From: Streptomyces halobius | GTDB taxonomy: Bacteria > Actinomycetota > Actinomycetes > Streptomycetales > Streptomycetaceae | Assembly (NCBI RefSeq): GCF_023277745.1 | Contig: NZ_CP086322.1 | Span: 5,580,001-5,644,000 of the forward strand | Direction of reading: 5' to 3' | Length of the DNA: 64,000 nucleotides | Shown here: one piece after another, positions 1-64,000 of the stretch | Numbering within the stretch: position 1 is the stretch's first letter | Layout of the letters: each line of letters starts with the position of its first letter | Made by a program: the position numbers and the translations under genes | The notes under the pieces: model-generated | What the model was told of the DNA's origin: nothing | The model's database searches: none | Seen by the model: only the letters and a program-made list of their open reading frames with translations

Positions 1-37
1 GCCTCCGCTCGATTGCCTAGCAGAGCTAGAATTGGGT

Positions 38-637
38 ATGGCCGTCCAACAGCGTCGGGAGCGCCAGCGGGCGCAGCGGCATCAGTTGATCGTCAAGGCG
101 GCGCGTGAGCTCGCCGAGACGGAGGGGTGGGGTGCGGTCACCACCCGCCGCCTCGCCGAGCGGATCGAGTACAGTCAGCCGGTCCTCTACAGTCACTTCG
201 CGAGCAAGGGCGCGATCGTCAACGCCGTGGCGCTGGAGGGCTTCGCCGAACTGGCCGTCGCGGCCCGCGCCGCGCGCAAGGCAGCCGCGGCCGGCGGCCA
301 CACCGAGGCGCTGCTCGCCGTGGCCCGTGCGTACGCCGAGTTCGCCAGTGCCAACCCGGCTCTCTACGACGCGATGTTCACGCTCGCCACCGACCTGGAC
401 TTCGGGAGCGTTGAATCCCCCGAGCCGCTCAAGGCCGCCTTCGACGAACTCCTCGCGGTCTTCGGCCCGTTGGCCGGACCGGACGGCGACCCCGAGGCAT
501 TCACCGAGGTCGGCTGGAGTGCGCTGCACGGCCTGGTCACACTCGACCGCGCCGGCCGGCTCAGGGAGGGCCGCCAGGAGCAGCGGATCACCCTGCTCGT
601 CAGCCGCCTCGCCGCCGCGACCCCGCCGGGCACTTAG
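38..637 (+). CDS. TetR/AcrR-family transcriptional regulator
   Basis: A 199-residue DNA-binding repressor. The N-terminal helix-turn-helix covers about residues 8-55; WGAVTTRRLAERIEYSQPVL is the typical recognition region and is followed by YSHFASKGA. The C-terminal half carries the ligand/dimer domain, with GWSALHGLVTL resembling the WHG-type C-terminal domain. The ATG at 38 is preferred over the TTG at 32, because it puts the HTH at the usual distance from the N-terminus. The region upstream lies at the window edge and is mostly unseen. Its target is unknown. It lies near the CTGACG-type operators of the catabolic genes, but the second TetR gene at 4854-5501 is a better candidate for their regulator. 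Confidence 0.9.
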   Translation: MAVQQRRERQRAQRHQLIVKAARELAETEGWGAVTTRRLAERIEYSQPVLYSHFASKGAIVNAVALEGFAELAVAARAARKAAAAGGHTEALLAVARAYAEFASANPALYDAMFTLATDLDFGSVESPEPLKAAFDELLAVFGPLAGPDGDPEAFTEVGWSALHGLVTLDRAGRLREGRQEQRITLLVSRLAAATPPGT

Positions 638-705
638 TGCTCTGACCGGCAGGGTCTACCGGGTCGGGGTGGTCCGGCCAGGCGGCTGACCGGCAAGATC
701 GACGG

Positions 706-1002
706 ATGCCTTATCTCGGAATGGTGACTGTGGTCGTGCGTGACTACGACGAGGCCATCGCTTTCTATGTGGACGTCCCGGGTTTCGATCTACTGGAGGA
801 CACCCGTGTCGATGAGGACAAACGCTGGGTTGTCGTCGCTCCCCCGGGGCGAGGGAAACGGCGGTGCTCCTGGCCCGGGCCGTGACCGGTGGGCAGGAGG
901 CTCGTATCGGCGACCAGACGGGCGGCCCTGTCGGCTGGTTCTTGAACACCGAGGCGTTCGAGCGTGACTACGAGCTCTTGCGGGCAGCCGGGGTCGTATC
1001 GG
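706..1002 (+). pseudogene. Broken VOC (glyoxalase-like) gene
   Basis: The ATG at 706 opens a reading frame with a clear VOC start (MPYLGMVTVVVRDYDEAIAF, then the DVPGFDLLEDTRVDEDKRWV region). It runs into a stop near 886. The expected continuation (LLARAVTGGQEARIGDQTGG, then GWFLNTEAFERDYELLRAAG) is in another frame from about 858, so a frameshift lies near 845-860. After about 1002 the homology ends, where the family normally has a C-terminal ELYGNRWDL-type block. The gene therefore carries both a frameshift and a 3' truncation. Metal-dependent dioxygenase/glyoxalase activity would have been the family role. The assignment is from motif recognition only. Confidence 0.75.
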
Positions 1003-1145
1003 ATCGATCTGAGTGCTCCCCAGGTGCGGTCGATGCCCTTGCGCCTGCGGACAACGCCCCCGGAGAATTCCCCGCCCCAGGGACTCGCCACCCAGGGGGA
1101 ACCCCCATCCAGAATCCCCACCCAGGAGACCCCCAGGGGAATCCC

Positions 1146-2390
1146 CTACCCCCTCCCCAGCACCACCGTCCCCGACGAACAAAACCAGCCACCCGTGCCG
1201 GAGGCGACGGCCAGTTGCGGGAGGCGGCCGTCGGGCCGGTGGACCTGGCGGCCGGGACCAGCCTCGCCGCGAAGCTGGCGTACGGCCTCGACCAGCAGAA
1301 ACAGGCCCCGCATGCCCGGGTGGCAGGCGGCCAGGCCACCGCCGTCGGTGTTCACCGGCAGCTCGCCGTCCCGCAGCAGTCGCCCCTTCTCGACGAACGC
1401 GCCGCCCTCGCCCTTCGCGCAGAATCCCAGGTCCTCCAGCGTCACCAGCGTCATATAGGTGAAGGCGTCATAGAGCTCGGCGAGGTCGATCTCCGACGGG
1501 CGGATCCCGGCGCGTTCGAAGGCGAGACGGCCGGAGACCGCGGCCGGTGAGACGGTGAAGTCGTCCCACTCCGACATGGTGGTGTGCGAGGCAGCGGTGC
1601 CCGTGCCGAGCATCCAGACGGGCGGTTTGACGAGGTCAGGTACGTAGTCCTGGGCGACGAGCAGGGCCGCGCAGCCGCCGTCGGAACGGATGCAGCAGTG
1701 CAGCTTGGTGAAGGGGTCGGCGATCATCGGGCCGGAGAGGACATCGTCGACGGTGATCGGATCGCGGTACATGGCGTCCGGGTTGGTCGCTGCGTTCGCC
1801 CGCGCCTGGACGGCTATCTGGGCCAACTGCTCCAGTGTGGTGCCGTATTGGTGCATATGCCGACGCGCGGCCATGGCGTATTTGGCTATCAGGGTATGCC
1901 CGTAGGGGGCTTCGAACTGCAGCGGTCCACGGGCGCCGAAGGAGAGGTTCGAGGTGCGGCGCTGCGCCTTGATGTCGGCACGGGCAGTGGATCCGTAGAC
2001 GAGAAGGACGGCATTGGCATGGCCCGCCGCGATCGCGTCGGCGGCGTGCGCGGCCATCACCTCCCAGGTGGCGCCACCGACCGAGGTGGAATCGGTCCAG
2101 GTCGGACGCAGGCCCAGGTATTCGGCGACCTCGACGGGGGCGAGCGTGCCGAGGCCGGCTGAGGCGAAGCCGTCGATCACCGAACGGTCCAGCCCGGAGT
2201 CGGCGAGCGCCCGGCGGGCAGCCTGGGCGTGCAGGTCATAGGGGGTGGCCTCGTCCACCCGGCCGCAGTCGGACAGGGCGACTCCGGCGATGGCGACCTG
2301 GCGATTCCGGGGATGCCGCGGGGTTCGGAGAGTCCGGGTGGTTCGCGGATTCTGCGGATTCCGGGGGAGGCTCCCTGACGACATGGACAT
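1146..2390 (-). CDS. Thiolase-fold lipid-transfer-type protein (SCP2-thiolase family)
   Basis: About 414 residues of the thiolase-like non-specific lipid-transfer (Ltp) family, which acts on acyl-CoA thioesters in beta-oxidation or side-chain cleavage. Visible marks are VAIAGVALSDCGRVDEATPY at the start, ELYDAFTYM, DLGFCAKGEGGAFVEKGR and NTDGGGLAACHPG near the end. The position of the nucleophilic Cys of true thiolases reads GGATWEVM, with no Cys, while the His of the HP motif is kept. It is therefore unlikely to be an ordinary thiolase. Starts at 2390 and 2384 (both ATG) are equally plausible. The first 30 residues (PRNPQNPRTTRTLRTPRHP) are low complexity. The gene is divergent from the acyl-CoA dehydrogenase, with two palindromic operators between them. 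The last 25 residues look unconserved. Confidence 0.85.
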   Translation of the reverse strand: MSMSSGSLPRNPQNPRTTRTLRTPRHPRNRQVAIAGVALSDCGRVDEATPYDLHAQAARRALADSGLDRSVIDGFASAGLGTLAPVEVAEYLGLRPTWTDSTSVGGATWEVMAAHAADAIAAGHANAVLLVYGSTARADIKAQRRTSNLSFGARGPLQFEAPYGHTLIAKYAMAARRHMHQYGTTLEQLAQIAVQARANAATNPDAMYRDPITVDDVLSGPMIADPFTKLHCCIRSDGGCAALLVAQDYVPDLVKPPVWMLGTGTAASHTTMSEWDDFTVSPAAVSGRLAFERAGIRPSEIDLAELYDAFTYMTLVTLEDLGFCAKGEGGAFVEKGRLLRDGELPVNTDGGGLAACHPGMRGLFLLVEAVRQLRGEAGPGRQVHRPDGRLPQLAVASGTGGWFCSSGTVVLGRG

Positions 2391-2394
2391 AAAC

Positions 2395-2409
2395 CTGACG
2401 GTACATCAG
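2395..2409. promoter_or_regulatory. TetR-type operator candidate 1
   Basis: CTGACGGTACATCAG matches the CTGACG-N3-CGTCAG palindrome with one mismatch. It sits only 4-10 bp upstream of the two possible starts of the thiolase-fold gene, where a bound repressor would block transcription or initiation. Confidence 0.6.
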
Positions 2410-2475
2410 TTCACCTTGGGCGGGCAGGGGGTGATCCATCCCTGCCCCTGGGAAAGTCACCCCTCCGTATCTACT

Positions 2476-2490
2476 ATGACGGCCCGTCAG
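2476..2490. promoter_or_regulatory. TetR-type operator candidate 2
   Basis: ATGACGGCCCGTCAG matches the shared palindrome with one mismatch. It lies in the divergent intergenic region, 72 bp before the acyl-CoA dehydrogenase start at 2563, and fits a promoter-proximal site for that gene. Confidence 0.65.
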
Positions 2491-2562
2491 TTCTCCGCTT
2501 CGATCTGCTGGTGCCCATCGGGACGAGATGGGTGTTGACGTACGGCCGGGAGGAGCCCGCCG

Positions 2563-4071
2563 ATGGATGCCGCGTTCACCGAGGAGCAGCACGAGATCCG
2601 CCGCACGCTGCGCGAACTGCTCCACAAACGCTGCGGACCGGACGACGTCAAGGCGGCGGTGCGCACCCCGCCGGGTCATGACGAGGCGCTGTGGCGGCAG
2701 CTCGCCCAGCAGCTCGGGTTGCCGGGCCTGGCGCTGCCCGCCGCGTACGGAGGGGTCGGCTGCGGGCCCACCGAGCTCGCCCTGGCCTGCGAGGAGGCCG
2801 GCCGCGCGCTGCTGCCCTCGCCGCTGATCGCCTCCGCCGCGCTCGCCGCGCCGCTCATCCTGGCGCTCGGCAGCGAGCGGCAGCGCGCCGAGCTGCTGCC
2901 GGCCATCGCCGCGGGAAAACTCACCGGAACGCTCGCCGTACCGGGCGGGCAGCTGGCCACCGCTCTGGCGCTGACCGGGCCGAATGACGGCGACTGGGCG
3001 GGCGGCGGCCGGTCGGGCGGGATCCAGGCGCGTCCGCACGACGGAAGGTGGCGGCTTTACGGGGAGGCCGGGCAGGTCCTGGACGGGCACACCGCCGGGG
3101 TACTGCTGGTGGCTGCGCATACCGGCGGGTTCGCCCGCAGTCGCACGTTGCTCTTCGTCGTACGGGGGGAGGAGGGGCGCGATGGGCGCCTGTGTACGCA
3201 CGTCGGCGTAGGGGGTGGCCCACGGGACGGAGGAGGCGGAGTGCGGGGCAGGTCAGGGGGCAGCACGATGCCTGACGCGAGGCCCAACGCTAAGCCCGAC
3301 ACGAGGCCGAGCATGAAGCCCGACACGAGGCCGAGCATGAAGCCCGACACGAGACCGGACACGGAGCCCGACACGGGGCCGGACACGGAGCCCGACACGG
3401 GGCCGGACATGGAGCCCGACACCCCCGGTCTCCTCCGTACCCGGCAGACCGTGATGGACGAGACCCGGCCGCAGGCGCGCATCGAACTGCGCAATGTGCC
3501 AGCCGAGTTGCTCGGCTACGCGGACGGCGCAGGCACCGGCAGCGGTGACGTGGACCGTGGCGAGGGGGCCGTGGCGGCCGCGCTCGCCGCGATCGGGGTC
3601 ACGGCGGCCGCGGCACTGGCCGCGGAGGCGGTCGGCGCGGCTGATGCGGCGCTGGCCCGGACCGTCGAATACGTCCGGGTGCGTGAGCAGTTCGGCCGCC
3701 CGATCGGCTCCTTTCAGGCGGTGCAGCACCGGCTCGCCGACCTGTATGTGGCGGTGCAGGCGGCCCGCTCGGCGGCGTACTACGCGGCCTGGTCGGCGGG
3801 CGGTGGTGGGGCCGGGCCGCGGCGCGGGGCCGAGCCGGGCGTCGCCGCGCTTGCGCTCGCGCAGGCGCTGGAGACGCAGCGCGCGGTAGCGGCCGAGGCG
3901 GTGCAGCTGCATGGTGGTATCGGCTTCACCTGGGAGCACGAAGCGCATCTCTATTTCAAGCGCGCGGCCTGCGACGAACTGCTGCTGGGCCCCGTGCACC
4001 GGCTGCGGGCGCGAGCCGCGGAGGAAGCCGGACTGTTCGATGTCGGGACGAGAGAGGCGGCCGGTGCCTGA
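2563..4071 (+). CDS. Acyl-CoA dehydrogenase with internal repeat insertion
   Basis: A 502-residue flavoprotein acyl-CoA dehydrogenase, which performs alpha,beta-desaturation of an acyl-CoA. The N-terminal helical domain is residues 1-115 (TEEQHEIRRTLRELLHKRC; LPGLALPAAYGGVGCGP). The middle beta-domain follows, and the C-terminal helical domain carries RTVEYVRVREQFGRPIGSFQ and QLHGGIGFTWEHEAHLYFKR. Family members of this type are about 370-400 residues. The extra length is a segment at about residues 200-290 that includes 24-bp tandem repeats encoding KPDTRPSM and EPDTGPDT units. The segment falls between two beta-domain strands (LLFVV and GLLRTRQTVMDETRPQARIE), so it probably forms an acidic/proline-rich surface loop. 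The stop overlaps the start of the next gene (TGATG), implying translational coupling. Confidence 0.92.
   Translation: MDAAFTEEQHEIRRTLRELLHKRCGPDDVKAAVRTPPGHDEALWRQLAQQLGLPGLALPAAYGGVGCGPTELALACEEAGRALLPSPLIASAALAAPLILALGSERQRAELLPAIAAGKLTGTLAVPGGQLATALALTGPNDGDWAGGGRSGGIQARPHDGRWRLYGEAGQVLDGHTAGVLLVAAHTGGFARSRTLLFVVRGEEGRDGRLCTHVGVGGGPRDGGGGVRGRSGGSTMPDARPNAKPDTRPSMKPDTRPSMKPDTRPDTEPDTGPDTEPDTGPDMEPDTPGLLRTRQTVMDETRPQARIELRNVPAELLGYADGAGTGSGDVDRGEGAVAAALAAIGVTAAAALAAEAVGAADAALARTVEYVRVREQFGRPIGSFQAVQHRLADLYVAVQAARSAAYYAAWSAGGGGAGPRRGAEPGVAALALAQALETQRAVAAEAVQLHGGIGFTWEHEAHLYFKRAACDELLLGPVHRLRARAAEEAGLFDVGTREAAGA
3271..3426 (+). repeat. 24-bp in-frame tandem repeats inside acyl-CoA dehydrogenase
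   Basis: Two families of 24-bp units lie end to end: exact copies at 3301-3324 and 3325-3348, then a related pair at 3361-3384 and 3385-3408, with partial units at both ends. All keep the reading frame and encode 8-residue Pro/Asp/Thr units. Confidence 0.9.
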
Positions 4072-4547
4072 TGCCAACTGGTGAGCGGTGGGTGCAGAAG
4101 ATCTCCTCGACCCGTACGTTCGCACGGATCGCACCGCATTTCATCCCTTCCTTGGACCGCGCCGTACATCGGCTGACCCGGGGAAGGGTGCTGCTCAGCG
4201 CTCGGATGCTGCCCGGTCTGATCCTTACGGCGACCGGTGCGAAGAGCGGCCGGCCGCGGCGTACGCCCCTGGCGTGCATACCGGAGGGTGACGGCAGCTG
4301 GTTGCTGGTCGGCAGCAATTTCGGCCGGCCGGGGCATCCGTCCTGGACCGGCAACCTGCTCAAGCACCCAGAGGCGGAGGTCAGTTGGCGGGGCCAGGAC
4401 ATTCCCGTACGGGCCCGGCTGCTCACCGGCGCGGAACGGGAGCGGGCATGGCGGGCGGCCCTGGAGTTCTGGCCGCCGTATGCCGCGTATCAGGCGCGGG
4501 TGGAGCGGGAGATCCGGCTGTTCCGTCTGGTGCGGCGGATGCCGTAG
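4071..4547 (+). CDS. Ddn-type deazaflavin (F420)-dependent nitroreductase-family protein
   Basis: A 158-residue split-barrel protein of the nitroreductase/DUF385 (Ddn) family, which binds reduced coenzyme F420 and reduces enone or quinone substrates. The diagnostic core is LTATGAKSGRPRRTPL (residues 51-66), then LLVGSNFGRPGHPSWTGNLL and HPEAEVSWRGQDIPVRAR. The C-terminus (FWPPYAAYQARVEREIRLF) is also typical. It overlaps the acyl-CoA dehydrogenase stop by one base, so the two are almost certainly co-transcribed and may work on the same substrate. Its presence links the acyl-CoA genes to F420, as do the three luciferase-like genes downstream and fbiC. Confidence 0.9.
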   Translation: MPTGERWVQKISSTRTFARIAPHFIPSLDRAVHRLTRGRVLLSARMLPGLILTATGAKSGRPRRTPLACIPEGDGSWLLVGSNFGRPGHPSWTGNLLKHPEAEVSWRGQDIPVRARLLTGAERERAWRAALEFWPPYAAYQARVEREIRLFRLVRRMP

Positions 4548-4607
4548 CGGCACGGCGCACGGTTGGCGCCGGCGTCTGTGCCCGCCGCGGACATTCGGCC
4601 CGTGTGC

Positions 4608-4675
4608 GTGGGCCGAGCATGCACATCGGGTGCGCGGGCTGAGGTGTGGGTGGGCCGAGCATGCACATCGGGTGC
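4608..4675. repeat. Perfect 26-bp direct repeat
   Basis: Two identical 26-bp copies at 4608-4633 and 4650-4675, 42 bp apart start to start, each carrying a GCATGC palindrome at its centre. They lie downstream of the Ddn-type gene. Function unknown; they could be a protein-binding pair or a recent local duplication. Confidence 0.85.
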
Positions 4676-4705
4676 CGTTCGACCTCCTAGGGGCCGGACG
4701 GCACC
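4671..4705. terminator. Hairpin between convergent genes
   Basis: GGTGCCGT at 4671-4678 pairs with ACGGCACC at 4698-4705 across a 19-nt loop. It lies between the Ddn-type gene and the convergent TetR gene and could terminate from either side. There is no T-tract, as is common in Streptomyces. Confidence 0.45.
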
Positions 4706-4853
4706 CGCTGTGTGTGCAGCTGTGCAGTTATGGCAGGACGGATACAGGACGGATCGCGAACTGTCCCGGAAGCACCGGTGGTTCGGGGCGCGGCGCGCAC
4801 GAACGCGGCGTCCCTGACGGCGGTTCGGCGGCACTGGTTCACCGCTCGCGCCG

Positions 4854-5501
4854 CTACTTCGTCGGCTTTTTGCCGGTGACGCCGAGGTGCACCAGCAGCG
4901 CCAGATTCGGCTTGAGCTCGGCCTGTTTGACGCCCCAGCTCTGGAAGCCCTTCTGGTGCCCGGCGACGGCCGCCAGCATCGCGACGATCGAGCCGGCCAT
5001 GGCGGCCGCGTTCACGTCCTTGTCGACCTTGTTCCTGCTCTGGAGGTCCTGGATGCTTTCTGTAAGGGAGTTGGTGACCGCGTTGAGGATCTTCATGCGG
5101 ATCTTGTAGAACCGCTTGTCGCCCTCGGCGGCGCCCAGATCGACGACGCGCAGAATCGCGTCGTTCTTGCGCCAGAAGGAGAGAAAGCCGTCGACGAGCT
5201 CCTCTGCCGCCTGCCAGCCGGACTTGCCCACCCAGGAGCGTCCGGCCACGAGATCGGTCAGATTTGCGCCTTCTTTGGCCATCTCCTCGGCGATTTCGAG
5301 GACGGCGCCCTCCACGTCCGGGAAGTACTGATAGAACGTGGCGGGTGAAGTCCCCGCTTTTCGGGCCACATCGATGACTTTTACGTCCCGGTAAGGGGAC
5401 GAACTGAGCATTTCGCTGAGGCAGTCGAGCAGCTTCTGCCGCGTCGCCTGTCCGCGGCGGCCGGCAACTCTGCCGTCGACGGTTCGCACTTGTCCTGTCA
5501 T
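4854..5501 (-). CDS. TetR-family regulator, candidate repressor of the catabolic regulon
   Basis: A 215-residue repressor. The HTH lies at about residues 18-62 (ATRQKLLDCLSEML, then DVKVIDVARKAGTSPATFYQ and YFPDVEGAV). The C-terminal ligand domain is alpha-helical and has fewer charged clusters than neighbouring proteins. The ATG at 5501 overlaps a degenerate copy of the CTGACG-N3-CGTCAG palindrome (5495-5509), suggesting autorepression. The stretch beyond it (5502-6720) holds no gene. TetR proteins with acyl-CoA or steroid-CoA ligands control similar gene sets in other actinobacteria. The ligand here is unknown, and the link to the operators is inference from position and sequence. Confidence 0.92.
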   Translation of the reverse strand: MTGQVRTVDGRVAGRRGQATRQKLLDCLSEMLSSSPYRDVKVIDVARKAGTSPATFYQYFPDVEGAVLEIAEEMAKEGANLTDLVAGRSWVGKSGWQAAEELVDGFLSFWRKNDAILRVVDLGAAEGDKRFYKIRMKILNAVTNSLTESIQDLQSRNKVDKDVNAAAMAGSIVAMLAAVAGHQKGFQSWGVKQAELKPNLALLVHLGVTGKKPTK

Positions 5502-5509
5502 GCCGTCAG
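5495..5509. promoter_or_regulatory. Weak operator overlapping the TetR start codon
   Basis: CTGTCATGCCGTCAG has one perfect half-site (CGTCAG) and a half-site with two mismatches, in the same 6-3-6 arrangement as the stronger copies. It overlaps the ATG at 5499-5501. Confidence 0.4.
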
Positions 5510-5660
5510 CTTACCGAGGGGTGATCGGAGCGCGATTTGGCTGCCTGCAAATGGGGATGCGGGAGTTAGGGGGGCGCGGTCCCGGATATCGCCCGGGTAG
5601 CGGCCTCGCGTCCGGCTCCGGATTCGTGAGGCGCCGTTTGCTCCGATCCAGTGAATGGTC

Positions 5661-5694
5661 TTATCAACAGGCTGTGGACAACTTTGGTGGATAA
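5661..5694. promoter_or_regulatory. Cluster of three DnaA-box-like 9-mers
   Basis: TTATCAACA (5661-5669), TGTGGACAA (5673-5681, reverse complement TTGTCCACA, a perfect Streptomyces-type DnaA box) and GGTGGATAA (5686-5694, reverse complement TTATCCACC) lie within 34 bp. The cluster is in the gene-free region between the TetR gene and the kinase. It may act as a DnaA titration or regulatory site. It is too small to be called an origin. Confidence 0.5.
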
Positions 5695-6720
5695 GCGCGC
5701 GGCGGACAGTGTCCCCCTGCCGGTACCCGTCCGGCCCTTGCCCGGCCCATGCCCGGCCCCTGTCGGTGCGCCCAGCCGGGCCGCGGGCGGCGCCCGCCTG
5801 GCACCGGTCCGGGATGTGCGCACGCCGCCGTCGGTGTCGTCGGCCCACCGCCCGGTGTCATCGGCGAAGCGAAACGGAACCCCGGCGGTCCGTTCGTGGT
5901 CTTCACCGACAAGGAGATCGACATTGCCGGCGCCACGCGTGGTGTACGTACACCGAAATCGCCCTCTGCACCGCAGAATTGGGGCGAGCGTACGAGTGCG
6001 GACGCCGGTGCGCGCAGGCGCGGGGCGAGGGCCGACAACGGGGGATGGGATGACCGGTAGGGGCAGGGGATGGACGCATGACGGCCTGGCGGTGGTTGCG
6101 CCGTGCGGCGGCGTGCGGTTAGCGATGCGGGGCGGTAGGAGGGGGCCCCGGGAGATGACGCGCCCTGTACCGGTATCGTCCGCGGCCGGCTCCGCCATAC
6201 GGAGCGTCCGGTGCGTCCGTCACGAGAGGCGCGTGCTGTCGTCCGATCACGTCCGGTGCGTCCGCTACCTGCGACGCGTGCTGTCGACGGGCCGCATCCG
6301 GTGCCGCGGCCACGTAACACGCGTGCTGTCGTCGGGCCACCGCATCCGGTGCGTCCGCCATCCGGGACGCGTCCCGCTGATCCACCGCGTCCGATACCGG
6401 CGATACCGTGTGCCCGCCAACGATCCGCAACTGGTCGGTAACCCCGCGTCGACGGTCCGTCAGACGGCGCATCGGAGCACGTCAGACGGGGGTGCATTAC
6501 GCCAGGTAACGGCATCTGTGCGTACCGCGCGGCGTGATCCGTGACACGACGGGCAGGCCCCGGGTTCGCAACCGTCGGCCCGGCCAGGAACAATCAGCAC
6601 GCGTACGGCCGTTTCGACAGTCCTCGCCGCAGGCGGGGGGACGCTGCACGGGGCAGTGGCTCTCGGCGGCTCGTGGCTATTGAGAGTCTCTTTTTCGCCC
6701 CACGGGGAGGTGGCAGGCAA
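5695..6720. other. Gene-free intergenic region
   Basis: About 1 kb before the kinase start in which I recognise no protein. Open frames on both strands are Arg/Pro-rich and look like composition artefacts. It contains the tandem repeat at 6230-6375. A ribosome-binding site (GGGGAGGTGG) lies near 6703, just before the kinase start. Confidence 0.6.
6230..6375. repeat. Imperfect 45-48 bp tandem repeat
   Basis: The block beginning CGCGTGCTGTCG occurs at 6230, 6275 and 6320, with a diverged fourth start (CGCGTCCCGCTG) at 6368. Each unit also contains a CATCCGGTGC or CGTCCGGTGC core. Spacing is 45, 45 and 48 bp. A half-unit precedes the first copy. It lies about 350 bp upstream of the afsK-like start. 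Confidence 0.75.
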
Positions 6721-9378
6721 GTGGTGGAGCAGCTGACGCAGCTGACGCAGCACGATCCCCGGCGGATCGGCCCGTTCGAGGTGCTCGGCCGTCTCGGGGC
6801 CGGCGGCATGGGACTGGTCTATCTGGCGCGCTCGGCGTCCGGTCGGCGGGTGGCCATCAAGACGGTGCGTACGGAGCTCGCCGAGGACCAGCTGTTCCGG
6901 GTCCGTTTCACCCGCGAGGTCGAGGCGGCGCGCGCGGTCAGCGGTTTCTACACCGCCGCGGTGGTGGACGCCGATCCGCGGGCGGCGGTGCCGTGGCTCG
7001 CGACGGCCTATGTGCCCGCGCCCTCCCTTGAGGAAATAGTCAATGAGTGCGGGCCGCTGCCGGCCCAGGCCGTGCGGTGGCTGGCGGCCGGGATCGCCGA
7101 GGCGCTGCAGTCCATCCACGGCGCGGGCCTGGTCCACCGCGACCTCAAGCCGTCGAACGTCCTGGTCGTCGAGGACGGCCCCCGGGTCATCGACTTCGGT
7201 ATCGCCTCCGGGGTGTCCAACACCCGGCTGACCATGACCAATGTGGCGGTGGGCACGCCGGCCTATATGTCGCCCGAGCAGGCCCGCGACTCACGCAGTG
7301 TGACCGGCGCCAGCGATGTCTTCTCGCTCGGCTCGACGCTGGTCTTCGCCGCCACCGGGCATGCGCCCTTCCACGGTGCCAACCCCGTCGAGACGGTCTT
7401 CATGCTGCTGCGCGAGGGCCCGGATCTGTCGGGGCTGCCGGACGAACTGCGCCCCCTGATGGAGTCCTGTATGCAGATGGAGGCGGCCCACCGGCCGTCC
7501 CCCGCCGATCTGCAGTCCCAGCTCGCCCCGCATCTCTTCGGCTCCGGCAGCGATGACAGCGGTACGGCGTCGGCCTGGCTGCCGCCCGGTGCGGTGGCGC
7601 TGATCGAGGGCCGGCGCGGCGGCCGGGCCTCCGTCCCGAAGAGCGCCCAGCGCGGCGGCTCCGGCCGCAGCGCCGGCCGTGCGGCGCGGGCCGAGCCGGC
7701 GGCCCCGCCCGCGCCCCCGCAGCCGGCACAGCAGCCCCTCCAGTCGGCGCAGCAGCCTCCGCAGCCGGAGAGCGCACCCGTGGGTGCCGCCGAGCCCGCC
7801 CGGGCCGGTTGGCCGGGCCAGGTCGGTGCAGGCCCCGGTGCGCACCGCGGCGGCGATCCCCGGGGCGCGAACCCGGGACCGATGCCGCAGGCGGTGTCGC
7901 TCGGCCCGGACGCGAGCACCGCTCGGGTGGCCCCGGTCTCCGCTTCCCCGCCCGCCGCTTCGCCGTCCCCGGCCGCCGCGCTGGCCTCCGCGCCGCCGTC
8001 GGCGCCCGTGGAGGGCCCCGGCGGCCCCGTGCGGCTGGCCGGTTCGCCCGCCCCGATAGGGCCCGGCCCGCGCGCCGCGGACGCTCCGCCGCGCGGACAG
8101 GCGGGTGCCGCGACGAACTGGGTACGGCCGCCCGGAGGCGGCGCCGCGGCCGGTGTGCCGCACCAGGGCGGCCCCGCCAACGGCGCCCCGGGGGGCGACG
8201 GCCCCTCGCGGCCCGACGCGCCGCCCGAGGCGCCCGCCGCCGAGCCGGGCCGCTGGCGCCCCTGGCGGTTCCGGATGTCGAACGATGTGTGGGGCACCCC
8301 CGCCGTCGCCGGCGATCTGCTCTACGTCACCTCCTTCGAGGTGCACGCCCTCGACGTGGCCAGCGGGCGGCGCAGGTTCAAGACCCGCGACGTCGCCTGG
8401 GCGATGGCCGTCGCGGACGGGCGGATCCATGCCTCGGACGGCCCGAGCCTGTACGCCCTGGACGCGGTGGACGGCACCGAGCGCTGGCGGCTGAACACCG
8501 AGGGCTGGGTCTACGCCCTGACGGTCGATCGCGGCACCGTCGTCACCAGCACGCGCGGCGGTGGCGTCCAGGCGTGGGAGGCCGCCAACGGCGAGCTGCT
8601 GTGGCACATCGATCATGTCCAGACCGACTTCGAGACGGCCGAGGCCGGTCCCGTGGTGCACGACGGCACGGTGTTCGTCTGGGACGACGCACGGCTGAAG
8701 GCGCTGGAGGCGCGGACCGGCGCCGAGCGCTGGTCGTACCCGGTGGGCGACACGGCGTCCTGCGGCGGAGTGCCGATGCGGCTGCTCCCGGCGCCGGACG
8801 GCGTGGTCTATGTCGTGGCCGGCACCCGGGTGATGGCGATCGACATGGCGCGCGGCGATGTGCGCTGGCACTTCGAGGCGCCCGCGCTGTTCCTCAGCCC
8901 GCCGGCGTTCGCCCCCGGCCCGGCCGTCACCGGCGGCGGGGTCTATCTGGCGGACCACCTCGGCACGGTCTACGCGCTGGACGCGGCGGACGGCCGCGAC
9001 CGCTGGCGGATCGCCACCGAGGCGCGGCAGTCCACCGAGCCGGTGCTGGTCACGCATGGCGCGGTCCATCTGGGCAGCGGCAAGGCGCTCTACACGCTGG
9101 ACGCGGTGACCGGCACACCGCGCTGGCGGTTCCAGGCCGGTGCCGAGGTCGTGGGGGCACCCGTCGTCGCGGAGGGCCGGGTGCACTTCGGCTCCGCCGA
9201 CCACTGCCTCTACACACTGGACGCGACGGGCGGGCAACTGCGCTGGAAGCTGGCGACCGGTGGCGAGATCACCGGGTCGCCGGTGGTGGTCGGCGGTGTG
9301 GTCTACGCGTGCAGCAAGGACCGCTGTGTGTACGCGCTGGACGCGGCGAAGGGCACGGGGCAGGTGCGGCGGTCGTAG
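6721..9378 (+). CDS. afsK: AfsK-like serine/threonine protein kinase with PQQ-like propeller
   Basis: About 885 residues from the GTG at 6721, which follows a GGGGAGGTGG ribosome-binding site. The longer frame from 6541 lacks such a site. The kinase domain is about residues 17-275: GRLGAGGMG loop, ATP lysine K47 (VAIKTV), catalytic HRDLKPSN (H139-D141), DFG at 158-160 and [12 protein letters not shown] Pro/Ala-rich linker covers about 280-515. Repeats of the PQQ/quinoprotein propeller type fill about 516-880 (motifs such as [42 protein letters not shown]). No membrane segment is seen. S. coelicolor AfsK has the same kinase-plus-propeller plan and phosphorylates AfsR. An afsR-like gene lies about 9 kb downstream here. 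The symbol rests on architecture and context, not alignment. Confidence 0.85.
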
Positions 9379-9429
9379 GGGCGCCGGCCGTAGAACAGGT
9401 GAGGCTCTTGGCTGCCGTGAGGACCGGGG

Positions 9430-10026
9430 CTACTCCTGGTCGTCCCGGGGGCGCTGGGGCGGTGGCGGCTGCTCCCACTCCGGGGGCACCGGGTGGTCCG
9501 GGTCGAACGGTTCGGGCCGGGCCGGCCGGGGATGCTCGGGTGCCGCGTGGTCGTCGTCCTCCCTGTAGTGCCTGTACCCGTCGTCGTACACCCGGCTGTC
9601 GCGGCGATGGCGCGCGAGGTGGCCCCGTCCCGACATGATCAAGGCGCCGAACACCAGCAGCGCCCCGCCGCCCAGCGCGCTCGCGGCGCCCACCCCCAGA
9701 CCTCGGTCGCCGGCGGTGAGCTCGCCCGCCTCCTGCCCCTGGCGGACCATCCACAAGACGGTGAAGCCGAGCACCACCAGGCCCGCGAGGGAGACCAGCA
9801 GCCGCGAGCGCAGCGCGACACCGATCAGGGCCACCAGGGCGGCGAAGGCCATGGGGAGGAAGAGGGAGCCGAAGAGCATGGCCTTGTTGTCGGTGATGGT
9901 GCCGAAGAGGTCCTCGATCCGGACATCACGCCCGTGGCGGCCGTCGTACCAGGGACGGAAGGGGCTCCAGACGGCGGCCGCCGCGCCCACGAGGGCGATC
10001 AGGGATCCGATCACGTTGCGCACCAC
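9430..10026 (-). CDS. Four-helix membrane protein of unknown function
   Basis: A 198-residue protein with four hydrophobic segments: VIGSLIALVGAAAAVW near the N-terminus, then AMLFGSLFLPMAFAALVALI, LLVSLAGLVVLGFTVLWMV and VGAASALGGGALLVFGALI. A loop of about 30 residues (RPWYDGRHGRDVRIEDLFG) sits between helices 1 and 2. The C-terminal 60 residues are hydrophilic and rich in Pro, Asp and His. Two GTG starts (10026, 10023) are adjacent. The gene is convergent with the kinase, and I do not recognise a function. Similar small membrane proteins are common in Streptomyces. Confidence 0.8.
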   Translation of the reverse strand: MVRNVIGSLIALVGAAAAVWSPFRPWYDGRHGRDVRIEDLFGTITDNKAMLFGSLFLPMAFAALVALIGVALRSRLLVSLAGLVVLGFTVLWMVRQGQEAGELTAGDRGLGVGAASALGGGALLVFGALIMSGRGHLARHRRDSRVYDDGYRHYREDDDHAAPEHPRPARPEPFDPDHPVPPEWEQPPPPQRPRDDQE

Positions 10027-10121
10027 AGGAGTCGCCTCGCTTCGAGTCGTCTGCCGTCCTCCTGTTCGACGCTACGCCTGACCGCCGACCCTCGCCAGAC
10101 AAGAGCTCTGTGCCGGACAAC

Positions 10122-10140
10122 AGCCCCGTAAACGGGGCTT
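10122..10140. terminator. Strong short hairpin in divergent region
   Basis: AGCCCCG and CGGGGCT pair around a TAAA loop, followed by TT. It lies between divergent genes, so it may be a leader hairpin of the lipoprotein transcript or an attenuator rather than a gene end. Confidence 0.45.
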
Positions 10141-10237
10141 CTCGCCCTGTGTATCCGGGGGCTGCACGGGTTGTCACCCCCGCTTGCTAGGGTGCCGTGC
10201 ACGCGTCAATGGCGTGGCAGAGGCACTTCCACGGGGG

Positions 10238-10795
10238 ATGGGCAGACGAATGAAGCAGCGCACGCGCACCGGCAGCGACACCCGCATCAAGACCCGTAAG
10301 GGCACCCGGGCGATCCTTGCAGCCGGGGCGGTGGTGGTCCTGGCCACCACGCTCAGCGGATGTCTGCTGCCCAGCACCAAGCCCCCGGTGGCGCCGCCGA
10401 GCCCCAGGAACACCTACGGCCTGGACGATCCGACGGGCTACCCGTCGGACACGTACTCGCCGTCGCCGTCGCCGACCCGGGAGACCTTCAACCCGGACGG
10501 CCGGGCGGACGTCCGCGGCAGCAGCTGCGACTTCTCCAACTCGCTGCGTCAGTTCACGTACACGGTCCGGGTCACCAACCCGTCCTTGTCCGAGAGCTAC
10601 TCCTACGACATCGCCGTCAACTGGATGAAGGCCAAGCCGGCCGACGGCAAGGCGTACGGGCTGCATGAGCGCTCCATCGTGGTCCGCCCCGGCGACACCG
10701 AGACCTACACCGCCAAGTACACCGTGAACCAGTCCTCCATCGGGCGGTTCTGGTACACCTGCCGGATCACTCGGGCGCACAAGACCCGTTACTGA
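10238..10795 (+). CDS. Lipoprotein of unknown function
   Basis: About 185 residues from the ATG at 10238 (an alternative ATG is at 10250). The N-terminus is basic, then AILAAGAVVVLATTLSGC ends in a lipobox (LSGC), so the mature protein should be anchored by a lipidated Cys outside the membrane. A Pro/Ser-rich tether follows. The C-terminal 95 residues (QFTYTVRVTNPSLSESYSYD, then VVRPGDTETYTAKYTVN) look like a small beta-sandwich of the kind seen in extracytoplasmic FxLYD-like domains. Function unknown; possibly solute or envelope binding. Confidence 0.8.
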   Translation: MGRRMKQRTRTGSDTRIKTRKGTRAILAAGAVVVLATTLSGCLLPSTKPPVAPPSPRNTYGLDDPTGYPSDTYSPSPSPTRETFNPDGRADVRGSSCDFSNSLRQFTYTVRVTNPSLSESYSYDIAVNWMKAKPADGKAYGLHERSIVVRPGDTETYTAKYTVNQSSIGRFWYTCRITRAHKTRY

Positions 10796-10940
10796 CACAC
10801 AAGACCGGCTACTGACAACTCCAGACCAGTCAATGGCGCACAAGACCCGTTGTTGACGCTCACGATCCGTTACTGGGCGGGCGACCGCCCGGCGTCCCGG
10901 CGCTGGTCCTGGCTTCGGTCCTGGCTTCGGTCCTGGCACG
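10796..10940. repeat. Short degenerate repeats after the lipoprotein gene
   Basis: Copies of the gene's last codons (ACAAGACC, then GYTACTGAC or similar) recur two to three times after the stop. A 12-bp unit GGTCCTGGCTTC occurs at 10905, 10917 and, with changes, 10929. This looks like local slippage; no gene is seen here. Confidence 0.6.
10875..10890 (+). terminator. GC-rich hairpin with GCGA loop
   Basis: GGGCGG and CCGCCC pair around a GCGA (GNRA) tetraloop, 80 bp after the lipoprotein stop. Likely terminator for that gene or for the convergent operon ending at 10956. Confidence 0.5.
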
Positions 10941-10955
10941 GGTCCGGGGGTCCCG

Positions 10956-11729
10956 TCACTGGTCCTGGCTCCCGTCCCGCTGCCGCTTCCGGGCGGCGAA
11001 CAGCTCCGCCTGGCGCTCCGGTGGCAGATTGCCCAGCGCGATCAGCTGCGGGGCGTGCGCCAGCGCCTGCGTCCTGGCCGCCTCTTTGGTAGCCCAGAGA
11101 GCCCGTACGGTGCCCTGGACCGCCTCCGTGGGCTGCGCGGCGAGCACGGCCGCGCAGCGCAGCGCCGCCTCGGCCGCGGCACCGGGAGCGGTCAGCTCGG
11201 AGACCAGACCGATCTCGTGCGCGCGCCGTGCCCCCAGCCGCTCCGCCGTCCCCATGAGGGACATCCTGGCGACCTCCCCCAAGGGCATCCGCTGCGCCAT
11301 GTAGATGGCCTCATATGCGCTGACCATCCCGTAGGTGGTGTGCGGGTCGAAGAACGTGGAGTTCTCGGAGGCGACGATGAACTCGGCCTCGCCCAGGAGG
11401 TAGAAGGCGCCGCCGCAGGCCATGCCGTCCACGGCGGCCACGACCGGTTTCCAGAGGTCGTTGGCCTTCGGGCCGATGCGGATCATCGGGTCGTCGAGGG
11501 AGTAGGGGGAGGCGGGCTGCGGGACGTCCACGGAGCGGTCGATGCCGGTGCAGAAGGCCCGGCCGCCGGCGCCGGTGACCACCGCGGCCCGTACGGCGTC
11601 GTCGAAGCGGAAATCGCGCCAGACGGCGGCGAGTTCGGCGGCGGTGCCGAGGTCGACGGCGTTGTGCCGCTCGGGCCGGTCGAGGGTGACCAGCGCGACC
11701 CCGTCCTGGATATCCGTACGGATCGTCAC
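10956..11729 (-). CDS. Enoyl-CoA hydratase/isomerase family protein
   Basis: A 257-residue crotonase-fold enzyme, normally hydrating or isomerising an enoyl-CoA. It starts VALVTLDRPERHNAVDLGTA and keeps the oxyanion-hole segments AFCTGIDRS and VDGMACGGAFYLL. The acidic catalytic positions differ from housekeeping hydratases: FFDPHTTYGMVSAYE replaces the usual Glu region, so the exact reaction is open. It is the third gene of an operon (thiolase-fold, DUF35, hydratase) and overlaps the DUF35 gene by 4 bp (11726-11729), implying coupled translation. Confidence 0.9.
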   Translation of the reverse strand: MTIRTDIQDGVALVTLDRPERHNAVDLGTAAELAAVWRDFRFDDAVRAAVVTGAGGRAFCTGIDRSVDVPQPASPYSLDDPMIRIGPKANDLWKPVVAAVDGMACGGAFYLLGEAEFIVASENSTFFDPHTTYGMVSAYEAIYMAQRMPLGEVARMSLMGTAERLGARRAHEIGLVSELTAPGAAAEAALRCAAVLAAQPTEAVQGTVRALWATKEAARTQALAHAPQLIALGNLPPERQAELFAARKRQRDGSQDQ

Positions 11730-12256
11730 GGCCGCTCCAGGAGCCAGCGGGGAACGGTGACGCCCCCGGGCATGGTGTGGAACGTGACCTTCACCGGGGC
11801 GCCGATCCGCAGCCGTGCCGGGTCGACGGAGCGGAGAGGCGCGTCGGCGGAGGCGACGAGGTTGCCGACAAGGCGTATCCGCGGGGCCTCCGCCAGCTCC
11901 ACGACGACCGCGTTGTACGGCGCCTGGGCGGCGTACGCGGGCAGCAGCGGCGGGTGCGGCACGACGTAGGACCAGATGCGGCCGCGGCCGCTCATCCGCT
12001 GCCAGCGGCTGTCGAAGGACTGGCAGTGCGGGCAGCAGGGCCGCGGCGGGAAGCGGGGCTCGTCGCAGCGGGAGCAGGTCTGGACGCGGAGTTCGCCCTG
12101 CGCCGCATAGGCCCAGAACGGCGCGCCGTCCTCGTCGGGGACGGGAACCAGCAGCTCGGCGCCGGTCTCGGGCCGATTGTCAGTGGCGGGTGCCACGATC
12201 GTAGCCATGGACTCACGAGAGCTTTCCCGCACGGACTCAGAATCACGATCGCTCAT
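11726..12256 (-). CDS. DUF35 Zn-ribbon/OB-fold protein, partner of thiolase-fold enzyme
   Basis: A 176-residue acyl-CoA-associated OB-fold protein. The rubredoxin-like zinc ribbon is visible as CSRCDEPRFPPRPCCPHC, and the OB fold follows (GRGRIWSYVVPHPP to VKVTFHTMPGGVTVPRW). In steroid side-chain degradation such proteins form a complex with Ltp2-type thiolase-fold proteins that performs a retro-aldol cleavage. Here the partner gene lies immediately upstream with a 6-bp gap. The start is uncertain: the ATG at 12256 adds a Ser/Arg-rich leader, and the ATG at 12208 (MATIV) would give a more typical N-terminus. Confidence 0.88.
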   Translation of the reverse strand: MSDRDSESVRESSRESMATIVAPATDNRPETGAELLVPVPDEDGAPFWAYAAQGELRVQTCSRCDEPRFPPRPCCPHCQSFDSRWQRMSGRGRIWSYVVPHPPLLPAYAAQAPYNAVVVELAEAPRIRLVGNLVASADAPLRSVDPARLRIGAPVKVTFHTMPGGVTVPRWLLERP

Positions 12257-12262
12257 CCCGCA

Positions 12263-13420
12263 TCAACTCCTCAGCAGCAGGGCCGAGGTGGGGACGCCCT
12301 CGCCCGCGGTGACCAGGCAGGTGGCGGCGTCCGGGACCTGCGCGGTGCTGGTGCCGCGCAGCTGCTTGACGCCTTCGGTGATGAGATTGAAACCGTGGAC
12401 GTACGCCTCCGAGAGGCCGCCGCCACCGGTGTTGAGGGGCAGCCGACCGCCGGTCTCCAAGGCTCCGCCCTCGGTGAAGGCCGCGCCTTCGCCGCGCGCG
12501 CAGAAGCCATAGCCCTCCAGGGAGAGGAGGATGAGGGGGGTGAACGCGTCATAGATCTGTGCCACGTCGATGTCCTGCGGTCCGAGGTCGGCGCCCTTCC
12601 ACAGGTGCCGGGCGGCGGTCCAGGCAGGGCCGGTGAGCGGGTCGTCGTTCCAGTAGTTGACCATTCCGTGGTGCTGGGCGGGCAGGCCCTGGGCGGCGGA
12701 GTGGATAAGGACGGGCCGGTGGCGGCAGTCGCGGGCGCGCTCGGCCGAGACCACCACACAGGCCAACGCACCGTCCGTCTCCAGGCAGTTGTCGAAGAGG
12801 CAGAGCGGTTCGCTGATCCAGCGGGCAGTCATATACATCTCGCGGGTCAGCGGGCGGTCGTACATGATCGCGGCCGGGTTCTGGTTGGCGCGGTTGCGGC
12901 AGGCGAGCGCGACGTTGAAGAGATGGTCGCGGGTGGCGCCGTACTCGTGCATATAGCGACGGGCCAGCATGCCGATCTCGTCGGCGGGGCGCAGCAGTCC
13001 GAAGGGCCGGGTCCACTGTCCTGGGGTGGGCAGCTGCATGTGGGTGTTCTTCCAGGGCCGGGGCCCCGAGCCGCGTTTGCGGGACCGCCAGGCGACCCCG
13101 ACATTCGCCTGGCCGGTGGCGATGGCGGCCGCCAGATGGGCCACCGTCGCACAGGAACCGCCGCCGCCATAGCCGACCTTGGAGAAGTGGGTGACGTCCC
13201 CGGCGCCGATCGCCTTCGCTATCTCGACCTCGTCCGTCTCCTCCATGGTGTAGGAGGCGAAGGCGTCCACTTCCGAGGGGGCGATGCCCGCGTCGTCGAG
13301 CGCAGCGAGGATCGCCTGGCAGGCCAAGGTCTTTTCCGGTTCCGGGAGTTGTCTGGCAAAGGGAGTCTGTCCGATGCCGGCTATCGCCGTAGCGTCCTTG
13401 AGGGTCGCCCCCATCGCCAC
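12263..13420 (-). CDS. Ltp2-like thiolase-fold protein (putative aldolase subunit)
   Basis: A 385-residue protein of the thiolase-like lipid-transfer family. It has IAGIGQTPFARQLPEPEKTL at the N-terminus, the GYGGGGSCATVAHLAAAI segment with a Cys, IYDAFTPLI and LNTGGGGLSEAYVHGF. The His-Pro of real thiolases is replaced by EAYVHG. Tyrosines in IYDAFT and GLSEAY are what I recall as the catalytic pair of Ltp2-type aldolases. Together with the adjacent DUF35 gene this argues for carbon-carbon bond cleavage of a beta-hydroxyacyl-CoA rather than thiolysis. First gene of a three-gene operon, divergent from an acyl-CoA synthetase across an operator-bearing 100-bp gap. Confidence 0.88.
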   Translation of the reverse strand: MAMGATLKDATAIAGIGQTPFARQLPEPEKTLACQAILAALDDAGIAPSEVDAFASYTMEETDEVEIAKAIGAGDVTHFSKVGYGGGGSCATVAHLAAAIATGQANVGVAWRSRKRGSGPRPWKNTHMQLPTPGQWTRPFGLLRPADEIGMLARRYMHEYGATRDHLFNVALACRNRANQNPAAIMYDRPLTREMYMTARWISEPLCLFDNCLETDGALACVVVSAERARDCRHRPVLIHSAAQGLPAQHHGMVNYWNDDPLTGPAWTAARHLWKGADLGPQDIDVAQIYDAFTPLILLSLEGYGFCARGEGAAFTEGGALETGGRLPLNTGGGGLSEAYVHGFNLITEGVKQLRGTSTAQVPDAATCLVTAGEGVPTSALLLRS

Positions 13421-13468
13421 CTCCGTGGTGGGCCGTCGGTGCTGACAGCCGAGGAGGCTACCGCTAAT

Positions 13469-13483
13469 CTGACGCCCAGTCAG
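13469..13483. promoter_or_regulatory. TetR-type operator candidate 3
   Basis: CTGACGCCCAGTCAG matches the shared palindrome with one mismatch. It lies between the divergent thiolase-fold operon and the acyl-CoA synthetase, 49 and 38 bp from their starts, so one site could control both. Confidence 0.65.
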
Positions 13484-13520
13484 CTATCAGTGGGTCGGCT
13501 CTTCGGCGGGAGGCAGTGCG

Positions 13521-15137
13521 ATGCGCGGTGACCTGGATGCGCGGGCGGACCTGGAGTACGGCTCGATCCCCCGGCTGATGCGTACGGCCGCGCAGCGGTA
13601 CGGCCCCAGGGAAGCCGTGGTCGACGGGCGTACCCGGCTGTCCTACGCCGAACTGGGCGAACGGGTGGAGCGAGCGGCGGCGGCCTGTGTGGCGTCCGGC
13701 GTCGCCCCCGGCGACCGCGTCGCCGTCTGGGCGCCCAACACCCTCGACTGGATCGTCTCCGCCCTCGGCGCCGTAACGGCCGGCGCGGTCCTCGTCCCCG
13801 TCAACACCCGCTTCAAGGGCGCCGAGGCCGCCGATGTCCTTCGCCGCACCCGCGCCAAGCTCCTCTTCATCACCGGCACCTTCCTCGGCACCTCCTATGT
13901 CGCCTCACTGCGCCGCGCCACCCAGGAAGGCGCCGGCCACGGCCCGCTGCCCGGCCTGCCGCACCTCGAACAGGTCGTGGTGCTTGCCGACGACGCCCCC
14001 GCCGACTTCGTCACCTGGAAGGACTTCCTGGCCACCGGAGAGGCGGTACCCGTTGAGACGGTCCACACCCGGGCCGGTGCCCTGCGCCCCGACGCCCCTT
14101 CGGACATCATCTTCACCTCCGGCACCACCGGCCACCCCAAGGGCGCCGTGATCACGCATGCCCAGACCCTGCGCGCCTACGACGTCTGGAGCGAACTGGC
14201 CGGCCTCCAGGAGGGCGACCGCTACCTCATCGTCAACCCGTTCTTCCACACCTTCGGCTACAAGGCCGGCATCATCGCCTGCCTCCTCCGCGGCGCCACG
14301 ATGATTCCCCAGCCCGTCTTCAGCGTGGAGACCGCGCTCGCCCATATCGCCGCCGAGCGGATCTCGGTACTCCCCGGCCCGCCCACCCTCCACCGCCGGA
14401 TTCTCGACCATCCCGCGCGCGCCCAGCATGACCTCTCCGCACTGCGCCTGGTGGTCACCGGCGCCGCCGTCGTCCCCCTGGAACTGGTCGAGCGGCTGCG
14501 CAGCGAGCTGGGTATAGCCACCGTCCTTACGGCATACGGCCTTTCGGAGAGCTCCGGAATCGTCACGATGTGCCGCCGCGACGACCCGCCCGAGGCCATC
14601 GCGTCGACCTCGGGCCGCGCCCTCCCCGGCACCGAGGTCCGCGTCGTGGACGCAGCGGGCCGTGCCATGCCCCCCGGCGACTCCGGCGAGGTCCTGGTCC
14701 GCGGCTACCACGTCATGTCCGGATACTTCGAGGACCCGGCCGGCACGGCCCGTGCGATCACCCCCGACGGCTGGCTGCGCACCGGCGACGTCGGCGTCCT
14801 CGACGAGGCGGGCAACCTCCGGATCACCGACCGCATCAAGGACATGTTCATCGTCGGCGGCTTCAACGCCTATCCGGCAGAAATTGAGCAACTCCTCAGC
14901 CGCCACCCGGACATCACCGATGTCGCCGTCATCGGCATACCCGACCCCCGCCTCGGCGAGGTCGGCAGAGCCTACGCGGTCCGGCGGCCGGGCTCCGCCC
15001 TTACCGCCGACGACCTCATAGCGTGGTCCCGCCGCGAAATGGCCAACTACAAGGTGCCGCGGGAGGTGACGTTCGTCAGTGAGCTGCCGCGCAATGCGAG
15101 CGGCAAGGTGGTGAAGATGCGCTTGCGCGCGTCTTGA
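13521..15137 (+). CDS. Fatty-acid/carboxylate-CoA ligase, FadD3-like
   Basis: A 538-residue ANL-superfamily adenylating enzyme that activates a carboxylic acid to its CoA thioester. The P-loop is IIFTSGTTGHPKGAVITH. YGLSESSG and GEVLVRGYHVMSGYF follow, then LRTGDVG and the C-terminal hinge RIKDMFIVGGFNAYPAEIE. The catalytic lysine is in PRNASGKVVKMRLR at the end. The gene is full length. The overall look is closest to synthetases acting on propionate side chains of polycyclic or terpenoid acids (FadD3 group), but substrate cannot be read from sequence. It shares an operator-bearing intergenic region with the Ltp2-like operon. Confidence 0.92.
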   Translation: MRGDLDARADLEYGSIPRLMRTAAQRYGPREAVVDGRTRLSYAELGERVERAAAACVASGVAPGDRVAVWAPNTLDWIVSALGAVTAGAVLVPVNTRFKGAEAADVLRRTRAKLLFITGTFLGTSYVASLRRATQEGAGHGPLPGLPHLEQVVVLADDAPADFVTWKDFLATGEAVPVETVHTRAGALRPDAPSDIIFTSGTTGHPKGAVITHAQTLRAYDVWSELAGLQEGDRYLIVNPFFHTFGYKAGIIACLLRGATMIPQPVFSVETALAHIAAERISVLPGPPTLHRRILDHPARAQHDLSALRLVVTGAAVVPLELVERLRSELGIATVLTAYGLSESSGIVTMCRRDDPPEAIASTSGRALPGTEVRVVDAAGRAMPPGDSGEVLVRGYHVMSGYFEDPAGTARAITPDGWLRTGDVGVLDEAGNLRITDRIKDMFIVGGFNAYPAEIEQLLSRHPDITDVAVIGIPDPRLGEVGRAYAVRRPGSALTADDLIAWSRREMANYKVPREVTFVSELPRNASGKVVKMRLRAS

Positions 15138-15139
15138 GG

Positions 15140-15655
15140 CGGCTTGTTGCTCGTCGTGTTCGGCTGTCCCGCCGTGGGGGTTCGCCTGCGGCGGGCGTGT
15201 GCCCCACGTGGGCGGCTGTCCCGCCGTGGGGGGTTCGCCTGCGGCGGGCCTGCGCCCGACGTTTTCGGTTTCCCGCCGTGAGGGGTTCGCCTGCGGCGGG
15301 CGTGGGTTTTCGGGTGCGGTGACGGACCTCCGGACTCCGTCCTGCGGCCCGTCCCCTCCCGACGGTGGGTGGTAGGGGCAGGTGGGGGCCCATGTGGTCT
15401 GTCATGTGCCTGTGATCGCGTCCACAAGAGGCAGACGACCGACTACGTGTACCCCCACCGTCTTCTTCCCACCCCCTCGGGAGGTGCTGGACCGCAGGAC
15501 GGAGTCCGGAGGTCCGGCGCCGCTGCCGAACAGCCCCGCGCAGCGGCAACAGCTCACCGCAGGTGCAACGGCGGGACAGCCAAGGATGTCGGCTCAGGCA
15601 AAGCGCAGCGGACGCCCACGGCGGGACAGCCGAAAACGGCGAGCAACCAAGCTCC
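15140..15655. repeat. Large imperfect inverted repeat between convergent CoA-ligase genes
   Basis: The outer arms (15140-15180 and 15611-15655) are related as reverse complements around CGGCTGTCCCGCCGTG. The inner arms at 15323-15347 and 15492-15516 are a perfect 25-bp inverted pair enclosing about 144 nt. The left half also carries three direct units of a 39-42 bp element (GCCGTGGGGG, then TTCGCCTGCGGCGGGC) at 15161, 15211 and 15264. No gene lies here. It could fold into a long hairpin acting as a bidirectional terminator, or be a MITE-like or REP-like element. Confidence 0.8.
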
Positions 15656-15657
15656 GG

Positions 15658-17205
15658 CTACGCCCGGTACCGCGCCCGCAGGGCCTCTTTCAGCACCTTG
15701 TGCAGCGGGCCCCCGCGCGGCAGCTCGTCGGCGATCTCCAGTTGTTCCGGCAGCTTCTGCGTCATCAGCCCGGCCGCCCGAAGATGGCTGTTCAGGGCCG
15801 CCAGCGAGAGTTGCGCGGCCGCCGGATCGGCGAGCGTGACCACCGCGCAGAGCCGCTCCCCGCGCTCGCGGTCCGGCAGCCCGATCACCGCCGCCTCCGC
15901 CACCGCCGGATGCGTGCGCACCAGGTCCTCGATCTCCTGCGCCGAGATGTTCTCGCCCTTGCGGATGATGATGTCCTTCAGGCGTCCGGTGAGCACAAGA
16001 TGCCCGTCCGGCCGCAGATATCCCAGGTCACCGGTGTGGAAGTACCCCTCGGCGTCGAACGCGTCCGTGGTCAGCGCCGGGTCGGTGTACCGGCGGAAGA
16101 GCATCGCGCCCTTGAGCGTCACCTCACCGGCCTCGCCCACCCCGGCCTCGCTGCCGTCCGGCCGGGCGATCCGCACCTCCGCTCCCACCACCGGCCTCCC
16201 CACCGTCCGCGACAGCTGCTCATCGCTGTCGTACGGCGTCCCCATCGCGATCATCGGGCACTCCGTCATCCCGTACCCGTGCACGATGGCGCACTCCAGC
16301 TCCCGCCCGGCCGCCGCGTACAGCTCCGGCGGCAGCGGCGCCCCGCCGCCGGACAGCAGCCGCAGCGACGGAATCAGCTTGCCGTGGCCCGCCCGACGTC
16401 GCGACTCGTCGAGAAACGCTTGGTAGAAGGCGGTGCTGCCACCGGCCATCGTCACCCCGCGACGTGCGTACGCATCAGCCGCCTCGGCAGCCGTGAAGGT
16501 CTCCAGAATCACCGCAGGAAATCCGCTCACCAGCATGGCGATGACATAGTCGGGCCCCGCGATATGCGCGTACGGAAACGCGATCGACCCGATGTCCTGC
16601 GCTGACATGCCCAGCGCGGTCGCCAGCCCCACCCCACCGGCGATCAGGGTCGCGTCCGTATGCTCGACGCCCTTGGGCGCGGCCGTCGTCCCGGACGTGT
16701 AGTAGATCCAACGGGTCCGCGCCGCCCCCCGCTCCCGCTCCGGCGTGAACTCCGGCAGCCCGGCCGGTTCGCCCACCGGCAGCCCGCCCCCCACGGAGAT
16801 CACCCGCACCCCGTCCCCGGCCAGTTTCCGCACCATCGCGGTGTGGTCGAACCCCCGCCAGATGCCCGGCACGAGAACGTACTCGGTCGCCGACTCGCCG
16901 AGAATGAAACCGACTTCACGTTCCCGGTGGAGAGGAATCACCGGCGTCTGTACGGCACCGAGCCGGGCCAGTGCGATCGATGCGATGACCGTGTCGATCC
17001 GCGTCGGCAGCTGCCATGCCACCCGCGTCCCGCACCCGATCCCCAACTCCCGGAAGCCGGCGGCGACTCGCAGCGCCTCGTCCCGTACGCCGTCGAAAGT
17101 GACGGTCCGCCCGTCGCCGTCGAAGAACATCGGCGCGCCACGCGAGGCCGCCGCCCGGTACTCGACCAGTTCCCAGAGCGTGTGTATACGAGCGGACTCA
17201 AACAC
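15658..17205 (-). CDS. Acyl-CoA synthetase (AMP-forming)
   Basis: A 515-residue ANL enzyme. Motifs are IYYTSGTTAAPKGVEH (P-loop), HGYGMTECPMIAMGT, GYFHTGDLGYLRPDG, the hinge LTGRLKDIIIRKGENISAQE and the C-terminal lysine region GPLHKVLKEALRA, which is shorter than usual after the lysine. It resembles cyclohexanecarboxylate/long-chain-type synthetases more than the neighbouring FadD3-like gene. The two probably activate different intermediates or substrates. It has its own operator (17252-17266) and is convergent with the first ligase. Confidence 0.92.
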   Translation of the reverse strand: MFESARIHTLWELVEYRAAASRGAPMFFDGDGRTVTFDGVRDEALRVAAGFRELGIGCGTRVAWQLPTRIDTVIASIALARLGAVQTPVIPLHREREVGFILGESATEYVLVPGIWRGFDHTAMVRKLAGDGVRVISVGGGLPVGEPAGLPEFTPERERGAARTRWIYYTSGTTAAPKGVEHTDATLIAGGVGLATALGMSAQDIGSIAFPYAHIAGPDYVIAMLVSGFPAVILETFTAAEAADAYARRGVTMAGGSTAFYQAFLDESRRRAGHGKLIPSLRLLSGGGAPLPPELYAAAGRELECAIVHGYGMTECPMIAMGTPYDSDEQLSRTVGRPVVGAEVRIARPDGSEAGVGEAGEVTLKGAMLFRRYTDPALTTDAFDAEGYFHTGDLGYLRPDGHLVLTGRLKDIIIRKGENISAQEIEDLVRTHPAVAEAAVIGLPDRERGERLCAVVTLADPAAAQLSLAALNSHLRAAGLMTQKLPEQLEIADELPRGGPLHKVLKEALRARYRA

Positions 17206-17251
17206 GGCGCACCCTCCTGGCTACGAGATGGCGTGACTGTAGCAGCTGTAG

Positions 17252-17266
17252 GTGACGCGCCGTCAG
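17252..17266. promoter_or_regulatory. TetR-type operator candidate 4
   Basis: GTGACGCGCCGTCAG matches the palindrome with one mismatch, 46 bp upstream of the acyl-CoA synthetase start at 17205. Confidence 0.65.
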
Positions 17267-17371
17267 GAAGTGCGGGCCGACTCGCGCAGTGATGCACGAG
17301 GCGGCCCGGTCGTCGCCTGTACGCCTGCCTGCCCGTACGCCTCTAGGAGAGGGCGCGGCGTGTGCCTCCGT

Positions 17372-17560
17372 CTACCGTCGCTGGTCCCGGATGCCGGGGT
17401 CTTCGGAGAGGGCTCCGCTGATGGGGATGTGACGGTCCAGGACCGTGACGTCACTCCCGGAGTGTGGGGTGTGGCTCTCGGCCAGTGCCGGTGCTGCCGC
17501 GGTGCATGTCACCGCGATCGTCATGGCGGCGAGGGCAAGAGCCTGTTTTGCGCGGGTCAT
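17372..17560 (-). CDS. Small secreted protein with AfsS-like DRHIP motif
   Basis: A 62-residue protein from the ATG at 17560, preceded by a strong GGAGGA ribosome-binding site. The signal peptide (MTRAKQALALAAMTIAVTCT, then AAAPALA) should be cleaved before ESHTPHSG. The mature part is only about 35 residues and contains VTVLDRHIPISGALS. This matches the short T/V-x-L/M-D-x-H-x-P repeat known from AfsS and related sigma-like proteins. It lies downstream of the afsS-like and afsR genes on the same strand. Function unknown. Confidence 0.75.
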   Translation of the reverse strand: MTRAKQALALAAMTIAVTCTAAAPALAESHTPHSGSDVTVLDRHIPISGALSEDPGIRDQRR

Positions 17561-17829
17561 TCTGGGTCCTCCGTTAATGGGTGAGATTGCTGGTCTTGAG
17601 GAGACGCTAGTGACCGCAACGGCATAGGCTCGACGCCTGGCTGGAAAGCGCCGGAGCGCGGCCGAATGCTCGACTCGGCGTCGGCACACAACTCGGAGCG
17701 GTCACGCACCTCTCCAAGACTCCCGGACATGTTGCAGGGACCGGCCTCGATGGCTCCCCTCCATGCCATCGGGACCGGCCCCTGCGATCCCCCGAATCCC
17801 CCTGTGCAGCTTGTCTCTTGCGGCTGCTC

Positions 17830-18111
17830 CTACTTCGGCTCCGCGATCGGGGCAGGCTTCGGCTCCGCGATCAGGTCAGGCTTCGGCTCCATGATCGGGG
17901 CAGGCTCCGACTCCGCGATCGGGGCAGGCTTCGGCTCCGTGATCGGGTCAGGGTTATCCGTGGTGCTGGCGGCGCCGGACCCGCTCCCGTCCGCGGGCCC
18001 GCGCTTGGCGGTCCCCTTCTTGGGGAGGAGGGGTGCACCGATGGGCATGTGCTTGTCCATCGGCTTGATGATCTCGCGGTCACCCGCCGTCGGTGCCTGG
18101 TCGTTGCTCAC
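17830..18111 (-). CDS. afsS: AfsS-like small regulatory protein with C-terminal repeats
   Basis: 93 residues from the GTG at 18111, which has AGGAG at proper spacing (18121-18125). The N-terminal part holds IIKPMDKHMPIGAPLL, matching the DxHMP motif of AfsS (63 residues in S. coelicolor). The C-terminal third is a degenerate tandem repeat of EPKPAPIA / ESEPAPIM units that AfsS lacks as far as I recall. Position supports the call: immediately 3' of afsR on the same strand, with a candidate AfsR-box promoter. AfsS is a small activator of secondary-metabolite genes induced by phosphorylated AfsR. Confidence 0.75.
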   Translation of the reverse strand: MSNDQAPTAGDREIIKPMDKHMPIGAPLLPKKGTAKRGPADGSGSGAASTTDNPDPITEPKPAPIAESEPAPIMEPKPDLIAEPKPAPIAEPK

Positions 18112-18255
18112 GGTGATCAACTCCTGTGTGTGGGCGCTTTAGGAAGGCCCGGCCGGCGACTCCCCCGGGGCCGCCGGACGGGCGCTCCAGAGCCGCTCAC
18201 CCTAATGGTGGGGCCTGGCTACCGAGCCGCTTGCCCCCCGAGGCGGCGGTTCGGC

Positions 18256-18295
18256 ACTAGAGAGAGTGGCCCGCCGCGATGAACGATCGATAAAC
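18256..18295 (-). promoter_or_regulatory. Candidate AfsR/PhoP box and afsS promoter
   Basis: Read on the minus strand, GTTTATCG (18288-18295) and GTTCATCG (18277-18284) form a direct repeat with an 11-bp period, the geometry of PhoP/AfsR sites. Taking GTTCAT as the -35 region, TCTAGT (18256-18261) follows after 17 bp as a -10. AfsR is known to bind overlapping the -35 of afsS. Sequence-based proposal only. Confidence 0.5.
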
Positions 18296-18341
18296 GTCGA
18301 CAGTTAGCGTGTCCGCCTGCGGTTCCGGGCTGCCCGCACGC

Positions 18342-21284
18342 TCATACCACGCGCGCCGGGGCGAGCAGGGACTGCACTTCGCGCCCTTCCGGTGAACCCA
18401 GTCGTTCATAGATGGGCAGGGCCTCCTGCCAGCACACCCGCGCGCGGCCGGTGTGCCCGATGGTGTCGAGTGCGCGTCCCAGCAGTGTCAGGGCATTGGC
18501 GTGCCACCGTTCGCCGCCCACCGCCCGTAGAGCCTTGAGTGCCTGTTCGGCATGTTCGGCAGCCAGGGCCGGACGGTCGTCACCGAGCTCGATTTCGCCC
18601 AGCCTGAGGAATGTCATCCCTTCCCAGAATCGTTGTCGGTTGTCCTGGAAGATGACCAGTGCTTCGGTGAGTTGCTGGATGGCGTCTTGGTGACGTCCGG
18701 CGCGAGTGAGAGCCAGGCCGAGTGAGTACATGCCGTTGGCCAACCGTCGTGTGGCGCCGAGCCTCCGGTAGATGCCGATGCCCTCTTCGGCGAGCGCAAT
18801 GGCGCTGTCCACCCGGCCGGTGCCCAGGTGCACGCGGGCCAGGTTGCACATTGCGCTTGCCTCGGACTGCTCATTGTGATCGTCACGGAAGGCTTTACGT
18901 GCCTGGCTCAGGTACAGCTCGGCGACGTCGTAGCGCTGCTGGATGCCGGCGATGATGCCCCGGTCGTTCGGAGCGTTGGACGACGAGAACGCATCCCCGG
19001 TCGCCAGCCCCAACAACATGGCCGACTGGGCGTGTGCGTCCGCCTCGTCGAGCCGCCCTGCCAGGGTGTGCACGTTGGTGAGAGAGGTGTGCAGCCGTGC
19101 CTCGGCCCGCTGGTCGTCGAATTCCCTGGCGGCGGCCAGCAGCGTCATATTGGCCTGCTCGTACTGATGTGAATCGGCGCTCGACTCGGCAAGGTCCAGC
19201 GTGAGCAGGAGCAGGTCGACGGCGCGGCGCAGCGTCGGCTTCGCAGCCGATTGCTGAGCACAGGCGAGAAGGCAGCGGGCCTCCCCGAACAGCCACTGCA
19301 GCGCCTCGGGACGGTCGGCGAACGACAGGCCCGGATAGCCGGTGGGTTCCATATGGTCGACGAGACGGTCACCCGGGCGTTCCAGCGCGTACATGTGCGC
19401 CGCCGTCGCCAGATAGAAGTCCAGCAGCCGTGACAGGGCGGCTTCCCGCTCGGACGGCGGGTGCTCGTCCCGTTCGGCACAGGCGCGTGCGTAGAGGCGT
19501 ACGAGGTCGTGGAAGCGGTACCGGCCAGGAGCGGCCGACTCCAGCAGGGAGGCATCCACAAGCGACTCGATGAGTTCCTCGGCCGACATGATGTCCATAT
19601 CGAGCAGCGCCGCAGCCGCCGCCAGCGAAATATCCGGCCCATCCGCCAGTCCCAGCAACCGGAAGGCCCGTGCCTGGTGCGGCTCCAGTTGGCCGTACCC
19701 CAGCTCGAAGGTCGCCTTGACGGCCAGGTCGCCGGCCCGCAGCTCGTCCAGACGACGACGTTCGTCGGCGAGTTTGCGGGCCAGGGTGGCGACGGTCCAG
19801 GTGCGGCGGGAGGCCAGGCGGGAGGCGGCGATGCGGATGGCCAACGGGAGGAAGCCGCAGGCGCCGACGACGGCCATGGCGGCCTGGCGTTCTGAGTTGA
19901 CGCGTTCCTCGCCGACGATACGGGTGAAGAGGGCCAGCGCCTCTTCGGGGCTCATCACATCGAGGTCGATGAGGTGGGCACCCGCCAGGTCGATCATGCG
20001 GGCCCGGCTGGTGATGAGGGCGGCGCACCCCTCCGTGCCGGGCAGCAGCGACCGGACTTGGGCAGCGTCGCGGGCGTTGTCCAGGAGGGCCAGGACGCGT
20101 CGCCCGGCCAGGGCGGAACGGTAGAGGGCGGACCGCTCCTCCAGGCCGTCGGGGATGGCGGAGTCGGGTGTGCCCAGCGCTCGCAAGAAGGCGCCGAGGA
20201 CGGCGACCGGTTCGGACGGGTTGTGGCCCGCGCCCTGCAGGTCGACGTAGAGCTGCCCGTCGGGGAAGTGCTCGCGTGCGGCATGTGCGACATGGACGGC
20301 GAGCGTGGTCTTTCCGACGCCACCTATGCCACTGAGTGCGGAGACGGCCATCACGCTGCCCTCGGCGGTGGCGAGTTGATCGCCGAGTTCGGAGACGAAG
20401 GCGGCGCGGCCGGTGAAGTCGGCGACGGTGGCCGGGAGCTGCTGTGGGCGTACCGCGACGGCGTCGGCCGCGTCCGCGTCGTCCCTGATGACGACCGGCG
20501 CGTCCAGGTCCGCGTCCGCCCGCAGAATCCGCTGCTGAAGATCGGAGAGCGAGGCGCACGGGTCCACGCCCAGTTCCTCGTCGAGCAGCCGGCGGGTGTC
20601 GGCGTAGACCGCGAGCGCCTCGGCCTGCCGGCCGCTGCGGTACAGGGCCAGCATCAGCAGTTCGCGCAGCCGCTCGCGCAGCGGGTGGGCGGCGGTGAGG
20701 GCGGTCAGTTCGGACACCGCCTCGGCATGACAGCCGAGCTCCAGGTCGAGTTCGAGGCGGGTCTCCATGAGGGAGAGCCGCCACTCTTCGAGCCGGGTGC
20801 GCTGGGTGTCCGCGTACGGACCGGCGAGGCCGGCCAGCGGTTCGCCGTCCCACAGTGCCAGCGTGGCGTCCAGGAGTTCCCGGGCGCGGCAGCGGTCGCC
20901 GGCGGCCTTGGCCTTCTCGGCCTCGGCCGCGAACTGCTCGGCGTGGTCGTGGTCGAGGTCCAGGGGCCGGCTGTCCGCCGAGCGGATCGCATAGCCGCCG
21001 GACTCGCTGACCAGGACGGCGGCGTCGTCGCCCAGCGCCTTGCGGAGCCGGGAGGCGTACGTCCGCAGGGCGGCGAGCGCGGCGTTCGGCGGTTCCTCGC
21101 CCCAGAGGGCGTCGACGAGTTCGGCGGCGGTGGCGGTGCGTCCGCCGCGCAGCAGCAGTGCGGCGAGCAGTGCCCGCTGCTGCGGGGATCCCGCAGCCAG
21201 CGGCGTATCGCCGCGCCAGGCCCGTACGGGGCCGAGCACGGAGAAGCGGAGGCGCTCCCGTCCCTGCCCCGGACCGTCGTCCAT
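18342..21284 (-). CDS. afsR: AfsR-like SARP / NB-ARC / TPR pleiotropic regulator
   Basis: 980 residues, close to S. coelicolor AfsR (993). An OmpR-type winged helix covers about 20-105 (LRTYASRLRKALGDDAAVLV, then SESGGYAI) and the bacterial transcriptional activation domain about 112-258. An NB-ARC ATPase follows, with Walker A SGIGGVGKTT (319-327), Walker B RRVLALLDNA and GFLPLAIRIAASRLA. The last roughly 400 residues are TPR-like helical repeats (ASAMCNLARVHLGTG; NGMYSLGLALTRAGRHQDAI). AfsR is phosphorylated by AfsK and activates afsS. Both partner-type genes are in this window. The 300 bp upstream (21285-21614) contain short GCGCCCCTTGG-type repeats and no gene. Confidence 0.93.
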   Translation of the reverse strand: MDDGPGQGRERLRFSVLGPVRAWRGDTPLAAGSPQQRALLAALLLRGGRTATAAELVDALWGEEPPNAALAALRTYASRLRKALGDDAAVLVSESGGYAIRSADSRPLDLDHDHAEQFAAEAEKAKAAGDRCRARELLDATLALWDGEPLAGLAGPYADTQRTRLEEWRLSLMETRLELDLELGCHAEAVSELTALTAAHPLRERLRELLMLALYRSGRQAEALAVYADTRRLLDEELGVDPCASLSDLQQRILRADADLDAPVVIRDDADAADAVAVRPQQLPATVADFTGRAAFVSELGDQLATAEGSVMAVSALSGIGGVGKTTLAVHVAHAAREHFPDGQLYVDLQGAGHNPSEPVAVLGAFLRALGTPDSAIPDGLEERSALYRSALAGRRVLALLDNARDAAQVRSLLPGTEGCAALITSRARMIDLAGAHLIDLDVMSPEEALALFTRIVGEERVNSERQAAMAVVGACGFLPLAIRIAASRLASRRTWTVATLARKLADERRRLDELRAGDLAVKATFELGYGQLEPHQARAFRLLGLADGPDISLAAAAALLDMDIMSAEELIESLVDASLLESAAPGRYRFHDLVRLYARACAERDEHPPSEREAALSRLLDFYLATAAHMYALERPGDRLVDHMEPTGYPGLSFADRPEALQWLFGEARCLLACAQQSAAKPTLRRAVDLLLLTLDLAESSADSHQYEQANMTLLAAAREFDDQRAEARLHTSLTNVHTLAGRLDEADAHAQSAMLLGLATGDAFSSSNAPNDRGIIAGIQQRYDVAELYLSQARKAFRDDHNEQSEASAMCNLARVHLGTGRVDSAIALAEEGIGIYRRLGATRRLANGMYSLGLALTRAGRHQDAIQQLTEALVIFQDNRQRFWEGMTFLRLGEIELGDDRPALAAEHAEQALKALRAVGGERWHANALTLLGRALDTIGHTGRARVCWQEALPIYERLGSPEGREVQSLLAPARVV

Positions 21285-21577
21285 GTCTCCCCCTGCCCTG
21301 TGCCGTCGTGGTGCTTACGCATCGGTTCACGTTGGCTCACCGTGTGCAACGGTCAGTCTGCCTTGTCACCACCCCTTACGTCAGTAGGGGTCGGGAGCAT
21401 GCACAAAGCCTCCCCGGCGGATCGGGGGGTGGGCAGGCCGGCGCACAAGGGGGCGCGGAAGGTTTGCTTCCATGCGCCCCTTGGCCGGGTATGTGCTTCC
21501 GTACGCCCCTTGGTGCGGTCCTTTGTGCGCCCCTTGGTGCGGCCCATGGGGCGGCCCGTCTCCCCGCCCCCAAGCTC
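21285..21577. other. Intergenic region with CCCCTTGG repeats
   Basis: Between the divergent afsR and amidohydrolase genes. CGCCCCTTGG recurs at about 21475, 21503 and 21528 with roughly 25-28 bp spacing. I see no gene. It should contain the afsR promoter and, near its right end, the promoter of the amidohydrolase. Confidence 0.5.
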
Positions 21578-21592
21578 CTGACGCAGCGTCAG
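21578..21592. promoter_or_regulatory. TetR-type operator candidate 5 (perfect)
   Basis: CTGACGCAGCGTCAG is a perfect CTGACG-N3-CGTCAG palindrome, 22 bp upstream of the amidohydrolase ATG, a position expected to block transcription. Confidence 0.75.
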
Positions 21593-21614
21593 TTCCGCGC
21601 TACCGTGCCATGCC

Positions 21615-22880
21615 ATGGAGACCATGAAGACGGTGACGACCATGGAGACCTTCCCCGAGATCATCTCGGTGGACGACCACACGGTGGAACCCCCCAACGT
21701 CTGGCGGGACCGCCTCCCGTCGAAGTATCACGACACGGGCCCGCGCATCGTCCGGGCGCCGATAAAGGAAATGACCTTCGTGGGCGGTAAGTTCGCCCCG
21801 AAGATGGGTGCCGCGGGCGACGACGGGCCGATCGCCGACTGGTGGGTCTACGAAGACCTGCACCGTCCGCTGACCCGCCTCGACACGGCCGTCGGCTACT
21901 CCCGCGACGACATCAAGCTCGAAGGCATCACCTACGAGCAGATGCGCCCCGGCTCGTACTCCGTCCCCGAGCGGCTGGCCGACATGGACCTCAACCACGT
22001 CCAGTCCGCCCTGTGCTTCCCCACCTTCCCCCGCTTCTGCGGCCAGACCTTCACCGAGGCCAAGGACCGTGAGCTGGGACTGCTGGGCGTACGCGCGTAC
22101 AACGACTGGATGGTGGAGGAGTGGTGCGGCCCGCAGGCGCAGGGCCGGCTGATCCCCCTCACCCTCGTCCCCCTCTGGGACGCGGAACTGGCCGCCACGG
22201 AGGTACGACGCAACGCGGCCCGGGGCGTACGGGCGGTCTGCTTCAGCGAAATTCCGCCACACCTGGGACTGCCGAGCATTCACACCGACTACTGGGACCC
22301 GTTCCTGCGCGCCTGCGACGAGACGGGCACGGTCGTGGCCATGCACATCGGCTCGTCGTCCAAGATGCCGTCGACATCCCCCGACGCCCCGCCCGCAGTC
22401 GGCTCCACCGTCACGTTCGCCAACTGCTGCTTTTCGATGGTCGACTGGCTGATGAGCGGCGCGTTCGACCGCTTCCAGAACCTGAAGATCATGTACGCGG
22501 AGGGCCAGATCGGCTGGATCCCGTACATCCTGGAACGCGCGAACGTCGTCTGGGAGGAGAACCGGGGCTGGGGCGGCGTGGCCGACAAGGTCCTCCGCCC
22601 ACCGTCCGAACTCTTCGCCGAGCATGTGTACGGCTGCTTCTTCGACGACGCCTTCGGGCTGCGCAACCTCGACGCGATCGGCGTCGGCAATGTCCTGTAC
22701 GAGACGGACTACCCGCACTCGGACTCCACCTGGCCCAAATCGAAAGAGGTCGGCCAGTCCCAGATGGGTCACCTGGATCCGGACGTGGTGGAGCGCATCG
22801 TGCGGGGGAACGCGATCGAGGTGTTGGGGCTTACGGGGGAGGGGGTCTGGGGGCCGGCGGTGGGAGGAGGGGCACCGTAA
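21615..22880 (+). CDS. Amidohydrolase-family (ACMSD-like, PF04909-type) metallohydrolase
   Basis: A 421-residue TIM-barrel hydrolase or decarboxylase. The N-terminal metal motif is VDDHTVEPPNVW. Later landmarks are MHIGSSSKMPSTSPDAP, ANCCFSMVDWLMSGAFDRF, YAEGQIGWIPYILERA and ETDYPHSDSTWP. The Asp and His there are typical of the 2-amino-3-carboxymuconate-semialdehyde decarboxylase superfamily. Several ATGs (21615, 21624, 21642) are possible. Such proteins accompany luciferase-like and SDR genes in many uncharacterised actinobacterial catabolic clusters. It has the best operator in the set just upstream. Confidence 0.92.
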   Translation: METMKTVTTMETFPEIISVDDHTVEPPNVWRDRLPSKYHDTGPRIVRAPIKEMTFVGGKFAPKMGAAGDDGPIADWWVYEDLHRPLTRLDTAVGYSRDDIKLEGITYEQMRPGSYSVPERLADMDLNHVQSALCFPTFPRFCGQTFTEAKDRELGLLGVRAYNDWMVEEWCGPQAQGRLIPLTLVPLWDAELAATEVRRNAARGVRAVCFSEIPPHLGLPSIHTDYWDPFLRACDETGTVVAMHIGSSSKMPSTSPDAPPAVGSTVTFANCCFSMVDWLMSGAFDRFQNLKIMYAEGQIGWIPYILERANVVWEENRGWGGVADKVLRPPSELFAEHVYGCFFDDAFGLRNLDAIGVGNVLYETDYPHSDSTWPKSKEVGQSQMGHLDPDVVERIVRGNAIEVLGLTGEGVWGPAVGGGAP

Positions 22881-22947
22881 CGGATCACGGGTCAGGGTCT
22901 GGCCCCGTACCCTGACAGTGACGAGCTGTCCAGAGAGGGGCAAGGCC

Positions 22948-24198
22948 GTGTCTTCAGATGCAACGCCGGACCCGTTCGCCGAGCCGGTGGCCTTCGGCCA
23001 GCGCATGCAGATCCTGCGGACGCGACGAGGCATGAGCCGCAGTGTCCTGGCCGGTCTACTCGGAAAGTCGCCAAGCTGGGTCAAGCAGGTCGAGGGCGGA
23101 CGCCTGCAGATGCCCAAGCTGCCGGTTGTCCTGCGCATTGCGGAGGCACTCAGGGTTCGGGACCTCTCCGAGCTGACGGGCAATCAGTCGACGGCGATCG
23201 CACTCTTCACGGGGCCCGGACATGCCCGTCTCCCCCAAGTGCGCACTGCCATCAACGCATTCCCTTTGACCACGCAGCGAGAGGCTCCGCCCCTGGCGCA
23301 CCTTCGGATTCGGCTCGCGCGCGCGTGGGCTGCCCGGCATTCCGCGCCGAATCACCGGGACGTCATCGGGGCGCTCCTGCCGGAGCTCATCCGGGACGCC
23401 CAGCTTGCCGTGCTGCAAGCCGACTCGGCTGCTGATCGGCGCGCGGCGCAAGGGCTGTTGTCCGAGGCGTACAGCCTGAGCCAGTTCTTCATCGCGTACC
23501 AGCCGGATGCGTCGCTGCTGTGGCGGGTCGTAGAGCGCGGCATGATTTCCGCACAGGAATCGGAGGACCCCCACACCATCGGCGTCGCTGCGTGGCTGGC
23601 GGCACAGGCGCACCGCGACAGCGGCCACGCACACTTCGACGCCGCCGACGCGGTGAATCTGGAGACGATCCGCTACCTGGAACCCTTCTTGCCGGATGCG
23701 AGCAACGACGTGCTCGCCATCGCCGGAGCGCTGCGATTCGAGGCGGGGTATACGGCGGCGCGTCGGGGGGACAAAGGAACCGCCTGGCGCTACTGGGACA
23801 CGGCACGTGCTATGGCGGACCGGTTGCCCGCCGACTACTACCACCCCGTCACCTCATTCTCCCGGCCCGTTATGGGAGCGCACGCGGTCACTGTCGCGGT
23901 CGAGCTGCACGCGGGCGGGGAGAGCGTCCGGCAGGCGGCCGCGGCGGACACTACGACGATCCCTTCGCGACCCCGGCGGGCGCGCCACCGGATCGAGGAA
24001 GCGCGGGGATATCAACTCGACGGCCAGGGGGAGGTCGCGTTGGCCGCCCTCGACAAGGCTTACGAGGCTGCACCGGAAACCGTCCGCTACAACGGTTACG
24101 CCCGGCGCATCGTTCTGGAGGAGGCGGAGTCGAAGAACCCGTCCCAGCGTCGCCGTGCGAGCGAACTCGCCGTAAAGATCGGCATGTTGGCGGCATGA
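22948..24198 (+). CDS. XRE-family regulator with long C-terminal domain
   Basis: 416 residues from the GTG at 22948 (GAGAGGGG upstream). The N-terminal helix-turn-helix is about residues 15-70 (FGQRMQILRTRRGMSRSVLA, then GLLGKSPSWVKQVEGGRLQM). The rest is an alpha-helical, TPR-like domain (GVAAWLAAQAHRDSG; TAWRYWDTARAMADRLPADY). It heads a four-gene cassette with three small overlapping genes, a unit repeated across Streptomyces genomes. The cassette lies between two operator-controlled catabolic genes and has no operator itself, so it looks like an insertion. Targets unknown. Confidence 0.88.
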   Translation: MSSDATPDPFAEPVAFGQRMQILRTRRGMSRSVLAGLLGKSPSWVKQVEGGRLQMPKLPVVLRIAEALRVRDLSELTGNQSTAIALFTGPGHARLPQVRTAINAFPLTTQREAPPLAHLRIRLARAWAARHSAPNHRDVIGALLPELIRDAQLAVLQADSAADRRAAQGLLSEAYSLSQFFIAYQPDASLLWRVVERGMISAQESEDPHTIGVAAWLAAQAHRDSGHAHFDAADAVNLETIRYLEPFLPDASNDVLAIAGALRFEAGYTAARRGDKGTAWRYWDTARAMADRLPADYYHPVTSFSRPVMGAHAVTVAVELHAGGESVRQAAAADTTTIPSRPRRARHRIEEARGYQLDGQGEVALAALDKAYEAAPETVRYNGYARRIVLEEAESKNPSQRRRASELAVKIGMLAA

Positions 24199-24201
24199 GG
24201 C

Positions 24202-24224
24202 AAGGGGCAGAAAGTGTGCCCCTT
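24202..24224 (+). terminator. Terminator-like hairpin after XRE gene
   Basis: AAGGGGCA and TGCCCCTT pair around a GAAAGTG loop, starting 4 bp after the XRE stop. It could terminate or attenuate transcription into the three small genes. Confidence 0.65.
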
Positions 24225-24333
24225 CCCCCTTCTCAGGGGCCCTACGGTCGGTCGTCAGATGACCCCCGGAGGCCCTGCGACCGTATGCACTGCGGGCCCC
24301 GGGGCATGGCCAACCTGAAGGAAGCAGGTCGAC

Positions 24334-24576
24334 ATGCCGCACTGGATCGCCCGCCTCTTCGAGTCGCTATTGCGCCTGTTACTGCCTGCGCCGGGCCGAC
24401 ACCGGGCAGTCGCAGCCACCGCACTCCCGATCGCCGAGCCCCGCGCCGCAGCGTCGGCCGGGAGGCTGATCCGTGTGCCGATGGTGCGGGGTGAGGACAC
24501 GGTCATGGTGCGCCCGTATCTCGTCGCGTATGAGCGGGAGCAGGCTGCGCGACGGCGGGCGGAGGTGGCTGCATGA
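24334..24576 (+). CDS. Small protein of unknown function (XRE cassette)
   Basis: 80 residues. The N-terminus MPHWIARLFESLLRLLLPAP is amphipathic and could contact membrane; the rest is Arg/Ala-rich (RLIRVPMVRGEDTVMVRPYL, then VAYEREQAARRRA). The stop overlaps the next start (ATGATG context at 24573), so it is translationally coupled. A conserved companion of XRE regulators of this type; no function known to me. Confidence 0.7.
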   Translation: MPHWIARLFESLLRLLLPAPGRHRAVAATALPIAEPRAAASAGRLIRVPMVRGEDTVMVRPYLVAYEREQAARRRAEVAA

Positions 24577-24893
24577 TGCGCGAGCCAGAGGGCGCCACCC
24601 GGCTGCTCCCGTGGTCGACCGTGCGGGGTCGGCCGTGCTTCCTCGTCAGCGATGGCACCGGTTACGTATCCCGTCTCGCGGACAGCGTCGAGGCCGTCCG
24701 GCTCGGCATGGCGAACGAGCTGCTCGGCCACGCCGCCGACCTGCTCAAGGACCATAGGGCGACGGCCATCGAGCTGCACTTCCTCGCCCTCCGGTTGACC
24801 GAGTCCCTGCGGGACGTACTCCGCATCGCGGAGAGCCAGGGCGCACGTCTCGGTGGAGGTGCCCCGAAGCCACCGTCGGGGGAGGCCCGATGA
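24573..24893 (+). CDS. Small hypothetical protein (XRE cassette)
   Basis: 106 residues, overlapping both neighbours by 4 bp (ATGA). The middle (CFLVSDGTGYVSRLADSVEA, then RLGMANELLGHAADLLKD) is predicted helical, with a Pro/Gly tail. No enzymatic motif. The tight coupling with the preceding and following genes suggests equimolar production and possibly a complex or a toxin/antitoxin-like role, which I cannot support further. Confidence 0.75.
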   Translation: MMREPEGATRLLPWSTVRGRPCFLVSDGTGYVSRLADSVEAVRLGMANELLGHAADLLKDHRATAIELHFLALRLTESLRDVLRIAESQGARLGGGAPKPPSGEAR

Positions 24894-25153
24894 GGGGCAG
24901 CAGCGGCCGCGTCGTTCGAGCCCGGTACCGCTTCGTCGATTGGACGCTGAAAGCGATGCCCGACATGCCCGTTCGCTACGTCGGCACATGCCTCTGCTGC
25001 GGAGAACGGTCCGCAGGCACCGACAATCCCGACGACGCACAGCTGTGGTGCCTCAAGCACGCGGGCGCCACCGGGGACACCGGATACGAGCTGTCGACTC
25101 ACAGCTGCTTCGACGCGGCGCCGAGCGCGGCGAGTGGGGCCCCCGCCCGATGA
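24890..25153 (+). CDS. Small Cys-rich (zinc-ribbon-like) protein, DUF7848-type
   Basis: 87 residues. CLCCGERS, then a second cluster WCLKHAGATGDTGYELSTHS with Cys and His, suggest one zinc site; FVDWTLKAMPDMPVRY precedes it. Small proteins of this pattern usually close XRE-led cassettes in Streptomyces. Coupled to the previous gene by an ATGA overlap. Function unknown. Confidence 0.75.
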   Translation: MRGSSGRVVRARYRFVDWTLKAMPDMPVRYVGTCLCCGERSAGTDNPDDAQLWCLKHAGATGDTGYELSTHSCFDAAPSAASGAPAR

Positions 25154-25207
25154 ACTCTACGAACGGTCGGTGCGGCGGTCTCGGTGCCCGTGCCGCGCAA
25201 CCCTTGC

Positions 25208-25222
25208 CTGATGGTTCGTCAG
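25208..25222. promoter_or_regulatory. TetR-type operator candidate 6
   Basis: CTGATGGTTCGTCAG matches the palindrome with one mismatch, 56 bp before the luciferase-like gene start at 25279. Confidence 0.65.
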
Positions 25223-25251
25223 GTACGACGATGACGGCATTCGTGCAGGGA

Positions 25252-25266
25252 GTGACGTAGCGTCGT
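25252..25266. promoter_or_regulatory. Weaker second operator before the luciferase-like gene
   Basis: GTGACGTAGCGTCGT retains the TGACG-TAG-CGTC core of the perfect site at 27295 but loses three outer positions. It is 12 bp from the start codon and could strengthen repression. Confidence 0.4.
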
Positions 25267-25278
25267 TGGGGGCCGGGC

Positions 25279-26226
25279 ATGGTGCGGATCTTGCCGCAGG
25301 GGCGGATGGCTTACGGGGTGCAGTTGCCCGTTCAGTCGCAGAGCAGCCTCTTCGCGGAAGCGTGGGAGGCGGAGGCGGGGCCGGTCGATCTCGTCGAGAT
25401 CGCGCGGAGCGCGGACCACGCCGGGTTCGCGTACATCGCGTGCTGCGATCACGTGGCGATACCCCGGAGGCTCGCGGCGGCGATGGGCACGACCTGGTAC
25501 GACCCCGTGGCCACGCTCTCGTACCTGGCGGGGGTCACCGAGCGGGTGAAGCTGCTCAGCCATGTCGCCATCGTCGGACTGCGGCATCCGCTCATCTCGG
25601 CCAAGCAGTACGCCACCCTCGACCATCTCTCCGGCGGACGGCTGATCCTCGGGGTCGGGGCGGGGCATGTGGCGGAGGAGTTCGAGGCGCTGGGGGCCGA
25701 CTTCCGGGGGCGTGGGGCTGCGCTCGACGAGACCGTCGACGCGCTGAGGGCTGCTCTCGGGCCCGACGAGTACCCCGAGCATCACGGCGAGCGGTACCGG
25801 TTCAGAGGGCTCGGGCAGCGGCCCCGGCCCGCCCAGGACCGTGTCCCCCTATGGGTGGGCGGCTCCTCGCCCGCGGCCGTCCGCAGGGCTGCGACCAGGG
25901 GTGACGGCTGGCTGCCGCAGGGCGACCCGCGCGACCGATTGCCTGCGCAGATCGCGAAGCTGAAGCGGCTGAGGGAGGCGGCCGGCGTCGCGGAACCGAT
26001 CGAGATCGGGGCCATTGCCGAGCCGTTGTATGTGGGTGAGCCCGGTTGGCCGGTCGGGCGGCGGACGCTCGTGGGGAAGGCGGACGTCATCGCCGAGTCC
26101 TTGCGGGAGTACGCGGCGATGGGCGTGGGGCAGATTCAGGTGCGGTTCCGGAGCCGGAGCCGGGACGAACTCGTCGATCAGATGGCGGCGTTCGGGGACG
26201 ATGTCGCGCCGCTTCTGGATGGTTAG
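25279..26226 (+). CDS. Luciferase-like (LLM) F420-type oxidoreductase 1
   Basis: A 315-residue TIM-barrel oxidoreductase. YGVQLPVQSQSSLFAEAWEA is at the start, then FAYIACCDHVAIPRRLAAAM and VKLLSHVAIVGLRHPLISAK. TLDHLSGGRLILGVGAGHVAEE is the cofactor-region signature, and VPLWVGGSSPAAVRRAATRG closes the core. The pattern is that of actinobacterial F420-dependent members rather than FMN bacterial luciferase. It presumably reduces or oxidises a ketone, imine or alcohol in the pathway. First gene of a likely LLM-SDR unit. Confidence 0.9.
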   Translation: MVRILPQGRMAYGVQLPVQSQSSLFAEAWEAEAGPVDLVEIARSADHAGFAYIACCDHVAIPRRLAAAMGTTWYDPVATLSYLAGVTERVKLLSHVAIVGLRHPLISAKQYATLDHLSGGRLILGVGAGHVAEEFEALGADFRGRGAALDETVDALRAALGPDEYPEHHGERYRFRGLGQRPRPAQDRVPLWVGGSSPAAVRRAATRGDGWLPQGDPRDRLPAQIAKLKRLREAAGVAEPIEIGAIAEPLYVGEPGWPVGRRTLVGKADVIAESLREYAAMGVGQIQVRFRSRSRDELVDQMAAFGDDVAPLLDG

Positions 26227-26230
26227 GCCG

Positions 26231-26310
26231 AGGGGTCGGTAGTCAGTGGCTCCAGTGGCTCCAGTGGCTCGGTAGCTCAGGGGGCCAGTGGCCGAGTGGC
26301 TCGGTGTGGT
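26231..26310. repeat. 9-bp CAGTGGCTC tandem repeat
   Basis: CAGTGGCTC or close variants recur about six times between the LLM and SDR genes. Such slippage-type repeats recur in several gaps of this window. No gene is present. Confidence 0.7.
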
Positions 26311-26361
26311 GAGGCGGTTTGCCGTCCGTTGGGCCGCACCTCACAACAGCAGGAGGCAGGC

Positions 26362-27159
26362 ATGGGAAAGCTGGACGGGCGGGTCGTCATCGTCACGGGT
26401 GCGGCGCGTGGGCAGGGCGAGCAGGAGGCGCGGCTCTTTGTGGCGGAAGGGGCGCGGGTGGTGGTGGGGGATGTGCTGGACGGGCCGGGGGAGGCGCTGG
26501 CCAAGGATCTGGGGGAGGAGTGGGCCCGTTTCGTCCACCTGGATGTGAGTCGGGAGGACGAGTGGTCGGGGGCGGTCGCTGCCGCGAAGTCGACGTTCGG
26601 GAAGGTCGACGGGCTGGTCAACAACGCCGGGATCCTGCGGTTCAACGAACTGGTCAGCACGCCTCTGGAGGAGTTCCAGCAGGTGGTGCAGGTCAACCAG
26701 GTGGGCGCGTTCCTGGGGATGAAGGCCGTGACGCCCGAGCTGGAGGCGGCCGGCGGCGGGACGATCGTGAACACCGCTTCGTACACGGCGCTGACCGGGA
26801 TGGCGTTCCTGACGTCGTACGCGGCGACCAAGGCGGCGATCGTCGGGATGACCCGGGTCGCGTCGATGGAGCTGGCGGGCAAGGGGATACGCGTCAACGC
26901 GATGTGCCCGGGGGCGGTCGATACGCCGATGACCAACCCTGACCGGGTGGCGGCGGACGGCGGGCCGAAAGCGGCTGACGAGACGGGCAGCGCGGCGCTG
27001 GACGAGTTCTACGGGAAGGTCATCCCGATGGGGCGGATCGGGCGGCCCGAGGAGGTTGCCAGGTTGGCGCTCTTTCTGTCGTGCGAGGACTCGTCGTACA
27101 TCACGGGGCAGCCGTTCGTGATCGATGGGGGGTGGATGGCCGGGGTTTCGGTGTTCTGA
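26362..27159 (+). CDS. Short-chain dehydrogenase/reductase (hydroxyacyl/hydroxysteroid type)
   Basis: 265 residues from the ATG at 26362, with a GGAGGC ribosome-binding site. It is a classical SDR: TGAARGQGEQEA (TGxxxGxG, residues 12-19), NNAGIL, catalytic Ser in NTASYTAL, and YAATK with the Tyr 13 residues later. GRIGRPEEVA and ITGQPFVIDGG close the domain. An NAD(H)/NADP(H)-dependent alcohol dehydrogenase; a hydroxysteroid- or 3-hydroxyacyl-like substrate fits the context. No operator of its own; probably read through from the LLM gene 135 bp upstream. Confidence 0.93.
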   Translation: MGKLDGRVVIVTGAARGQGEQEARLFVAEGARVVVGDVLDGPGEALAKDLGEEWARFVHLDVSREDEWSGAVAAAKSTFGKVDGLVNNAGILRFNELVSTPLEEFQQVVQVNQVGAFLGMKAVTPELEAAGGGTIVNTASYTALTGMAFLTSYAATKAAIVGMTRVASMELAGKGIRVNAMCPGAVDTPMTNPDRVAADGGPKAADETGSAALDEFYGKVIPMGRIGRPEEVARLALFLSCEDSSYITGQPFVIDGGWMAGVSVF

Positions 27160-27230
27160 GGGACTGTCGGTGTTTTGAGGGCCGGGGAGCCGGTTGGGGT
27201 CGGGGAGTCGTCTGACCGAAGGCTGACTAC

Positions 27231-27245
27231 CTGACTAGCCGTCAG
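27231..27245. promoter_or_regulatory. TetR-type operator candidate 7
   Basis: CTGACTAGCCGTCAG matches the palindrome with one mismatch. With the perfect site 64 bp further on it forms a tandem pair ahead of the second luciferase-like gene. Confidence 0.6.
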
Positions 27246-27294
27246 GTATTGACGATGCGGGTGGGCGGTGTCAGAGTCGGCCGTGTTCTGCGAG

Positions 27295-27309
27295 CTGACG
27301 TAGCGTCAG
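27295..27309. promoter_or_regulatory. TetR-type operator candidate 8 (perfect)
   Basis: CTGACGTAGCGTCAG is a perfect CTGACG-N3-CGTCAG palindrome, 91 bp before the TTG start at 27401. A GAAGGAG ribosome-binding site lies between. Confidence 0.75.
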
Positions 27310-27400
27310 AAAGCTATTTTTTTGAGCACTGCGGAACAGGAGATGGGGCCGGAAGGCCTTCCCGGGGGGCGACCCCCGCACCCCGAAGGAGTGGACTCCC

Positions 27401-28522
27401 TTGGAATTCGGGCTCTTTGTGCAGGGATACGTACCGGCCGCGCGGGCGGTGACCGACCCCGAGGCCGAGCATCACGCGCTGATGGAGGAGACCGAGTACG
27501 TCATCCAGGCGGACAAATCCGGTTTCAAGTACGCCTGGGCCTCCGAGCACCACTTCCTGGAGGAGTACTCGCATCTGTCGGCGAACGACGTGTTCCTCGG
27601 TTACCTCGCGCATGCGACCGAGCGCATCCACCTGGGCTCGGGCATCTTCAACCCGCTGGCGCCCGTCAACCATCCGGTGAAGGTCGCCGAGAAGGTCGCC
27701 ATGCTCGACCACCTCTCGGGCGGACGCTTCGAGTTCGGCTCCGGACGGGGTGCCGGCAGCCACGAGATCCTCGGCTTCATGCCGGGCGTGACCGATATGA
27801 ACCACACCAAGGAGCTGTGGGAGGAGACCATCGCCGAGTTCCCCAAGATGTGGCTCCAGGACGAGTACCCCGGCTTCAAGGGCAAGCACTGGGAGCTGCC
27901 GCCGCGCAAGGTCCTGCCCAAGCCCTACGGCAAGTCGCATCCGGCGATGTGGTACGCCGCCGGGTCGCCGTCCTCGTACGCGATGGCCGGCAAGAAGGGG
28001 CTCGGCGTACTGGGCTTCAGCGTGCAGAAGGTCGCCGACATGGAGTGGGTCGTCGAGTCGTACAAGACGGCGGTGAAGGAGGCGGCGGCGGTCGGGGACT
28101 TCGTCAATGACAACGTGATGGTGACATCGACGGCGATCTGTGCGGAGACGCACAAGAAGGCGGTGGAGATCGCGGTCGGCGGCGGGCTCAACTACCTCCA
28201 GTCGCTGCTGTTCCGCTACCACGACACGTTCCCCCGGCCCGAGGGCATACCGGAGTGGCCGGAGCTGCTGCCCGAGTACACCGAGGAGATCATCGAGCTG
28301 CTGATCGCCGAGGAGCTGATGATCTGCGGCGACCCGGACGAGGTGCTTCGGCAGTGCAAGCGCTGGGAGCAGGCCGGTGCCGATCAGCTGTCGTTCGGGC
28401 TGCCGATCGGTGTGCCGTACGAGGACACGATGAACACGATCAAGCTGATCGGCGAGCACGTCATCCCGAAGATCGACACGGATCCGGTGCATCGGACGAC
28501 CCGGTTCCGGGAGGGGGCGTGA
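27401..28522 (+). CDS. Luciferase-like (LLM) oxidoreductase 2
   Basis: 373 residues from a TTG at 27401, the only codon that gives the family N-terminus MEFGLFVQGYVPAA with a GAAGGAG site upstream. Further marks are KYAWASEHHFLEEYSHLSAN, HLGSGIFNPLAPVNHPVKVA, MLDHLSGGRFEFGSGRGAGS and PAMWYAAGSPSSYAMAGKKG. It is distinct from the other two LLM proteins in the window and longer. Flavin or F420 could be the cofactor; the neighbours favour F420. It probably starts an operon continuing into the D-aminoacylase-like and aldehyde dehydrogenase genes. Confidence 0.9.
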   Translation: MEFGLFVQGYVPAARAVTDPEAEHHALMEETEYVIQADKSGFKYAWASEHHFLEEYSHLSANDVFLGYLAHATERIHLGSGIFNPLAPVNHPVKVAEKVAMLDHLSGGRFEFGSGRGAGSHEILGFMPGVTDMNHTKELWEETIAEFPKMWLQDEYPGFKGKHWELPPRKVLPKPYGKSHPAMWYAAGSPSSYAMAGKKGLGVLGFSVQKVADMEWVVESYKTAVKEAAAVGDFVNDNVMVTSTAICAETHKKAVEIAVGGGLNYLQSLLFRYHDTFPRPEGIPEWPELLPEYTEEIIELLIAEELMICGDPDEVLRQCKRWEQAGADQLSFGLPIGVPYEDTMNTIKLIGEHVIPKIDTDPVHRTTRFREGA

Positions 28523-28617
28523 GGGCGGCGCCTGCCCCCCCCCGGGGGGCAGACCCGGTTCGGTTGGCGTTGACGCCGTCTCCGTGACCAGCCCCAGGGA
28601 AGAAGGGACCCACGCAC

Positions 28618-30357
28618 ATGCTCGACCACCTGATCAAGGGCGCGACCGTCGTGGACGGTACGGGCGGGCCCTCGTACGTCGCCGACGTCGGCATACGGGA
28701 CGGGCGGATCGCGGTGATCGCCGAGCCGGGGACGGGCGTCGAGCAGGCCCGTAGCAGCGAGGATGCCCAGGGGCTCGTCCTCGCGCCCGGCTTCGTCGAT
28801 CCGCATACGCACTATGACGCCCAGCTGTTCTGGGACCCGTACGCCACCCCGTCGCTCAACCATGGCGTCACCACCGTCGCGGGCGGCAACTGCGGATTCA
28901 CGCTCGCCCCGCTGCACCCCGACCGTCCCGAGGACGCCGACTACACCCGGCGGATGATGAGCAAGGTCGAGGGGATGTCGCTGGTCGCGCTGGAGGAGGG
29001 CGCCCCCTGGAACTGGCACTCGTTCGGTGACTATCTGGACGCGCTGGAGGGGCGTATCGCCGTCAACGCGGGCTTCATGGTGGGGCATTGCGCGCTGCGG
29101 CGGTATGTGATGGGCGCGGAGGCGATCGGGGGGCAACCTTCGCCGGGGCAGTTGGCGGAGATGCTGCGGCTGTTCCATGACGCGATGGACGCCGGCGCGT
29201 GGGGGCTGTCCACGACCCAGTCCGCCACCCACGGGGACGGTGACGGTCGGCCGGTCGCCTCGCGGCATGCGCGTCCCGACGAACTGCTCGCGCTCTCCCG
29301 CGCGGTCGCCGAACACGAGGGCACTCAGCTGGAGGCCATTGTCGCGGGCTGCCTCGACCGGTTCGACGACGATGAGATCGACCTGCTCGTGGACATGTCG
29401 GCGGCCGCCGGACGTCCGCTCAACTGGAACGTACTGACCATTGACGCGGCCGTGCCGGAACGGGTGCCGCGCCAGCTGCTGCCCAGCGAGCGGGCGCGTA
29501 AGGCCGGCGGCCGGATCGTCGCGCTGACCATGCCGATCCTGACCCCCATGAACATGTCGCTGGGCACCTTCTGCGCGTTGAACCTGATCCCCGGCTGGGG
29601 CGAGATCCTCGGTCTGCCGGTGCCCGAGCGGATTGCCGGGCTGCGTGACGCGGGGGTACGCGCCGAGATACTGCGGCGTGCGAACAGCGAGGAGGCTGGG
29701 GTCTTCCGGAGGCTGACGGACTTCGCGCGGTATGTGATCGGGGATACGTACTCGGCGGTCAATGAGGGGCTTTCGGGGCGGGTGGTCCGGGACATCGCGG
29801 CCGAGCGGGGGCAGGACGCCTTCCACTGCCTGGTCGAGATCTGCGCCAACGACGAGCTGCGGACGGTGCTGTGGCCGATGCCCACCGACAACGACCCGGC
29901 CAGCTGGGCACTGCGCCGGGAGACCTGGCAGCACGAGGACGTCATGCTGGGCGGCTCGGACGCGGGCGCGCATCTGGACCGGATGTGCGGCGCGCCGTAC
30001 ACCACCCGTTTCCTCGGGGACTGTCTGCGAGGGCGGAAGCTCGTCGGGCTGGAGAGGGCCGTACAGATGCTGACGGATGACCCGGCCCGGCTGTTCGGGC
30101 TGCGGGAGCGCGGCCGGGTCGCCGAGGGCCACCACGCCGACCTGGTGCTCTTCGACCCGGAGCGGATCGACGCCGGCGCCGCGACGCTGGTGCGCGACCT
30201 GCCTGGGGACAGTCCGCGGCTGGACTCGAAGGCGGTCGGGGTGGTGAGCGTACGGGTCAATGGGGTGGAGGCGATCCGGGGGGATGTGGTGACGGGCGCG
30301 GTGCCGGGGAGGGTGCTGCGGTCGGGGCGGGATACGGAGACGGTGAGGACGGGGTGA
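28618..30357 (+). CDS. N-acyl-D-amino-acid-deacylase-family amidohydrolase
   Basis: A 579-residue cyclic amidohydrolase. The N-terminal metal motif is VDPHTHYDAQLFWDP, GVTTVAGGNCGF follows, and the C-terminal GGSDAGAHLDRMCGAP contains the conserved Asp. VAEGHHADLVLFDPE is the composite-domain ending. Members usually hydrolyse N-acyl-D-amino acids or cyclic amides, but in actinobacterial catabolic clusters they occur without known substrate. It follows the LLM gene by 95 bp with no operator, consistent with one transcript. Confidence 0.9.
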   Translation: MLDHLIKGATVVDGTGGPSYVADVGIRDGRIAVIAEPGTGVEQARSSEDAQGLVLAPGFVDPHTHYDAQLFWDPYATPSLNHGVTTVAGGNCGFTLAPLHPDRPEDADYTRRMMSKVEGMSLVALEEGAPWNWHSFGDYLDALEGRIAVNAGFMVGHCALRRYVMGAEAIGGQPSPGQLAEMLRLFHDAMDAGAWGLSTTQSATHGDGDGRPVASRHARPDELLALSRAVAEHEGTQLEAIVAGCLDRFDDDEIDLLVDMSAAAGRPLNWNVLTIDAAVPERVPRQLLPSERARKAGGRIVALTMPILTPMNMSLGTFCALNLIPGWGEILGLPVPERIAGLRDAGVRAEILRRANSEEAGVFRRLTDFARYVIGDTYSAVNEGLSGRVVRDIAAERGQDAFHCLVEICANDELRTVLWPMPTDNDPASWALRRETWQHEDVMLGGSDAGAHLDRMCGAPYTTRFLGDCLRGRKLVGLERAVQMLTDDPARLFGLRERGRVAEGHHADLVLFDPERIDAGAATLVRDLPGDSPRLDSKAVGVVSVRVNGVEAIRGDVVTGAVPGRVLRSGRDTETVRTG

Positions 30358-31929
30358 GTGGGGGGACGGGAGCGGGATGGTGAGTGGGGCGGTGGGCGGT
30401 TCGGCAGGTGGGGCGGTGAGGTCAAGGTGAGTGGGGGAGGGGTGGCCCCGGGGGCGCCGGGAGGCGGTCGAGTTCCCGGCGCTGAACGGCTGTTCATCGG
30501 TGGGGAATGGGTGGAGCCGGACGCCGGCCACTACGACGTCGTCAACCCTGCGACCGAGGAGGTCGTCGGACGGGCCCCGGAGGCGAGCCGGACGCAGGTG
30601 GAGGCGGCGGTGGGCGCTGCCCGCGACGCGTTCGAGGGCTGGTCGCGGACCACGCCCGAGGAGCGTTCGGTCATCCTGGACCGCGCGGCCGAGGTCATGC
30701 GCCGGGAGTCCGTCCGGTACGCGGAGCTGGCGCAGGCGGAGACCGGCGCGACGACCGGCACCGCGCGCGGGATGCAGGTCGGGGTGTCCGTCGCCCGCTT
30801 CAAGCGGTATGCGCGCGGTGCTCTGGAGCCGGTGGAGACCGGGCTGCCGCCGCAGGTCAATGAGGGTGGGCCGATGGGGAGGGCGGCCGTCATCGGGGCG
30901 CTGGCGGTGCGCCGCCCGGTGGGCGTCGTCACCTGCATCACCTCGTACAACAACCCCTGGGCGAACGCGGCGGGCAAGGTCGCGCCGGCGCTGGCGACGG
31001 GCAACACGGTCGTCGTCAAGCCCGCACCGCAGGATCCGCTGTCGGTGTACCGGATGGCCGAGGCGCTGGCCGAGGCCGGGGTGCCGCCGGGGGTGGTCAA
31101 CGTCGTCACCGGTGCGCGGCCTGAGGTCGGTGAGGCGGCGGTGGCGGCGGATGGTGTGGACATGGTCAGCTTCACCGGTTCCACGGCCGTCGGGCAGAAG
31201 ATCGCCGAGGAGTGCGGCCGGGGAATGAGGCGGCAGTTGATGGAGCTGGGCGGCAAGGGCGCGGCGCTGGTCTTCGACGACGCCGATCTGGCGGAGGCGG
31301 TGGCCGGTATCGGCACCACCTTCTCCTTCTACAGCGGGCAGATCTGCACCGCGCCGACTCGGGTACTGGCCCAGCGCGGCATCTATGACCGGCTGGTGGA
31401 GGGGCTCGCCGGGTACGCGGGCCGGCTGACGGTCGGGGATCCGCGCGAGCCCGGCACGGTCGTCGGCCCGGTGATCTCCGCGGCGCACCGGGACCGTGTC
31501 GAGGCGTACGTCGAACTGGCGACGAAGGAGGGCGCGCGGCTGGTCGCCGGGGGTGGGCGGCCGGAGCGGGAGCGCGGCTTCTATGTGGCGCCGACGCTGT
31601 TCGCGGACTGTGGGAACGAGATGCGGGTGGTGCGCGAGGAGATCTTCGGGCCGGTGGTGGTGGTCGTCCCCTTCGACGACGAGGAGGAGGGAATCGCGCT
31701 GGCCAACGACAGTGATTACGGGCTGCTGGACTACGTCTGGTCCGGCGATGTGGCCCGCGCGTTCCGGGTCGCGGGACGGCTGCGGGCGGGCGGGGTCGGT
31801 ATCAATACGGTCGGCCGGAATATGGAGGCTCCGTTCGGCGGCTTCAAGCGCAGCGGGGTCGGGCGGGATGTGGGCTCCTATGCGCTGCATGCGTATAGCG
31901 AGTTGCAGGCGGTTGTCTGGGCGGGGTGA
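30358..31929 (+). CDS. Aldehyde dehydrogenase
   Basis: NAD(P)-dependent aldehyde dehydrogenase, up to 523 residues. Motifs are ITSYNNPWANAAGKVAPALA, NTVVVKPAPQDPL, FTGSTAVGQKIA, LMELGGKGAALVF with the catalytic Glu, and SGQICTAPTRVLAQ with the nucleophilic Cys. EIFGPVVVVVPFDDEEEG and FGGFKRSGVGRD close the domain. The start is uncertain: the GTG at 30358 directly abuts the previous stop, and the GTG at 30427 gives a shorter Gly-rich leader. The conserved part begins at ERLFIGGEWVEPDAG. It probably oxidises an aldehyde released by the upstream enzymes. Confidence 0.9.
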   Translation: MGGRERDGEWGGGRFGRWGGEVKVSGGGVAPGAPGGGRVPGAERLFIGGEWVEPDAGHYDVVNPATEEVVGRAPEASRTQVEAAVGAARDAFEGWSRTTPEERSVILDRAAEVMRRESVRYAELAQAETGATTGTARGMQVGVSVARFKRYARGALEPVETGLPPQVNEGGPMGRAAVIGALAVRRPVGVVTCITSYNNPWANAAGKVAPALATGNTVVVKPAPQDPLSVYRMAEALAEAGVPPGVVNVVTGARPEVGEAAVAADGVDMVSFTGSTAVGQKIAEECGRGMRRQLMELGGKGAALVFDDADLAEAVAGIGTTFSFYSGQICTAPTRVLAQRGIYDRLVEGLAGYAGRLTVGDPREPGTVVGPVISAAHRDRVEAYVELATKEGARLVAGGGRPERERGFYVAPTLFADCGNEMRVVREEIFGPVVVVVPFDDEEEGIALANDSDYGLLDYVWSGDVARAFRVAGRLRAGGVGINTVGRNMEAPFGGFKRSGVGRDVGSYALHAYSELQAVVWAG

Positions 31930-31937
31930 GGGGGCGG

Positions 31938-32091
31938 GCCGGTAGGGCCGGTAGTTCTGGTAGGACCGGTAGTTCTGGTAGGTCCGGTCGTTTTGGTAGT
32001 TCCCGGTGGTCCCAGTGGTCCCAGTGGTTCTGGTGGTTCCGGCACGGGCTCGTGACGGGTCTGGTGGTTCCGGCATGGGCTCGTGACGGTT
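31938..32091. repeat. Tandem repeats after aldehyde dehydrogenase
   Basis: Short GGTAGTTCTGGTAGG units (about 18-bp period) lead into CCCAGTGGT units and then a 31-bp near-perfect duplication (32030-32060 and 32061-32091). No gene lies in the 200-bp gap between the convergent genes. Confidence 0.8.
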
Positions 32092-32129
32092 CCGCGGATG
32101 CCCGTCCCCGTCCCCGCCCCGTAAGCGGC

Positions 32130-33698
32130 TCAATTCCGGCCGCCGCCCAGGAACACGGGGTTCGTCAGCGCCGCCATCGGCCCCGGGAGGCCCGGCGTGT
32201 CTGCTGGGTGGCGTACCTCGGCGCGTATGTAGGCGGCGTGGTCGGGCGTCGTCCGCCAGCTGACGGTGCCCGCGCCGGACGGCGGCAGCGGTGTCGTATA
32301 CAGGGTGCCCTGATCGGTGACGAAGAAGACCGTGCAGCCCGGGGCACCGGAGATTTTCAGCCGGGCGGTGACCTTCGACGTACGGGGGACCTCCAGGCGC
32401 TCCCCGATACCGGCGTGTTCGCCGCGTACGCCGGTGACGGAGAAGGCGAGGTCGATCTTCGACGACTCGGCGATCCAGACCCGACCGGCCCGGATGCCGT
32501 CCTGGACGGCGCGCCGGGAGAGGTCGTCGGCCAGCACGACGGTCTGTGGGAGGCCGACCACGTCCGGGTCGCGATGGGCGTCGCTGTGGCCGACGGCCGG
32601 CAGCCAGGCCGCGCCGCCGCGGGTGTGCGCGACCAGGGTGTTGTCCCACTCCGCGAGGGTGACCTCGTCATCGGGTGTGTACGGGCCGTTCCACACCTCC
32701 ACCGCATCGGCGTCGTCCAGCCCGAACTTCCAGTTGCAGCCGATGCAGGTGGCGTGCGGATGCGCCGGGATGACCAGGCCACCGGCCCGCCGGATGGCGC
32801 GTGCGTACTTGCCGAAGACGTTGTCGCGGGCCCGATAGCGCCAGTCGATGAAGACGCCGGGGTCGGTGCCCATCGCCACCACATGGCCGTTGCGTGTGGT
32901 GACCTCCTCGCCGGTGAGGACGAGCAGGTCATCGCCCCACAGGCCGTCCCAGGCGCGATGCGCGGACGTGGTGTTGTGCTCGGAGGTGGTGATGAAGTCC
33001 AGCCCGGCGGCGCGGGCCAGCGCCGCGATCTCGGCGGGGGTGCGCTTGCCGTCGGAGTACACGGAGTGCAGGTGGTTGTCGCCGCGGTACCAGGCGCGGC
33101 CGCGGCCCCGGGCGCGCTCGGGAGGGTAGACGGGCGCGGGGGTGTGTCCCGGAGGGCCGTAGCGGAGGGTGATGGTGACCTCGTACGTCAGCCCCTGGGG
33201 TGCGACGGTGTACGGGCCGAGGGCGATGTGCCAGGTGCCGGCGTTGACGGGGCCGGGGAGGTAGCCGGGGGTGGCGTCGTCGGCGCGCAGGAAGAACTCC
33301 GTACGCGCACCGCCCGACCAGCCACGGAAGCCGGCGCCGCCGAGCTCCGTGCCGCGCTCGTCGAAGATGCCGATGTCACAGGCGTTGCCGGGCGTGCCCT
33401 GAGGGACGGCGGGTTTGTCGTAGCGGTACGCGACGGCGATCTCCCGGACGCCGTGCGGGATTTTGACCGGAAGATAGACGAAGTCCGGTGCCCCTGCGGG
33501 AAGATGGCCGGTGACCGTGCGGGTCTGCTCGCTCCCGTCGGGGCGCCCGTCAGAGCGGACGCCGGAACCCTCGTCGGAGTCCCGTCGCCCGGAGCCTCCG
33601 GCTGCCGGTGCCGCGTCGGCGAAGCTCACAGCTCCGAGCGTAAGCGCGCCTGACGCGCCCGCGACCGCCGAAAGTCTCAGAATCTCGCGTCGGTCCAT
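32130..33698 (-). CDS. Secreted PHP-domain (CehA/McbA-type) metallohydrolase
   Basis: 522 residues. The N-terminus MDRREILRLSAVAGASGALT, then LGAVSFADAA, looks like a signal peptide with only a weak Tat-like feature (RRE). A beta-rich domain (residues 50-190) precedes the PHP phosphoesterase domain: GDNHLHSVYSDGKRTPAEIA (HxH), TSEHNTTS, EEVTTRNGHVVAMG, IPAHPHATC and VGHSDAHRD. A C-terminal beta domain ends at FLGGGRN. Such proteins are predicted metal-dependent hydrolases. It sits on the opposite strand inside the catabolic run and has no operator, so it may be unrelated. Confidence 0.88.
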   Translation of the reverse strand: MDRREILRLSAVAGASGALTLGAVSFADAAPAAGGSGRRDSDEGSGVRSDGRPDGSEQTRTVTGHLPAGAPDFVYLPVKIPHGVREIAVAYRYDKPAVPQGTPGNACDIGIFDERGTELGGAGFRGWSGGARTEFFLRADDATPGYLPGPVNAGTWHIALGPYTVAPQGLTYEVTITLRYGPPGHTPAPVYPPERARGRGRAWYRGDNHLHSVYSDGKRTPAEIAALARAAGLDFITTSEHNTTSAHRAWDGLWGDDLLVLTGEEVTTRNGHVVAMGTDPGVFIDWRYRARDNVFGKYARAIRRAGGLVIPAHPHATCIGCNWKFGLDDADAVEVWNGPYTPDDEVTLAEWDNTLVAHTRGGAAWLPAVGHSDAHRDPDVVGLPQTVVLADDLSRRAVQDGIRAGRVWIAESSKIDLAFSVTGVRGEHAGIGERLEVPRTSKVTARLKISGAPGCTVFFVTDQGTLYTTPLPPSGAGTVSWRTTPDHAAYIRAEVRHPADTPGLPGPMAALTNPVFLGGGRN

Positions 33699-34034
33699 TC
33701 CTGCCCCTCAAAGCATCGGATGGATGAGCCGTCAGCTTCCCTGTCATTTCCCTGTCATCAAGCGCCGTCGTCATGGGCATCGCCGTGGGTATCGCCATGG
33801 GCGTCGTTCTGTGCGGTGGACACCGCAGCCATCATCGGCTGCGAATGCCGCCGCGCGATCGACCGACCGCTCGCGTACCGCCGATCGTCTTCTGGTGTCG
33901 CCGCATGTCGTCGGCATGCCGTCATGTGAAGACTGTTGTACGCGGGTGTGACACTCGGCGAAAGCCCTGTGGATAACCGTCCGGCGGTAAGGCAACATGC
34001 GGTCACCACACCCCTGACGCGGAGGTGCTCCAGC
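33699..34034. other. Divergent intergenic region with a DnaA box
   Basis: It separates the PHP gene and the third LLM gene. TGTGGATAA at 33968-33976 is the reverse complement of the DnaA box TTATCCACA. A lone CGTCAG half-site lies at 33730-33735, without a partner. Degenerate ATCGCCGTGGGTATCGCCAT repeats lie near 33780. No gene is evident. Confidence 0.5.
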
Positions 34035-34859
34035 ATGCGGATCGCGACCACGATCTTCCTGACAGACGAGACGATCCGGCCGGACCGGCTCGCCCGTGAG
34101 CTGGAACGACGCGGGTTCGACGGGCTCTATCTCCCCGAGCACACACACATCCCGACGAGCCGTGACACCCCGGCCCCGATGGGTGAGCCGCTGCCCCGCG
34201 AATACGGCCGCACCCTCGATCCGTTCGTCGCGCTCGGCCAGGCCGCCGCCGTCACCGAGCGACTCGGCCTGGGCACCGGTATCACGCTCGTCACCGAGCA
34301 CGACCCGGTCGCCCTCGCCAAACGGATCGCGACGCTCGACCACCTCTCCGACGGACGCTTCACCTTCGGCGTCGGCTTCGGCTGGAACATCGAGGAGGCC
34401 GCCGACCACGGAGTGGACTGGTCGACGCGGCGCGAGCTGACCCGGGACCGGGTGGCGCTGATGCGGGCGCTGTGGGCCAAGGAACCGACGGCGTACAAGG
34501 GTGAGTTCGGGTCGGTACGGGCGTCCCTCGCCCATCCCAAGCCGGCGCACGGTGCGCCGCGCACCCTGATCGGCGGTGCCGCCGGGCCCAAGCTCTTCGG
34601 GCAGATCGCCGAGTACGCGGACGGCTGGCTGCCGATCGGTGGGCGCGGGCTGACCGAAACCGTTCCGGTGCTGCGGCAGGCATGGGCGGACGCCGGGCGT
34701 GCGGGTGAGCCGGAGGTGGTGCCGTACGCGGTCCGCCCGTCGCCCGGGAAACTGGCGCACTACCGGGAGCTGGGGCTCCAGGAGGTGGTGCTGCAATTGC
34801 CGCCGGCCGAGGAGGCGGAGGTACTGCGGACGCTGGATGATTACGCGCAGTATTTGTGA
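34035..34859 (+). CDS. Luciferase-like (LLM) F420-dependent oxidoreductase 3
   Basis: 274 residues from the ATG at 34035 with GGAGGTG directly upstream. It begins MRIATTIFLTDETIRPDRLA. GFDGLYLPEHTHIPTSRDTP is the hallmark of a described F420-dependent LLM subfamily (TIGR03619-like). LDHLSDGRFTFGVGFGWNIE and TLIGGAAGPKLFGQIAEYAD follow. No full operator precedes it, so it may belong to a different control. Along with the Ddn-type protein it is one of at least two strong F420 users near fbiC. Confidence 0.9.
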   Translation: MRIATTIFLTDETIRPDRLARELERRGFDGLYLPEHTHIPTSRDTPAPMGEPLPREYGRTLDPFVALGQAAAVTERLGLGTGITLVTEHDPVALAKRIATLDHLSDGRFTFGVGFGWNIEEAADHGVDWSTRRELTRDRVALMRALWAKEPTAYKGEFGSVRASLAHPKPAHGAPRTLIGGAAGPKLFGQIAEYADGWLPIGGRGLTETVPVLRQAWADAGRAGEPEVVPYAVRPSPGKLAHYRELGLQEVVLQLPPAEEAEVLRTLDDYAQYL

Positions 34860-35218
34860 CGGGGTGGGGTTTACGGGGTGTGGGGCGTGGGGCGGCGTGT
34901 AGTGGGCCCGGTGCGTGACGGGGTGGGGGACGTGGCCCCTTTGGGGCACAGCCGGTGGTCGTTTTGGTCACGGGCGGTGGCGTTTCGGGGCAGTACGGCG
35001 CAGCCACGGGGCGACGAGGCGTAGCCACAGGACGGCGGGGTGTAGGCACGGGCGGCGAGGCGTATCCATAGGCGGGGGCGTAGGGGAGCGCCTAGGTCCA
35101 TCGGCGTACGGCCATCCGGCGTGGTTCGGTACCGCAGACCGATCCGCGCCGCTCGGGCCGGTCGTAGCGTCGGAAGGGACGGAAGAGCCGCAGATCAACG
35201 GTCCAAGGAGAACCCCCA
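34860..35218. other. Gene-free gap with GTAGCCAC-type repeats
   Basis: About 360 bp with no protein. Degenerate units of about 21 bp (GGCGACGAGGCGTAGCCAC and relatives) recur between 34999 and 35075. An AAGGAGAA ribosome-binding site for the next gene is near 35204. Confidence 0.5.
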
Positions 35219-35626
35219 TTGCCTCGACTCGACCACACGATCGTGCACAGCACCGACCGTTTCGCCTCCGCGCGCTTCCTGGCCGAGCTGCTGGACGCTC
35301 CCGAACCCAAGGCGTACGGTCCGTTCGCCGCGCTCAAGCTGGACAACGGCGTGACACTCGACTTCGCGGAGGTTGTCGCAGACGGGAGGGAATTCGTCCC
35401 CACGCACTACGCGTTCCTGGTGACGGAGGACGAGTTCGACGCGATCCTGGCCCGTATCCAGGCGCGTGAGCTGCCCTATTGGGCCGACCCCCGGCACACC
35501 CAGCCGCAGGTGATCAACACTCAGGACGGCGGCCGAGGCTTGTACCTCGACGACCCCGACGGCCACAACCTGGAGTTCCTGACCCGGACGTACTCCGACG
35601 AACTCCTGGCCAGCCTGAACCGCTGA
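35219..35626 (+). CDS. VOC-family (glyoxalase/bleomycin-resistance fold) protein
   Basis: 135 residues from a TTG at 35219 with AAGGAG upstream. LDHTIVHSTDRFASARFLAE, VTLDFAEVVADGREFVPTHY, AFLVTEDEFDAIL and GRGLYLDDPDGHNLEFLTRT give the paired beta-alpha-beta-beta-beta units and the His and Glu metal ligands of the fold. Function could be isomerase, epimerase or dioxygenase-like. It lies 236 bp before fbiC. Confidence 0.9.
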   Translation: MPRLDHTIVHSTDRFASARFLAELLDAPEPKAYGPFAALKLDNGVTLDFAEVVADGREFVPTHYAFLVTEDEFDAILARIQARELPYWADPRHTQPQVINTQDGGRGLYLDDPDGHNLEFLTRTYSDELLASLNR

Positions 35627-35658
35627 CCCGTCAACGCTGACGCGACAGCGGTCGCGAT

Positions 35659-35731
35659 GGCCGTCTCGACGGCCGTGGCGGTGGCGATGTCCGTGTCGCC
35701 GCGGCGGCGGTCAGGTCCGCCGAGCCTGACC
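35659..35731 (+). other. Hairpins between the VOC gene and fbiC
   Basis: GGCCGTC-TC-GACGGCC at 35659-35674 and GGTCAGG/CCTGACC at 35709-35715 and 35725-35731 can form hairpins. They may end the VOC transcript or structure the fbiC leader. Nothing more specific is visible. Confidence 0.4.
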
Positions 35732-35862
35732 GCTTCGGGAAACGCCCCGCCTTCGGGGGAACCCCGACTCCGGAGGGAACCTCCGTCTGGCGTGATCAGG
35801 CGCACACCGATCGCCGGTTCACCGGCGGCGGCGCTGTCGGTGGGCGCTCGTATCCTCGGAGG

Positions 35863-38538
35863 ATGACTTCCAGCGCGCAGGGACCTGACCAGGGAACCGA
35901 CCGAGGACCGGACCGAGGACCCGACGGGACGACGGCCGCGGCCGCGGACCGTCCGGCGCGGCCGACGGCGAACGCGATGCGACGATCGCTGCGCCGCGCG
36001 CGTGACGGTGTGGCGCTGGATGTCACCGAAGCCACGGTGCTGCTCCAGGCCCGTGGCGAGGACCTCGCGGACCTGTGCGCTTCGGCGTCCCGGGTGCGGG
36101 ACGCGGGCCTGGAAGCCGCCGGGCGCCCCGGTGTCATCACGTACTCCAGGAGCGTCTTCATCCCGCTCACGCGCCTCTGCCGCGACAAGTGCCACTACTG
36201 CACCTTCGCCACCGTCCCCGGCAAGCTGCGCCGCGCCGGCCACGGGATGTTCATGTCGCCGGACGAGGTTCTGGCCATCGCCCGCCGCGGCGCCGAACTG
36301 GGCTGCAAGGAAGCGCTGATCACCCTGGGGGACCGCCCCGAGGACCGCTGGCCGGAAGCGCGGGAGTGGCTGGAGGCTGAGGGGTACGACGACACCATCG
36401 CGTACGTACGGGCGATGGCCATCCGCATCCTGGAGGAGACCGGGCTGCTGCCGCACCTCAACCCCGGCGCCATGACGTGGACGGACTTCCAGCGGCTCAA
36501 GCCGGTGGCCCCCTCGATGGGCATGATGCTGGAGACCACGGCGGAGCGGCTGTGGAGCGAGCCCGGTGGCCCGCACTATGGCTCCCCGGACAAGGAGCCC
36601 GCCGTGCGGCTGCGCGTCCTGGAGGACGCCGGCCGCAGTTCCGTTCCGTTCACCAGCGGGCTGCTGATCGGCATCGGGGAGAGCTACGAGGAGCGCGCGG
36701 AATCCCTCTTCGCCCTGCGCCGCATCTCCCGTGCCTACCACGGCGTCCAGGAACTCATCATGCAGAACTTCCGCGCCAAGCCGGACACGGCGATGCGCGG
36801 TATGCCGGACGCGGAGATGGACGAACTGGTCGCCACCGTCGCCGTCGCCCGGCACATCATGGGCCCCTCCGCCTGCCTCCAGGCGCCGCCCAACCTGGTG
36901 GACGAGGAATACGGGCGGCTCATCGGGGCCGGTATCGACGACTGGGGCGGCGTCTCTCCGGTCACGCCCGATCACGTCAACCCCGAGCGCCCGTGGCCGC
37001 AGATCGACGAGCTCGCCGAACGTTCCGCCGCCGCCGGCTTCCGGCTCAAGGAACGGCTCGCCGTCTACCCGGAGTTCGTCCAGCGCGGCGAGCCCTGGCT
37101 GGACCCCCGTCTGCTGCCGCACGTCCGGGCCCTGGCCGACCCGGAGACCGGCCTGGCCCGTGAGGACGCGGTGGTCGAGGGCCACCCGTGGCAGGAGCCC
37201 GACGAGGAATTCTCGGTGACCTCCTCCGGCCGTACGGACCTCCACCGCACCATCGACACCCAGGGACGTACGAGCGACCGCCGCGACGACTTCGACGAGG
37301 TCTACGGCGACTGGGGAGCGCTGCGCGAGGCCGCCGCCCCCGGGATGGTGCCGTCCCGCATCGACGCCGATGTACGCCAGGCACTCTCGCAGGCCGCCGA
37401 CGACCCCACCGAACTCACCGACGACGAGGCGCTGGCCCTGCTGCACGCCGATGGGCCGGCCCTGGACGCGCTCTGCCGGATCGCCGACGATCTGCGCCGC
37501 GCCACCGTGGGCGACGACGTCACGTACATCGTCACCAGGAACATCAACTTCACCAACGTCTGCTACACGGGCTGCCGTTTCTGCGCCTTTGCACAGCGAC
37601 GCACCGATGCCGACGCCTACACCCTCTCCCTCTCCCAGGTCGCCGACCGCGCCCAACAGGCTTGGGACGTGGGCGCGGTGGAGGTGTGCATGCAGGGCGG
37701 CATCCATCCGGACCTGCCCGGGACGGCCTATTTCGACATCGCCCGCGCCGTCAAGCAACGCGTTCCGGAGATGCACGTCCACGCCTTCTCTCCCATGGAG
37801 GTCGTCAACGGCGCGACGCGTACGGGACTGTCCATCCGTGAGTGGCTCACCGAGGCCAAGGCCGCCGGTCTGGAGACCATCCCCGGTACCGCCGCGGAGA
37901 TCCTCGACGACGAGGTCCGCTGGATTCTCACCAAGGGCAAGCTGCCGACCGCCACCTGGGTGGAGGTCATCAAGACCGCCCATGAGCTGGGCATCCGCTC
38001 GTCCTCGACGATGATGTACGGCCATGTCGACCAGCCGCGGCACTGGCTCGGCCACCTGCGCCTGCTGGCGGAGATCCAGCGGTCCGCGCGGTCCAAGAAC
38101 GTCGCCGGCTTCACGGAGTTCGTCACCCTCCCCTTCGTCCACACCAACGCCCCCGTCTACCTCGCCGGCATCGCCCGCCCCGGCCCCACCACCCGCGACA
38201 ACCGTGCGGTGACGGCCATGGCCCGGTTGCTGCTCCACCCGCACATCACCAACATCCAGACCAGTTGGGTCAAGCTCGGCACGGAAGGCGCCGCCGAGAT
38301 GCTGCGCTCAGGCGCCAACGACCTGGGCGGCACCCTGATGGAGGAGACCATCTCCCGTATGGCGGGCTCCAGTTACGGCTCATACCGCTCCATCCAGGGC
38401 CTGACCGCCATCGCCGAGACCGCCGGCCGCCCGGCCCGGCCCCGCACGACGACATACGGCCCGGTCACGGAGGAACGCCGGTCGGCGGCGCTGGCGTCGG
38501 ACGGTCATCTGCCGGAGCTGCTGCCGGTGGTGGAGTAG
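35863..38538 (+). CDS. fbiC: Bifunctional FO synthase (F420 biosynthesis)
   Basis: An 891-residue fusion of CofG and CofH radical-SAM halves, which make 7,8-didemethyl-8-hydroxy-5-deazariboflavin (FO), the chromophore of F420, from tyrosine and the ribityl-diaminouracil intermediate. The CofG half has [10 protein letters not shown] (C106, C110, C113); the CofH half has [10 protein letters not shown] (C567, C571, C574). [20 protein letters not shown] and [19 protein letters not shown] are typical of the CofH end. The first 35 residues are Asp/Gly/Pro-rich and unconserved. Its position beside several F420-type oxidoreductases suggests local demand, although F420 synthesis is a core function in Streptomyces. 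Confidence 0.97.
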
Positions 38539-38801
38539 GGGAGGGCGGCGGCGACGGCGGCCGCCGGCACGATTGCCCGAGGCCTGCACGCCTGGCCGGC
38601 CGCCGCTGTGCCGTTGGCCGGCCGCAGCCATGACCCTGGTCGACCGCCGACGGGTATACGCGCCTGACCATGAGCACACCGGCCGACGTCCTGGCCGACG
38701 CGACCGGGAACGGCGTCTGCCCGCGTCCCTGCCTGCGGCTCCTGCAGGGGCGCCTGGGGCCCCTGCCTGCGGCTCCCCGCCTGCGCCGCCCGGGTCGTGT
38801 C

Positions 38802-39056
38802 TCACTCCCCGCCGTACTCCGTCTCGTGTTGCAGGATGCATTGCTGCCACTGGGACAGGGCCTCCTCGCGGTCGCCCCCGGTGTCCTGGGCGGCGACGAT
38901 CAGTGCGTCGGCGGCCATGGCGGCCAGCCGTACGGCGATATGGCAGACGTCGCGCTGGGAGAGCGGCCGGAGGAGCTCCACCGCGCCGTCGCTGTCGCCG
39001 GAGAGCGCGGAGGCGACGACCGCCATGGTGGTGCGATCCCACTCGTACTCGGACAT
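38802..39056 (-). CDS. Small conserved hypothetical protein
   Basis: 84 residues from the ATG at 39056: MSEYEWDRTTMAVVASALSG, then ELLRPLSQRDVCHIAVRLAA and QWQQCILQHETEYGGE. Mostly helical and acidic, with no signal peptide and no known motif. The convergent position after fbiC and the well-formed codon usage support a real gene. The 260 bp between it and fbiC hold GGCCGGCCGC-type repeats and no gene. Confidence 0.75.
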   Translation of the reverse strand: MSEYEWDRTTMAVVASALSGDSDGAVELLRPLSQRDVCHIAVRLAAMAADALIVAAQDTGGDREEALSQWQQCILQHETEYGGE

Positions 39057-39179
39057 GAGGGAAGCATGCCCAGCGGCAGGCACCGCCATTGTCGAACGGG
39101 TGAGTGTACGGGCGGCGAGGTGCGGAGGCAGCGCCGGCAGACCGGCGCCGGACGCCCGTCGGACCCGTACCCGATCAGA

Positions 39180-39390
39180 AGCCGTTCCAAGCCGACTCAA
39201 GCCGACCTAAGCTGTCTCAAGCCATCTCAAGCTGTCCCAAGTCGACTTAAGCCGCCGCAAGGCGTCTCAGCCTCATCGCAAAGTCTCGCCAAAGCTGCCT
39301 AGGAGTCGCCCCGAGACCACTTCGAAGTCGTCCCGAAGCCGCCGTGAAGTCGCCTCAAAGTCGCACGAAAGCCGTCTCGTGTCTGACTGT
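39180..39390. repeat. About twenty degenerate 10-bp tandem repeats
   Basis: CTCAAGCCGA-like decamers (CTCAAGCTGT, TTAAGCCGCC, TCGAAGTCGT and others) run almost without break upstream of the ADP-ribosylglycohydrolase gene. The period is close to one helical turn, so AA steps recur in phase and the DNA could be curved. Confidence 0.75.
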
Positions 39391-39500
39391 TCACAATATG
39401 ATCCTGGCCCCAAGTCGATCGTTCCTGGTCGATTACAGTGCCGCCAGGGAGGCCGAGCGGAGCGAGGTTTCGGTGTGAGCGAGCGGAGCGGGGTATCGGC

Positions 39501-40622
39501 ATGAGTGCAGTGGCAGGCACCACCGCCATCTGGGGCCGCGCCGAACAGCAGGACTTCCGCAGCCGGGTGCGTGGCTGTCTGCTCGGCGGCGCCATCGGCG
39601 ACGCGCTCGGTGCGGGCATCGAGTTCGACTCGCTCGACGCGATCCGTGAGGCGCACGGCCAGGAAGGTGTGACGGACTTCGTCCCGGCCTACGGGCGGCG
39701 CGGCGCGGTCACCGACGACACCCAGATGACCCTGTTCACGGTGGACGGGCTGATACGTGCCCAGGTGCGCCGCGACACCGGTGCCTGGCATCCGCCCACC
39801 GACGTCCACCGCGCCTATCTGCGCTGGGCCGCCACCCAACGTGACTGGGGGCCGGACGAGCGCAAGAAGGACGACGGCTGGCTCGCCCGTGAGGAGTGGC
39901 TCTACTCCCGGCGGGCCCCCGGCCGGGCCTGCCTGAGCGGCCTCGGGGACGACAAGATGGGCACGCTGGAGAAGCCCAAGAACCCCGGCTCCAAGGGCTG
40001 TGGCGCCGTGATGCGCTCCGCGCCGTTCGGACTCCTCGTCGGCTGGGAGCCGCAGCTGGTCTTCCAACTGGCCGTCGAGTGTGCCGCGCAGACACACGGC
40101 CACCCCACCGGCTATCTCGCGGCCGGTGCGTTCGCGGTCATCAGCCATTCGCTGGCCCGCGGCGAGGGTCTCGACGGCGGCGTCCAGAAGGCCCTGGCGC
40201 ACTTGGCCACCCGCCCCGGCCACGAGGAGACCATGGACTCCCTCAAGCGCGCGCTCGGCGCCGTACGCCAGGGCATGCCGACGCCCGCGCGGGTGGAGTC
40301 ACTGGGCGAGGGCTGGACGGCCGAGGAGGCGCTGTCGATCGGTGTGTACTGCGCGCTGGTCGCCGAGGACGTCCGGCACGGCCTGCTCCTCGCCGTCAAC
40401 CACGGCGGCGACAGCGACTCGACCGGCGCCGTCTGCGGCAATCTGCTGGGCACCCTGCACGGCGAGACGGCGCTGCCGCCGGAGTGGCTGGTCGAGCTGG
40501 AGGGCCGGGACACGATTCTGCAGCTCGCCGACGACTTCGCGCTGGAGATGACGCAGGGGCCCGCGCTGCACGGCCCGGCGGGCTCGGCGCCGGGCTGGCT
40601 CGTGCGCTATCCGCGGGCTTAG
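39501..40622 (+). CDS. ADP-ribosylglycohydrolase (DraG-like)
   Basis: 373 residues. It removes ADP-ribose from proteins or related adducts using two magnesium ions. Motifs are CLLGGAIGDALGAGIEF, VTDDTQMTLFTVDG with the Thr-Asp-Asp metal ligands, GCGAVMRSAPFG, THGHPTGYLAAGAFA and NHGGDSDSTGAVCGNLLG with the second Asp pair. The catalytic set appears complete. The ATG at 39501 fits the domain start. A conserved Streptomyces gene in this neighbourhood; its substrate protein is unknown. Confidence 0.95.
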   Translation: MSAVAGTTAIWGRAEQQDFRSRVRGCLLGGAIGDALGAGIEFDSLDAIREAHGQEGVTDFVPAYGRRGAVTDDTQMTLFTVDGLIRAQVRRDTGAWHPPTDVHRAYLRWAATQRDWGPDERKKDDGWLAREEWLYSRRAPGRACLSGLGDDKMGTLEKPKNPGSKGCGAVMRSAPFGLLVGWEPQLVFQLAVECAAQTHGHPTGYLAAGAFAVISHSLARGEGLDGGVQKALAHLATRPGHEETMDSLKRALGAVRQGMPTPARVESLGEGWTAEEALSIGVYCALVAEDVRHGLLLAVNHGGDSDSTGAVCGNLLGTLHGETALPPEWLVELEGRDTILQLADDFALEMTQGPALHGPAGSAPGWLVRYPRA

Positions 40623-40776
40623 TGCGATCAAACCGCATCATTCGCGGCGCGTGCCGAAGTGCGGGGGCGAGGAACGCCACCGTCGACAGCCGCCGCCATC
40701 AGCCCGGCCCGGTGGGACCCACTGCACGCTCGTTCACCCAGCTTCGACAGTCAGTTACCGGCCTGCCGTCATGTCC

Positions 40777-41502
40777 TCAGTTCCACGCGGAACGCTCTGT
40801 GGCGACGAAGCAGTACTTCACCCAGGTGCCGGTGTGCCCGCGGACGCCGCCCGGCTCCGCGCACAACCGGACGCGGAAGGTCTCGCCGACGGTCGCCATG
40901 TCGGTGTACTTGTCATGGTTGATGTCGATGGACGCGCTGCGGGACGAGCCGCCCACCACGCTGATCGACACCACGTCGCCGGGCTCGCCGTTCAGGATCC
41001 GGCCCCACACGGCATCGCATTTCCTGCTGTAACGCAGCTGAATGCGGGCGATATTGCCCTCGCCCTCCGTGGGCTCCCAGGTGGCGACGTCCGCGGCGCA
41101 CCCGTGGTTCTTCGGGCTCTGGCCGTCGCAGCCGGGTCCGGGGCAGGCGGGCGGCGGGGCCTCGAAGAGCTCGGGGATCTGGTCGGCCGCGACGGGGATG
41201 AGTGCACCGACGACGGCCACCACCAGGGCGTGCTTGGCGTGTACGCGCAGCCACCGGCCGATGCGGCGCAGTCGGTCCCCACCGCGGTGCAGGAGTGAGG
41301 CGTTGGAGGGCGGATCGGGCTCGTCGGGTGCATCGGCGGGATCCGACGGGTTGGGCAGAGGCGATGCGTCATGCGGCGGGTTGTGCGGAGTCGACGCGTC
41401 ATTGGGCGGGTTGTGCGGGGGCGCTTCGTCATCGGGCGTGGTCTGCGGGTGAGGAGCCTCGTCCGGCGGGCTGGGCGCCGGGTCGTGCGTGCCACTGGTC
41501 AT
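40777..41502 (-). CDS. Single-span membrane protein with extracytoplasmic DUF2690-like domain
   Basis: 241 residues from the ATG at 41502, chosen for the AGGAGG-like site just upstream; longer starts lack one. The N-terminal 75 residues are a Pro/Asp/His repeat (PPDEAPHPQTTPDDEAPPHN) and likely cytoplasmic. The membrane segment is ALVVAVVGALIPVAA. The outside domain has four Cys (CPGPGC, NHGCAADVATWE, RKCDAVWGRI) and resembles DUF2690 domains of Streptomyces. Function unknown. Confidence 0.8.
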   Translation of the reverse strand: MTSGTHDPAPSPPDEAPHPQTTPDDEAPPHNPPNDASTPHNPPHDASPLPNPSDPADAPDEPDPPSNASLLHRGGDRLRRIGRWLRVHAKHALVVAVVGALIPVAADQIPELFEAPPPACPGPGCDGQSPKNHGCAADVATWEPTEGEGNIARIQLRYSRKCDAVWGRILNGEPGDVVSISVVGGSSRSASIDINHDKYTDMATVGETFRVRLCAEPGGVRGHTGTWVKYCFVATERSAWN

Positions 41503-41636
41503 CCGGCCTCCTGGGCGGTCCATGCCGTAGACATGTGCCGTAGACCTCCCAGTTTCCGGGATGGCGTGGATCACCCGGAAGCGCATTTTCCGCCCTTGGG
41601 AGGCTTATGGGGCGCACGGTCATCCGCGCGCCCCTC

Positions 41637-42020
41637 TCATGCGCCTGCGCCCCGCCCCAGCGCCGTCGCCAGCCGGTGCAGACCCTCGCGGATCTCCGCG
41701 GGTGCGTCACGAAGGACAGACGGGCGGCCGCGGCATCCGGCGGCCCGGCGCTCGGCGGGCAGCGTGCGGCCCGTCGGGTTCTGGAACGTCGGCACGATGT
41801 AGAGCAGTTCGGGCCGCTCGCGCGCGGCGATCTCGTCGAGCGCGGCCGGGTCCAGGCCGTCGTCCTCGTCGGTCGGCACCGGTACCACCCGGGCGCCGGC
41901 GAACGAGATGACCTCGGGGCGTGCGGTGAGCGCCAGGATGTCGCGTACGGGCGAACTGCCGGTGTGCGCCGCTCGGGGCCCCCGTTCCGCGCGCGGACAG
42001 GGCCGAGCCCCCTCGGCCGG
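41637..42020 (-). pseudogene. Relic of a PLP-dependent aminotransferase (LysN/MocR type)
   Basis: The fragments SPVRDILALTARPEVISFAG, then VPVPTDEDDGLDPAALDEIA and LLYIVPTFQNPTGRTLPAER, are diagnostic of class I/II aminotransferases. The part between them (residues 40-160 of a normal enzyme) and the PLP-lysine region are missing. The end reads DAPAEIREGLHRLATALGRG as in the true C-terminus. A gene of about 400 residues has thus shrunk to about 125 by internal deletions. No intact copy is in the window. Confidence 0.8.
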
Positions 42021-42099
42021 GACGGCGATCCAGTCGAGAGGGCTCGTATCTGTGGTGCGGCCACACGGGCCGCCGTTGGTTGTTCGGTTGCGGGTCAGG

Positions 42100-42309
42100 T
42101 CATGCCAGGTCGTATGCGCCGCGGGCGACATCCGACACAAAGCTGCTCCAGGAGGAGTCGTCGAACGTCAGGCGCGGACCGTCGGGGTCTTTGGAGTCGC
42201 GCACCGCGATGGCTGCGGTGGTGGGTACGGCGATCTCCACACAGGCGCCGTTGCCACCGGAGTAGGAGGACTTCGTCCAGGAGAATGCGGAATTGGGCTG
42301 AGTGGCCAT
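42100..42309 (-). CDS. DUF397 protein
   Basis: 69 residues from the ATG at 42309 (GGAG upstream). It carries the family core WTKSSYSGGNGACVEIAV, AVRDSKDPDGPRLTF and WSSFVSDV. DUF397 proteins pair with XRE/DUF5753 regulators; the partner is at 42788-43654 on the same strand, 480 bp upstream. In some systems the DUF397 protein antagonises the DNA-binding partner. Confidence 0.92.
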   Translation of the reverse strand: MATQPNSAFSWTKSSYSGGNGACVEIAVPTTAAIAVRDSKDPDGPRLTFDDSSWSSFVSDVARGAYDLA

Positions 42310-42787
42310 GTTCACTCCGAATCACTCTGAGAGTTGCTGCGGATTTCGGTAATGCTGACGCTAGTCGCCAACATCACTGGCCACAGTGGTCGTTCACCCT
42401 TCCGAATGGCATATTCCTTGATCTCTTTTCAGGAGAGCGGGGCTTGGTGTACCGTGCCGCCCCGTCCTGTGGAGTCTTCAGTTCCGCGGCCTGGGGGCCT
42501 ATTTTCGGCGCGTTCCTGAGTGAGCGCGCCTCGGCTCATTCTCGCCCCATTCCCGCGCCATTCCTCAATTCCGGGCAACTCGGGACGCCCATTCGCCTTT
42601 CATGACTCATTGATCCGTCAACTTCACCCGTGCCCTCATTTGTTGTGCCGTCGTGGATCTTCGTTGAGCCCTCATTGATCCGTCATTGAGTGCTCGCCGC
42701 GTCCACGGCTCCTCGGCCTTCAGCTCGGCTCATTGCGTCCTCGGCTCGGCCCCTTGCGACCTCGGTCCAGCTCATTGCGTCCGCAGC
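42310..42787. repeat. AT-richer spacer with GCTCATTGCGTCC repeats
   Basis: Between the XRE and DUF397 genes. The left part (42320-42640) is less GC-rich than its surroundings. From 42660 to 42805, units related to GCTCATTGCGTCC recur about five times with spacings of about 20-30 bp. No gene is supported. Confidence 0.65.
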
Positions 42788-43654
42788 TCAGCCCATTGCG
42801 TCCGCATGCCGCTTCGACGCCGCGGCGATGAACTCCCGGCTCTGGTCCGCATTCAGTGCCTGGGCGCGCAAATGCTCGTACATGATCGTGTACTTGTGCA
42901 CATCGTTGGTCTTCTCCAGATACAGATCGCTGGTGACGCCCTCGATGTAGACCACACTCGAATCCGAGGCATCGTCGAATTCCAGGATGGAAAACGTCCC
43001 CGACATCCCCGCATGCGCACCGGTGTCGTACGGCAGCACCTGAACCGTCACATGCGGCAGATGACTCATCTCGACGAGATGGTCCAGCTGCTCGCGCATG
43101 ATCAGATGGCTGCCGACCACCCGCCGCAGCGCGGCCTCGTCCAGCACCACCCACAGCCGTAGCGGACGCTTGGGGTCATTGACCCGCTCCTGGCGGCGCA
43201 TCCGCACCTGGATGCGCTTCTCCAGCGGCTCGGGCGCCAGCTCCGGAACGGTGCCGGGGATGACCGCCTCGGCATAGCCGGGCGTCTGCAGCAGTCCGGG
43301 CACGAGCAGGGACTCGTACACGCGCAGTGAGGCCGCCTCGGTCTCCAGGCCGATGTAGACGCTGTACGGGATGTCGCCGAACGCGTGCCACCAACCCTGC
43401 TGCCGGGAATCCTTGGCCATCTGCATCAGCGAATCGACTATGCGGTGATCTTCCACCTCGTAGACGCCGCACAGATCGCGGACATCGCGCTGGCTGATGC
43501 TGCGGCGGCCGTTCTCCAGCCGGCTGATCTTCGACTGGGAGACGAGCAGACGCTCGGCCACCTCTTCCGCCGTCATGCCTTTGAGCTCGCGGAGCCTGCG
43601 CAGCTCCTGGCCCAGCCGACGTCGCCTGACGGTGGGATTGACATTGGATGCCAC
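42788..43654 (-). CDS. XRE-family regulator with DUF5753 domain
   Basis: 288 residues from the GTG at 43654 (GGAGGTG upstream). The HTH is at about residues 14-70 (LGQELRRLRELKGMTAEEVA, then LLVSQSKISRLENGRRSI). The DUF5753 ligand or protein-binding domain follows (SLRVYESLLVPGLLQTPGYA; LWVVLDEAALRRVVGSHLIM; VQVLPYDTGAHAGMSG). With DUF397 downstream it is one of the many paired regulators typical of Streptomyces that control development or antibiotic genes. Targets unknown. Confidence 0.95.
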   Translation of the reverse strand: MASNVNPTVRRRRLGQELRRLRELKGMTAEEVAERLLVSQSKISRLENGRRSISQRDVRDLCGVYEVEDHRIVDSLMQMAKDSRQQGWWHAFGDIPYSVYIGLETEAASLRVYESLLVPGLLQTPGYAEAVIPGTVPELAPEPLEKRIQVRMRRQERVNDPKRPLRLWVVLDEAALRRVVGSHLIMREQLDHLVEMSHLPHVTVQVLPYDTGAHAGMSGTFSILEFDDASDSSVVYIEGVTSDLYLEKTNDVHKYTIMYEHLRAQALNADQSREFIAAASKRHADAMG

Positions 43655-43762
43655 GGGACGTGCACCTCCGGCTCCGTACTGCTGTCGATTCCTGTCCAGC
43701 AGGGTGCCACCCCAGGTCGACGCCGCGCAGTCAAACGCACACAGAAGGCGAGCGAGCATACG

Positions 43763-43814
43763 CGCGGGGTGGTGGGCCGGCCGTCGTCCACTACGGCCGG
43801 CCCACCACCCCGCG
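43763..43814. terminator. Perfect 22-bp hairpin between GPP34 and XRE genes
   Basis: Arms 43763-43784 and 43793-43814 are perfect reverse complements around an 8-nt loop (CGTCCACT). It lies after the GOLPH3-like gene and before the XRE start on the minus strand, so it should end the GOLPH3-like transcript. It is one of the strongest stem-loops I saw in the window. Confidence 0.8.
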
Positions 43815-44026
43815 CTTTCCTGCTGCGGCTCCCGAAACGGGAATGTGGGGCCGGTGGCGCGGTCAGGCGGTGCGCCCGAGCGGTCCGGTCAGGCGGCGCG
43901 TCCCCGCCGCGGTCCGGTGAAGCCTGTGAAGCGGGATAAACGTGAGGTCCATGCGCACTCGCACACGCGCACGGACGAGGATGCGTGTGCGAGTGCGACT
44001 GCTGACCCGTGGTGCGCTGTCATACG

Positions 44027-44797
44027 TCAGCGGGCTCCTGCGCGGGCCATACTGCTCCGCCCGTGCCGCGTCTGGACCGGCACCCCGGCCGTGTCCGCCG
44101 TGCCCCGAGCCGCCGACTGCCGGACTCCCGGACCGGTGCCCGGTCCGCCCGCGGCCGCCCGTCGAGGCTGTGCCGCGACGCCGTTCTGCACATCCATGAC
44201 GGCATGCGCGACCAGCCCGCCCATCGGGTCGTGCCGGATCAGATCCCGGAGACGGGAGCGCGATGACCGCCCCTCGTTCCCCGGGTAGAGGTGCTTGCCG
44301 AGTCCGACCGCGTGGGCCAGCGCGGCGAGCGCCGCGGTCCGTGGGTCCGGCGGTACGCCGGTGCGGATCGCGTTGTCGAGCCGGACCCTGATTTCCCGGC
44401 TGATCGCCGTCTCCGTCGCTTGGTAGCGCGTCGTCGGCAGCACCCCGCACATCTGGCCCGCGACGGCATGCACCATGCCGCACCGTTCCAGATGCGTGAG
44501 ATACGTCTGGCGCAGCCCCAGCCGGGGCCCGCCGATCCAGTGGACCGCGCGCACCGGACTGCCGCGTCGTCGCAGCAGTTCGAGCGCGGAGTCCAGAGTC
44601 GGATCTCCTGTCGGCCGTGCCATCACCACGGCGATACGATCCCCGTCTGGGGCTATCCGTCCTGCCAGAGCCAGCTCTACTAGCTGTGCCCCGGCCAGGC
44701 CGAGGTCGAGCGACTGCGGCTGCGCTGTGGTGCCCGTGGCCGGGTCCAAAGCGAGCAGCAGAAGCTCCTCCGGAATTGTTCTGCGGCTCCTGCCCAT
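44027..44797 (-). CDS. GOLPH3/VPS74 (GPP34)-family protein
   Basis: 256 residues. The family start RTIPEELLLLALDPATGTTA, LGLAGAQLVELALAGRIAPD and CGVLPTTRYQATETAISREI, plus ALAALAHAVGLGKHLYP, match GPP34 proteins, which bind phosphoinositides in eukaryotes. In Streptomyces many paralogues exist without assigned function, probably membrane-associated. The C-terminal 50 residues are Gly/Arg-rich and unconserved. Starts upstream would add no conserved sequence. Confidence 0.9.
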   Translation of the reverse strand: MGRSRRTIPEELLLLALDPATGTTAQPQSLDLGLAGAQLVELALAGRIAPDGDRIAVVMARPTGDPTLDSALELLRRRGSPVRAVHWIGGPRLGLRQTYLTHLERCGMVHAVAGQMCGVLPTTRYQATETAISREIRVRLDNAIRTGVPPDPRTAALAALAHAVGLGKHLYPGNEGRSSRSRLRDLIRHDPMGGLVAHAVMDVQNGVAAQPRRAAAGGPGTGPGVRQSAARGTADTAGVPVQTRHGRSSMARAGAR

Positions 44798-45035
44798 CCA
44801 TGCCTCCCCGCGTGGATGAATGACAGGGTGACCCCTCTCACATTCATCTGTCGAGAGTGCGTGGTGGTTTCGGTATGGAACCGGTAGGTATGTCGTTCTC
44901 GTCTTGCACGTCGGCGATACCTTCCGTGGGGCGTGGGGCGTGGTGGTTCGCGTGGCGGCGAGATGGCGTCACGCGTACACAGGACACTTGGGAACACTGG
45001 GTCATGCAGCAGTGCGACGTATGAAGGAGACATCG

Positions 45036-47705
45036 GTGGCGGGCGAGTCCCCCGACAAGTCGGACAAGAAGCAGTCGTCGGGGGAGACGGCGGGGGGCGA
45101 ACGTGATCCGCGCCTGACCGTCTTCCGTGAAAATCCGGAGGAAACGGCCGAGGCGGAGAAGTCGGCGGGGACCGGGAAGTCGGCGGGGACCGGGAAGTCG
45201 GCGAAGGCTGGTAGGCCGGTGAAGCCGGAGAAGTCGGCCGAGGTGGAGAAGCCTGCCCGGGCGGAGAAGTCGGCCGAGGCGGATACGCCCGGGAAGTCGG
45301 AGAAAACGGAGAAATCGGCGGAGTCGAAGAAGGCCGGTGCTCCGGAGGGCGACGTTTCGGCGGACGCCACCTCGAAGGACGCCGTTGCGGAGGGTGCCTT
45401 TTCGAAGGGTGACGGTTCTGCTGCCGGGGTCGATGGGCGGTCCGGGGAGGAGTCCGAGGCACCCCAGGAGGACGCTCCGGACGGTGAGAGTGCCGATGGC
45501 GACTCCGGGGACGGTGACGACCGTCTGCGGACCGCTGTGGCCGCTTGGGTCGGTCGTGTGGACGGTGAGGGCGGCGAGGGGGACGCTCAGGGCGGCGGCC
45601 GGCGTGCGGAGGCGGACGCGGACGCGGACGCCGGCGAGAGTGCGCGTTCGGGTACGGACGGTGATGGTGGGGCGGAGGTGAAGGCCGAGGCTGAGCCGAA
45701 GACGGAGCCGGGGGCCGAGTCGAAGGCTGCGCCTGCCACTGACGGTGAGGCCGACGCCGACGAGCCACCGGTCGATAACGCGACGCGTGTGTTTGCCATC
45801 GGGAAGCTGAAGGGGGACATCGCGGCGGATCCGCCCGTCGACCAGCCCACCACGGCCTTCAAGATCACCCCGCCTGGCGAGGGCACGCCCAAGGGGGAGA
45901 GAGAGGGCGACGCTAAGAGCGAGAGCGACGCCAAGGGCAAGGACGAGGCCAAGGGCGACACCGGCAAGACCGGCGCCAAGGGCGACAGCAAGGGCGACGC
46001 CGAAAAGGACGCCGAGCAGGACGCCGGGAAGGACGCCAAGAAGGCCCCGGCCTCCGGCTCCTCCGCCGCCGCCGAGCGTGACACCGAGCGGACCAGCCAG
46101 TTCGTGGCGCTGAAGTCCGCCGACGACGGTGCTGCGGAGAGGTCGCTGGGCAAGACGGCGAGCCAGGTGCCCACACCCGGCGTGGCGCCGGCCCGTAGAC
46201 CCGACAAGGCGCCCCGTACGCCGCTCCCCGCCGAGTCCGCGAAGCCGTCCGCGCCTGCAAAGTCCGGCACCCCGTCCGGCCCTCCGCCCACCGCCGCGTC
46301 CGCCACCGGGGAGACCGCCGCTGCTGGGGCCACCGCGCCCGACCGGACCGAGGAGCAGCCGCCGGCCGAGTCCGGCGCACTGCCCGAGTCCGAACGGACC
46401 CGGCAGGAGCCGCTGCCTCCGCTCGACCTGCTGGCGCAGCTCACCAACACCCCGCCGCCGCCCGAGACCCCGCTGCGGACGATCATCCGCCGGTTCAAGA
46501 TCTGGACCCCGCTGGTGGTGCTGCTGGCGATCATCTTTGTGATCGTCCAGGCGGTGCGGCCGCTGCCCGCCCCGGAGCTCGCCGTCGGTTCGTCGACCGC
46601 GTTCACCTTCGAGGGCGGCAAGCTCGCCATGCCGTGGCCCGACCGGGGCCAGGCCGCTGCCGGGGTCGTCGGCGTCGGCAGCATGGGCACGTCCGGTGCG
46701 CAGAAGCCGGTGCCGACCGCGAGCGTCGCCAAGGTGATGACCGCGTATGTGATCCTCCGCGACCACCCGCTCAAGAAGGGCGCGAAGGGCGAGACGATCA
46801 CCGTCGACGCGCAGGCCGAGGCGGATTCGAAGAAGAAGGACGAGTCGCGCGTCCCGCTCAAGAAGGATCAGCAGTTCACGCAGTACCAGATGCTGCAGAT
46901 GCTGATGATCCCGTCGGGCAACAACGCGGCGCGCTTGCTCGCCCGTTGGGACGCCGGCTCCGAGGAGGCGTTCGTGAAGAAGATGAACGCCGCCGCCAAG
47001 AAGCTCGGGATGACCAAGACGACGTACACCGACCCCAGCGGCCTGGACAAGTCGACCGTGAGCACCGCCGTCGATCAGCTCAAGCTCGCCGAGGAGGTCA
47101 TGAAGAACGACGCGTTCCGCGAGGTCGTACGCACCGAGAACGTGCAGATCGAGGGTCTGCCGGAGAAGATTTACAACAACAACAGCCTGCTCACGACGAT
47201 GGCGGGCAAGGTCGCCGGCATCAAGACCGGTTCGAGCACGCCGGCCGGCGGCGCGTTCATGTGGGCCGGCTACCGCACCGTCGGCGGCAAGGACCAGCTG
47301 CTGCTCGGTGTGACGATGGATCAGCGTGCCAACAGCACGGACCCCAACGCGCATCTCTCGGTCGCCCTGGAGAACAGCGCGAAGGTGATCAATGCGGCCC
47401 GGGACGCGCTGGTCTCGGCCACCGTCGTGAAGAAGGGCCAGGTCGTCGGCTATGTCGACGACAGGCTCGGCGGCCGGACGCCGGTCGTGGCGACCAAGAA
47501 CCTCACGGCGGTCGGCTGGGCCGGCATGAAGGCGGCCTTCTCCATCAGTGACGGCGGCAAGGCCGTTCCGCACGAGGCGAAGGCCGGCACCAAGGTCGGC
47601 GTGCTGACGGTCGGCAAGGGTGAGAGCGCGCGGAAGGTGCCGGTCGCGCTCCAGAAGGACCTGACCGATCCGACGTTCGGAGCCAGGCTGACGCGCCTCG
47701 GATGA
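45036..47705 (+). CDS. D-alanyl-D-alanine carboxypeptidase (PBP5-like) with long charged N-terminal region
   Basis: 889 residues from the GTG at 45036 (AAGGAG at 45024; the ATG at 45021 lacks this spacing). Residues 1-480 are low complexity and charged (AEAEKSAGTGKSAGTGKSAK, further Lys/Glu/Ala repeats) and should lie inside the cell. One membrane span follows at about 489-510 (PLVVLLAIIFVIVQAV). Outside is the S11 peptidase domain with SVAK (S563), SGN (627-629) and KTG (730-732). The catalytic triad of motifs is complete. It trims the peptidoglycan pentapeptide. The huge cytosolic part is unusual for the family and may recruit the enzyme to division sites. Confidence 0.93.
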   Translation: MAGESPDKSDKKQSSGETAGGERDPRLTVFRENPEETAEAEKSAGTGKSAGTGKSAKAGRPVKPEKSAEVEKPARAEKSAEADTPGKSEKTEKSAESKKAGAPEGDVSADATSKDAVAEGAFSKGDGSAAGVDGRSGEESEAPQEDAPDGESADGDSGDGDDRLRTAVAAWVGRVDGEGGEGDAQGGGRRAEADADADAGESARSGTDGDGGAEVKAEAEPKTEPGAESKAAPATDGEADADEPPVDNATRVFAIGKLKGDIAADPPVDQPTTAFKITPPGEGTPKGEREGDAKSESDAKGKDEAKGDTGKTGAKGDSKGDAEKDAEQDAGKDAKKAPASGSSAAAERDTERTSQFVALKSADDGAAERSLGKTASQVPTPGVAPARRPDKAPRTPLPAESAKPSAPAKSGTPSGPPPTAASATGETAAAGATAPDRTEEQPPAESGALPESERTRQEPLPPLDLLAQLTNTPPPPETPLRTIIRRFKIWTPLVVLLAIIFVIVQAVRPLPAPELAVGSSTAFTFEGGKLAMPWPDRGQAAAGVVGVGSMGTSGAQKPVPTASVAKVMTAYVILRDHPLKKGAKGETITVDAQAEADSKKKDESRVPLKKDQQFTQYQMLQMLMIPSGNNAARLLARWDAGSEEAFVKKMNAAAKKLGMTKTTYTDPSGLDKSTVSTAVDQLKLAEEVMKNDAFREVVRTENVQIEGLPEKIYNNNSLLTTMAGKVAGIKTGSSTPAGGAFMWAGYRTVGGKDQLLLGVTMDQRANSTDPNAHLSVALENSAKVINAARDALVSATVVKKGQVVGYVDDRLGGRTPVVATKNLTAVGWAGMKAAFSISDGGKAVPHEAKAGTKVGVLTVGKGESARKVPVALQKDLTDPTFGARLTRLG

Positions 47706-47710
47706 GCGAC

Positions 47711-47747
47711 GGCTCCGGGACGGCCACCCGCTCACCGTCCCGGAGCC
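47711..47747 (+). terminator. Terminator hairpin after the carboxypeptidase
   Basis: GGCTCCGGGACGG and CCGTCCCGGAGCC form perfect 13-bp arms around an 11-nt loop, 6 bp after the stop. Confidence 0.85.
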
Positions 47748-47791
47748 CCCTCACCCGCGTTCCCTACGCGACCAGCGCGTCCCACGACCAG

Positions 47792-47860
47792 CAGTGCATC
47801 TGCACACGACCAGTGCATCCGCACCGGACCAGTGCATCCGCACCCGGCCAGTGCATCCCC
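47792..47860. repeat. 19-bp tandem repeat CAGTGCATC
   Basis: CAGTGCATC begins at 47792, 47811, 47830 and 47849, exactly 19 bp apart, with the intervening bases partly conserved (CGCAC). It lies in the gap before the glycosyltransferase-like gene. Confidence 0.85.
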
Positions 47861-47963
47861 TACGTGACCGTGACCGGAGTCCGTCATCGACGTTGCGCAA
47901 GCGCAGAAGACGACGACCGCGTCCTCCGTAACCGCCCGCGATGCGTGGGCGGTCCGGAGCGCC

Positions 47964-49400
47964 GTGGTGCTGGTGCCCTCGACGCTGATGCTGTTCCTGG
48001 GGGCATGGGGCATCCGCCGGCAGGACGCCATATGGCGGGACGAGGTCGTTACGTACGACATGGCGCACCGCGCTCTGGCCGACCTGTGGCCGACGCTGCT
48101 GCATGTCGATGTCGTCCACGGCCTGTACTACGCGCTGATGCACTGCTGGTTCGCCGTCTACGACGCCACGTTCGGCGGCGTCCTCGGTGACACGATCGGG
48201 CTGCGGCTGCCGTCGGTGGCCGCCATGACGGCCGCCGCGGCGGGTGTCGCTCTCCTGGGGCAGCGCCTGGTCGGTCGGCGGGCGGGGCTGTTCGCGGGCG
48301 TCGCGTTCGCGCTGATCCCCGTCGTGCAGCAGTACGCGCAGGAGGGGCGCTCCTACGCGATGGTCTGCGCGCTGGTCGTCTGGTCCACCTATCTGCTGGT
48401 GGTGGCCGCCGCACGTCCGCGCCGGAAACTGTGGGTCGGCTACGCGGCCCTGATGCTGTTCGCCTGTCTGCTGCACGAGTTCGCCGTGCTGGCGCTGCCC
48501 GCACACGGCGCCGCGGTGGTCGTGGCGCGCCTGCCGCGTCGCGTCCGGCGCTCCTGGGCCCTCGCCTCCGTCGGCGTCCTCGCCGGTCTCGCCCCGCTCG
48601 CGGTGTTCAGCACCCGGCAGTCGGCGCAGATCGGGTGGCTCATGTGGCCGGACCCCGTCCAGCTGCTGACGTTCACCGTGCTGGCGGTGCTGGGTGTCGC
48701 TGCCGCCCGGGTCCCGGTGCGCTCCCGGGGCCCGGTCGGCCTGCGCGCCATCGGTATCCCGCTGCTGCTCCTGCCCACCCTCCTCCTCTTCCTCCTCTCG
48801 TACGCCGAACCGGCCTATGTCGACCGTTACGTCCTGTACTACGTCACCGGATTCGCGCTGCTCGCGGGTGCCGCGCTGGCCCGTCTGCTGCGGCCGGCCG
48901 GTGAACGCGGCCAGACCCGTGGCCGACGGCTGCGGCGGACGGCGGCGGTGGCGCTGGTCGTGGCGGCGCTGCTGCCCGTCAACGTCCATCTGCGCAGCCC
49001 GGACAGCCGCGTTGACGACGCCTCGGCGGTCGCCCGGGCGGTACGCGAGGTGGCCGAGCCCGGCGACGGACTGCTGTTCATGCCGTCCCGGCGCCGGATC
49101 TGGAGGGCGGCGCATCCGCGGGACTTCCGCGGACTGACCGATCTCGCCCTGGCCAGGAGCCCGGTGGAATCGCACTCCCTCTACGGGACGGAGCGGTCCG
49201 GTGATGCGATCCGGGACCGGATGCTCACCGCCCGCAGGATCATCGTCGCCGGCGACCCGGACGGCCAGCCGGCCGATGACAACGACCAGGAAATCGCCAA
49301 ACGGGCCACCCTGTGGGACTCGTTCGAGTCCTGCACCAGCCGCGAGGTCCGGGGCGCCCGGATCACGGTGTACGCGCGGCCGGGGGAGTGCGGGGGGTAG
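47964..49400 (+). CDS. Integral membrane GT39-like glycosyltransferase
   Basis: 478 residues with about nine to ten membrane segments. The N-terminal loop IWRDEVVTYDMAHRALADLW has the Asp-Glu of GT-C glycosyltransferases (PMT/ArnT type), followed by DVVHGLYYALMHCW. The last 130 residues are soluble (ASAVARAVREVAEPGDGLLF). A lipid-linked sugar donor and an extracytoplasmic acceptor are expected from the family. The GTG at 47964 is the only in-frame start after the upstream stop; the in-frame codons before it encode a plausible extension without a start codon, so the true N-terminus is uncertain. Confidence 0.85.
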   Translation: MVLVPSTLMLFLGAWGIRRQDAIWRDEVVTYDMAHRALADLWPTLLHVDVVHGLYYALMHCWFAVYDATFGGVLGDTIGLRLPSVAAMTAAAAGVALLGQRLVGRRAGLFAGVAFALIPVVQQYAQEGRSYAMVCALVVWSTYLLVVAAARPRRKLWVGYAALMLFACLLHEFAVLALPAHGAAVVVARLPRRVRRSWALASVGVLAGLAPLAVFSTRQSAQIGWLMWPDPVQLLTFTVLAVLGVAAARVPVRSRGPVGLRAIGIPLLLLPTLLLFLLSYAEPAYVDRYVLYYVTGFALLAGAALARLLRPAGERGQTRGRRLRRTAAVALVVAALLPVNVHLRSPDSRVDDASAVARAVREVAEPGDGLLFMPSRRRIWRAAHPRDFRGLTDLALARSPVESHSLYGTERSGDAIRDRMLTARRIIVAGDPDGQPADDNDQEIAKRATLWDSFESCTSREVRGARITVYARPGECGG

Positions 49401-49560
49401 GGGGCTGCGGCGCGGCACACCACGTCCAGGGCGGCGTCCGGATCCGCCGCGTAACTGTGCGCGAACCACGGCATAGTGGCCTCCACCACGGCCCAGCGGC
49501 CGTCGTCCAGCCGCCCACATCGACCGCCGCCGCGCTGGGCAACGGCGCGAGGGCGAGCAG
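49400..49560 (-). pseudogene. Relic of an ATP-grasp (DUF4343-like) gene
   Basis: On the minus strand DDGRWAVVEATMPWFAHSYA, then ADPDAALDVVCRAA, is the C-terminal signature of ATP-grasp domain proteins. The frames upstream of it (up to about 49860) contain pieces such as VHWYGGPHTADRIAGPLPLG split by shifts. No intact frame joins them. Confidence 0.65.
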
Positions 49561-49889
49561 CCGGGCGGCGAAGGCGGGGACGTCGGGCGCGTACGGGTCG
49601 TCCGCGAGCGGCGCGGGGTCCAGGCGGTCGGGGACGGCGTAGCGGGTAACCCGATCCGGCGGAAGGCGACTTGGCGGGGGAGTCCGGGCAGCCGGTTGTC
49701 CGGCGGCTCCAGGAGGCCCAGGGGCAGCGGGCCGGCGATCCGGTCGGCGGTGTGCGGCCCGCCGTACCAGTGGACCGCCCGGCCGGCCAGTGCCCGCACG
49801 GTGTCCGGGCCGGTGAGCACCGCCGTCTCCAGCCCGCGCCGAGCGGCGGCTCGGCCAGCAGCACGGCGGTTCCCCGCTTCGCGCCCTCT

Positions 49890-50080
49890 CAGAGCAGCCC
49901 CGCCGCAGCGCCGTCGAGGCCGAGCAGATGGTGGAGCGCGGTGGCGCCGTCCGGGGTGAGGCGTACGGCCCGGCCGCTGCCGAGGCGCCGGACCCAGTGG
50001 CGGTTCAGCAGCCGGGCGCAGAGGCGGGCGCCGGCCGTGCCCGCGAGATGCGGCCGCCGTTCGGTCCAGTCGAGGCAGCC
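49890..50080 (-). pseudogene. Relic of an ArsR-type regulator C-terminus
   Basis: HLAGTAGARLCARLLNRHWV, then RRLGSGRAVRLTPDGATALH, matches the C-terminal end of Streptomyces ArsR-family regulators. The helix-turn-helix part is absent; the sequence beyond about 50080 is replaced by another relic on the opposite strand. Confidence 0.65.
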
Positions 50081-50082
50081 AC

Positions 50083-50384
50083 GGGCCTGCGGACGGCATC
50101 TTCGTGCCGGGCGTCGTCGCGGACGAGGACATATCGGCGCTGTCAGCGCGGTACCCGCCCCGCTGAACATCCTCTTCGTGCCGGATCGGCACACCGTCGG
50201 CCGTCTCGCGGAGCTCGGCGTGCGCCGTATCAGCACCGGTTCGCTGCTGTTCCGTACGGCTCTGCGCGCCACTCTCGCGGTGGCGGAGTCCGTCCGTACG
50301 GGCCGGCAGCCGAGCGCCGGACCCGGCACGGAAGCCGGCGTTCCGGGGTACGCGGAGGTGCAGCGGATGGCGGTGGAGGGGTAG
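50083..50384 (+). pseudogene. Relic of a PEP-mutase/isocitrate-lyase-family gene
   Basis: GPADGIFVPGVVADEDISAL is followed, after a +1 shift near 50148, by APLNILFVPDRHTVGRLAEL and GVRRISTGSLLFRTALRATL. This is the C-terminal third of the phosphoenolpyruvate mutase family (ADGIFVPG; ELGVxRxS). The N-terminal two thirds are missing. Confidence 0.75.
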
Positions 50385-50535
50385 GCGGGACGGAGGAGTG
50401 CAGAAGGGGGAGGTGTAGAAGGAGCGGGGCGCGGCAAGGTGGCCTGTGCCGTCCCGACTCGGGGATACGGGTCCCGGGGGCACTCAGAGGCTCCCGGCTC
50501 CAGGAATTGCGGCTTCGCGGCCCGGTCTTCGCGTT

Positions 50536-50862
50536 TCAGGCGCGCTGCGTCCGTCCGCCCTGTCGCGAAGCGGTCGACGGGCCCGCCATCGCCTGCATGC
50601 CCTGACGTCGGCGATGCACGGCGAGGCCCGCGCCCGCGGCGCCCAGCGCGCCGCCACCGCCGATGAGCCCGGCCGCGGGCAGATGACCGGCCTTTTCGGC
50701 CAGTCCGGCGAGCCCGTTCTCCGGCAGCATGATCGACGTCCGGCCACCCGCGGGGGCGGTCGAGTCGGCGGCGAAGGCGGCGCCGGCGGGAAGCAGCAGG
50801 ACGGCCAGCGCGCCGGTTGCGACGGCGGCGGTACGGATCACGGAGCGGCGCTGGGCGCTCAT
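50536..50862 (-). CDS. Small exported protein with C-terminal hydrophobic segment
   Basis: 108 residues. The signal peptide RTAAVATGALAVLLLPAGAA is cleaved near AFA-ADS. The mature part has a hydrophobic stretch AGLIGGGGALGAAGAGLAVH followed by RRR, which could be a membrane anchor. No function recognised. The following 380 bp (to 51244) hold no other gene. Confidence 0.7.
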   Translation of the reverse strand: MSAQRRSVIRTAAVATGALAVLLLPAGAAFAADSTAPAGGRTSIMLPENGLAGLAEKAGHLPAAGLIGGGGALGAAGAGLAVHRRRQGMQAMAGPSTASRQGGRTQRA

Positions 50863-51054
50863 GGGTTCTCCTCTGACGAACTGTCCGACGGCTGTCTGAC
50901 GAAGAAGACGCTACGGAGCGTCCTTAACGGCGACCCATAGGTTGTGTAACAGTCGGCAAGATCTCTGCGGTCAGTCGTGTGACGAAACGGGGGCGTGCGG
51001 CGCGTAGTCTCTCTGCCACCCTGGCTGGCTCGATCAAGCTACGCCCCTATATGT

Positions 51055-51210
51055 GCGCAATGTGTACCGCGCCGTGTGCGATACGTACCGCACTGTGAGC
51101 GATGCGTACCGGGGCGTGTGCATGTGATGCGGACAGGGTGTGCGCCTACATGCGCTGTGTATCGGAATGTGCGCAATGTGTATATCGGGTGTGTATCGGG
51201 TGTATCGGTG
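51055..51210. repeat. TGTGCGATGCGTACC-type repeats
   Basis: Degenerate units such as GTGTGCGATACGTACCGC, then GTGAGCGATGCGTACCGG and TGTATCGGGTGTATCGG, recur about six times upstream of the lipoprotein gene. No coding sequence is seen. Confidence 0.6.
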
Positions 51211-51244
51211 CCTGTCGGGCGACGCGCGGGAAGGTGGTGGCGGC

Positions 51245-51997
51245 ATGCGGCGCTGGTGGCGGGCGCGCCGGGGCCTGGCCTCCCTTGCCGCGCCGGCCGT
51301 GCTCGTGTCGCTGTTGGCCGGTTGCGCGAGCATGGAGGGGCTGCAGAGCGACGGGCGGGCCAGGAGGGTGAAGGCACCGGTCCCGCTGTGGCCGGATTAC
51401 TCGCCCGCCCCGCCCGGCCGCGACGAGAACCCGGCCGCCCTCAAGGCCGTCCCGGGCGTGCCGCGGATCCCGAGCGGCGATATGACGGCGGCGGACGCGC
51501 TCACCGTCCTCGACGCGGACTTCGAGGCCGAGGGCCGCACCCCGCCCGCCCCCGAGTCCGTACGCCGTCCCGTCCTGCACGACCTCACCGACGACGGCAA
51601 GCCCGACCTGATCACCGTCGTCGATCTCGATCCCCGCAACAGCGAACTGCGCGTCTACAGCGTCCGTAAGCAGCGGGTGACCCGGGTGCTGGCGCTGCGT
51701 GCCGTGCTCGCCGGCGTGGAGCTGGCGGCCGGGCATCTCGCCATCCGTGAGCCCACCGAGGACCGGCGCTATGTCGCCGTCACCGACTATGTCTGGGACG
51801 GCGACTCGATGGACCTGTGGGACCTCACCCTCGACGAGGCCGACAAGTCACACTCGTCGGGCACGGGCTCGCCGTCGCCAGGGGGCTCGCCCGACAGCCC
51901 GCCGCCACCCGGCGGCACAGCGTCGCCTGGTGGCTTTCCGTCACCCGGCAGCGCACCGTCACCCAGTGGCTCGCCACCCCTCGGAGGCGGCTCATGA
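51245..51997 (+). CDS. Lipoprotein with Pro/Gly/Ser C-terminal tail
   Basis: 250 residues from the ATG at 51245. SLAAPAVLVSLLAGC is a lipoprotein signal with the lipobox LAGC. The globular part (residues 60-200; RRPVLHDLTDDGKPDLITVV, then LDLDPRNSELRVYSVRK) resembles FG-GAP/VCBS-like beta repeats. The last 50 residues are a Pro/Ser/Gly tail. The stop overlaps a mini-ORF that leads into the histidine kinase gene, so the lipoprotein may be its accessory sensor. Confidence 0.8.
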   Translation: MRRWWRARRGLASLAAPAVLVSLLAGCASMEGLQSDGRARRVKAPVPLWPDYSPAPPGRDENPAALKAVPGVPRIPSGDMTAADALTVLDADFEAEGRTPPAPESVRRPVLHDLTDDGKPDLITVVDLDPRNSELRVYSVRKQRVTRVLALRAVLAGVELAAGHLAIREPTEDRRYVAVTDYVWDGDSMDLWDLTLDEADKSHSSGTGSPSPGGSPDSPPPPGGTASPGGFPSPGSAPSPSGSPPLGGGS

Positions 51998-52026
51998 GGC
52001 GCCTGGCCCTTGGAGGTGGCTCATGA
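51994..52026 (+). CDS. Ten-codon mini-ORF from duplicated translation start
   Basis: MRRLALGGGS starts in ATGA overlap with the lipoprotein stop and ends in ATGA overlap with the kinase start. It is one copy of a 30-bp duplication carrying a GGAGG ribosome-binding site and an ATG; the next copy starts the kinase (MRRPAPWR). Confidence 0.5.
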   Translation: MRRLALGGGS

Positions 52027-53366
52027 GACGCCCGGCCCCCTGGAGGTGGCTCACGCGACGTCTGACGCTCTCGCTCCGCTGGAAGTTCGCGCTGACCGTG
52101 ATGGCGGTGTGCTGCGCGGTTGCCGCCGTCCTCGGCGTGCTCGTTCACAACGTGGTGGCGCGGCAGACCGTCGGTCACGTCCGCGAACATGTCCGCACGG
52201 ACCTCGACACCGCGCTGGACCTCTTCGAGTACGGCACCTCGCGCGCGGACATCAACTCCGTCCTCGATCCGCCCGAACTCCCCGAGCCACTGAGCGAGTT
52301 GGTGCGCTCCGGCGAACGCGGCACGATGGTCGGGACGTATCGGGGACAGCTCGTCATGTGGGCGGCGGCACCCGCGGACAACCGGGTGCTGGCCGTCTGG
52401 ACTCCGTACAGCGGCACCCGGCGCTCCCTGGAGATGCTCGATACGGCCATCCTCGGCTCGGCGGTGCTCGCCGCCACCGCCGTCGCGCTCGCCGGGCTGT
52501 TCCTCGCCCAGCGCATCAGCCGCCGCCTGGGCACCACCGCGGCCGTCGCCCGCCGGATCACCGCCGGCGATCTGGACGCCCGGGTCGGCGTCGGGACGGG
52601 GCGGAAGCCGGGCGCGGGGCCCGCGGGCCAGGACGAGGTGACGGCGGTGGCCGCGGCCCTGGACTCGATGGCCGGTTCCCTGCAGAGCCGCCTCCAGGCC
52701 GAGCAGCGCTTCACCGCCGACGTCGCCCATGAACTGCGCACCCCGCTCACCGGCATCCTCGCCTCGGCCGATCTGCTCCCGGAGGGCCGCCCCAAGGAGA
52801 TGATCAACGACCGGCTGCGGGCGCTGCACCGGCTCACCGAGGATCTGCTGGAGATCTCCCGGCTGGACTCCGGCACCGAGCACGCCGACGTCGACTCGTA
52901 CGAACTGGGCGCGCTGGTGGAACGCACCGTACGCGCCACCGGGCTCGACACCGAGGTGCATATCGCCACCGACCCGGCCACCGGCGCGCCCGCCGACACG
53001 GTGGTCGAGACGGACCGGCGCCGCCTTGACCGCATCATCGCCAACCTGGTGATCAACGCGCACCGGCACGGAGCGCCCCCGGTCGTGGTCACGGTGGACG
53101 CGCCGCCCGGCGGCACCCCGACCATCGAGGTACGCGACCACGGGCCGGGCTACCCCGACGAACTACTGCACCACGGCCCGCAGCGCTTCCGCACCGATGC
53201 CCCCGGCCGCGGCAGGGGCCACGGCCTCGGCCTGACCATCGCGGTCGGCCAGGCCGCCGTCCTCGGCATCGATCTGACCTTCGGCAACGCCCCCGACGGC
53301 GGCGCCCGGGCGACCCTTCACCTGCCGGCCCAGCCCCCGCGGCGCCCCACCGCCGCCCACCGCTGA
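52023..53366 (+). CDS. Sensor histidine kinase
   Basis: 447 residues from the ATG at 52023 (GGAGG at 52012). The first membrane helix is FALTVMAVCCAVAAVLGVLV and the second LDTAILGSAVLAATAVALAG. About 100 extracytoplasmic residues lie between, with HVREHVRTDLDTALDLFEYG. A HAMP follows (RRLGTTAAVARRITAGDLDA), then the H-box DVAHELRTPLTGILAS, the N-box RIIANLVINAHRHG and the G-boxes DHGPGYPD and GRGHGLGL. It is complete. No response regulator is adjacent; the upstream lipoprotein is a possible partner in sensing. Confidence 0.93.
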   Translation: MRRPAPWRWLTRRLTLSLRWKFALTVMAVCCAVAAVLGVLVHNVVARQTVGHVREHVRTDLDTALDLFEYGTSRADINSVLDPPELPEPLSELVRSGERGTMVGTYRGQLVMWAAAPADNRVLAVWTPYSGTRRSLEMLDTAILGSAVLAATAVALAGLFLAQRISRRLGTTAAVARRITAGDLDARVGVGTGRKPGAGPAGQDEVTAVAAALDSMAGSLQSRLQAEQRFTADVAHELRTPLTGILASADLLPEGRPKEMINDRLRALHRLTEDLLEISRLDSGTEHADVDSYELGALVERTVRATGLDTEVHIATDPATGAPADTVVETDRRRLDRIIANLVINAHRHGAPPVVVTVDAPPGGTPTIEVRDHGPGYPDELLHHGPQRFRTDAPGRGRGHGLGLTIAVGQAAVLGIDLTFGNAPDGGARATLHLPAQPPRRPTAAHR

Positions 53367-53422
53367 CCGACGACGGGCGTCCCACTGCTCCCCCTTCCCG
53401 TCTCACCAGCCATTGCCGTCTC

Positions 53423-55537
53423 TCACCAGTCGATATCGTCCGGCTCAATGTCATCCGGCGGCTCCGGAGCACGCTGATCGTCCTCAACCGCCCCCATCAC
53501 CATCGCCGCCGGCGCTCCTGCTCCCACACCGGCTTCCGCTCCTGCGCCTGCTCCCGCTTCCGCGTCCCCCTCCCGACCCGCCAGCACATCCAGGATCTGC
53601 TGCCCGTACTTCGCGAGCTTGTTCTCGCCGACCCCGTTGACCGTCCCCAGCGCGGCCGTGGTCGCCGGCCGGGCCGTGGCGATCTCGCGCAGCGTCGCGT
53701 CATGGAAGATCACATACGCGGGGACGCCCTGCTCCTTGGCCGTACGGCCCCGCCAGGCCCGCAGCGCCTCGAACACCGGCAGCGCTTCCTCGGACAGATC
53801 CACCGGCGCCTGCTTGCCCTTCGCCGTCCGCGCGCCCTTCGCCGCCTTCGCGGCCTTCTCCGGCTCCCGCCGCATCGGCACCTCGCGCCGGCCGCGCAGT
53901 ACATCGCCGCTCGCCGCCGTGAGTACCAGCGTGCCGTAATCACCCTCGACGGCCAGCAGCCCCTGCGCGAGCAACTGCCGTACCACACCCCGCCATTCGG
54001 CCTCCCGCAGATCATCGCCGATCCCGAAGACACTCAGCCCGTCATGATCGAACTGAATCACCTTGGCGGTCTTCCGGCCCATCAAAATGTCGATGATCTG
54101 GCCCGCCCCGAACTTCTGCCCCCGCTCGCGCTGCAACCGCACCACCGTCGACAGCAGCTTCTGTGCGGCGACCGTGCCATCCCACGTCCGCGGCGGCGTC
54201 AGGCACGTATCGCAGTTGCCGCACGCCTCGCTCTCGCTCTTCTGCCCGAAGTACGCCAGCAGCCGCACCCGACGGCACTGCACCGTCTCGCACAGCGCGA
54301 GCATGGCGTCCAGATGGGCGGACAACCGCCGCCGATGCGCGTCGTCCCCCTCCGACCCGTCGATCATCTTCCGCTGCTGCACCACATCCTGCAGCCCATA
54401 GGCCAGCCAGGCCGTCGACGGCAGCCCGTCCCGCCCGGCACGCCCCGTCTCCTGGTAGTAACCCTCCACCGACTTCGGCAGGTCCAGATGCGCTACGAAC
54501 CGCACATCCGGCTTGTCGATCCCCATCCCGAACGCGATCGTGGCGACCATGACCAGGCCGTCCTCCCGCAGGAACCGGGCCTGGTGCGCGGCGCGCGTAC
54601 GGGCGTCGAGGCCGGCGTGATACGGCAGCGCGTCGATCCCGTTCTGCACCAGGAACTGGGCGGTCTTCTCCACCGACGCACGCGAGAGGCAGTACACGAT
54701 CCCCGCGTCCCCGGCGTGCTCGCCGCGCAGCAGTTCCAGCAACTGCTTCTTCGGCTCGCTCTTGGCCGCGATCCGGTACTGGATGTTGGGGCGGTCGAAG
54801 CTCGCCACGAAATGCCGGGCGTCCGCCATCCGCAGCCGTGAGGTGATCTCATCATGCGTGGCCTCGGTCGCGGTGGCGGTCAGCGCGATCCGCGGCACAT
54901 CGGGCCAGCGCTCGTGCAGCATCGACAGCGCCAGATAGTCCGGCCGGAAGTCATGGCCCCACTGGGCGACACAGTGCGCCTCATCGATCGCGAAGAGTGC
55001 GACCTTCCCCCGGTCCAGCAGGCTCAGCGTCTGCTCCACCCGCAGCCGCTCGGGCGCCAGATACAGCAGATCCAGCTCCCCGGCGAGAAACTCGGCCTCC
55101 ACCAGCCGCCGCTCCTCGAAATCCTGCGTGGAGTTGAGGAACCCGGCTCGCACACCCAGCGCCCGCAACGCGTCGACCTGGTCCTGCATCAGCGCGATGA
55201 GCGGCGAGATCACCACACCCACGCCACTGCGCACCAAGGCCGGGATCTGATAGCAGAGCGACTTACCACCACCGGTCGGCATCAGGACGACCGCGTCCCC
55301 GCCCCCTATGACGTGCTCGATGATCTCCTGCTGACTGCCGCGGAACGCGTCGTACCCGAACACCCGGCGCAGCACCTGCACCGCCTCGCCCACACCGCCC
55401 GACGCGCTCTCCGTCCCGGTACCGCGCCCCGGCCCCAGACCCATGTCCGCGCTCACGTACGTGCCCACGTCTGTGCCCACGTCCGCGCCCACAGCCACTT
55501 CCATGTCTTCCATGTCTTCCACGTCCGCCTCAGCCAT
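53423..55537 (-). CDS. recQ: RecQ-family ATP-dependent DNA helicase
   Basis: 704 residues. Walker A is [17 protein letters not shown], the DEAH box [18 protein letters not shown], and [28 protein letters not shown] and [13 protein letters not shown] follow. A zinc site ([12 protein letters not shown]), a winged-helix RQC part and an HRDC-like domain at about 570-640 ([14 protein letters not shown]) complete it. The first 50 residues ([18 protein letters not shown]) and last 60 ([18 protein letters not shown]) are low complexity additions. The gene is convergent with the kinase. Confidence 0.95.
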
Positions 55538-55577
55538 CCCTGAAGCGTACGAGCTACCGCCCGGTCGCCGTGCGGCC

Positions 55578-55586
55578 TGTGGATAA
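55578..55586 (-). promoter_or_regulatory. DnaA box upstream of recQ
   Basis: TGTGGATAA is the exact reverse complement of TTATCCACA. It lies 41 bp upstream of the recQ start and might couple this repair helicase to DnaA level; chance is also possible. Confidence 0.4.
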
Positions 55587-55984
55587 CTCGCTGCTGGACC
55601 TCATCACCGGGCCTCATCGTTGGTCTCGTCACCGGACTCGTCACTGAGGAAGGCCCAAGCCGTCGAGGGCGAGGCGGGCGGTCTTGAAGTCGGAGGGTTT
55701 GGTACCGGTGTGGCCTCGACTCGGGAGTGGCCGGATAGATCAACGGTTCCTTGGGGGAATTTCACAGCGAGGTCATGCTCCTCGCGCGGCCCCGCTCCGC
55801 CACACCACGTCGACCGCCGGCGTCGCTTCCGTGTACGCGCTGGGACACCGCCGACCGTCTGCCGGTCCTATCCGGTTCCGTTCGCCGACCAGCCGCATGC
55901 CGCATCAGCTCGCGCCGCCATGCTTCCCGACCGGGCGATCGAGCGGATTCGCACCGTGTCCACCATCAGCTTTGGACAACTGCC
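55587..55984. other. Intergenic region without clear gene
   Basis: About 400 bp between recQ and the IS3 remnant. Short frames exist on both strands, none convincing. This is the start of the decayed accessory part of the window. Confidence 0.5.
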
Positions 55985-56241
55985 TGCATCCGGGGTGGCC
56001 TTCGGGTCGCACCGGGCGAGGCCTTTGCGGCGGGGCTGACTCCGGCGAGTTCGGCCTCGCGCATCAGCCGCTCGACCCGCTTCCGGTCCACGGCCACATC
56101 CTCGTGATGAAGGACGGCGTGCACGCGCGGCGAGCCGTAGATCCCGCTGGGGTCGGCGTGGATCCGTCGGATCTTCTCGGTCAGCTCCCCCTCGCGGCCG
56201 CGCCGCTCGACGGTTCCGGCTTTGCACGACGCCGGCGGCAG
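55985..56241 (-). mobile_element. IS3-family transposase (OrfB) fragment
   Basis: On the minus strand GELTEKIRRIHADPSGIYG, then SPRVHAVLHHEDVAVDRKRV and ERLMREAELAGVSP, is the conserved N-terminal half of IS3 OrfB. After a frame change it continues RRKGLARCDPKATPDAG. The DDE catalytic part is missing. Flanking frames (LLDEHPQLGNEPALGEPQIV near 56300) may come from a different disrupted gene. Confidence 0.8.
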
Positions 56242-56440
56242 TAGGTAGAGGGACGATCTGCGGTTCCCCGAGTGCGGGCTCGTTCCCCAGCTGCGGGTGC
56301 TCGTCCAGGAGCGTCATCACCTGGTCGGGTCGTGCGAGCTGAGCGGCGAACGAGCCAAGGCCGTCCGCGGTACCTCGTGAACGATGCCGTGTCGGGAGTG
56401 CGGGGGTGGCGGCCGGCCTCCCCGCCGGGGTGCGGGGACG

Positions 56441-57160
56441 TCAGTCGGCGGGCAGCACGCTGACGTTGCCGCCGCCGCTGCTGGCCTTGATCTTGTGGGG
56501 GGACGCGGAGTCGTTCTGCACGCTCACCTTGCGGTTGCCGCCGCCGGTCTCGGCATTCACGTCGTACGAGCCCTTGGGCAGCCGGACTGTGGTGTTACCG
56601 CCGCCCGTGTCCGCCTCCACCTTGTCGGGCGCCGCCGTGAGGGCGACGGTGACGTCGCCGCCGCCGACGCGGGCGGTCACCGTCCTGGCGGTGGAGTCCG
56701 TTATCCGCACCGATCCGCCGTCGGACTTGGCGTAGGTGGCGCCGGAGAGGCCGCGGACGGTGATCTCGCCGCCCCCGAGCGTCAGGTGGGTGGCAGTGGC
56801 CGCGGGCACCTCGACGCGGTACTTCACCACGCACTTGTCGGCGCCGGCGCCGCACCCCGGGTTCTTCAGCAGCAGCTCACCGCCCTTGACCGAGTGCTCG
56901 GTCGGCGGCTGGTCGTCGCTGTACTCGTACTTCTCGGTCACCTTGATGACGTCCCCCGTGCCGGGAATGACTTCGATGGCTCCCGCGTGGTCGTCCACGC
57001 GCAGCGAGGTGGCCTTCTCCTTGACCTCGTACGACTGCTCGCCTCTCTTGATGGGCGTCGCCGAGCAGGCGCTGGTCAGCAGTGCCGTGGCGGCGACCGC
57101 GCACAGCGCGGCCTGCTGCGCTCCGCCTGCGGTACGAAGGGAGTGCTGCTTGGTCTTCAT
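56441..57160 (-). CDS. DUF4097 lipoprotein
   Basis: 239 residues. The signal ends in a lipobox (LLTSAC). The mature part is a right-handed beta-helix-like repeat (VRITDSTARTVTARVGGGDV; KVEADTGGGNTTVRLPKGSY; DVNAETGGGNRKVSVQND), with GGG-(D/N) turns in about five rungs, as in DUF4097 adhesin-like proteins. Role unknown; probably cell-surface. The gene is intact and seems to be the only healthy one in this stretch. Confidence 0.85.
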   Translation of the reverse strand: MKTKQHSLRTAGGAQQAALCAVAATALLTSACSATPIKRGEQSYEVKEKATSLRVDDHAGAIEVIPGTGDVIKVTEKYEYSDDQPPTEHSVKGGELLLKNPGCGAGADKCVVKYRVEVPAATATHLTLGGGEITVRGLSGATYAKSDGGSVRITDSTARTVTARVGGGDVTVALTAAPDKVEADTGGGNTTVRLPKGSYDVNAETGGGNRKVSVQNDSASPHKIKASSGGGNVSVLPAD

Positions 57161-57227
57161 GGGGTTGCTGTTCCTCTGCTGTACTGGGAAGGGCGGTGTG
57201 GGGTGGAAGCGGTCCGGCGCGGTGGGC

Positions 57228-57722
57228 TCAGATCCCGCGCGCCCTCAGGTGTCGGGGAGAGCCGCCCGCGAACGCGGAGACGTGCTTGTAGCGGCCTTTC
57301 ACCTCGGCGACCCAGAAGTGGTCGGCGATGATGACCGGCGGCACCGGCTGGACCCGGCGGGGGAGCCGGAAGGCCAGGTGCACGTCCTCCGCGTCGCTCG
57401 GCACCTTGCCCCAGGTCGCCGGTATGGAACCCCCGTCGGAGTCCAAGCGTATACGGGAGGTCTTTGTCAACCAGCGTGGGATTACCGGACTTGTCTGTAC
57501 CGCGCTCCACTGCGTTGGGGTCGTTCTTCATGGCTACCGCGTCTGGGCTGTCCAGCTTCTCGAAGTCCTCCAAGAGGAGTTCATCACCTGGTTGAACCTC
57601 GCGGTTTCCAACGTGGGTTCCGATGCCTCCTGCACAGTGGTGGCGGTGAACCCGACCCCGGTGAGTCCGAGGGCCGCAGTGGCCACGCCCATGCCCACCC
57701 CGCACGCCGGTTCGCGAATCTG
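57228..57722 (-). pseudogene. Frameshifted secreted-protein gene
   Basis: Three minus-strand frames join into one plausible protein: a signal-like start (VATAALGLTGVGFTATTV, near 57690), then GDELLLEDFEKLDSPDAVAM and ERGTDKSGNPTLVDKDLPYT, then IRLDSDGGSIPATWGKVPSD up to YKHVSAFAGGSPRHLRARGI. Shifts lie near 57590 and 57455. A normal secreted protein of about 160 residues is inferred; no function recognised. A sequencing error cannot be excluded. Confidence 0.65.
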
Positions 57723-58819
57723 ACGGCTTGCGATGTCTTCCCATTGCCGCTTTCCCTTCGGTCGGTTGTGGGGGCAGGAGCACGAAAGCCGCTCTCGGTC
57801 GGAAGATGCCGAATTCCGCCTCCGGATGCCCTAGCCCACTGAATGACACCAGCCGCCCCCGTCTACAACCGATATTGATGAGTTCAAGCAGCAGGCCGCC
57901 GCCCGACGCGACGCGCGACGAAACCCCTCCAAGGGCTTCGGCGTGCCACGGCCGGTCCTGCGACTAAGCGTGGGGACTTCCTCATTCAGGTGTACGCGGA
58001 TGCCGGTGCGCTGCCACTCGGGCTTCAGCAGCGTGCCCGGCTCTCCGGGACACCGCCGTACCGTGTCCGGCTTCCCGGTGTTCTGGTATTCCTCGTGTTC
58101 TGGTATTCCTCGAAGCCTGGCCGCAGCACTCCAAGGTTCATGCACAGGATCATCGTGCGCGTCACGCCTCCTGTGAAACGACCTTCCAGGAGCCTGGCGT
58201 CCTCCCGGGCCCTGGGTGCCCCGGGCGCTACGGGGGCCATGTCTATGTGCGCCTCCCGGCGGGCCTCGCGAGAAGGCGCCAGGGCGAGGCGGTCGACGCC
58301 ACGTCGAGCCCGGGCGAGAGTGCGGGCTCCGCACCGACGGGGGCGGGCACCACCTTCCGTACCGCGACCGTGACATTCGGCAGCGGACTTCGCGGCCGGG
58401 CTGCGGAGTGGTGGCGCCGAACCGCTGATGTTCCCGACTGGCTGGTGTTCCCGACTGATGGCCAGTCATGTCAGATTAAAGAGCCCTTATCGCGCCCGCA
58501 GTGGCAAATGGGACTCAATTACTGAATCGGGCATATCGGCCTCAGTGATGCACTTCACAATGAGGATCGGGGCCCTGTCGGCGTCGCGCGTCCGGGATGT
58601 CCGCTTCCCGTCAACTCCGTTGTTCTTTTCCCTTCTTGGGTATCGATCTGCAAGATCTCGTATCGCTCTGTGGCAAAGATCCGCAGCGCAGTGTGACGCC
58701 ATGTCCGAATGAATGCATCCAATCGATCTTCGTTGTATTGCAGGCATCTTGTCCCGGTGAAATCGATGTGTTTACTTTTGGCCCTCCGCAGAATCCAATG
58801 ACGCGGGAATCCAACACCG
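57723..58819. other. Gene-poor region upstream of the riboswitch
   Basis: About 1.1 kb in which I support no gene. A 17-bp unit GTGTTCTGGTATTCCTC is duplicated at 58078-58111. The part from 58450 to 58800 is the least GC-rich of the window. The promoter for the riboswitch transcript should lie at its right end. Confidence 0.5.
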
Positions 58820-59016
58820 GAGCGCCGAATCCTGCCGCCGGTGGGGGAAAACAACGACATCACGGCAGGAGCGGGGGAACCAGGTAAGGCGCCGGGCTGT
58901 GCCCACCCGTACGGTCCGGCTTGGGGTGAAGACGCGCCGCAGCGCTCCACGCTGCTTCCCACGCGCGGCCGGGCAACTCCTGTCCGAACCCGACAGCTCA
59001 CCTCGCAGGCGTAGGA
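58820..59016 (+). promoter_or_regulatory. ydaO-type c-di-AMP riboswitch
   Basis: The conserved blocks appear in order: CGCCGAATCCTGCCG at 58823, GCGGGGGAACCAGGTAA, GGGGTGAAGACGC, and CGAACCCGACAGCTCACCTCG with GCAGGCG near 59010. They match the ydaO/yuaA consensus. It ends about 14 nt before the start of the cell-wall hydrolase gene. In Streptomyces such riboswitches turn off rpf/lytic genes when c-di-AMP is high. Confidence 0.92.
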
Positions 59017-59029
59017 GAGGAAGATTTCT

Positions 59030-60211
59030 ATGTCTGCACGTGGGCGTCATCGCCGATACAAGCCCAACCGCATTTCGCGCGCCTACCTCACCATCACCGC
59101 CGGCGGTGCCGGCATAGCCCTCCCCCTGATCGGGGCCGGCGCGGCGCACGCCGCTTCCGTCGATACCTGGGACAAGGTCGCCGAGTGCGAGAGCAGCGGT
59201 GACTGGACAATCAACACCGGCAATGGCTTCTACGGTGGTCTGCAGTTCACCCAGAGCACGTGGCAGGAGTTCGGCGGCGGGGAGCACGCCCCTCGGGCCG
59301 ACCTCGCCTCCAAGGACCAGCAGATCACCACCGCGGAGAAGGTGCTCAAGGTCCAGGGCCCCGGCGCCTGGCCGGTGTGCGGGCCCAAGGCCGGTCTGAC
59401 CCGTGGCGGCGGCGCGCCCGACATCTCTCCGGACGACCAGAAGGAGTCTGCTCCGGCCAAGGCCGCTCCCAAGGCCGAGCGCAAGGCCGCTCCCAAGGCC
59501 GAGCGCAAGGCCGAGCGCAAGCCTGCTGCGGGCAGCGGCAAGCACCGCAAGCCCGACTCGTACACGGTCGCCTCCGGCGACACCCTGTACAAGATCGCCC
59601 ATGACCATGACGTCGAGGGTGGCTGGGAGACGGTCTACGACGACAACCGTGAGGCCGTCGGCCAGAACCCGAACCTGATCCACCCGGGTCTGGAACTCTC
59701 CCTCCACGGGGATGCGGCTCCCGCGCCGGAGCGGAAGGCCCCGAAGCATGCCACGGCCGCCCCGAAGCCCGCGCCGGCCCCGGAGAAGAAGGCTCAGCAG
59801 TCGTCCTCCGGGTACACCGCCCCGGTTCACTCGGCCATCGGCACCCCCTACCACAAGCCCGGCAGCGCCTGGTCCAGCGGTTACCACACGGGCGTCGACT
59901 TCCCCGTTTCCTCCGGCACCGCCGTGAAGGCCATCGGTGCGGGCGAGGTCGTTTCCGCCGGTTGGGGTGGCGCCTACGGCAACCAGGTCGTCATCCGCCA
60001 CCACGACGGCAAGTACAGCCAGTACGCGCACCTGTCGAACATGAGCGTCCGGGCCGGCCAGTCGGTCTCCGGTGGCCAGCAGATCGGCTACTCCGGCTCG
60101 ACGGGCAACGCCTTCGGCCCGCACCTGCACTTCGAGATCCGCACCGGCCCCGGCTACGGCTCGGACGTTGACCCCCTCGCCTACCTCCGGGCGCACGGCG
60201 TCACCATCTGA
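59030..60211 (+). CDS. Rpf-like transglycosylase / LysM / M23 peptidase cell-wall hydrolase
   Basis: 393 residues. The signal peptide ends near AGAAHAA-S. The resuscitation-promoting-factor (lysozyme-like) domain is at about 43-118 (DTWDKVAECESSGDWTINTG, then GGLQFTQSTWQEFGG), with the catalytic Glu in AECESS. A Lys/Ala-rich linker leads to LysM (DSYTVASGDTLYKIAHDHDV). A second linker leads to the M23 domain, with HTGVDFPVSSGTAVKAIG and HLHFEIRTGPG. All catalytic motifs are present. It cleaves both glycan strands and peptide bridges and should act in germination and growth; c-di-AMP riboswitch upstream. Confidence 0.95.
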   Translation: MSARGRHRRYKPNRISRAYLTITAGGAGIALPLIGAGAAHAASVDTWDKVAECESSGDWTINTGNGFYGGLQFTQSTWQEFGGGEHAPRADLASKDQQITTAEKVLKVQGPGAWPVCGPKAGLTRGGGAPDISPDDQKESAPAKAAPKAERKAAPKAERKAERKPAAGSGKHRKPDSYTVASGDTLYKIAHDHDVEGGWETVYDDNREAVGQNPNLIHPGLELSLHGDAAPAPERKAPKHATAAPKPAPAPEKKAQQSSSGYTAPVHSAIGTPYHKPGSAWSSGYHTGVDFPVSSGTAVKAIGAGEVVSAGWGGAYGNQVVIRHHDGKYSQYAHLSNMSVRAGQSVSGGQQIGYSGSTGNAFGPHLHFEIRTGPGYGSDVDPLAYLRAHGVTI

Positions 60212-60521
60212 ATTCCGCCTGGCATCACCTGAGGTGCCCGTCCCCTCGTAGAACCGTTATGTCCTGCTCTCGGACACAGGGGTGCCGTCACCGCCCCCTG
60301 ACCAAGAGTTCACCAAGGGGAGCATCCAGACCCCGCCCTCGCCGGTCGACGGAGGCTACGAGCGCGTTCGCATCGAACGATCCCGCCGACGCCGGGCGCT
60401 GTAACCGGGGGACAGTTCGCCCCTGGTTGCAGCGTCCCAACCTAATGCCGCATCAGGCAACGTTCGCCCTGCGGTGCGTCCCTGCCTGTCGACGGGTTTG
60501 GTCGCCGGCGATAATCGACCG

Positions 60522-61034
60522 GTGAGCACCGTCGAACGCCCTATGCCGCCCCTGAACGCCGACGAGCGCACCACGCTCGAAAGCTGGCTTGACTTTCACC
60601 GCGCCACCCTCGCCATGAAGTGCGAAGGCCTGGACGACGAGCAGGCCGCCGACGCGTCCGTGCCACCATCCGGCTGCACGCTGACCGGCCTCGTCCAGCA
60701 CATGGCGGAGGTGGAGCGGAACTGGTTCCGCCGAGTGTTCGCCGGAGAACAGGCCCCGCCCATCTACGACCCGCAGGCCGACCCCCGTGGCCCCGACGGC
60801 GGCTTCGAACTGGCCGAGGGCGCCACCTTGCGCGACGCCCTCGCCACCTGGCGCGCGGAGGTCACCCGCGCCCGCGAGCGCTGCGCCGACCGTGCTCTGG
60901 CCGACACCGGTCGCTTCATGGAGCAAGCCGTCAGCCTCCGCTGGATCTACGTCCACATGATCGAGGAGTACGCCCGCCACAACGGCCACGCCGACCTGCT
61001 CCGGGAACGCATCGACGGGACCACCGGCGTATAG
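60522..61034 (+). CDS. DinB-family (DUF664, mycothiol-transferase-like) protein
   Basis: 170 residues from the GTG at 60522 (alternative ATG 60543). [38 protein letters not shown] and [20 protein letters not shown] carry the three His metal ligands of the four-helix DinB fold ([18 protein letters not shown]). Family members transfer mycothiol or handle small electrophiles. It is the last intact gene before the decayed end. Confidence 0.93.
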
Positions 61035-61041
61035 CGCCGGA

Positions 61042-61458
61042 TCAGGCGGCGTTGGCCCTGTCGACCACGGCTCGTAGGCGTTGGTCGTCGGCGTGGTGGT
61101 TTCGCCAGATGATGTAGCGGCGGATCATGCTGCCCTGTTCCTTGTGGCTGGCGTGGTCGGTTCCGTCGAGGGTGACGTAGCGCAGGGCGGTGAACTGGGC
61201 CTCGATGCGGGACGACGTGAGGCTCGCTGTCCTCGGGTGTCCTCGCCGTCGGCACTGAAGTGGTGGATCACATCCCGGACCCGGTCCGCGCTGGTGAACG
61301 TCACCTCGGCGATCTTCGCCACTGCCATCCCCTGCGCGGACAGCAGCACCATCCGGGCCCGCCGGCAGGTCACCACCGACCCCGGTGCCGCGGCGGATGA
61401 TCCGCAGCCGCCGCCCCTCATCCTCGTCGATCTCCCGCACCTGCACGCGTTCCGCCAT
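61042..61458 (-). mobile_element. Collapsed IS630-family transposase
   Basis: The N-terminal part (MAERVQVREIDEDEGRRLRI, then in another frame VVTCRRARMVLLSAQGMAVA and KIAEVTFTSADRVRDVIHHF) jumps directly to the C-terminal end (YVTLDGTDHASHKEQGSMIR, then RYIIWRNHHADDQRLRAVVD). About 200 residues including the DDE motif are deleted, and a frameshift is present. No terminal inverted repeats were found by eye. Confidence 0.82.
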
Positions 61459-61474
61459 CCGGGCCCCGTGTCCG

Positions 61475-61844
61475 TCAGCCGTGACTGGTGTCGATGACGC
61501 AGAAGCGGTTGCCCTCGGGATCGGCGAGCACGACGACGTCGGCGTCCTCCGGATAAAAGTCCCGGTCGATGTGTTCAGCGCCCAGGGAAAACAGTCGCGC
61601 CACTTCGGCTTCCTGATCGGCGGCATCGCAGGCATAGAGTCGAGGTGGATTCTCGGGTGTTCCTGCACCGGTGTCGTACTCAGGTCGAGGGCCAGTGCGG
61701 CACCGGCGCCGTCGGTCGGCACCGGTACCGCCCCGTCGTCCCTCACCTCACCATCGCGAGGGACGTAGCCCGGGGCCCGACTACAGAACTCCGCCGCACG
61801 CCGTACATCAGCGGCCCCATCACGATCGTTCCGATGCTCAGCAT
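61475..61844 (-). pseudogene. Frameshifted VOC-family gene
   Basis: A start at 61844 (MLSIGTIVMG) continues, after a shift, as GAADVRRAAEFCSRAPGYVP and DGAVPVPTDGAGAALALDLS. After a second shift near 61630 it reads DAADQEAEVARLFSLGAEHI to DVVVLADPEGNRFCVIDTSH. The whole is a normal 120-residue VOC protein with two frameshifts. Confidence 0.8.
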
Positions 61845-62015
61845 CCGCCGCTTCCGACAGACGCCGACAGACCCACGGCGTGAACCACATTTTTCCCCAA
61901 CTACGAGGCGAACGTGGCCTGATACGGCACCAGGTACTGCACCAGGTACTGCACTTCGTCAAGTGCCCGCCGCGCCCGGGACTACGGCCCAGAAAGCGGT
62001 GATGGTCCTTGGGGG

Positions 62016-62453
62016 TTATCCGCAGCGTCCGCTGGTCCACTTGTGGGAGTCCACTTTGTACGTGCCCTGTAGATAGCCGCTCTTCCCCTGGCGGGTGCAG
62101 CCGACCCGGTTGCGGTAGTTCGTCTTCAGGTAGTACACGACCCCGGTGTAGCGAGACGACGTGCCCCGGTTCCATACGTAGTGGACGTTCCTGGTCTTGG
62201 CCCAGGAACAGCGGATGTTACCTCCGGACCAGTTGGGATCGGCCACGTTCCAGTTGCAGCGCTGCCAGCTCTTGTTCCAGAAGCACACGTCCCCGCTCGG
62301 ACACGAGACCTGGATCCGGGCGCCGGACTCGGTGGTCACTGCGACGGTGTTGGAGGCAGCTGGTGTGGCGGCAGCCGTGGCGGGGACGGCGGCGGCTGAG
62401 CCGAGCAGGATGGTTGCGGAGGCGAGAACTGCGGTGCGTCTGCCAATGGCCAT
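62016..62453 (-). CDS. Small secreted protein (peptidase inhibitor I36/crystallin-like)
   Basis: 145 residues. A signal peptide (TAVLASATILLGSAAAVPAT) is cleaved near TAAA-TPA. The mature part (CPSGDVCFWNKSWQRCNWNV; RYTGVVYYLKTNYRNRVGCT) is rich in Cys, Trp and Tyr, as in inhibitor I36 and beta/gamma-crystallin-like Streptomyces proteins. Six Cys suggest three disulfides. Intact although flanked by relics. Confidence 0.8.
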   Translation of the reverse strand: MAIGRRTAVLASATILLGSAAAVPATAAATPAASNTVAVTTESGARIQVSCPSGDVCFWNKSWQRCNWNVADPNWSGGNIRCSWAKTRNVHYVWNRGTSSRYTGVVYYLKTNYRNRVGCTRQGKSGYLQGTYKVDSHKWTSGRCG

Positions 62454-62832
62454 GGAAGGAAACTCCCGTGTGGTGTGTTGTCCGCCCGACGCCCGTGGGG
62501 ACGGTCTCAGCAGATGAGCACAGAGAGATGCTCAGCGAGGGGCAGTGTGGCCAGATGACCGTAGGAACCATGTGGCTTGGCGTGAACCGGGTGATTGCGC
62601 CAAAAACGGAAGCAGGTCGGGAGAGCGCCTTCCCATCTGTCCTGCGCTTGCTCTCCTACACCGACCTACCGGACCACACCAGTGCATAACGCGACAGCCA
62701 CTACCAACAACGCGGACACCACCCGTAACTCACATTGCGTTCCAGCTTTGCTGGTGACAGCGTCGCTGGTTTTGGGCCGGGCCTCCAGGAGGGTTGGAGG
62801 TTCCCCGGCATGCCATGCCCGCTGATCGCAAA
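62454..62832. other. Intergenic region without clear gene
   Basis: About 380 bp between the secreted-protein gene and the phage remnant. Only short frames with poor codon pattern; no repeats or RNA genes noticed. Confidence 0.5.
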
Positions 62833-63540
62833 CGCCCGGTCACGGTGCGGCCGTGCGGCCGTGTCTGCCTGGACGCCTACCCGCTGACGGTGCGGGGCGG
62901 TGGGGCGGTATCGGCCCCTGGATTCCGTACATCGGCATCGACGGCCAGTGGCGCAATGCCTCGGTCTGCGGCTCCCGGGCGGACTGTTCGTGCGGTGAGC
63001 TGTGCGAGGTGTACCTGCCCGGACCGGTCTGCGACATCGTGCGGGTCGATGTGGACGGCGAGACCCTGACCCGCCCGGAGTCAGTCGCCGACGTGATCGG
63101 CGACTACCGGGTGGACGCCCCCGGCCGGCTGGTGCGCACCGACGGCGGATGCTGGTTGGAATGCCAGGACATGGCCGCCCCGCCCGGCACCCCGGGCACG
63201 TTCACGGTCACGTACCGGACCGGGCTGCCCCCTCGACGAGACGGCCGTCGCCGCCGTATCGGAGCTGACCTGTCACCACATCAAGGGCTGCGGCGGCGCC
63301 TCCTGTGGCTGCAAGGTCAACCGCAACGTGTCGCGGGTGACGCGGCAGGGCTTCGAGGTGGAGATGGCCGACCCCACGGTCGTCTACAGCGAGGGCCGGA
63401 CCGGGCTCCCGATCTGCGACGCCCGGCTGGCGACGGTCAACCCGCACCGCCTCGCCTCCGCGAGCACGGCGTACACCCCGGACTTCCGCCGCCCCCCGCG
63501 TCACGACCTCGCCGTGAAGGAGCCCCGACGATGCCGCTGA
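62833..63540 (+). pseudogene. Phage head-tail connector-type gene, frameshifted
   Basis: Frame 1 gives CGRVCLDAYPLTVRGG. A shift near 62905 leads to GPWIPYIGIDGQWRNASVCG, then GELCEVYLPGPVCDIVRVDV. A further shift near 63225 gives DETAVAAVSELTCHHIKGCG and RVTRQGFEVEMADPTVVYSE. The order matches head-to-tail connector proteins of actinophage and Streptomyces prophages. The N-terminus is also cut. Confidence 0.7.
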
Positions 63541-63746
63541 ACCGGCTTGCCCTCCACGACCTCACCGAGGCCGTGCTCGGCTGCGTGTGTGCCGCTCTCC
63601 AGGCCACGGCCGAGGAGTTCGACGGTCGGCCCGGCTGCCGTGCGGAGAAGCCGACCGTGCTGGCCGCCGGCCGTTTCTTCGATCAGCGGCTCGACTCCTC
63701 CGGCCGGGCGGTGGTCGGGCTGGTTGTTGCCGGTGGAGCACAGTGA
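63531..63746 (+). CDS. Small phage-like protein
   Basis: 71 residues from an ATG overlapping the connector end. NRLALHDLTEAVLGCVCAAL, TVLAAGRFFDQRLDSSGRAV and VVGLVVAGGAQ look like a tail-assembly neighbour of the connector. The stop overlaps the next GTG (GTGA). No function recognised. Confidence 0.6.
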   Translation: MPLNRLALHDLTEAVLGCVCAALQATAEEFDGRPGCRAEKPTVLAAGRFFDQRLDSSGRAVVGLVVAGGAQ

Positions 63747-63820
63747 CCGAGTCGGATGGCACGCAGGGCCTGTCGTTCGCGGTGGCCCGCTACCGCCTGT
63801 CCTCACCCGCTCGCTTGTGA
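63743..63820 (+). CDS. Truncated phage-like start
   Basis: VTESDGTQGLSFAVARYRLS is the start of a phage-type protein coupled to the previous gene, but a stop follows after 25 residues. Probably frameshifted. The remaining 180 bp of the window (63821-64000) hold no gene I can identify. Confidence 0.45.
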   Translation: MTESDGTQGLSFAVARYRLSSPARL

Positions 63821-64000
63821 AGGTCCTGGAGCGCGGCGGCCGAGCGACCGGTCGCCGTCAGCCACTCACCCACCGCCGGGTCGGCCACCGACAGGCCCGC
63901 AAGCACCGGTGCCCTCACCACTCATCACTCCTGCCGGTGGACGCAGCGCGCCATAGCACGGACATCACGCGCCGTTGACAACGGGAACGATTAGGGGAGT

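Follow-up and report, generated by a model that had tools for sequence, protein, structure and literature searches.

A palindrome at catabolic operons of Streptomyces halobius and its predicted TetR-family regulator

The cluster and its palindromes

The window is a stretch of 64,000 nucleotides from the chromosome of Streptomyces halobius. Its left part is occupied by genes of catabolic type, arranged in several transcription units, and by two TetR-family regulator genes, at 38-637 and 4854-5501 (Table 1). A sequence-only reading of this DNA had proposed that a palindrome, CTGACG-N3-CGTCAG, marks these units as one TetR-controlled regulon, and had listed eight good copies. All eight were found where they had been placed, with two of them perfect (21578 and 27295) and the remaining six carrying one mismatch, as claimed.

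At a level of up to one mismatch, the window holds 8 copies, whereas shuffled sequences gave a mean of 0.26 and never more than 2. There is no excess at up to three mismatches (63 found, 64.1 expected); thus the weaker copy that had been suggested at 25252, with three mismatches, carries no weight on its own. Together with the weak copies at 6449 and 23173 it was left uncounted. The other weaker copy, at 5495, has two mismatches and gains weight because its sequence is conserved among orthologs (see below).

To the left of the window, five further copies with up to one mismatch are found within about 21 kb (window coordinates -21073, -16569, -9150, -4103 and -3979), as well as a two-mismatch copy at -4127. 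The entire cluster has 13 sites with up to one mismatch in about 49 kb, where the rest of the genome would predict 0.70 (Poisson p = 9e-13), and 5 perfect sites where it would predict 0.06; the span was picked after the sites had been seen, and the p values are therefore somewhat too small. A similar density at unrelated promoters had been named as grounds for abandoning the regulon. When the genome was scanned, the density elsewhere proved to be 18-fold lower, and the proposal survived. The reversed pattern was judged too generous a control (28 versus 145), and palindromes made by permuting its letters were added, 60 at first and then 179.

The gene set that had been proposed is incomplete: the cluster continues for about 21 kb beyond the window, and a few likely targets are located elsewhere on the chromosome. 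The likely trans targets are an Amidohydro_2 paralog and a DUF35-Ltp operon, each with a site at 40 bp, and an LLM gene with a site at 36 bp; they encode the same kinds of enzyme as the cluster. A scan of the S. halobius genome with the 19-bp operator described below, allowing up to three mismatches, returned 23 places. Five of the 15 places examined face catabolic-type genes; four of these belong to the cluster, and the fifth is at the Amidohydro_2 paralog.

Table 1. Genes and putative operators of the catabolic cluster within the window
Feature	Position	Strand	Remarks
Thiolase/lipid-transfer-like protein	1146..2390	-	Thiolase_C_1
Putative operator, 1 mismatch	2395..2409	.	5 bp before ATG (2390) of minus-strand thiolase-like gene
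Putative operator, 1 mismatch	2476..2490	.	72 bp before acyl-CoA dehydrogenase-Ddn operon
Acyl-CoA dehydrogenase	2563..4071	+	
Ddn-type F420H2-dependent reductase	4071..4547	+	TIGR00026 97.8 bits (cut-off 46.35); PF04075
TetR-family regulator, 215 aa, proposed repressor	4854..5501	-	Pfam TetR_N + TetR_C_38
Near-operator, 2 mismatches, over tetR start codon	5495..5509	.	Conserved even in genomes without catabolic cluster
Enoyl-CoA hydratase	10956-11729	-	10956..13420 operon
DUF35/ChsH2-type protein	11726-12256	-	10956..13420 operon
Lipid-transfer protein	12263-13420	-	10956..13420 operon
Putative operator, 1 mismatch	13469..13483	.	Divergent Ltp2-like/FadD3-like promoter; minus-strand TAGCCT 17 bp past half-site
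FadD3-family acyl-CoA ligase	13521..15137	+	NF005801 799.6 bits (cut-off 657)
AMP-binding CoA ligase	15658..17205	-	
Putative operator, 1 mismatch	17252..17266	.	46 bp before second AMP-binding CoA ligase
Putative operator, perfect	21578..21592	.	Before Amidohydro_2 gene; first half = -35-like box, 17 bp from TACCGT
Amidohydro_2 hydrolase	21615..22880	+	ACMSD-like in the sequence-only reading
Putative operator, 1 mismatch	25208..25222	.	LLM1-SDR unit
LLM F420-dependent oxidoreductase (LLM1)	25279-26226	+	
SDR after LLM1	26362-27159	+	
Putative operator, 1 mismatch	27231..27245	.	First of pair before LLM2
Putative operator, perfect	27295..27309	.	Second of pair before LLM2
LLM2	27419-28522	+	
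Amidohydro_3	28618-30357	+	
Aldehyde dehydrogenase	30511-31929	+	

Flanking bases extend the operator to 19 bp, ATCTGACGGNCCGTCAGAT. These flanks lie outside the pattern that was searched: at 25 perfect sites from outside Streptomyces, the frequency of A at position -2 is 0.80 and that of T at -1 is 0.72, while 76 Streptomyces sites give 0.68 and 0.43, and 31 background-like sites in a Streptomyces genome without the cluster (G044) give 0.27 and 0.21. Positions relative to genes are also retained; the counterpart of the operator at 2395 stands 4 bp before the thiolase-like gene in two other genomes (G064 and G092).

Some sites coincide with putative promoter elements. The hexamer TANNNT occurs exactly 17 bp past a half-site in 15 of 104 site-strand pairs, compared with a mean of 0.13 at offsets of 30-59. 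These 15 cases comprise the Amidohydro_2 promoter (6/6 genomes), the minus-strand Ltp2-like promoter (6/6) and the FadD3-like promoter (3/6); the -35/-10 layout is confined to these three promoters, whose copies are orthologous rather than independent, and the other promoters lack it. At the 21578 promoter, where the -35-like half-site is 17 bp from TACCGT, the arrangement recurs in all six cluster-bearing genomes examined. A half-site that doubles as a -35 box, followed at 17 bp by a TANNNT -10 element, may point to repression.

The TetR protein and its conservation in Streptomyces

The protein encoded at 4854-5501 has the N-terminal helix-turn-helix of the TetR/AcrR family (PF00440, 26.9 bits; cut-off 24) and a C-terminal TetR_C_38 domain (PF19352, 247 bits). 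Synteny, rather than sequence comparison, identifies it as the ortholog of SCO4421 of S. coelicolor, whose afsK-proximal position it shares. According to the available part of one report, SCO4421 is a TetR near afsK that is lower in a whiA mutant and active in spore chains; in the same part, its deletion is without detected phenotype and no targets are named (PMC3878966).

This TetR was found in each of the 121 Streptomyces genomes sampled, including genomes without the cluster, where its recognition region is nearly unchanged. A counterpart of the Amidohydro_2 gene that is at least 81% identical occurs in 84 of the 121, a count that leaves out two genomes with weaker matches only (G104 and G114); 15 of the genomes without the gene were obtained by subtraction. 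The near-site over the tetR start codon, CTGACGNNATGACAG, is conserved in 30/30 orthologs examined and 12/13 regional genomes (S. halobius included in both) and in 55/56 full-length named loci, and it has two mismatches throughout Streptomyces.

Do the sites follow the catabolic genes? Among 12 Streptomyces tetR regions, the five with catabolic genes have 11-14 sites with up to one mismatch and the seven without have 0-2. Every one of the 56 full-length named loci (80 were fetched) combines catabolic genes with 3-8 sites. Two Streptomyces genomes (G115 and G117) have no perfect site; G014 has 32 sites, 8 loci of which were examined. A near-site at the start of tetR together with 13 cluster sites is, by sequence, the pattern of an autoregulated TetR catabolic regulon.

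Relatives in other genera and the choice between explanations

In a search of 384 genomes from other genera of the phylum, 15 had the TetR at E<=1e-25. The relatives in other actinomycete genera and classes are 34-51% identical and belong to loci with the same perfect palindrome: 17 such loci (298 kb) hold 15 perfect sites, whereas the 179 permuted palindromes have a mean of 0.07 and a maximum of 2. The median number of perfect sites is 7 in the 15 TetR-bearing genomes, compared with 0 in the remaining 369 (Mann-Whitney p=1.3e-16); at least five are present in 10/15 of the former versus 2/369 of the latter. A simple gene finder gave gene calls in 11 of the 17 loci and none in the other six. 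Eight of these 11 have a perfect site. The called genes include strong relatives of the cluster enzymes, for example Amidohydro_2 (56-66%) and FadD3 (up to 58%); others match only at the level of the LLM or SDR superfamily, near 30%. Neither afsK nor afsR is ever the best match in the 11 gene-called loci. In three of the eight such loci that were measured, sites are found 5' of the tetR match, at a distance of 16-65 bp.

Among genomes with a TetR relative, G169 lacks perfect sites altogether, a single one is present in each of G136 and G159, and G221 and G426 have two each. There is no ortholog at E<=1e-25 in G278 (7 sites) or G219 (5 sites), in which the best TetR profile matches reach 1e-16 and 6e-9, respectively, and the DNA fetched around these matches contains no site with up to one mismatch. 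Four sites each are present in G180 and G197, where the profile finds nothing at 1e-8, and in G327, where its sole match is at 2.5e-13.

What explanations other than control by this TetR might account for the palindromes? The cluster sites precede gene starts, at constant positions before orthologous genes, and possess conserved AT flanks, so that it is scarcely credible that they are chance words or hairpin-type terminators. Such background does exist, and at up to three mismatches there is no excess. In the first 2.64 Mb of the S. halobius genome, 16 of 35 one-mismatch sites lie inside called genes, and none of the 35 is followed by a gene similar to those for the cluster enzymes. G044 has 31 perfect sites: 14 fall within called genes, and for 6 a called start is found no more than 450 bp away. 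The idea that these form a scattered regulon was rejected on these counts and for want of the AT flank, and they are regarded as background. A Streptomyces version of the steroid regulon described for KstR or KstR2 is also very improbable, even though there is a FadD3-family ligase, along with Ltp2/ChsH2-like proteins and an HsaB-like flavin reductase. The HsaB-like match, at 190.5 bits, is below its cut-off of 230, and no IpdAB CoA-transferase domain was seen among the cluster genes scanned, which are part of the ORFs. The TetR at 4854-5501, with its TetR_C_38 domain, does not match the KstR model (NF033703, cut-off 280 bits) at E<=0.001 in an NCBIfam scan; a separate KstR-like protein is encoded at 6.88 Mb (192 bits, below that cut-off).

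The sequence-only reading had offered both TetR proteins of the window as candidate regulators, and only the one at 4854-5501 fits. The protein at 38-637 is a true TetR inside the cluster, but matches at E<=1e-40 occur in just 63/121 Streptomyces (52-63% identical, self excluded), none of the 12 compared tetR regions has a counterpart, and genomes without such a match are still site-rich (22 sites in G006, 17 in G008); there is hardly any chance that it is the regulator. An unlinked factor, acting on a real regulon in which the SCO4421-type TetR is a core gene sitting mid-cluster by chance, is unlikely, if clearly less so. It would agree with the persistence of the TetR in genomes without the cluster, with the imperfect site at tetR itself and with the two genomes of other genera that have 5 and 7 sites without a clear ortholog. 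Against it, TetR relatives in other genera and classes are again found amid sites and catabolic genes in different surroundings, and the genome-wide number of sites tracks the TetR. These site-rich loci were considered decisive: the regulator that reads the palindrome is most likely the TetR at 4854-5501. The claim of a single TetR-controlled regulon is well supported by the comparative evidence.

Proposed mechanism and known systems

CTGACG-N3-CGTCAG is probably the core of a 19-bp operator through which the TetR at 4854-5501 controls a multi-operon catabolic pathway. The following scheme, from binding and repression to inducer type and substrate class, is inferred. A TetR dimer on each site would obstruct RNA polymerase; at three promoters it would occupy a first half-site that coincides with the -35-like box, and at tetR itself it would cover the start codon. 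A ligand made upon substrate uptake would then detach the TetR and switch on a CoA- and F420-dependent pathway encoded in several operons; by analogy with KstR2, a CoA thioester is a plausible candidate.

A more far-reaching idea, in which a TetR present in every Streptomyces sampled is activated in spores by way of WhiA and controls an ancient actinomycete regulon for an uncharacterised F420- and CoA-dependent degradation pathway, with pathway genes lost or gained around a fixed regulator, is tentative and perhaps doubtful. Under it, the retention of the regulator without pathway genes would point to a second, perhaps developmental, set of targets.

The comparisons suggest a single ancient and, it seems, so far undescribed switch that would turn on degradation genes jointly in Streptomyces and in distant relatives. 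No description of this operator or regulon was found in the open-access literature, the scope of the search, with subscription journals and preprints outside it; the words looked for are absent from the main text of a 2008 paper on predicted sites (PMC2276206). One paper matching both half-sites and the TetR family concerns an efflux pump and was set aside as irrelevant, and papers mentioning neighbouring locus tags deal with a macrodomain protein. The analysis provides a predicted operator, regulator and gene set for a genus-wide Streptomyces TetR on which the literature searched gave spore-linked expression only, and no phenotype. A score of poorly understood enzymes would be tied into one pathway, open to study via a single derepressed mutant, and the presence of the same operator in other classes may give a way into the catabolic clusters of actinomycetes that have received less study.

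Similar arrangements have been described in other actinomycetes. KstR2 of mycobacteria and rhodococci is a TetR that represses some 15 catabolic genes, fadD3 among them, with the CoA thioester HIP-CoA as effector (PMC5380842). A FadD3-type ligase is common to both systems, whereas no ipdAB/ipdC-type domain was seen among the scanned cluster genes here. The KstR2 operator is regarded as different from CTGACG-N3-CGTCAG. Mycobacterial BkaR is a TetR that regulates its own gene; a conserved palindrome lies in its promoter and in those of catabolic genes nearby, and both repression and binding were shown (PMC3920632). The S. halobius arrangement, deduced from sequence, resembles it in having the palindrome at the regulator's own gene and at nearby catabolic operons; BkaR differs in its operator core, GTTA(N)T(N4)A(N)TAAC, and in its branched-chain keto-acid genes (PMC3920632). 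In Mycobacterium sp. VKM Ac-1817D, a palindrome called Motif X was assigned by sequence to a TetR, the Rv0767c ortholog, and one copy is close to the start codon of that TetR (PMC6593523). The likeness to this system is one of arrangement; its genes, which include P450s and an isomerase, are different (PMC6593523).

Sites in the cluster and across the chromosome

All eight copies of the palindrome CTGACG-N3-CGTCAG listed in the sequence-only reading are present in the window, where 0.26 sites with at most one mismatch would be expected by chance; at up to three mismatches the window shows no excess. Gene calling on 124 kb of contiguous sequence places additional sites to the left (table; negative coordinates lie left of the window), so the cluster extends beyond the window. 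Over its ~49 kb, a span picked post hoc with the sites already known, 13 sites with at most one mismatch compare with 0.70 expected from the remaining chromosome, and five perfect sites with 0.06. Genes labelled afsK and afsR in the sequence-only reading are interspersed among the catabolic operons at 6541-21284. The cluster also holds a gene at -11676 to -10162 (L018:8324-9838) that matches a rifampin monooxygenase model (853 bits, cut-off 800); no site with one mismatch or none lies upstream of it, and the regions compared lack a counterpart.

Candidate operator sites and promoter boxes
Feature	Coordinate	Context	Occurrence
Perfect site	-21073	5' of acyl-CoA dehydrogenase pair	
Site	-16569	between Cyclase-family gene and SDR	
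Site	-9150	31 bp 5' of flavin reductase	
Sites	-4127, -4103, -3979	between ATP-grasp acyl-CoA synthetase and ChsH2/DUF35 gene	
Perfect site	outside cluster	36 bp from additional LLM gene	
Perfect site	outside cluster	40 bp from DUF35-Ltp operon	
Perfect site	outside cluster	within called aldehyde dehydrogenase ORF	
TANNNT at 17 bp		Amidohydro_2 promoter, TACCGT or TACGGT	6/6 genomes
TANNNT at 17 bp		Ltp2-like gene promoter, minus strand	6/6 genomes
TANNNT at 17 bp		FadD3-like gene promoter	3/6 genomes

The whole genome contains 145 sites with at most one mismatch. Of these, 16 are perfect: five in the cluster, three near cluster-like enzyme genes and eight seemingly unrelated. Two of these eight lie in duplicate transposase neighbourhoods (L001 and L007). 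Both loci have an identical palindrome adjoining the same transposase-like gene, and it is probably carried by the element. The aldehyde dehydrogenase more likely starts ~130 bp past its perfect site. A 19-mer search found a site 40 bp upstream of an Amidohydro_2 paralog (57% identical), which by coordinates also lies 3' of perfect sites in G092 and G105. Across 0-2.64 Mb, 16 of 35 one-mismatch sites fall within called genes, and not one stands upstream of a gene similar to those for the cluster enzymes; single-mismatch sites outside the cluster are thus mostly background. An aldehyde dehydrogenase gene and an LLM gene, each with a perfect site, have a KstR-like TetR gene (L262:8888-9520; 192 bits, below the cut-off of 280) no more than 10 kb away. 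The gene calls surrounding a succinyl-CoA ligase beta-like gene are arranged identically at 0.73 and 1.29 Mb (L301, L302), which suggests a segmental duplication.

The probable regulator and its co-occurrence with the sites

Which TetR protein would act on these sites? The sequence-only reading had named two. The gene at 4854-5501 (minus strand; tetR) is found in 121/121 Streptomyces genomes, and CTGACGNNATGACAG, spanning its start codon, is almost invariant, cluster-less genomes included. The candidacy of the protein at 38-637 fares worse: it has matches (E ≤ 1e-40) in 63/121 genomes and no counterpart in the tetR regions of 12 same-genus genomes.

When these 60-kb regions were compared with that of S. 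halobius, five (G064, G013, G092, G036, G007) had most catabolic genes and 11-14 sites with at most one mismatch each, whereas seven (G044, G117, G027, G010, G037, G091, G104) had 0-2 sites and no catabolic genes. All seven retain tetR and afsR, and afsK was matched in five. The median number of perfect sites is 15 in genomes with the Amidohydro_2 ortholog (84/121) and 6 in the 37 without (p = 1e-10). Among the named loci (the best 80 of at least 567 candidates), all 56 of full length have catabolic genes and 3-8 sites; being nearest relatives, they supply no negative cases. The cluster-less genome G044 has 31 perfect palindromes (L089-L123), 14 of them inside called genes. One genome carries two tetR copies with equal scores in opposite orientation, ~2 kb apart (G120:C5:61506-62153 and 64040-64687).

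The decisive evidence on regulator identity comes from outside Streptomyces. Across 384 genomes belonging to other genera of the phylum, 15 have tetR (E ≤ 1e-25), two of them in two copies; perfect sites number 15 in the 17 loci, where permuted palindromes average 0.07. Median perfect sites per genome are 7 with tetR and 0 without (p = 1.3e-16). There are exceptions on both sides: among tetR-bearing genomes, G169 has no perfect site, G136 and G159 one each and G221 and G426 two each, while perfect sites occur despite no clear tetR ortholog in G278 (7), G219 (5) and G180, G197 and G327 (4 each). Gene calls were obtained for 11 of the 17 loci, of which eight have a perfect site (L152, L154 and L159 do not). 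These 11 encode Amidohydro_2 proteins 56-66% identical to the cluster enzyme, FadD3-like ligases (up to 58%), acyl-CoA dehydrogenases and hydratases, as well as LLM and SDR proteins whose identity is often only near 30%.

Proposed operator shape and promoter geometry

Alignment of 76 Streptomyces cluster sites with 25 perfect sites of other genera revealed flanks outside the search pattern: counted symmetrically, position -2 shows A and -1 T, which extends the motif to ATCTGACGGNCCGTCAGAT; the flanks are absent at the 31 background-like G044 sites. TANNNT lies exactly 17 bp past the first half-site in 15 of 104 gene-facing site-strand pairs from six genomes (offsets 30-59 average 0.13), the 15 cases representing three promoters only; in a few further cases the distance to the box is 18 or 19 bp. 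At the three promoters the half-site would also serve as a -35-like box, a layout that would suit a promoter-occluding repressor. TAAGCT, 6 bp before the tetR ATG, may act as -10 box for a leaderless transcript with the operator over its start. Predicted operators also recur in pairs, spaced 24-25 bp upstream of the acyl-CoA synthetase (6/6 genomes) and 27 bp within the Ltp2/FadD3 promoter (3/6).

Known relatives and the predicted pathway

The position of tetR close to afsK is that of SCO4421 in S. coelicolor, and by synteny only it is assigned as the ortholog. PMC3878966 describes SCO4421 as reduced in a whiA mutant and active in spore chains, with no deletion phenotype detected. In a profile search the top PDB matches to tetR were EthR entries, too distant (1e-11) to suggest a ligand. 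The literature searched, a scope excluding subscription journals and preprints, yielded no account of such an operator or regulon; the nearest described systems in kind are BkaR and KstR2.

Site-linked enzymes include FadD3-family and other CoA ligases, acyl-CoA dehydrogenases, hydratases, Ltp/DUF35 proteins, F420-dependent LLM and Ddn-type enzymes, amidohydrolases and one aldehyde dehydrogenase. In steroid catabolism, retro-aldol side-chain cleavage is carried out by thiolase-like/DUF35 pairs. The predicted enzyme set is consistent with stepwise CoA-dependent breakdown of a cyclic or branched compound.
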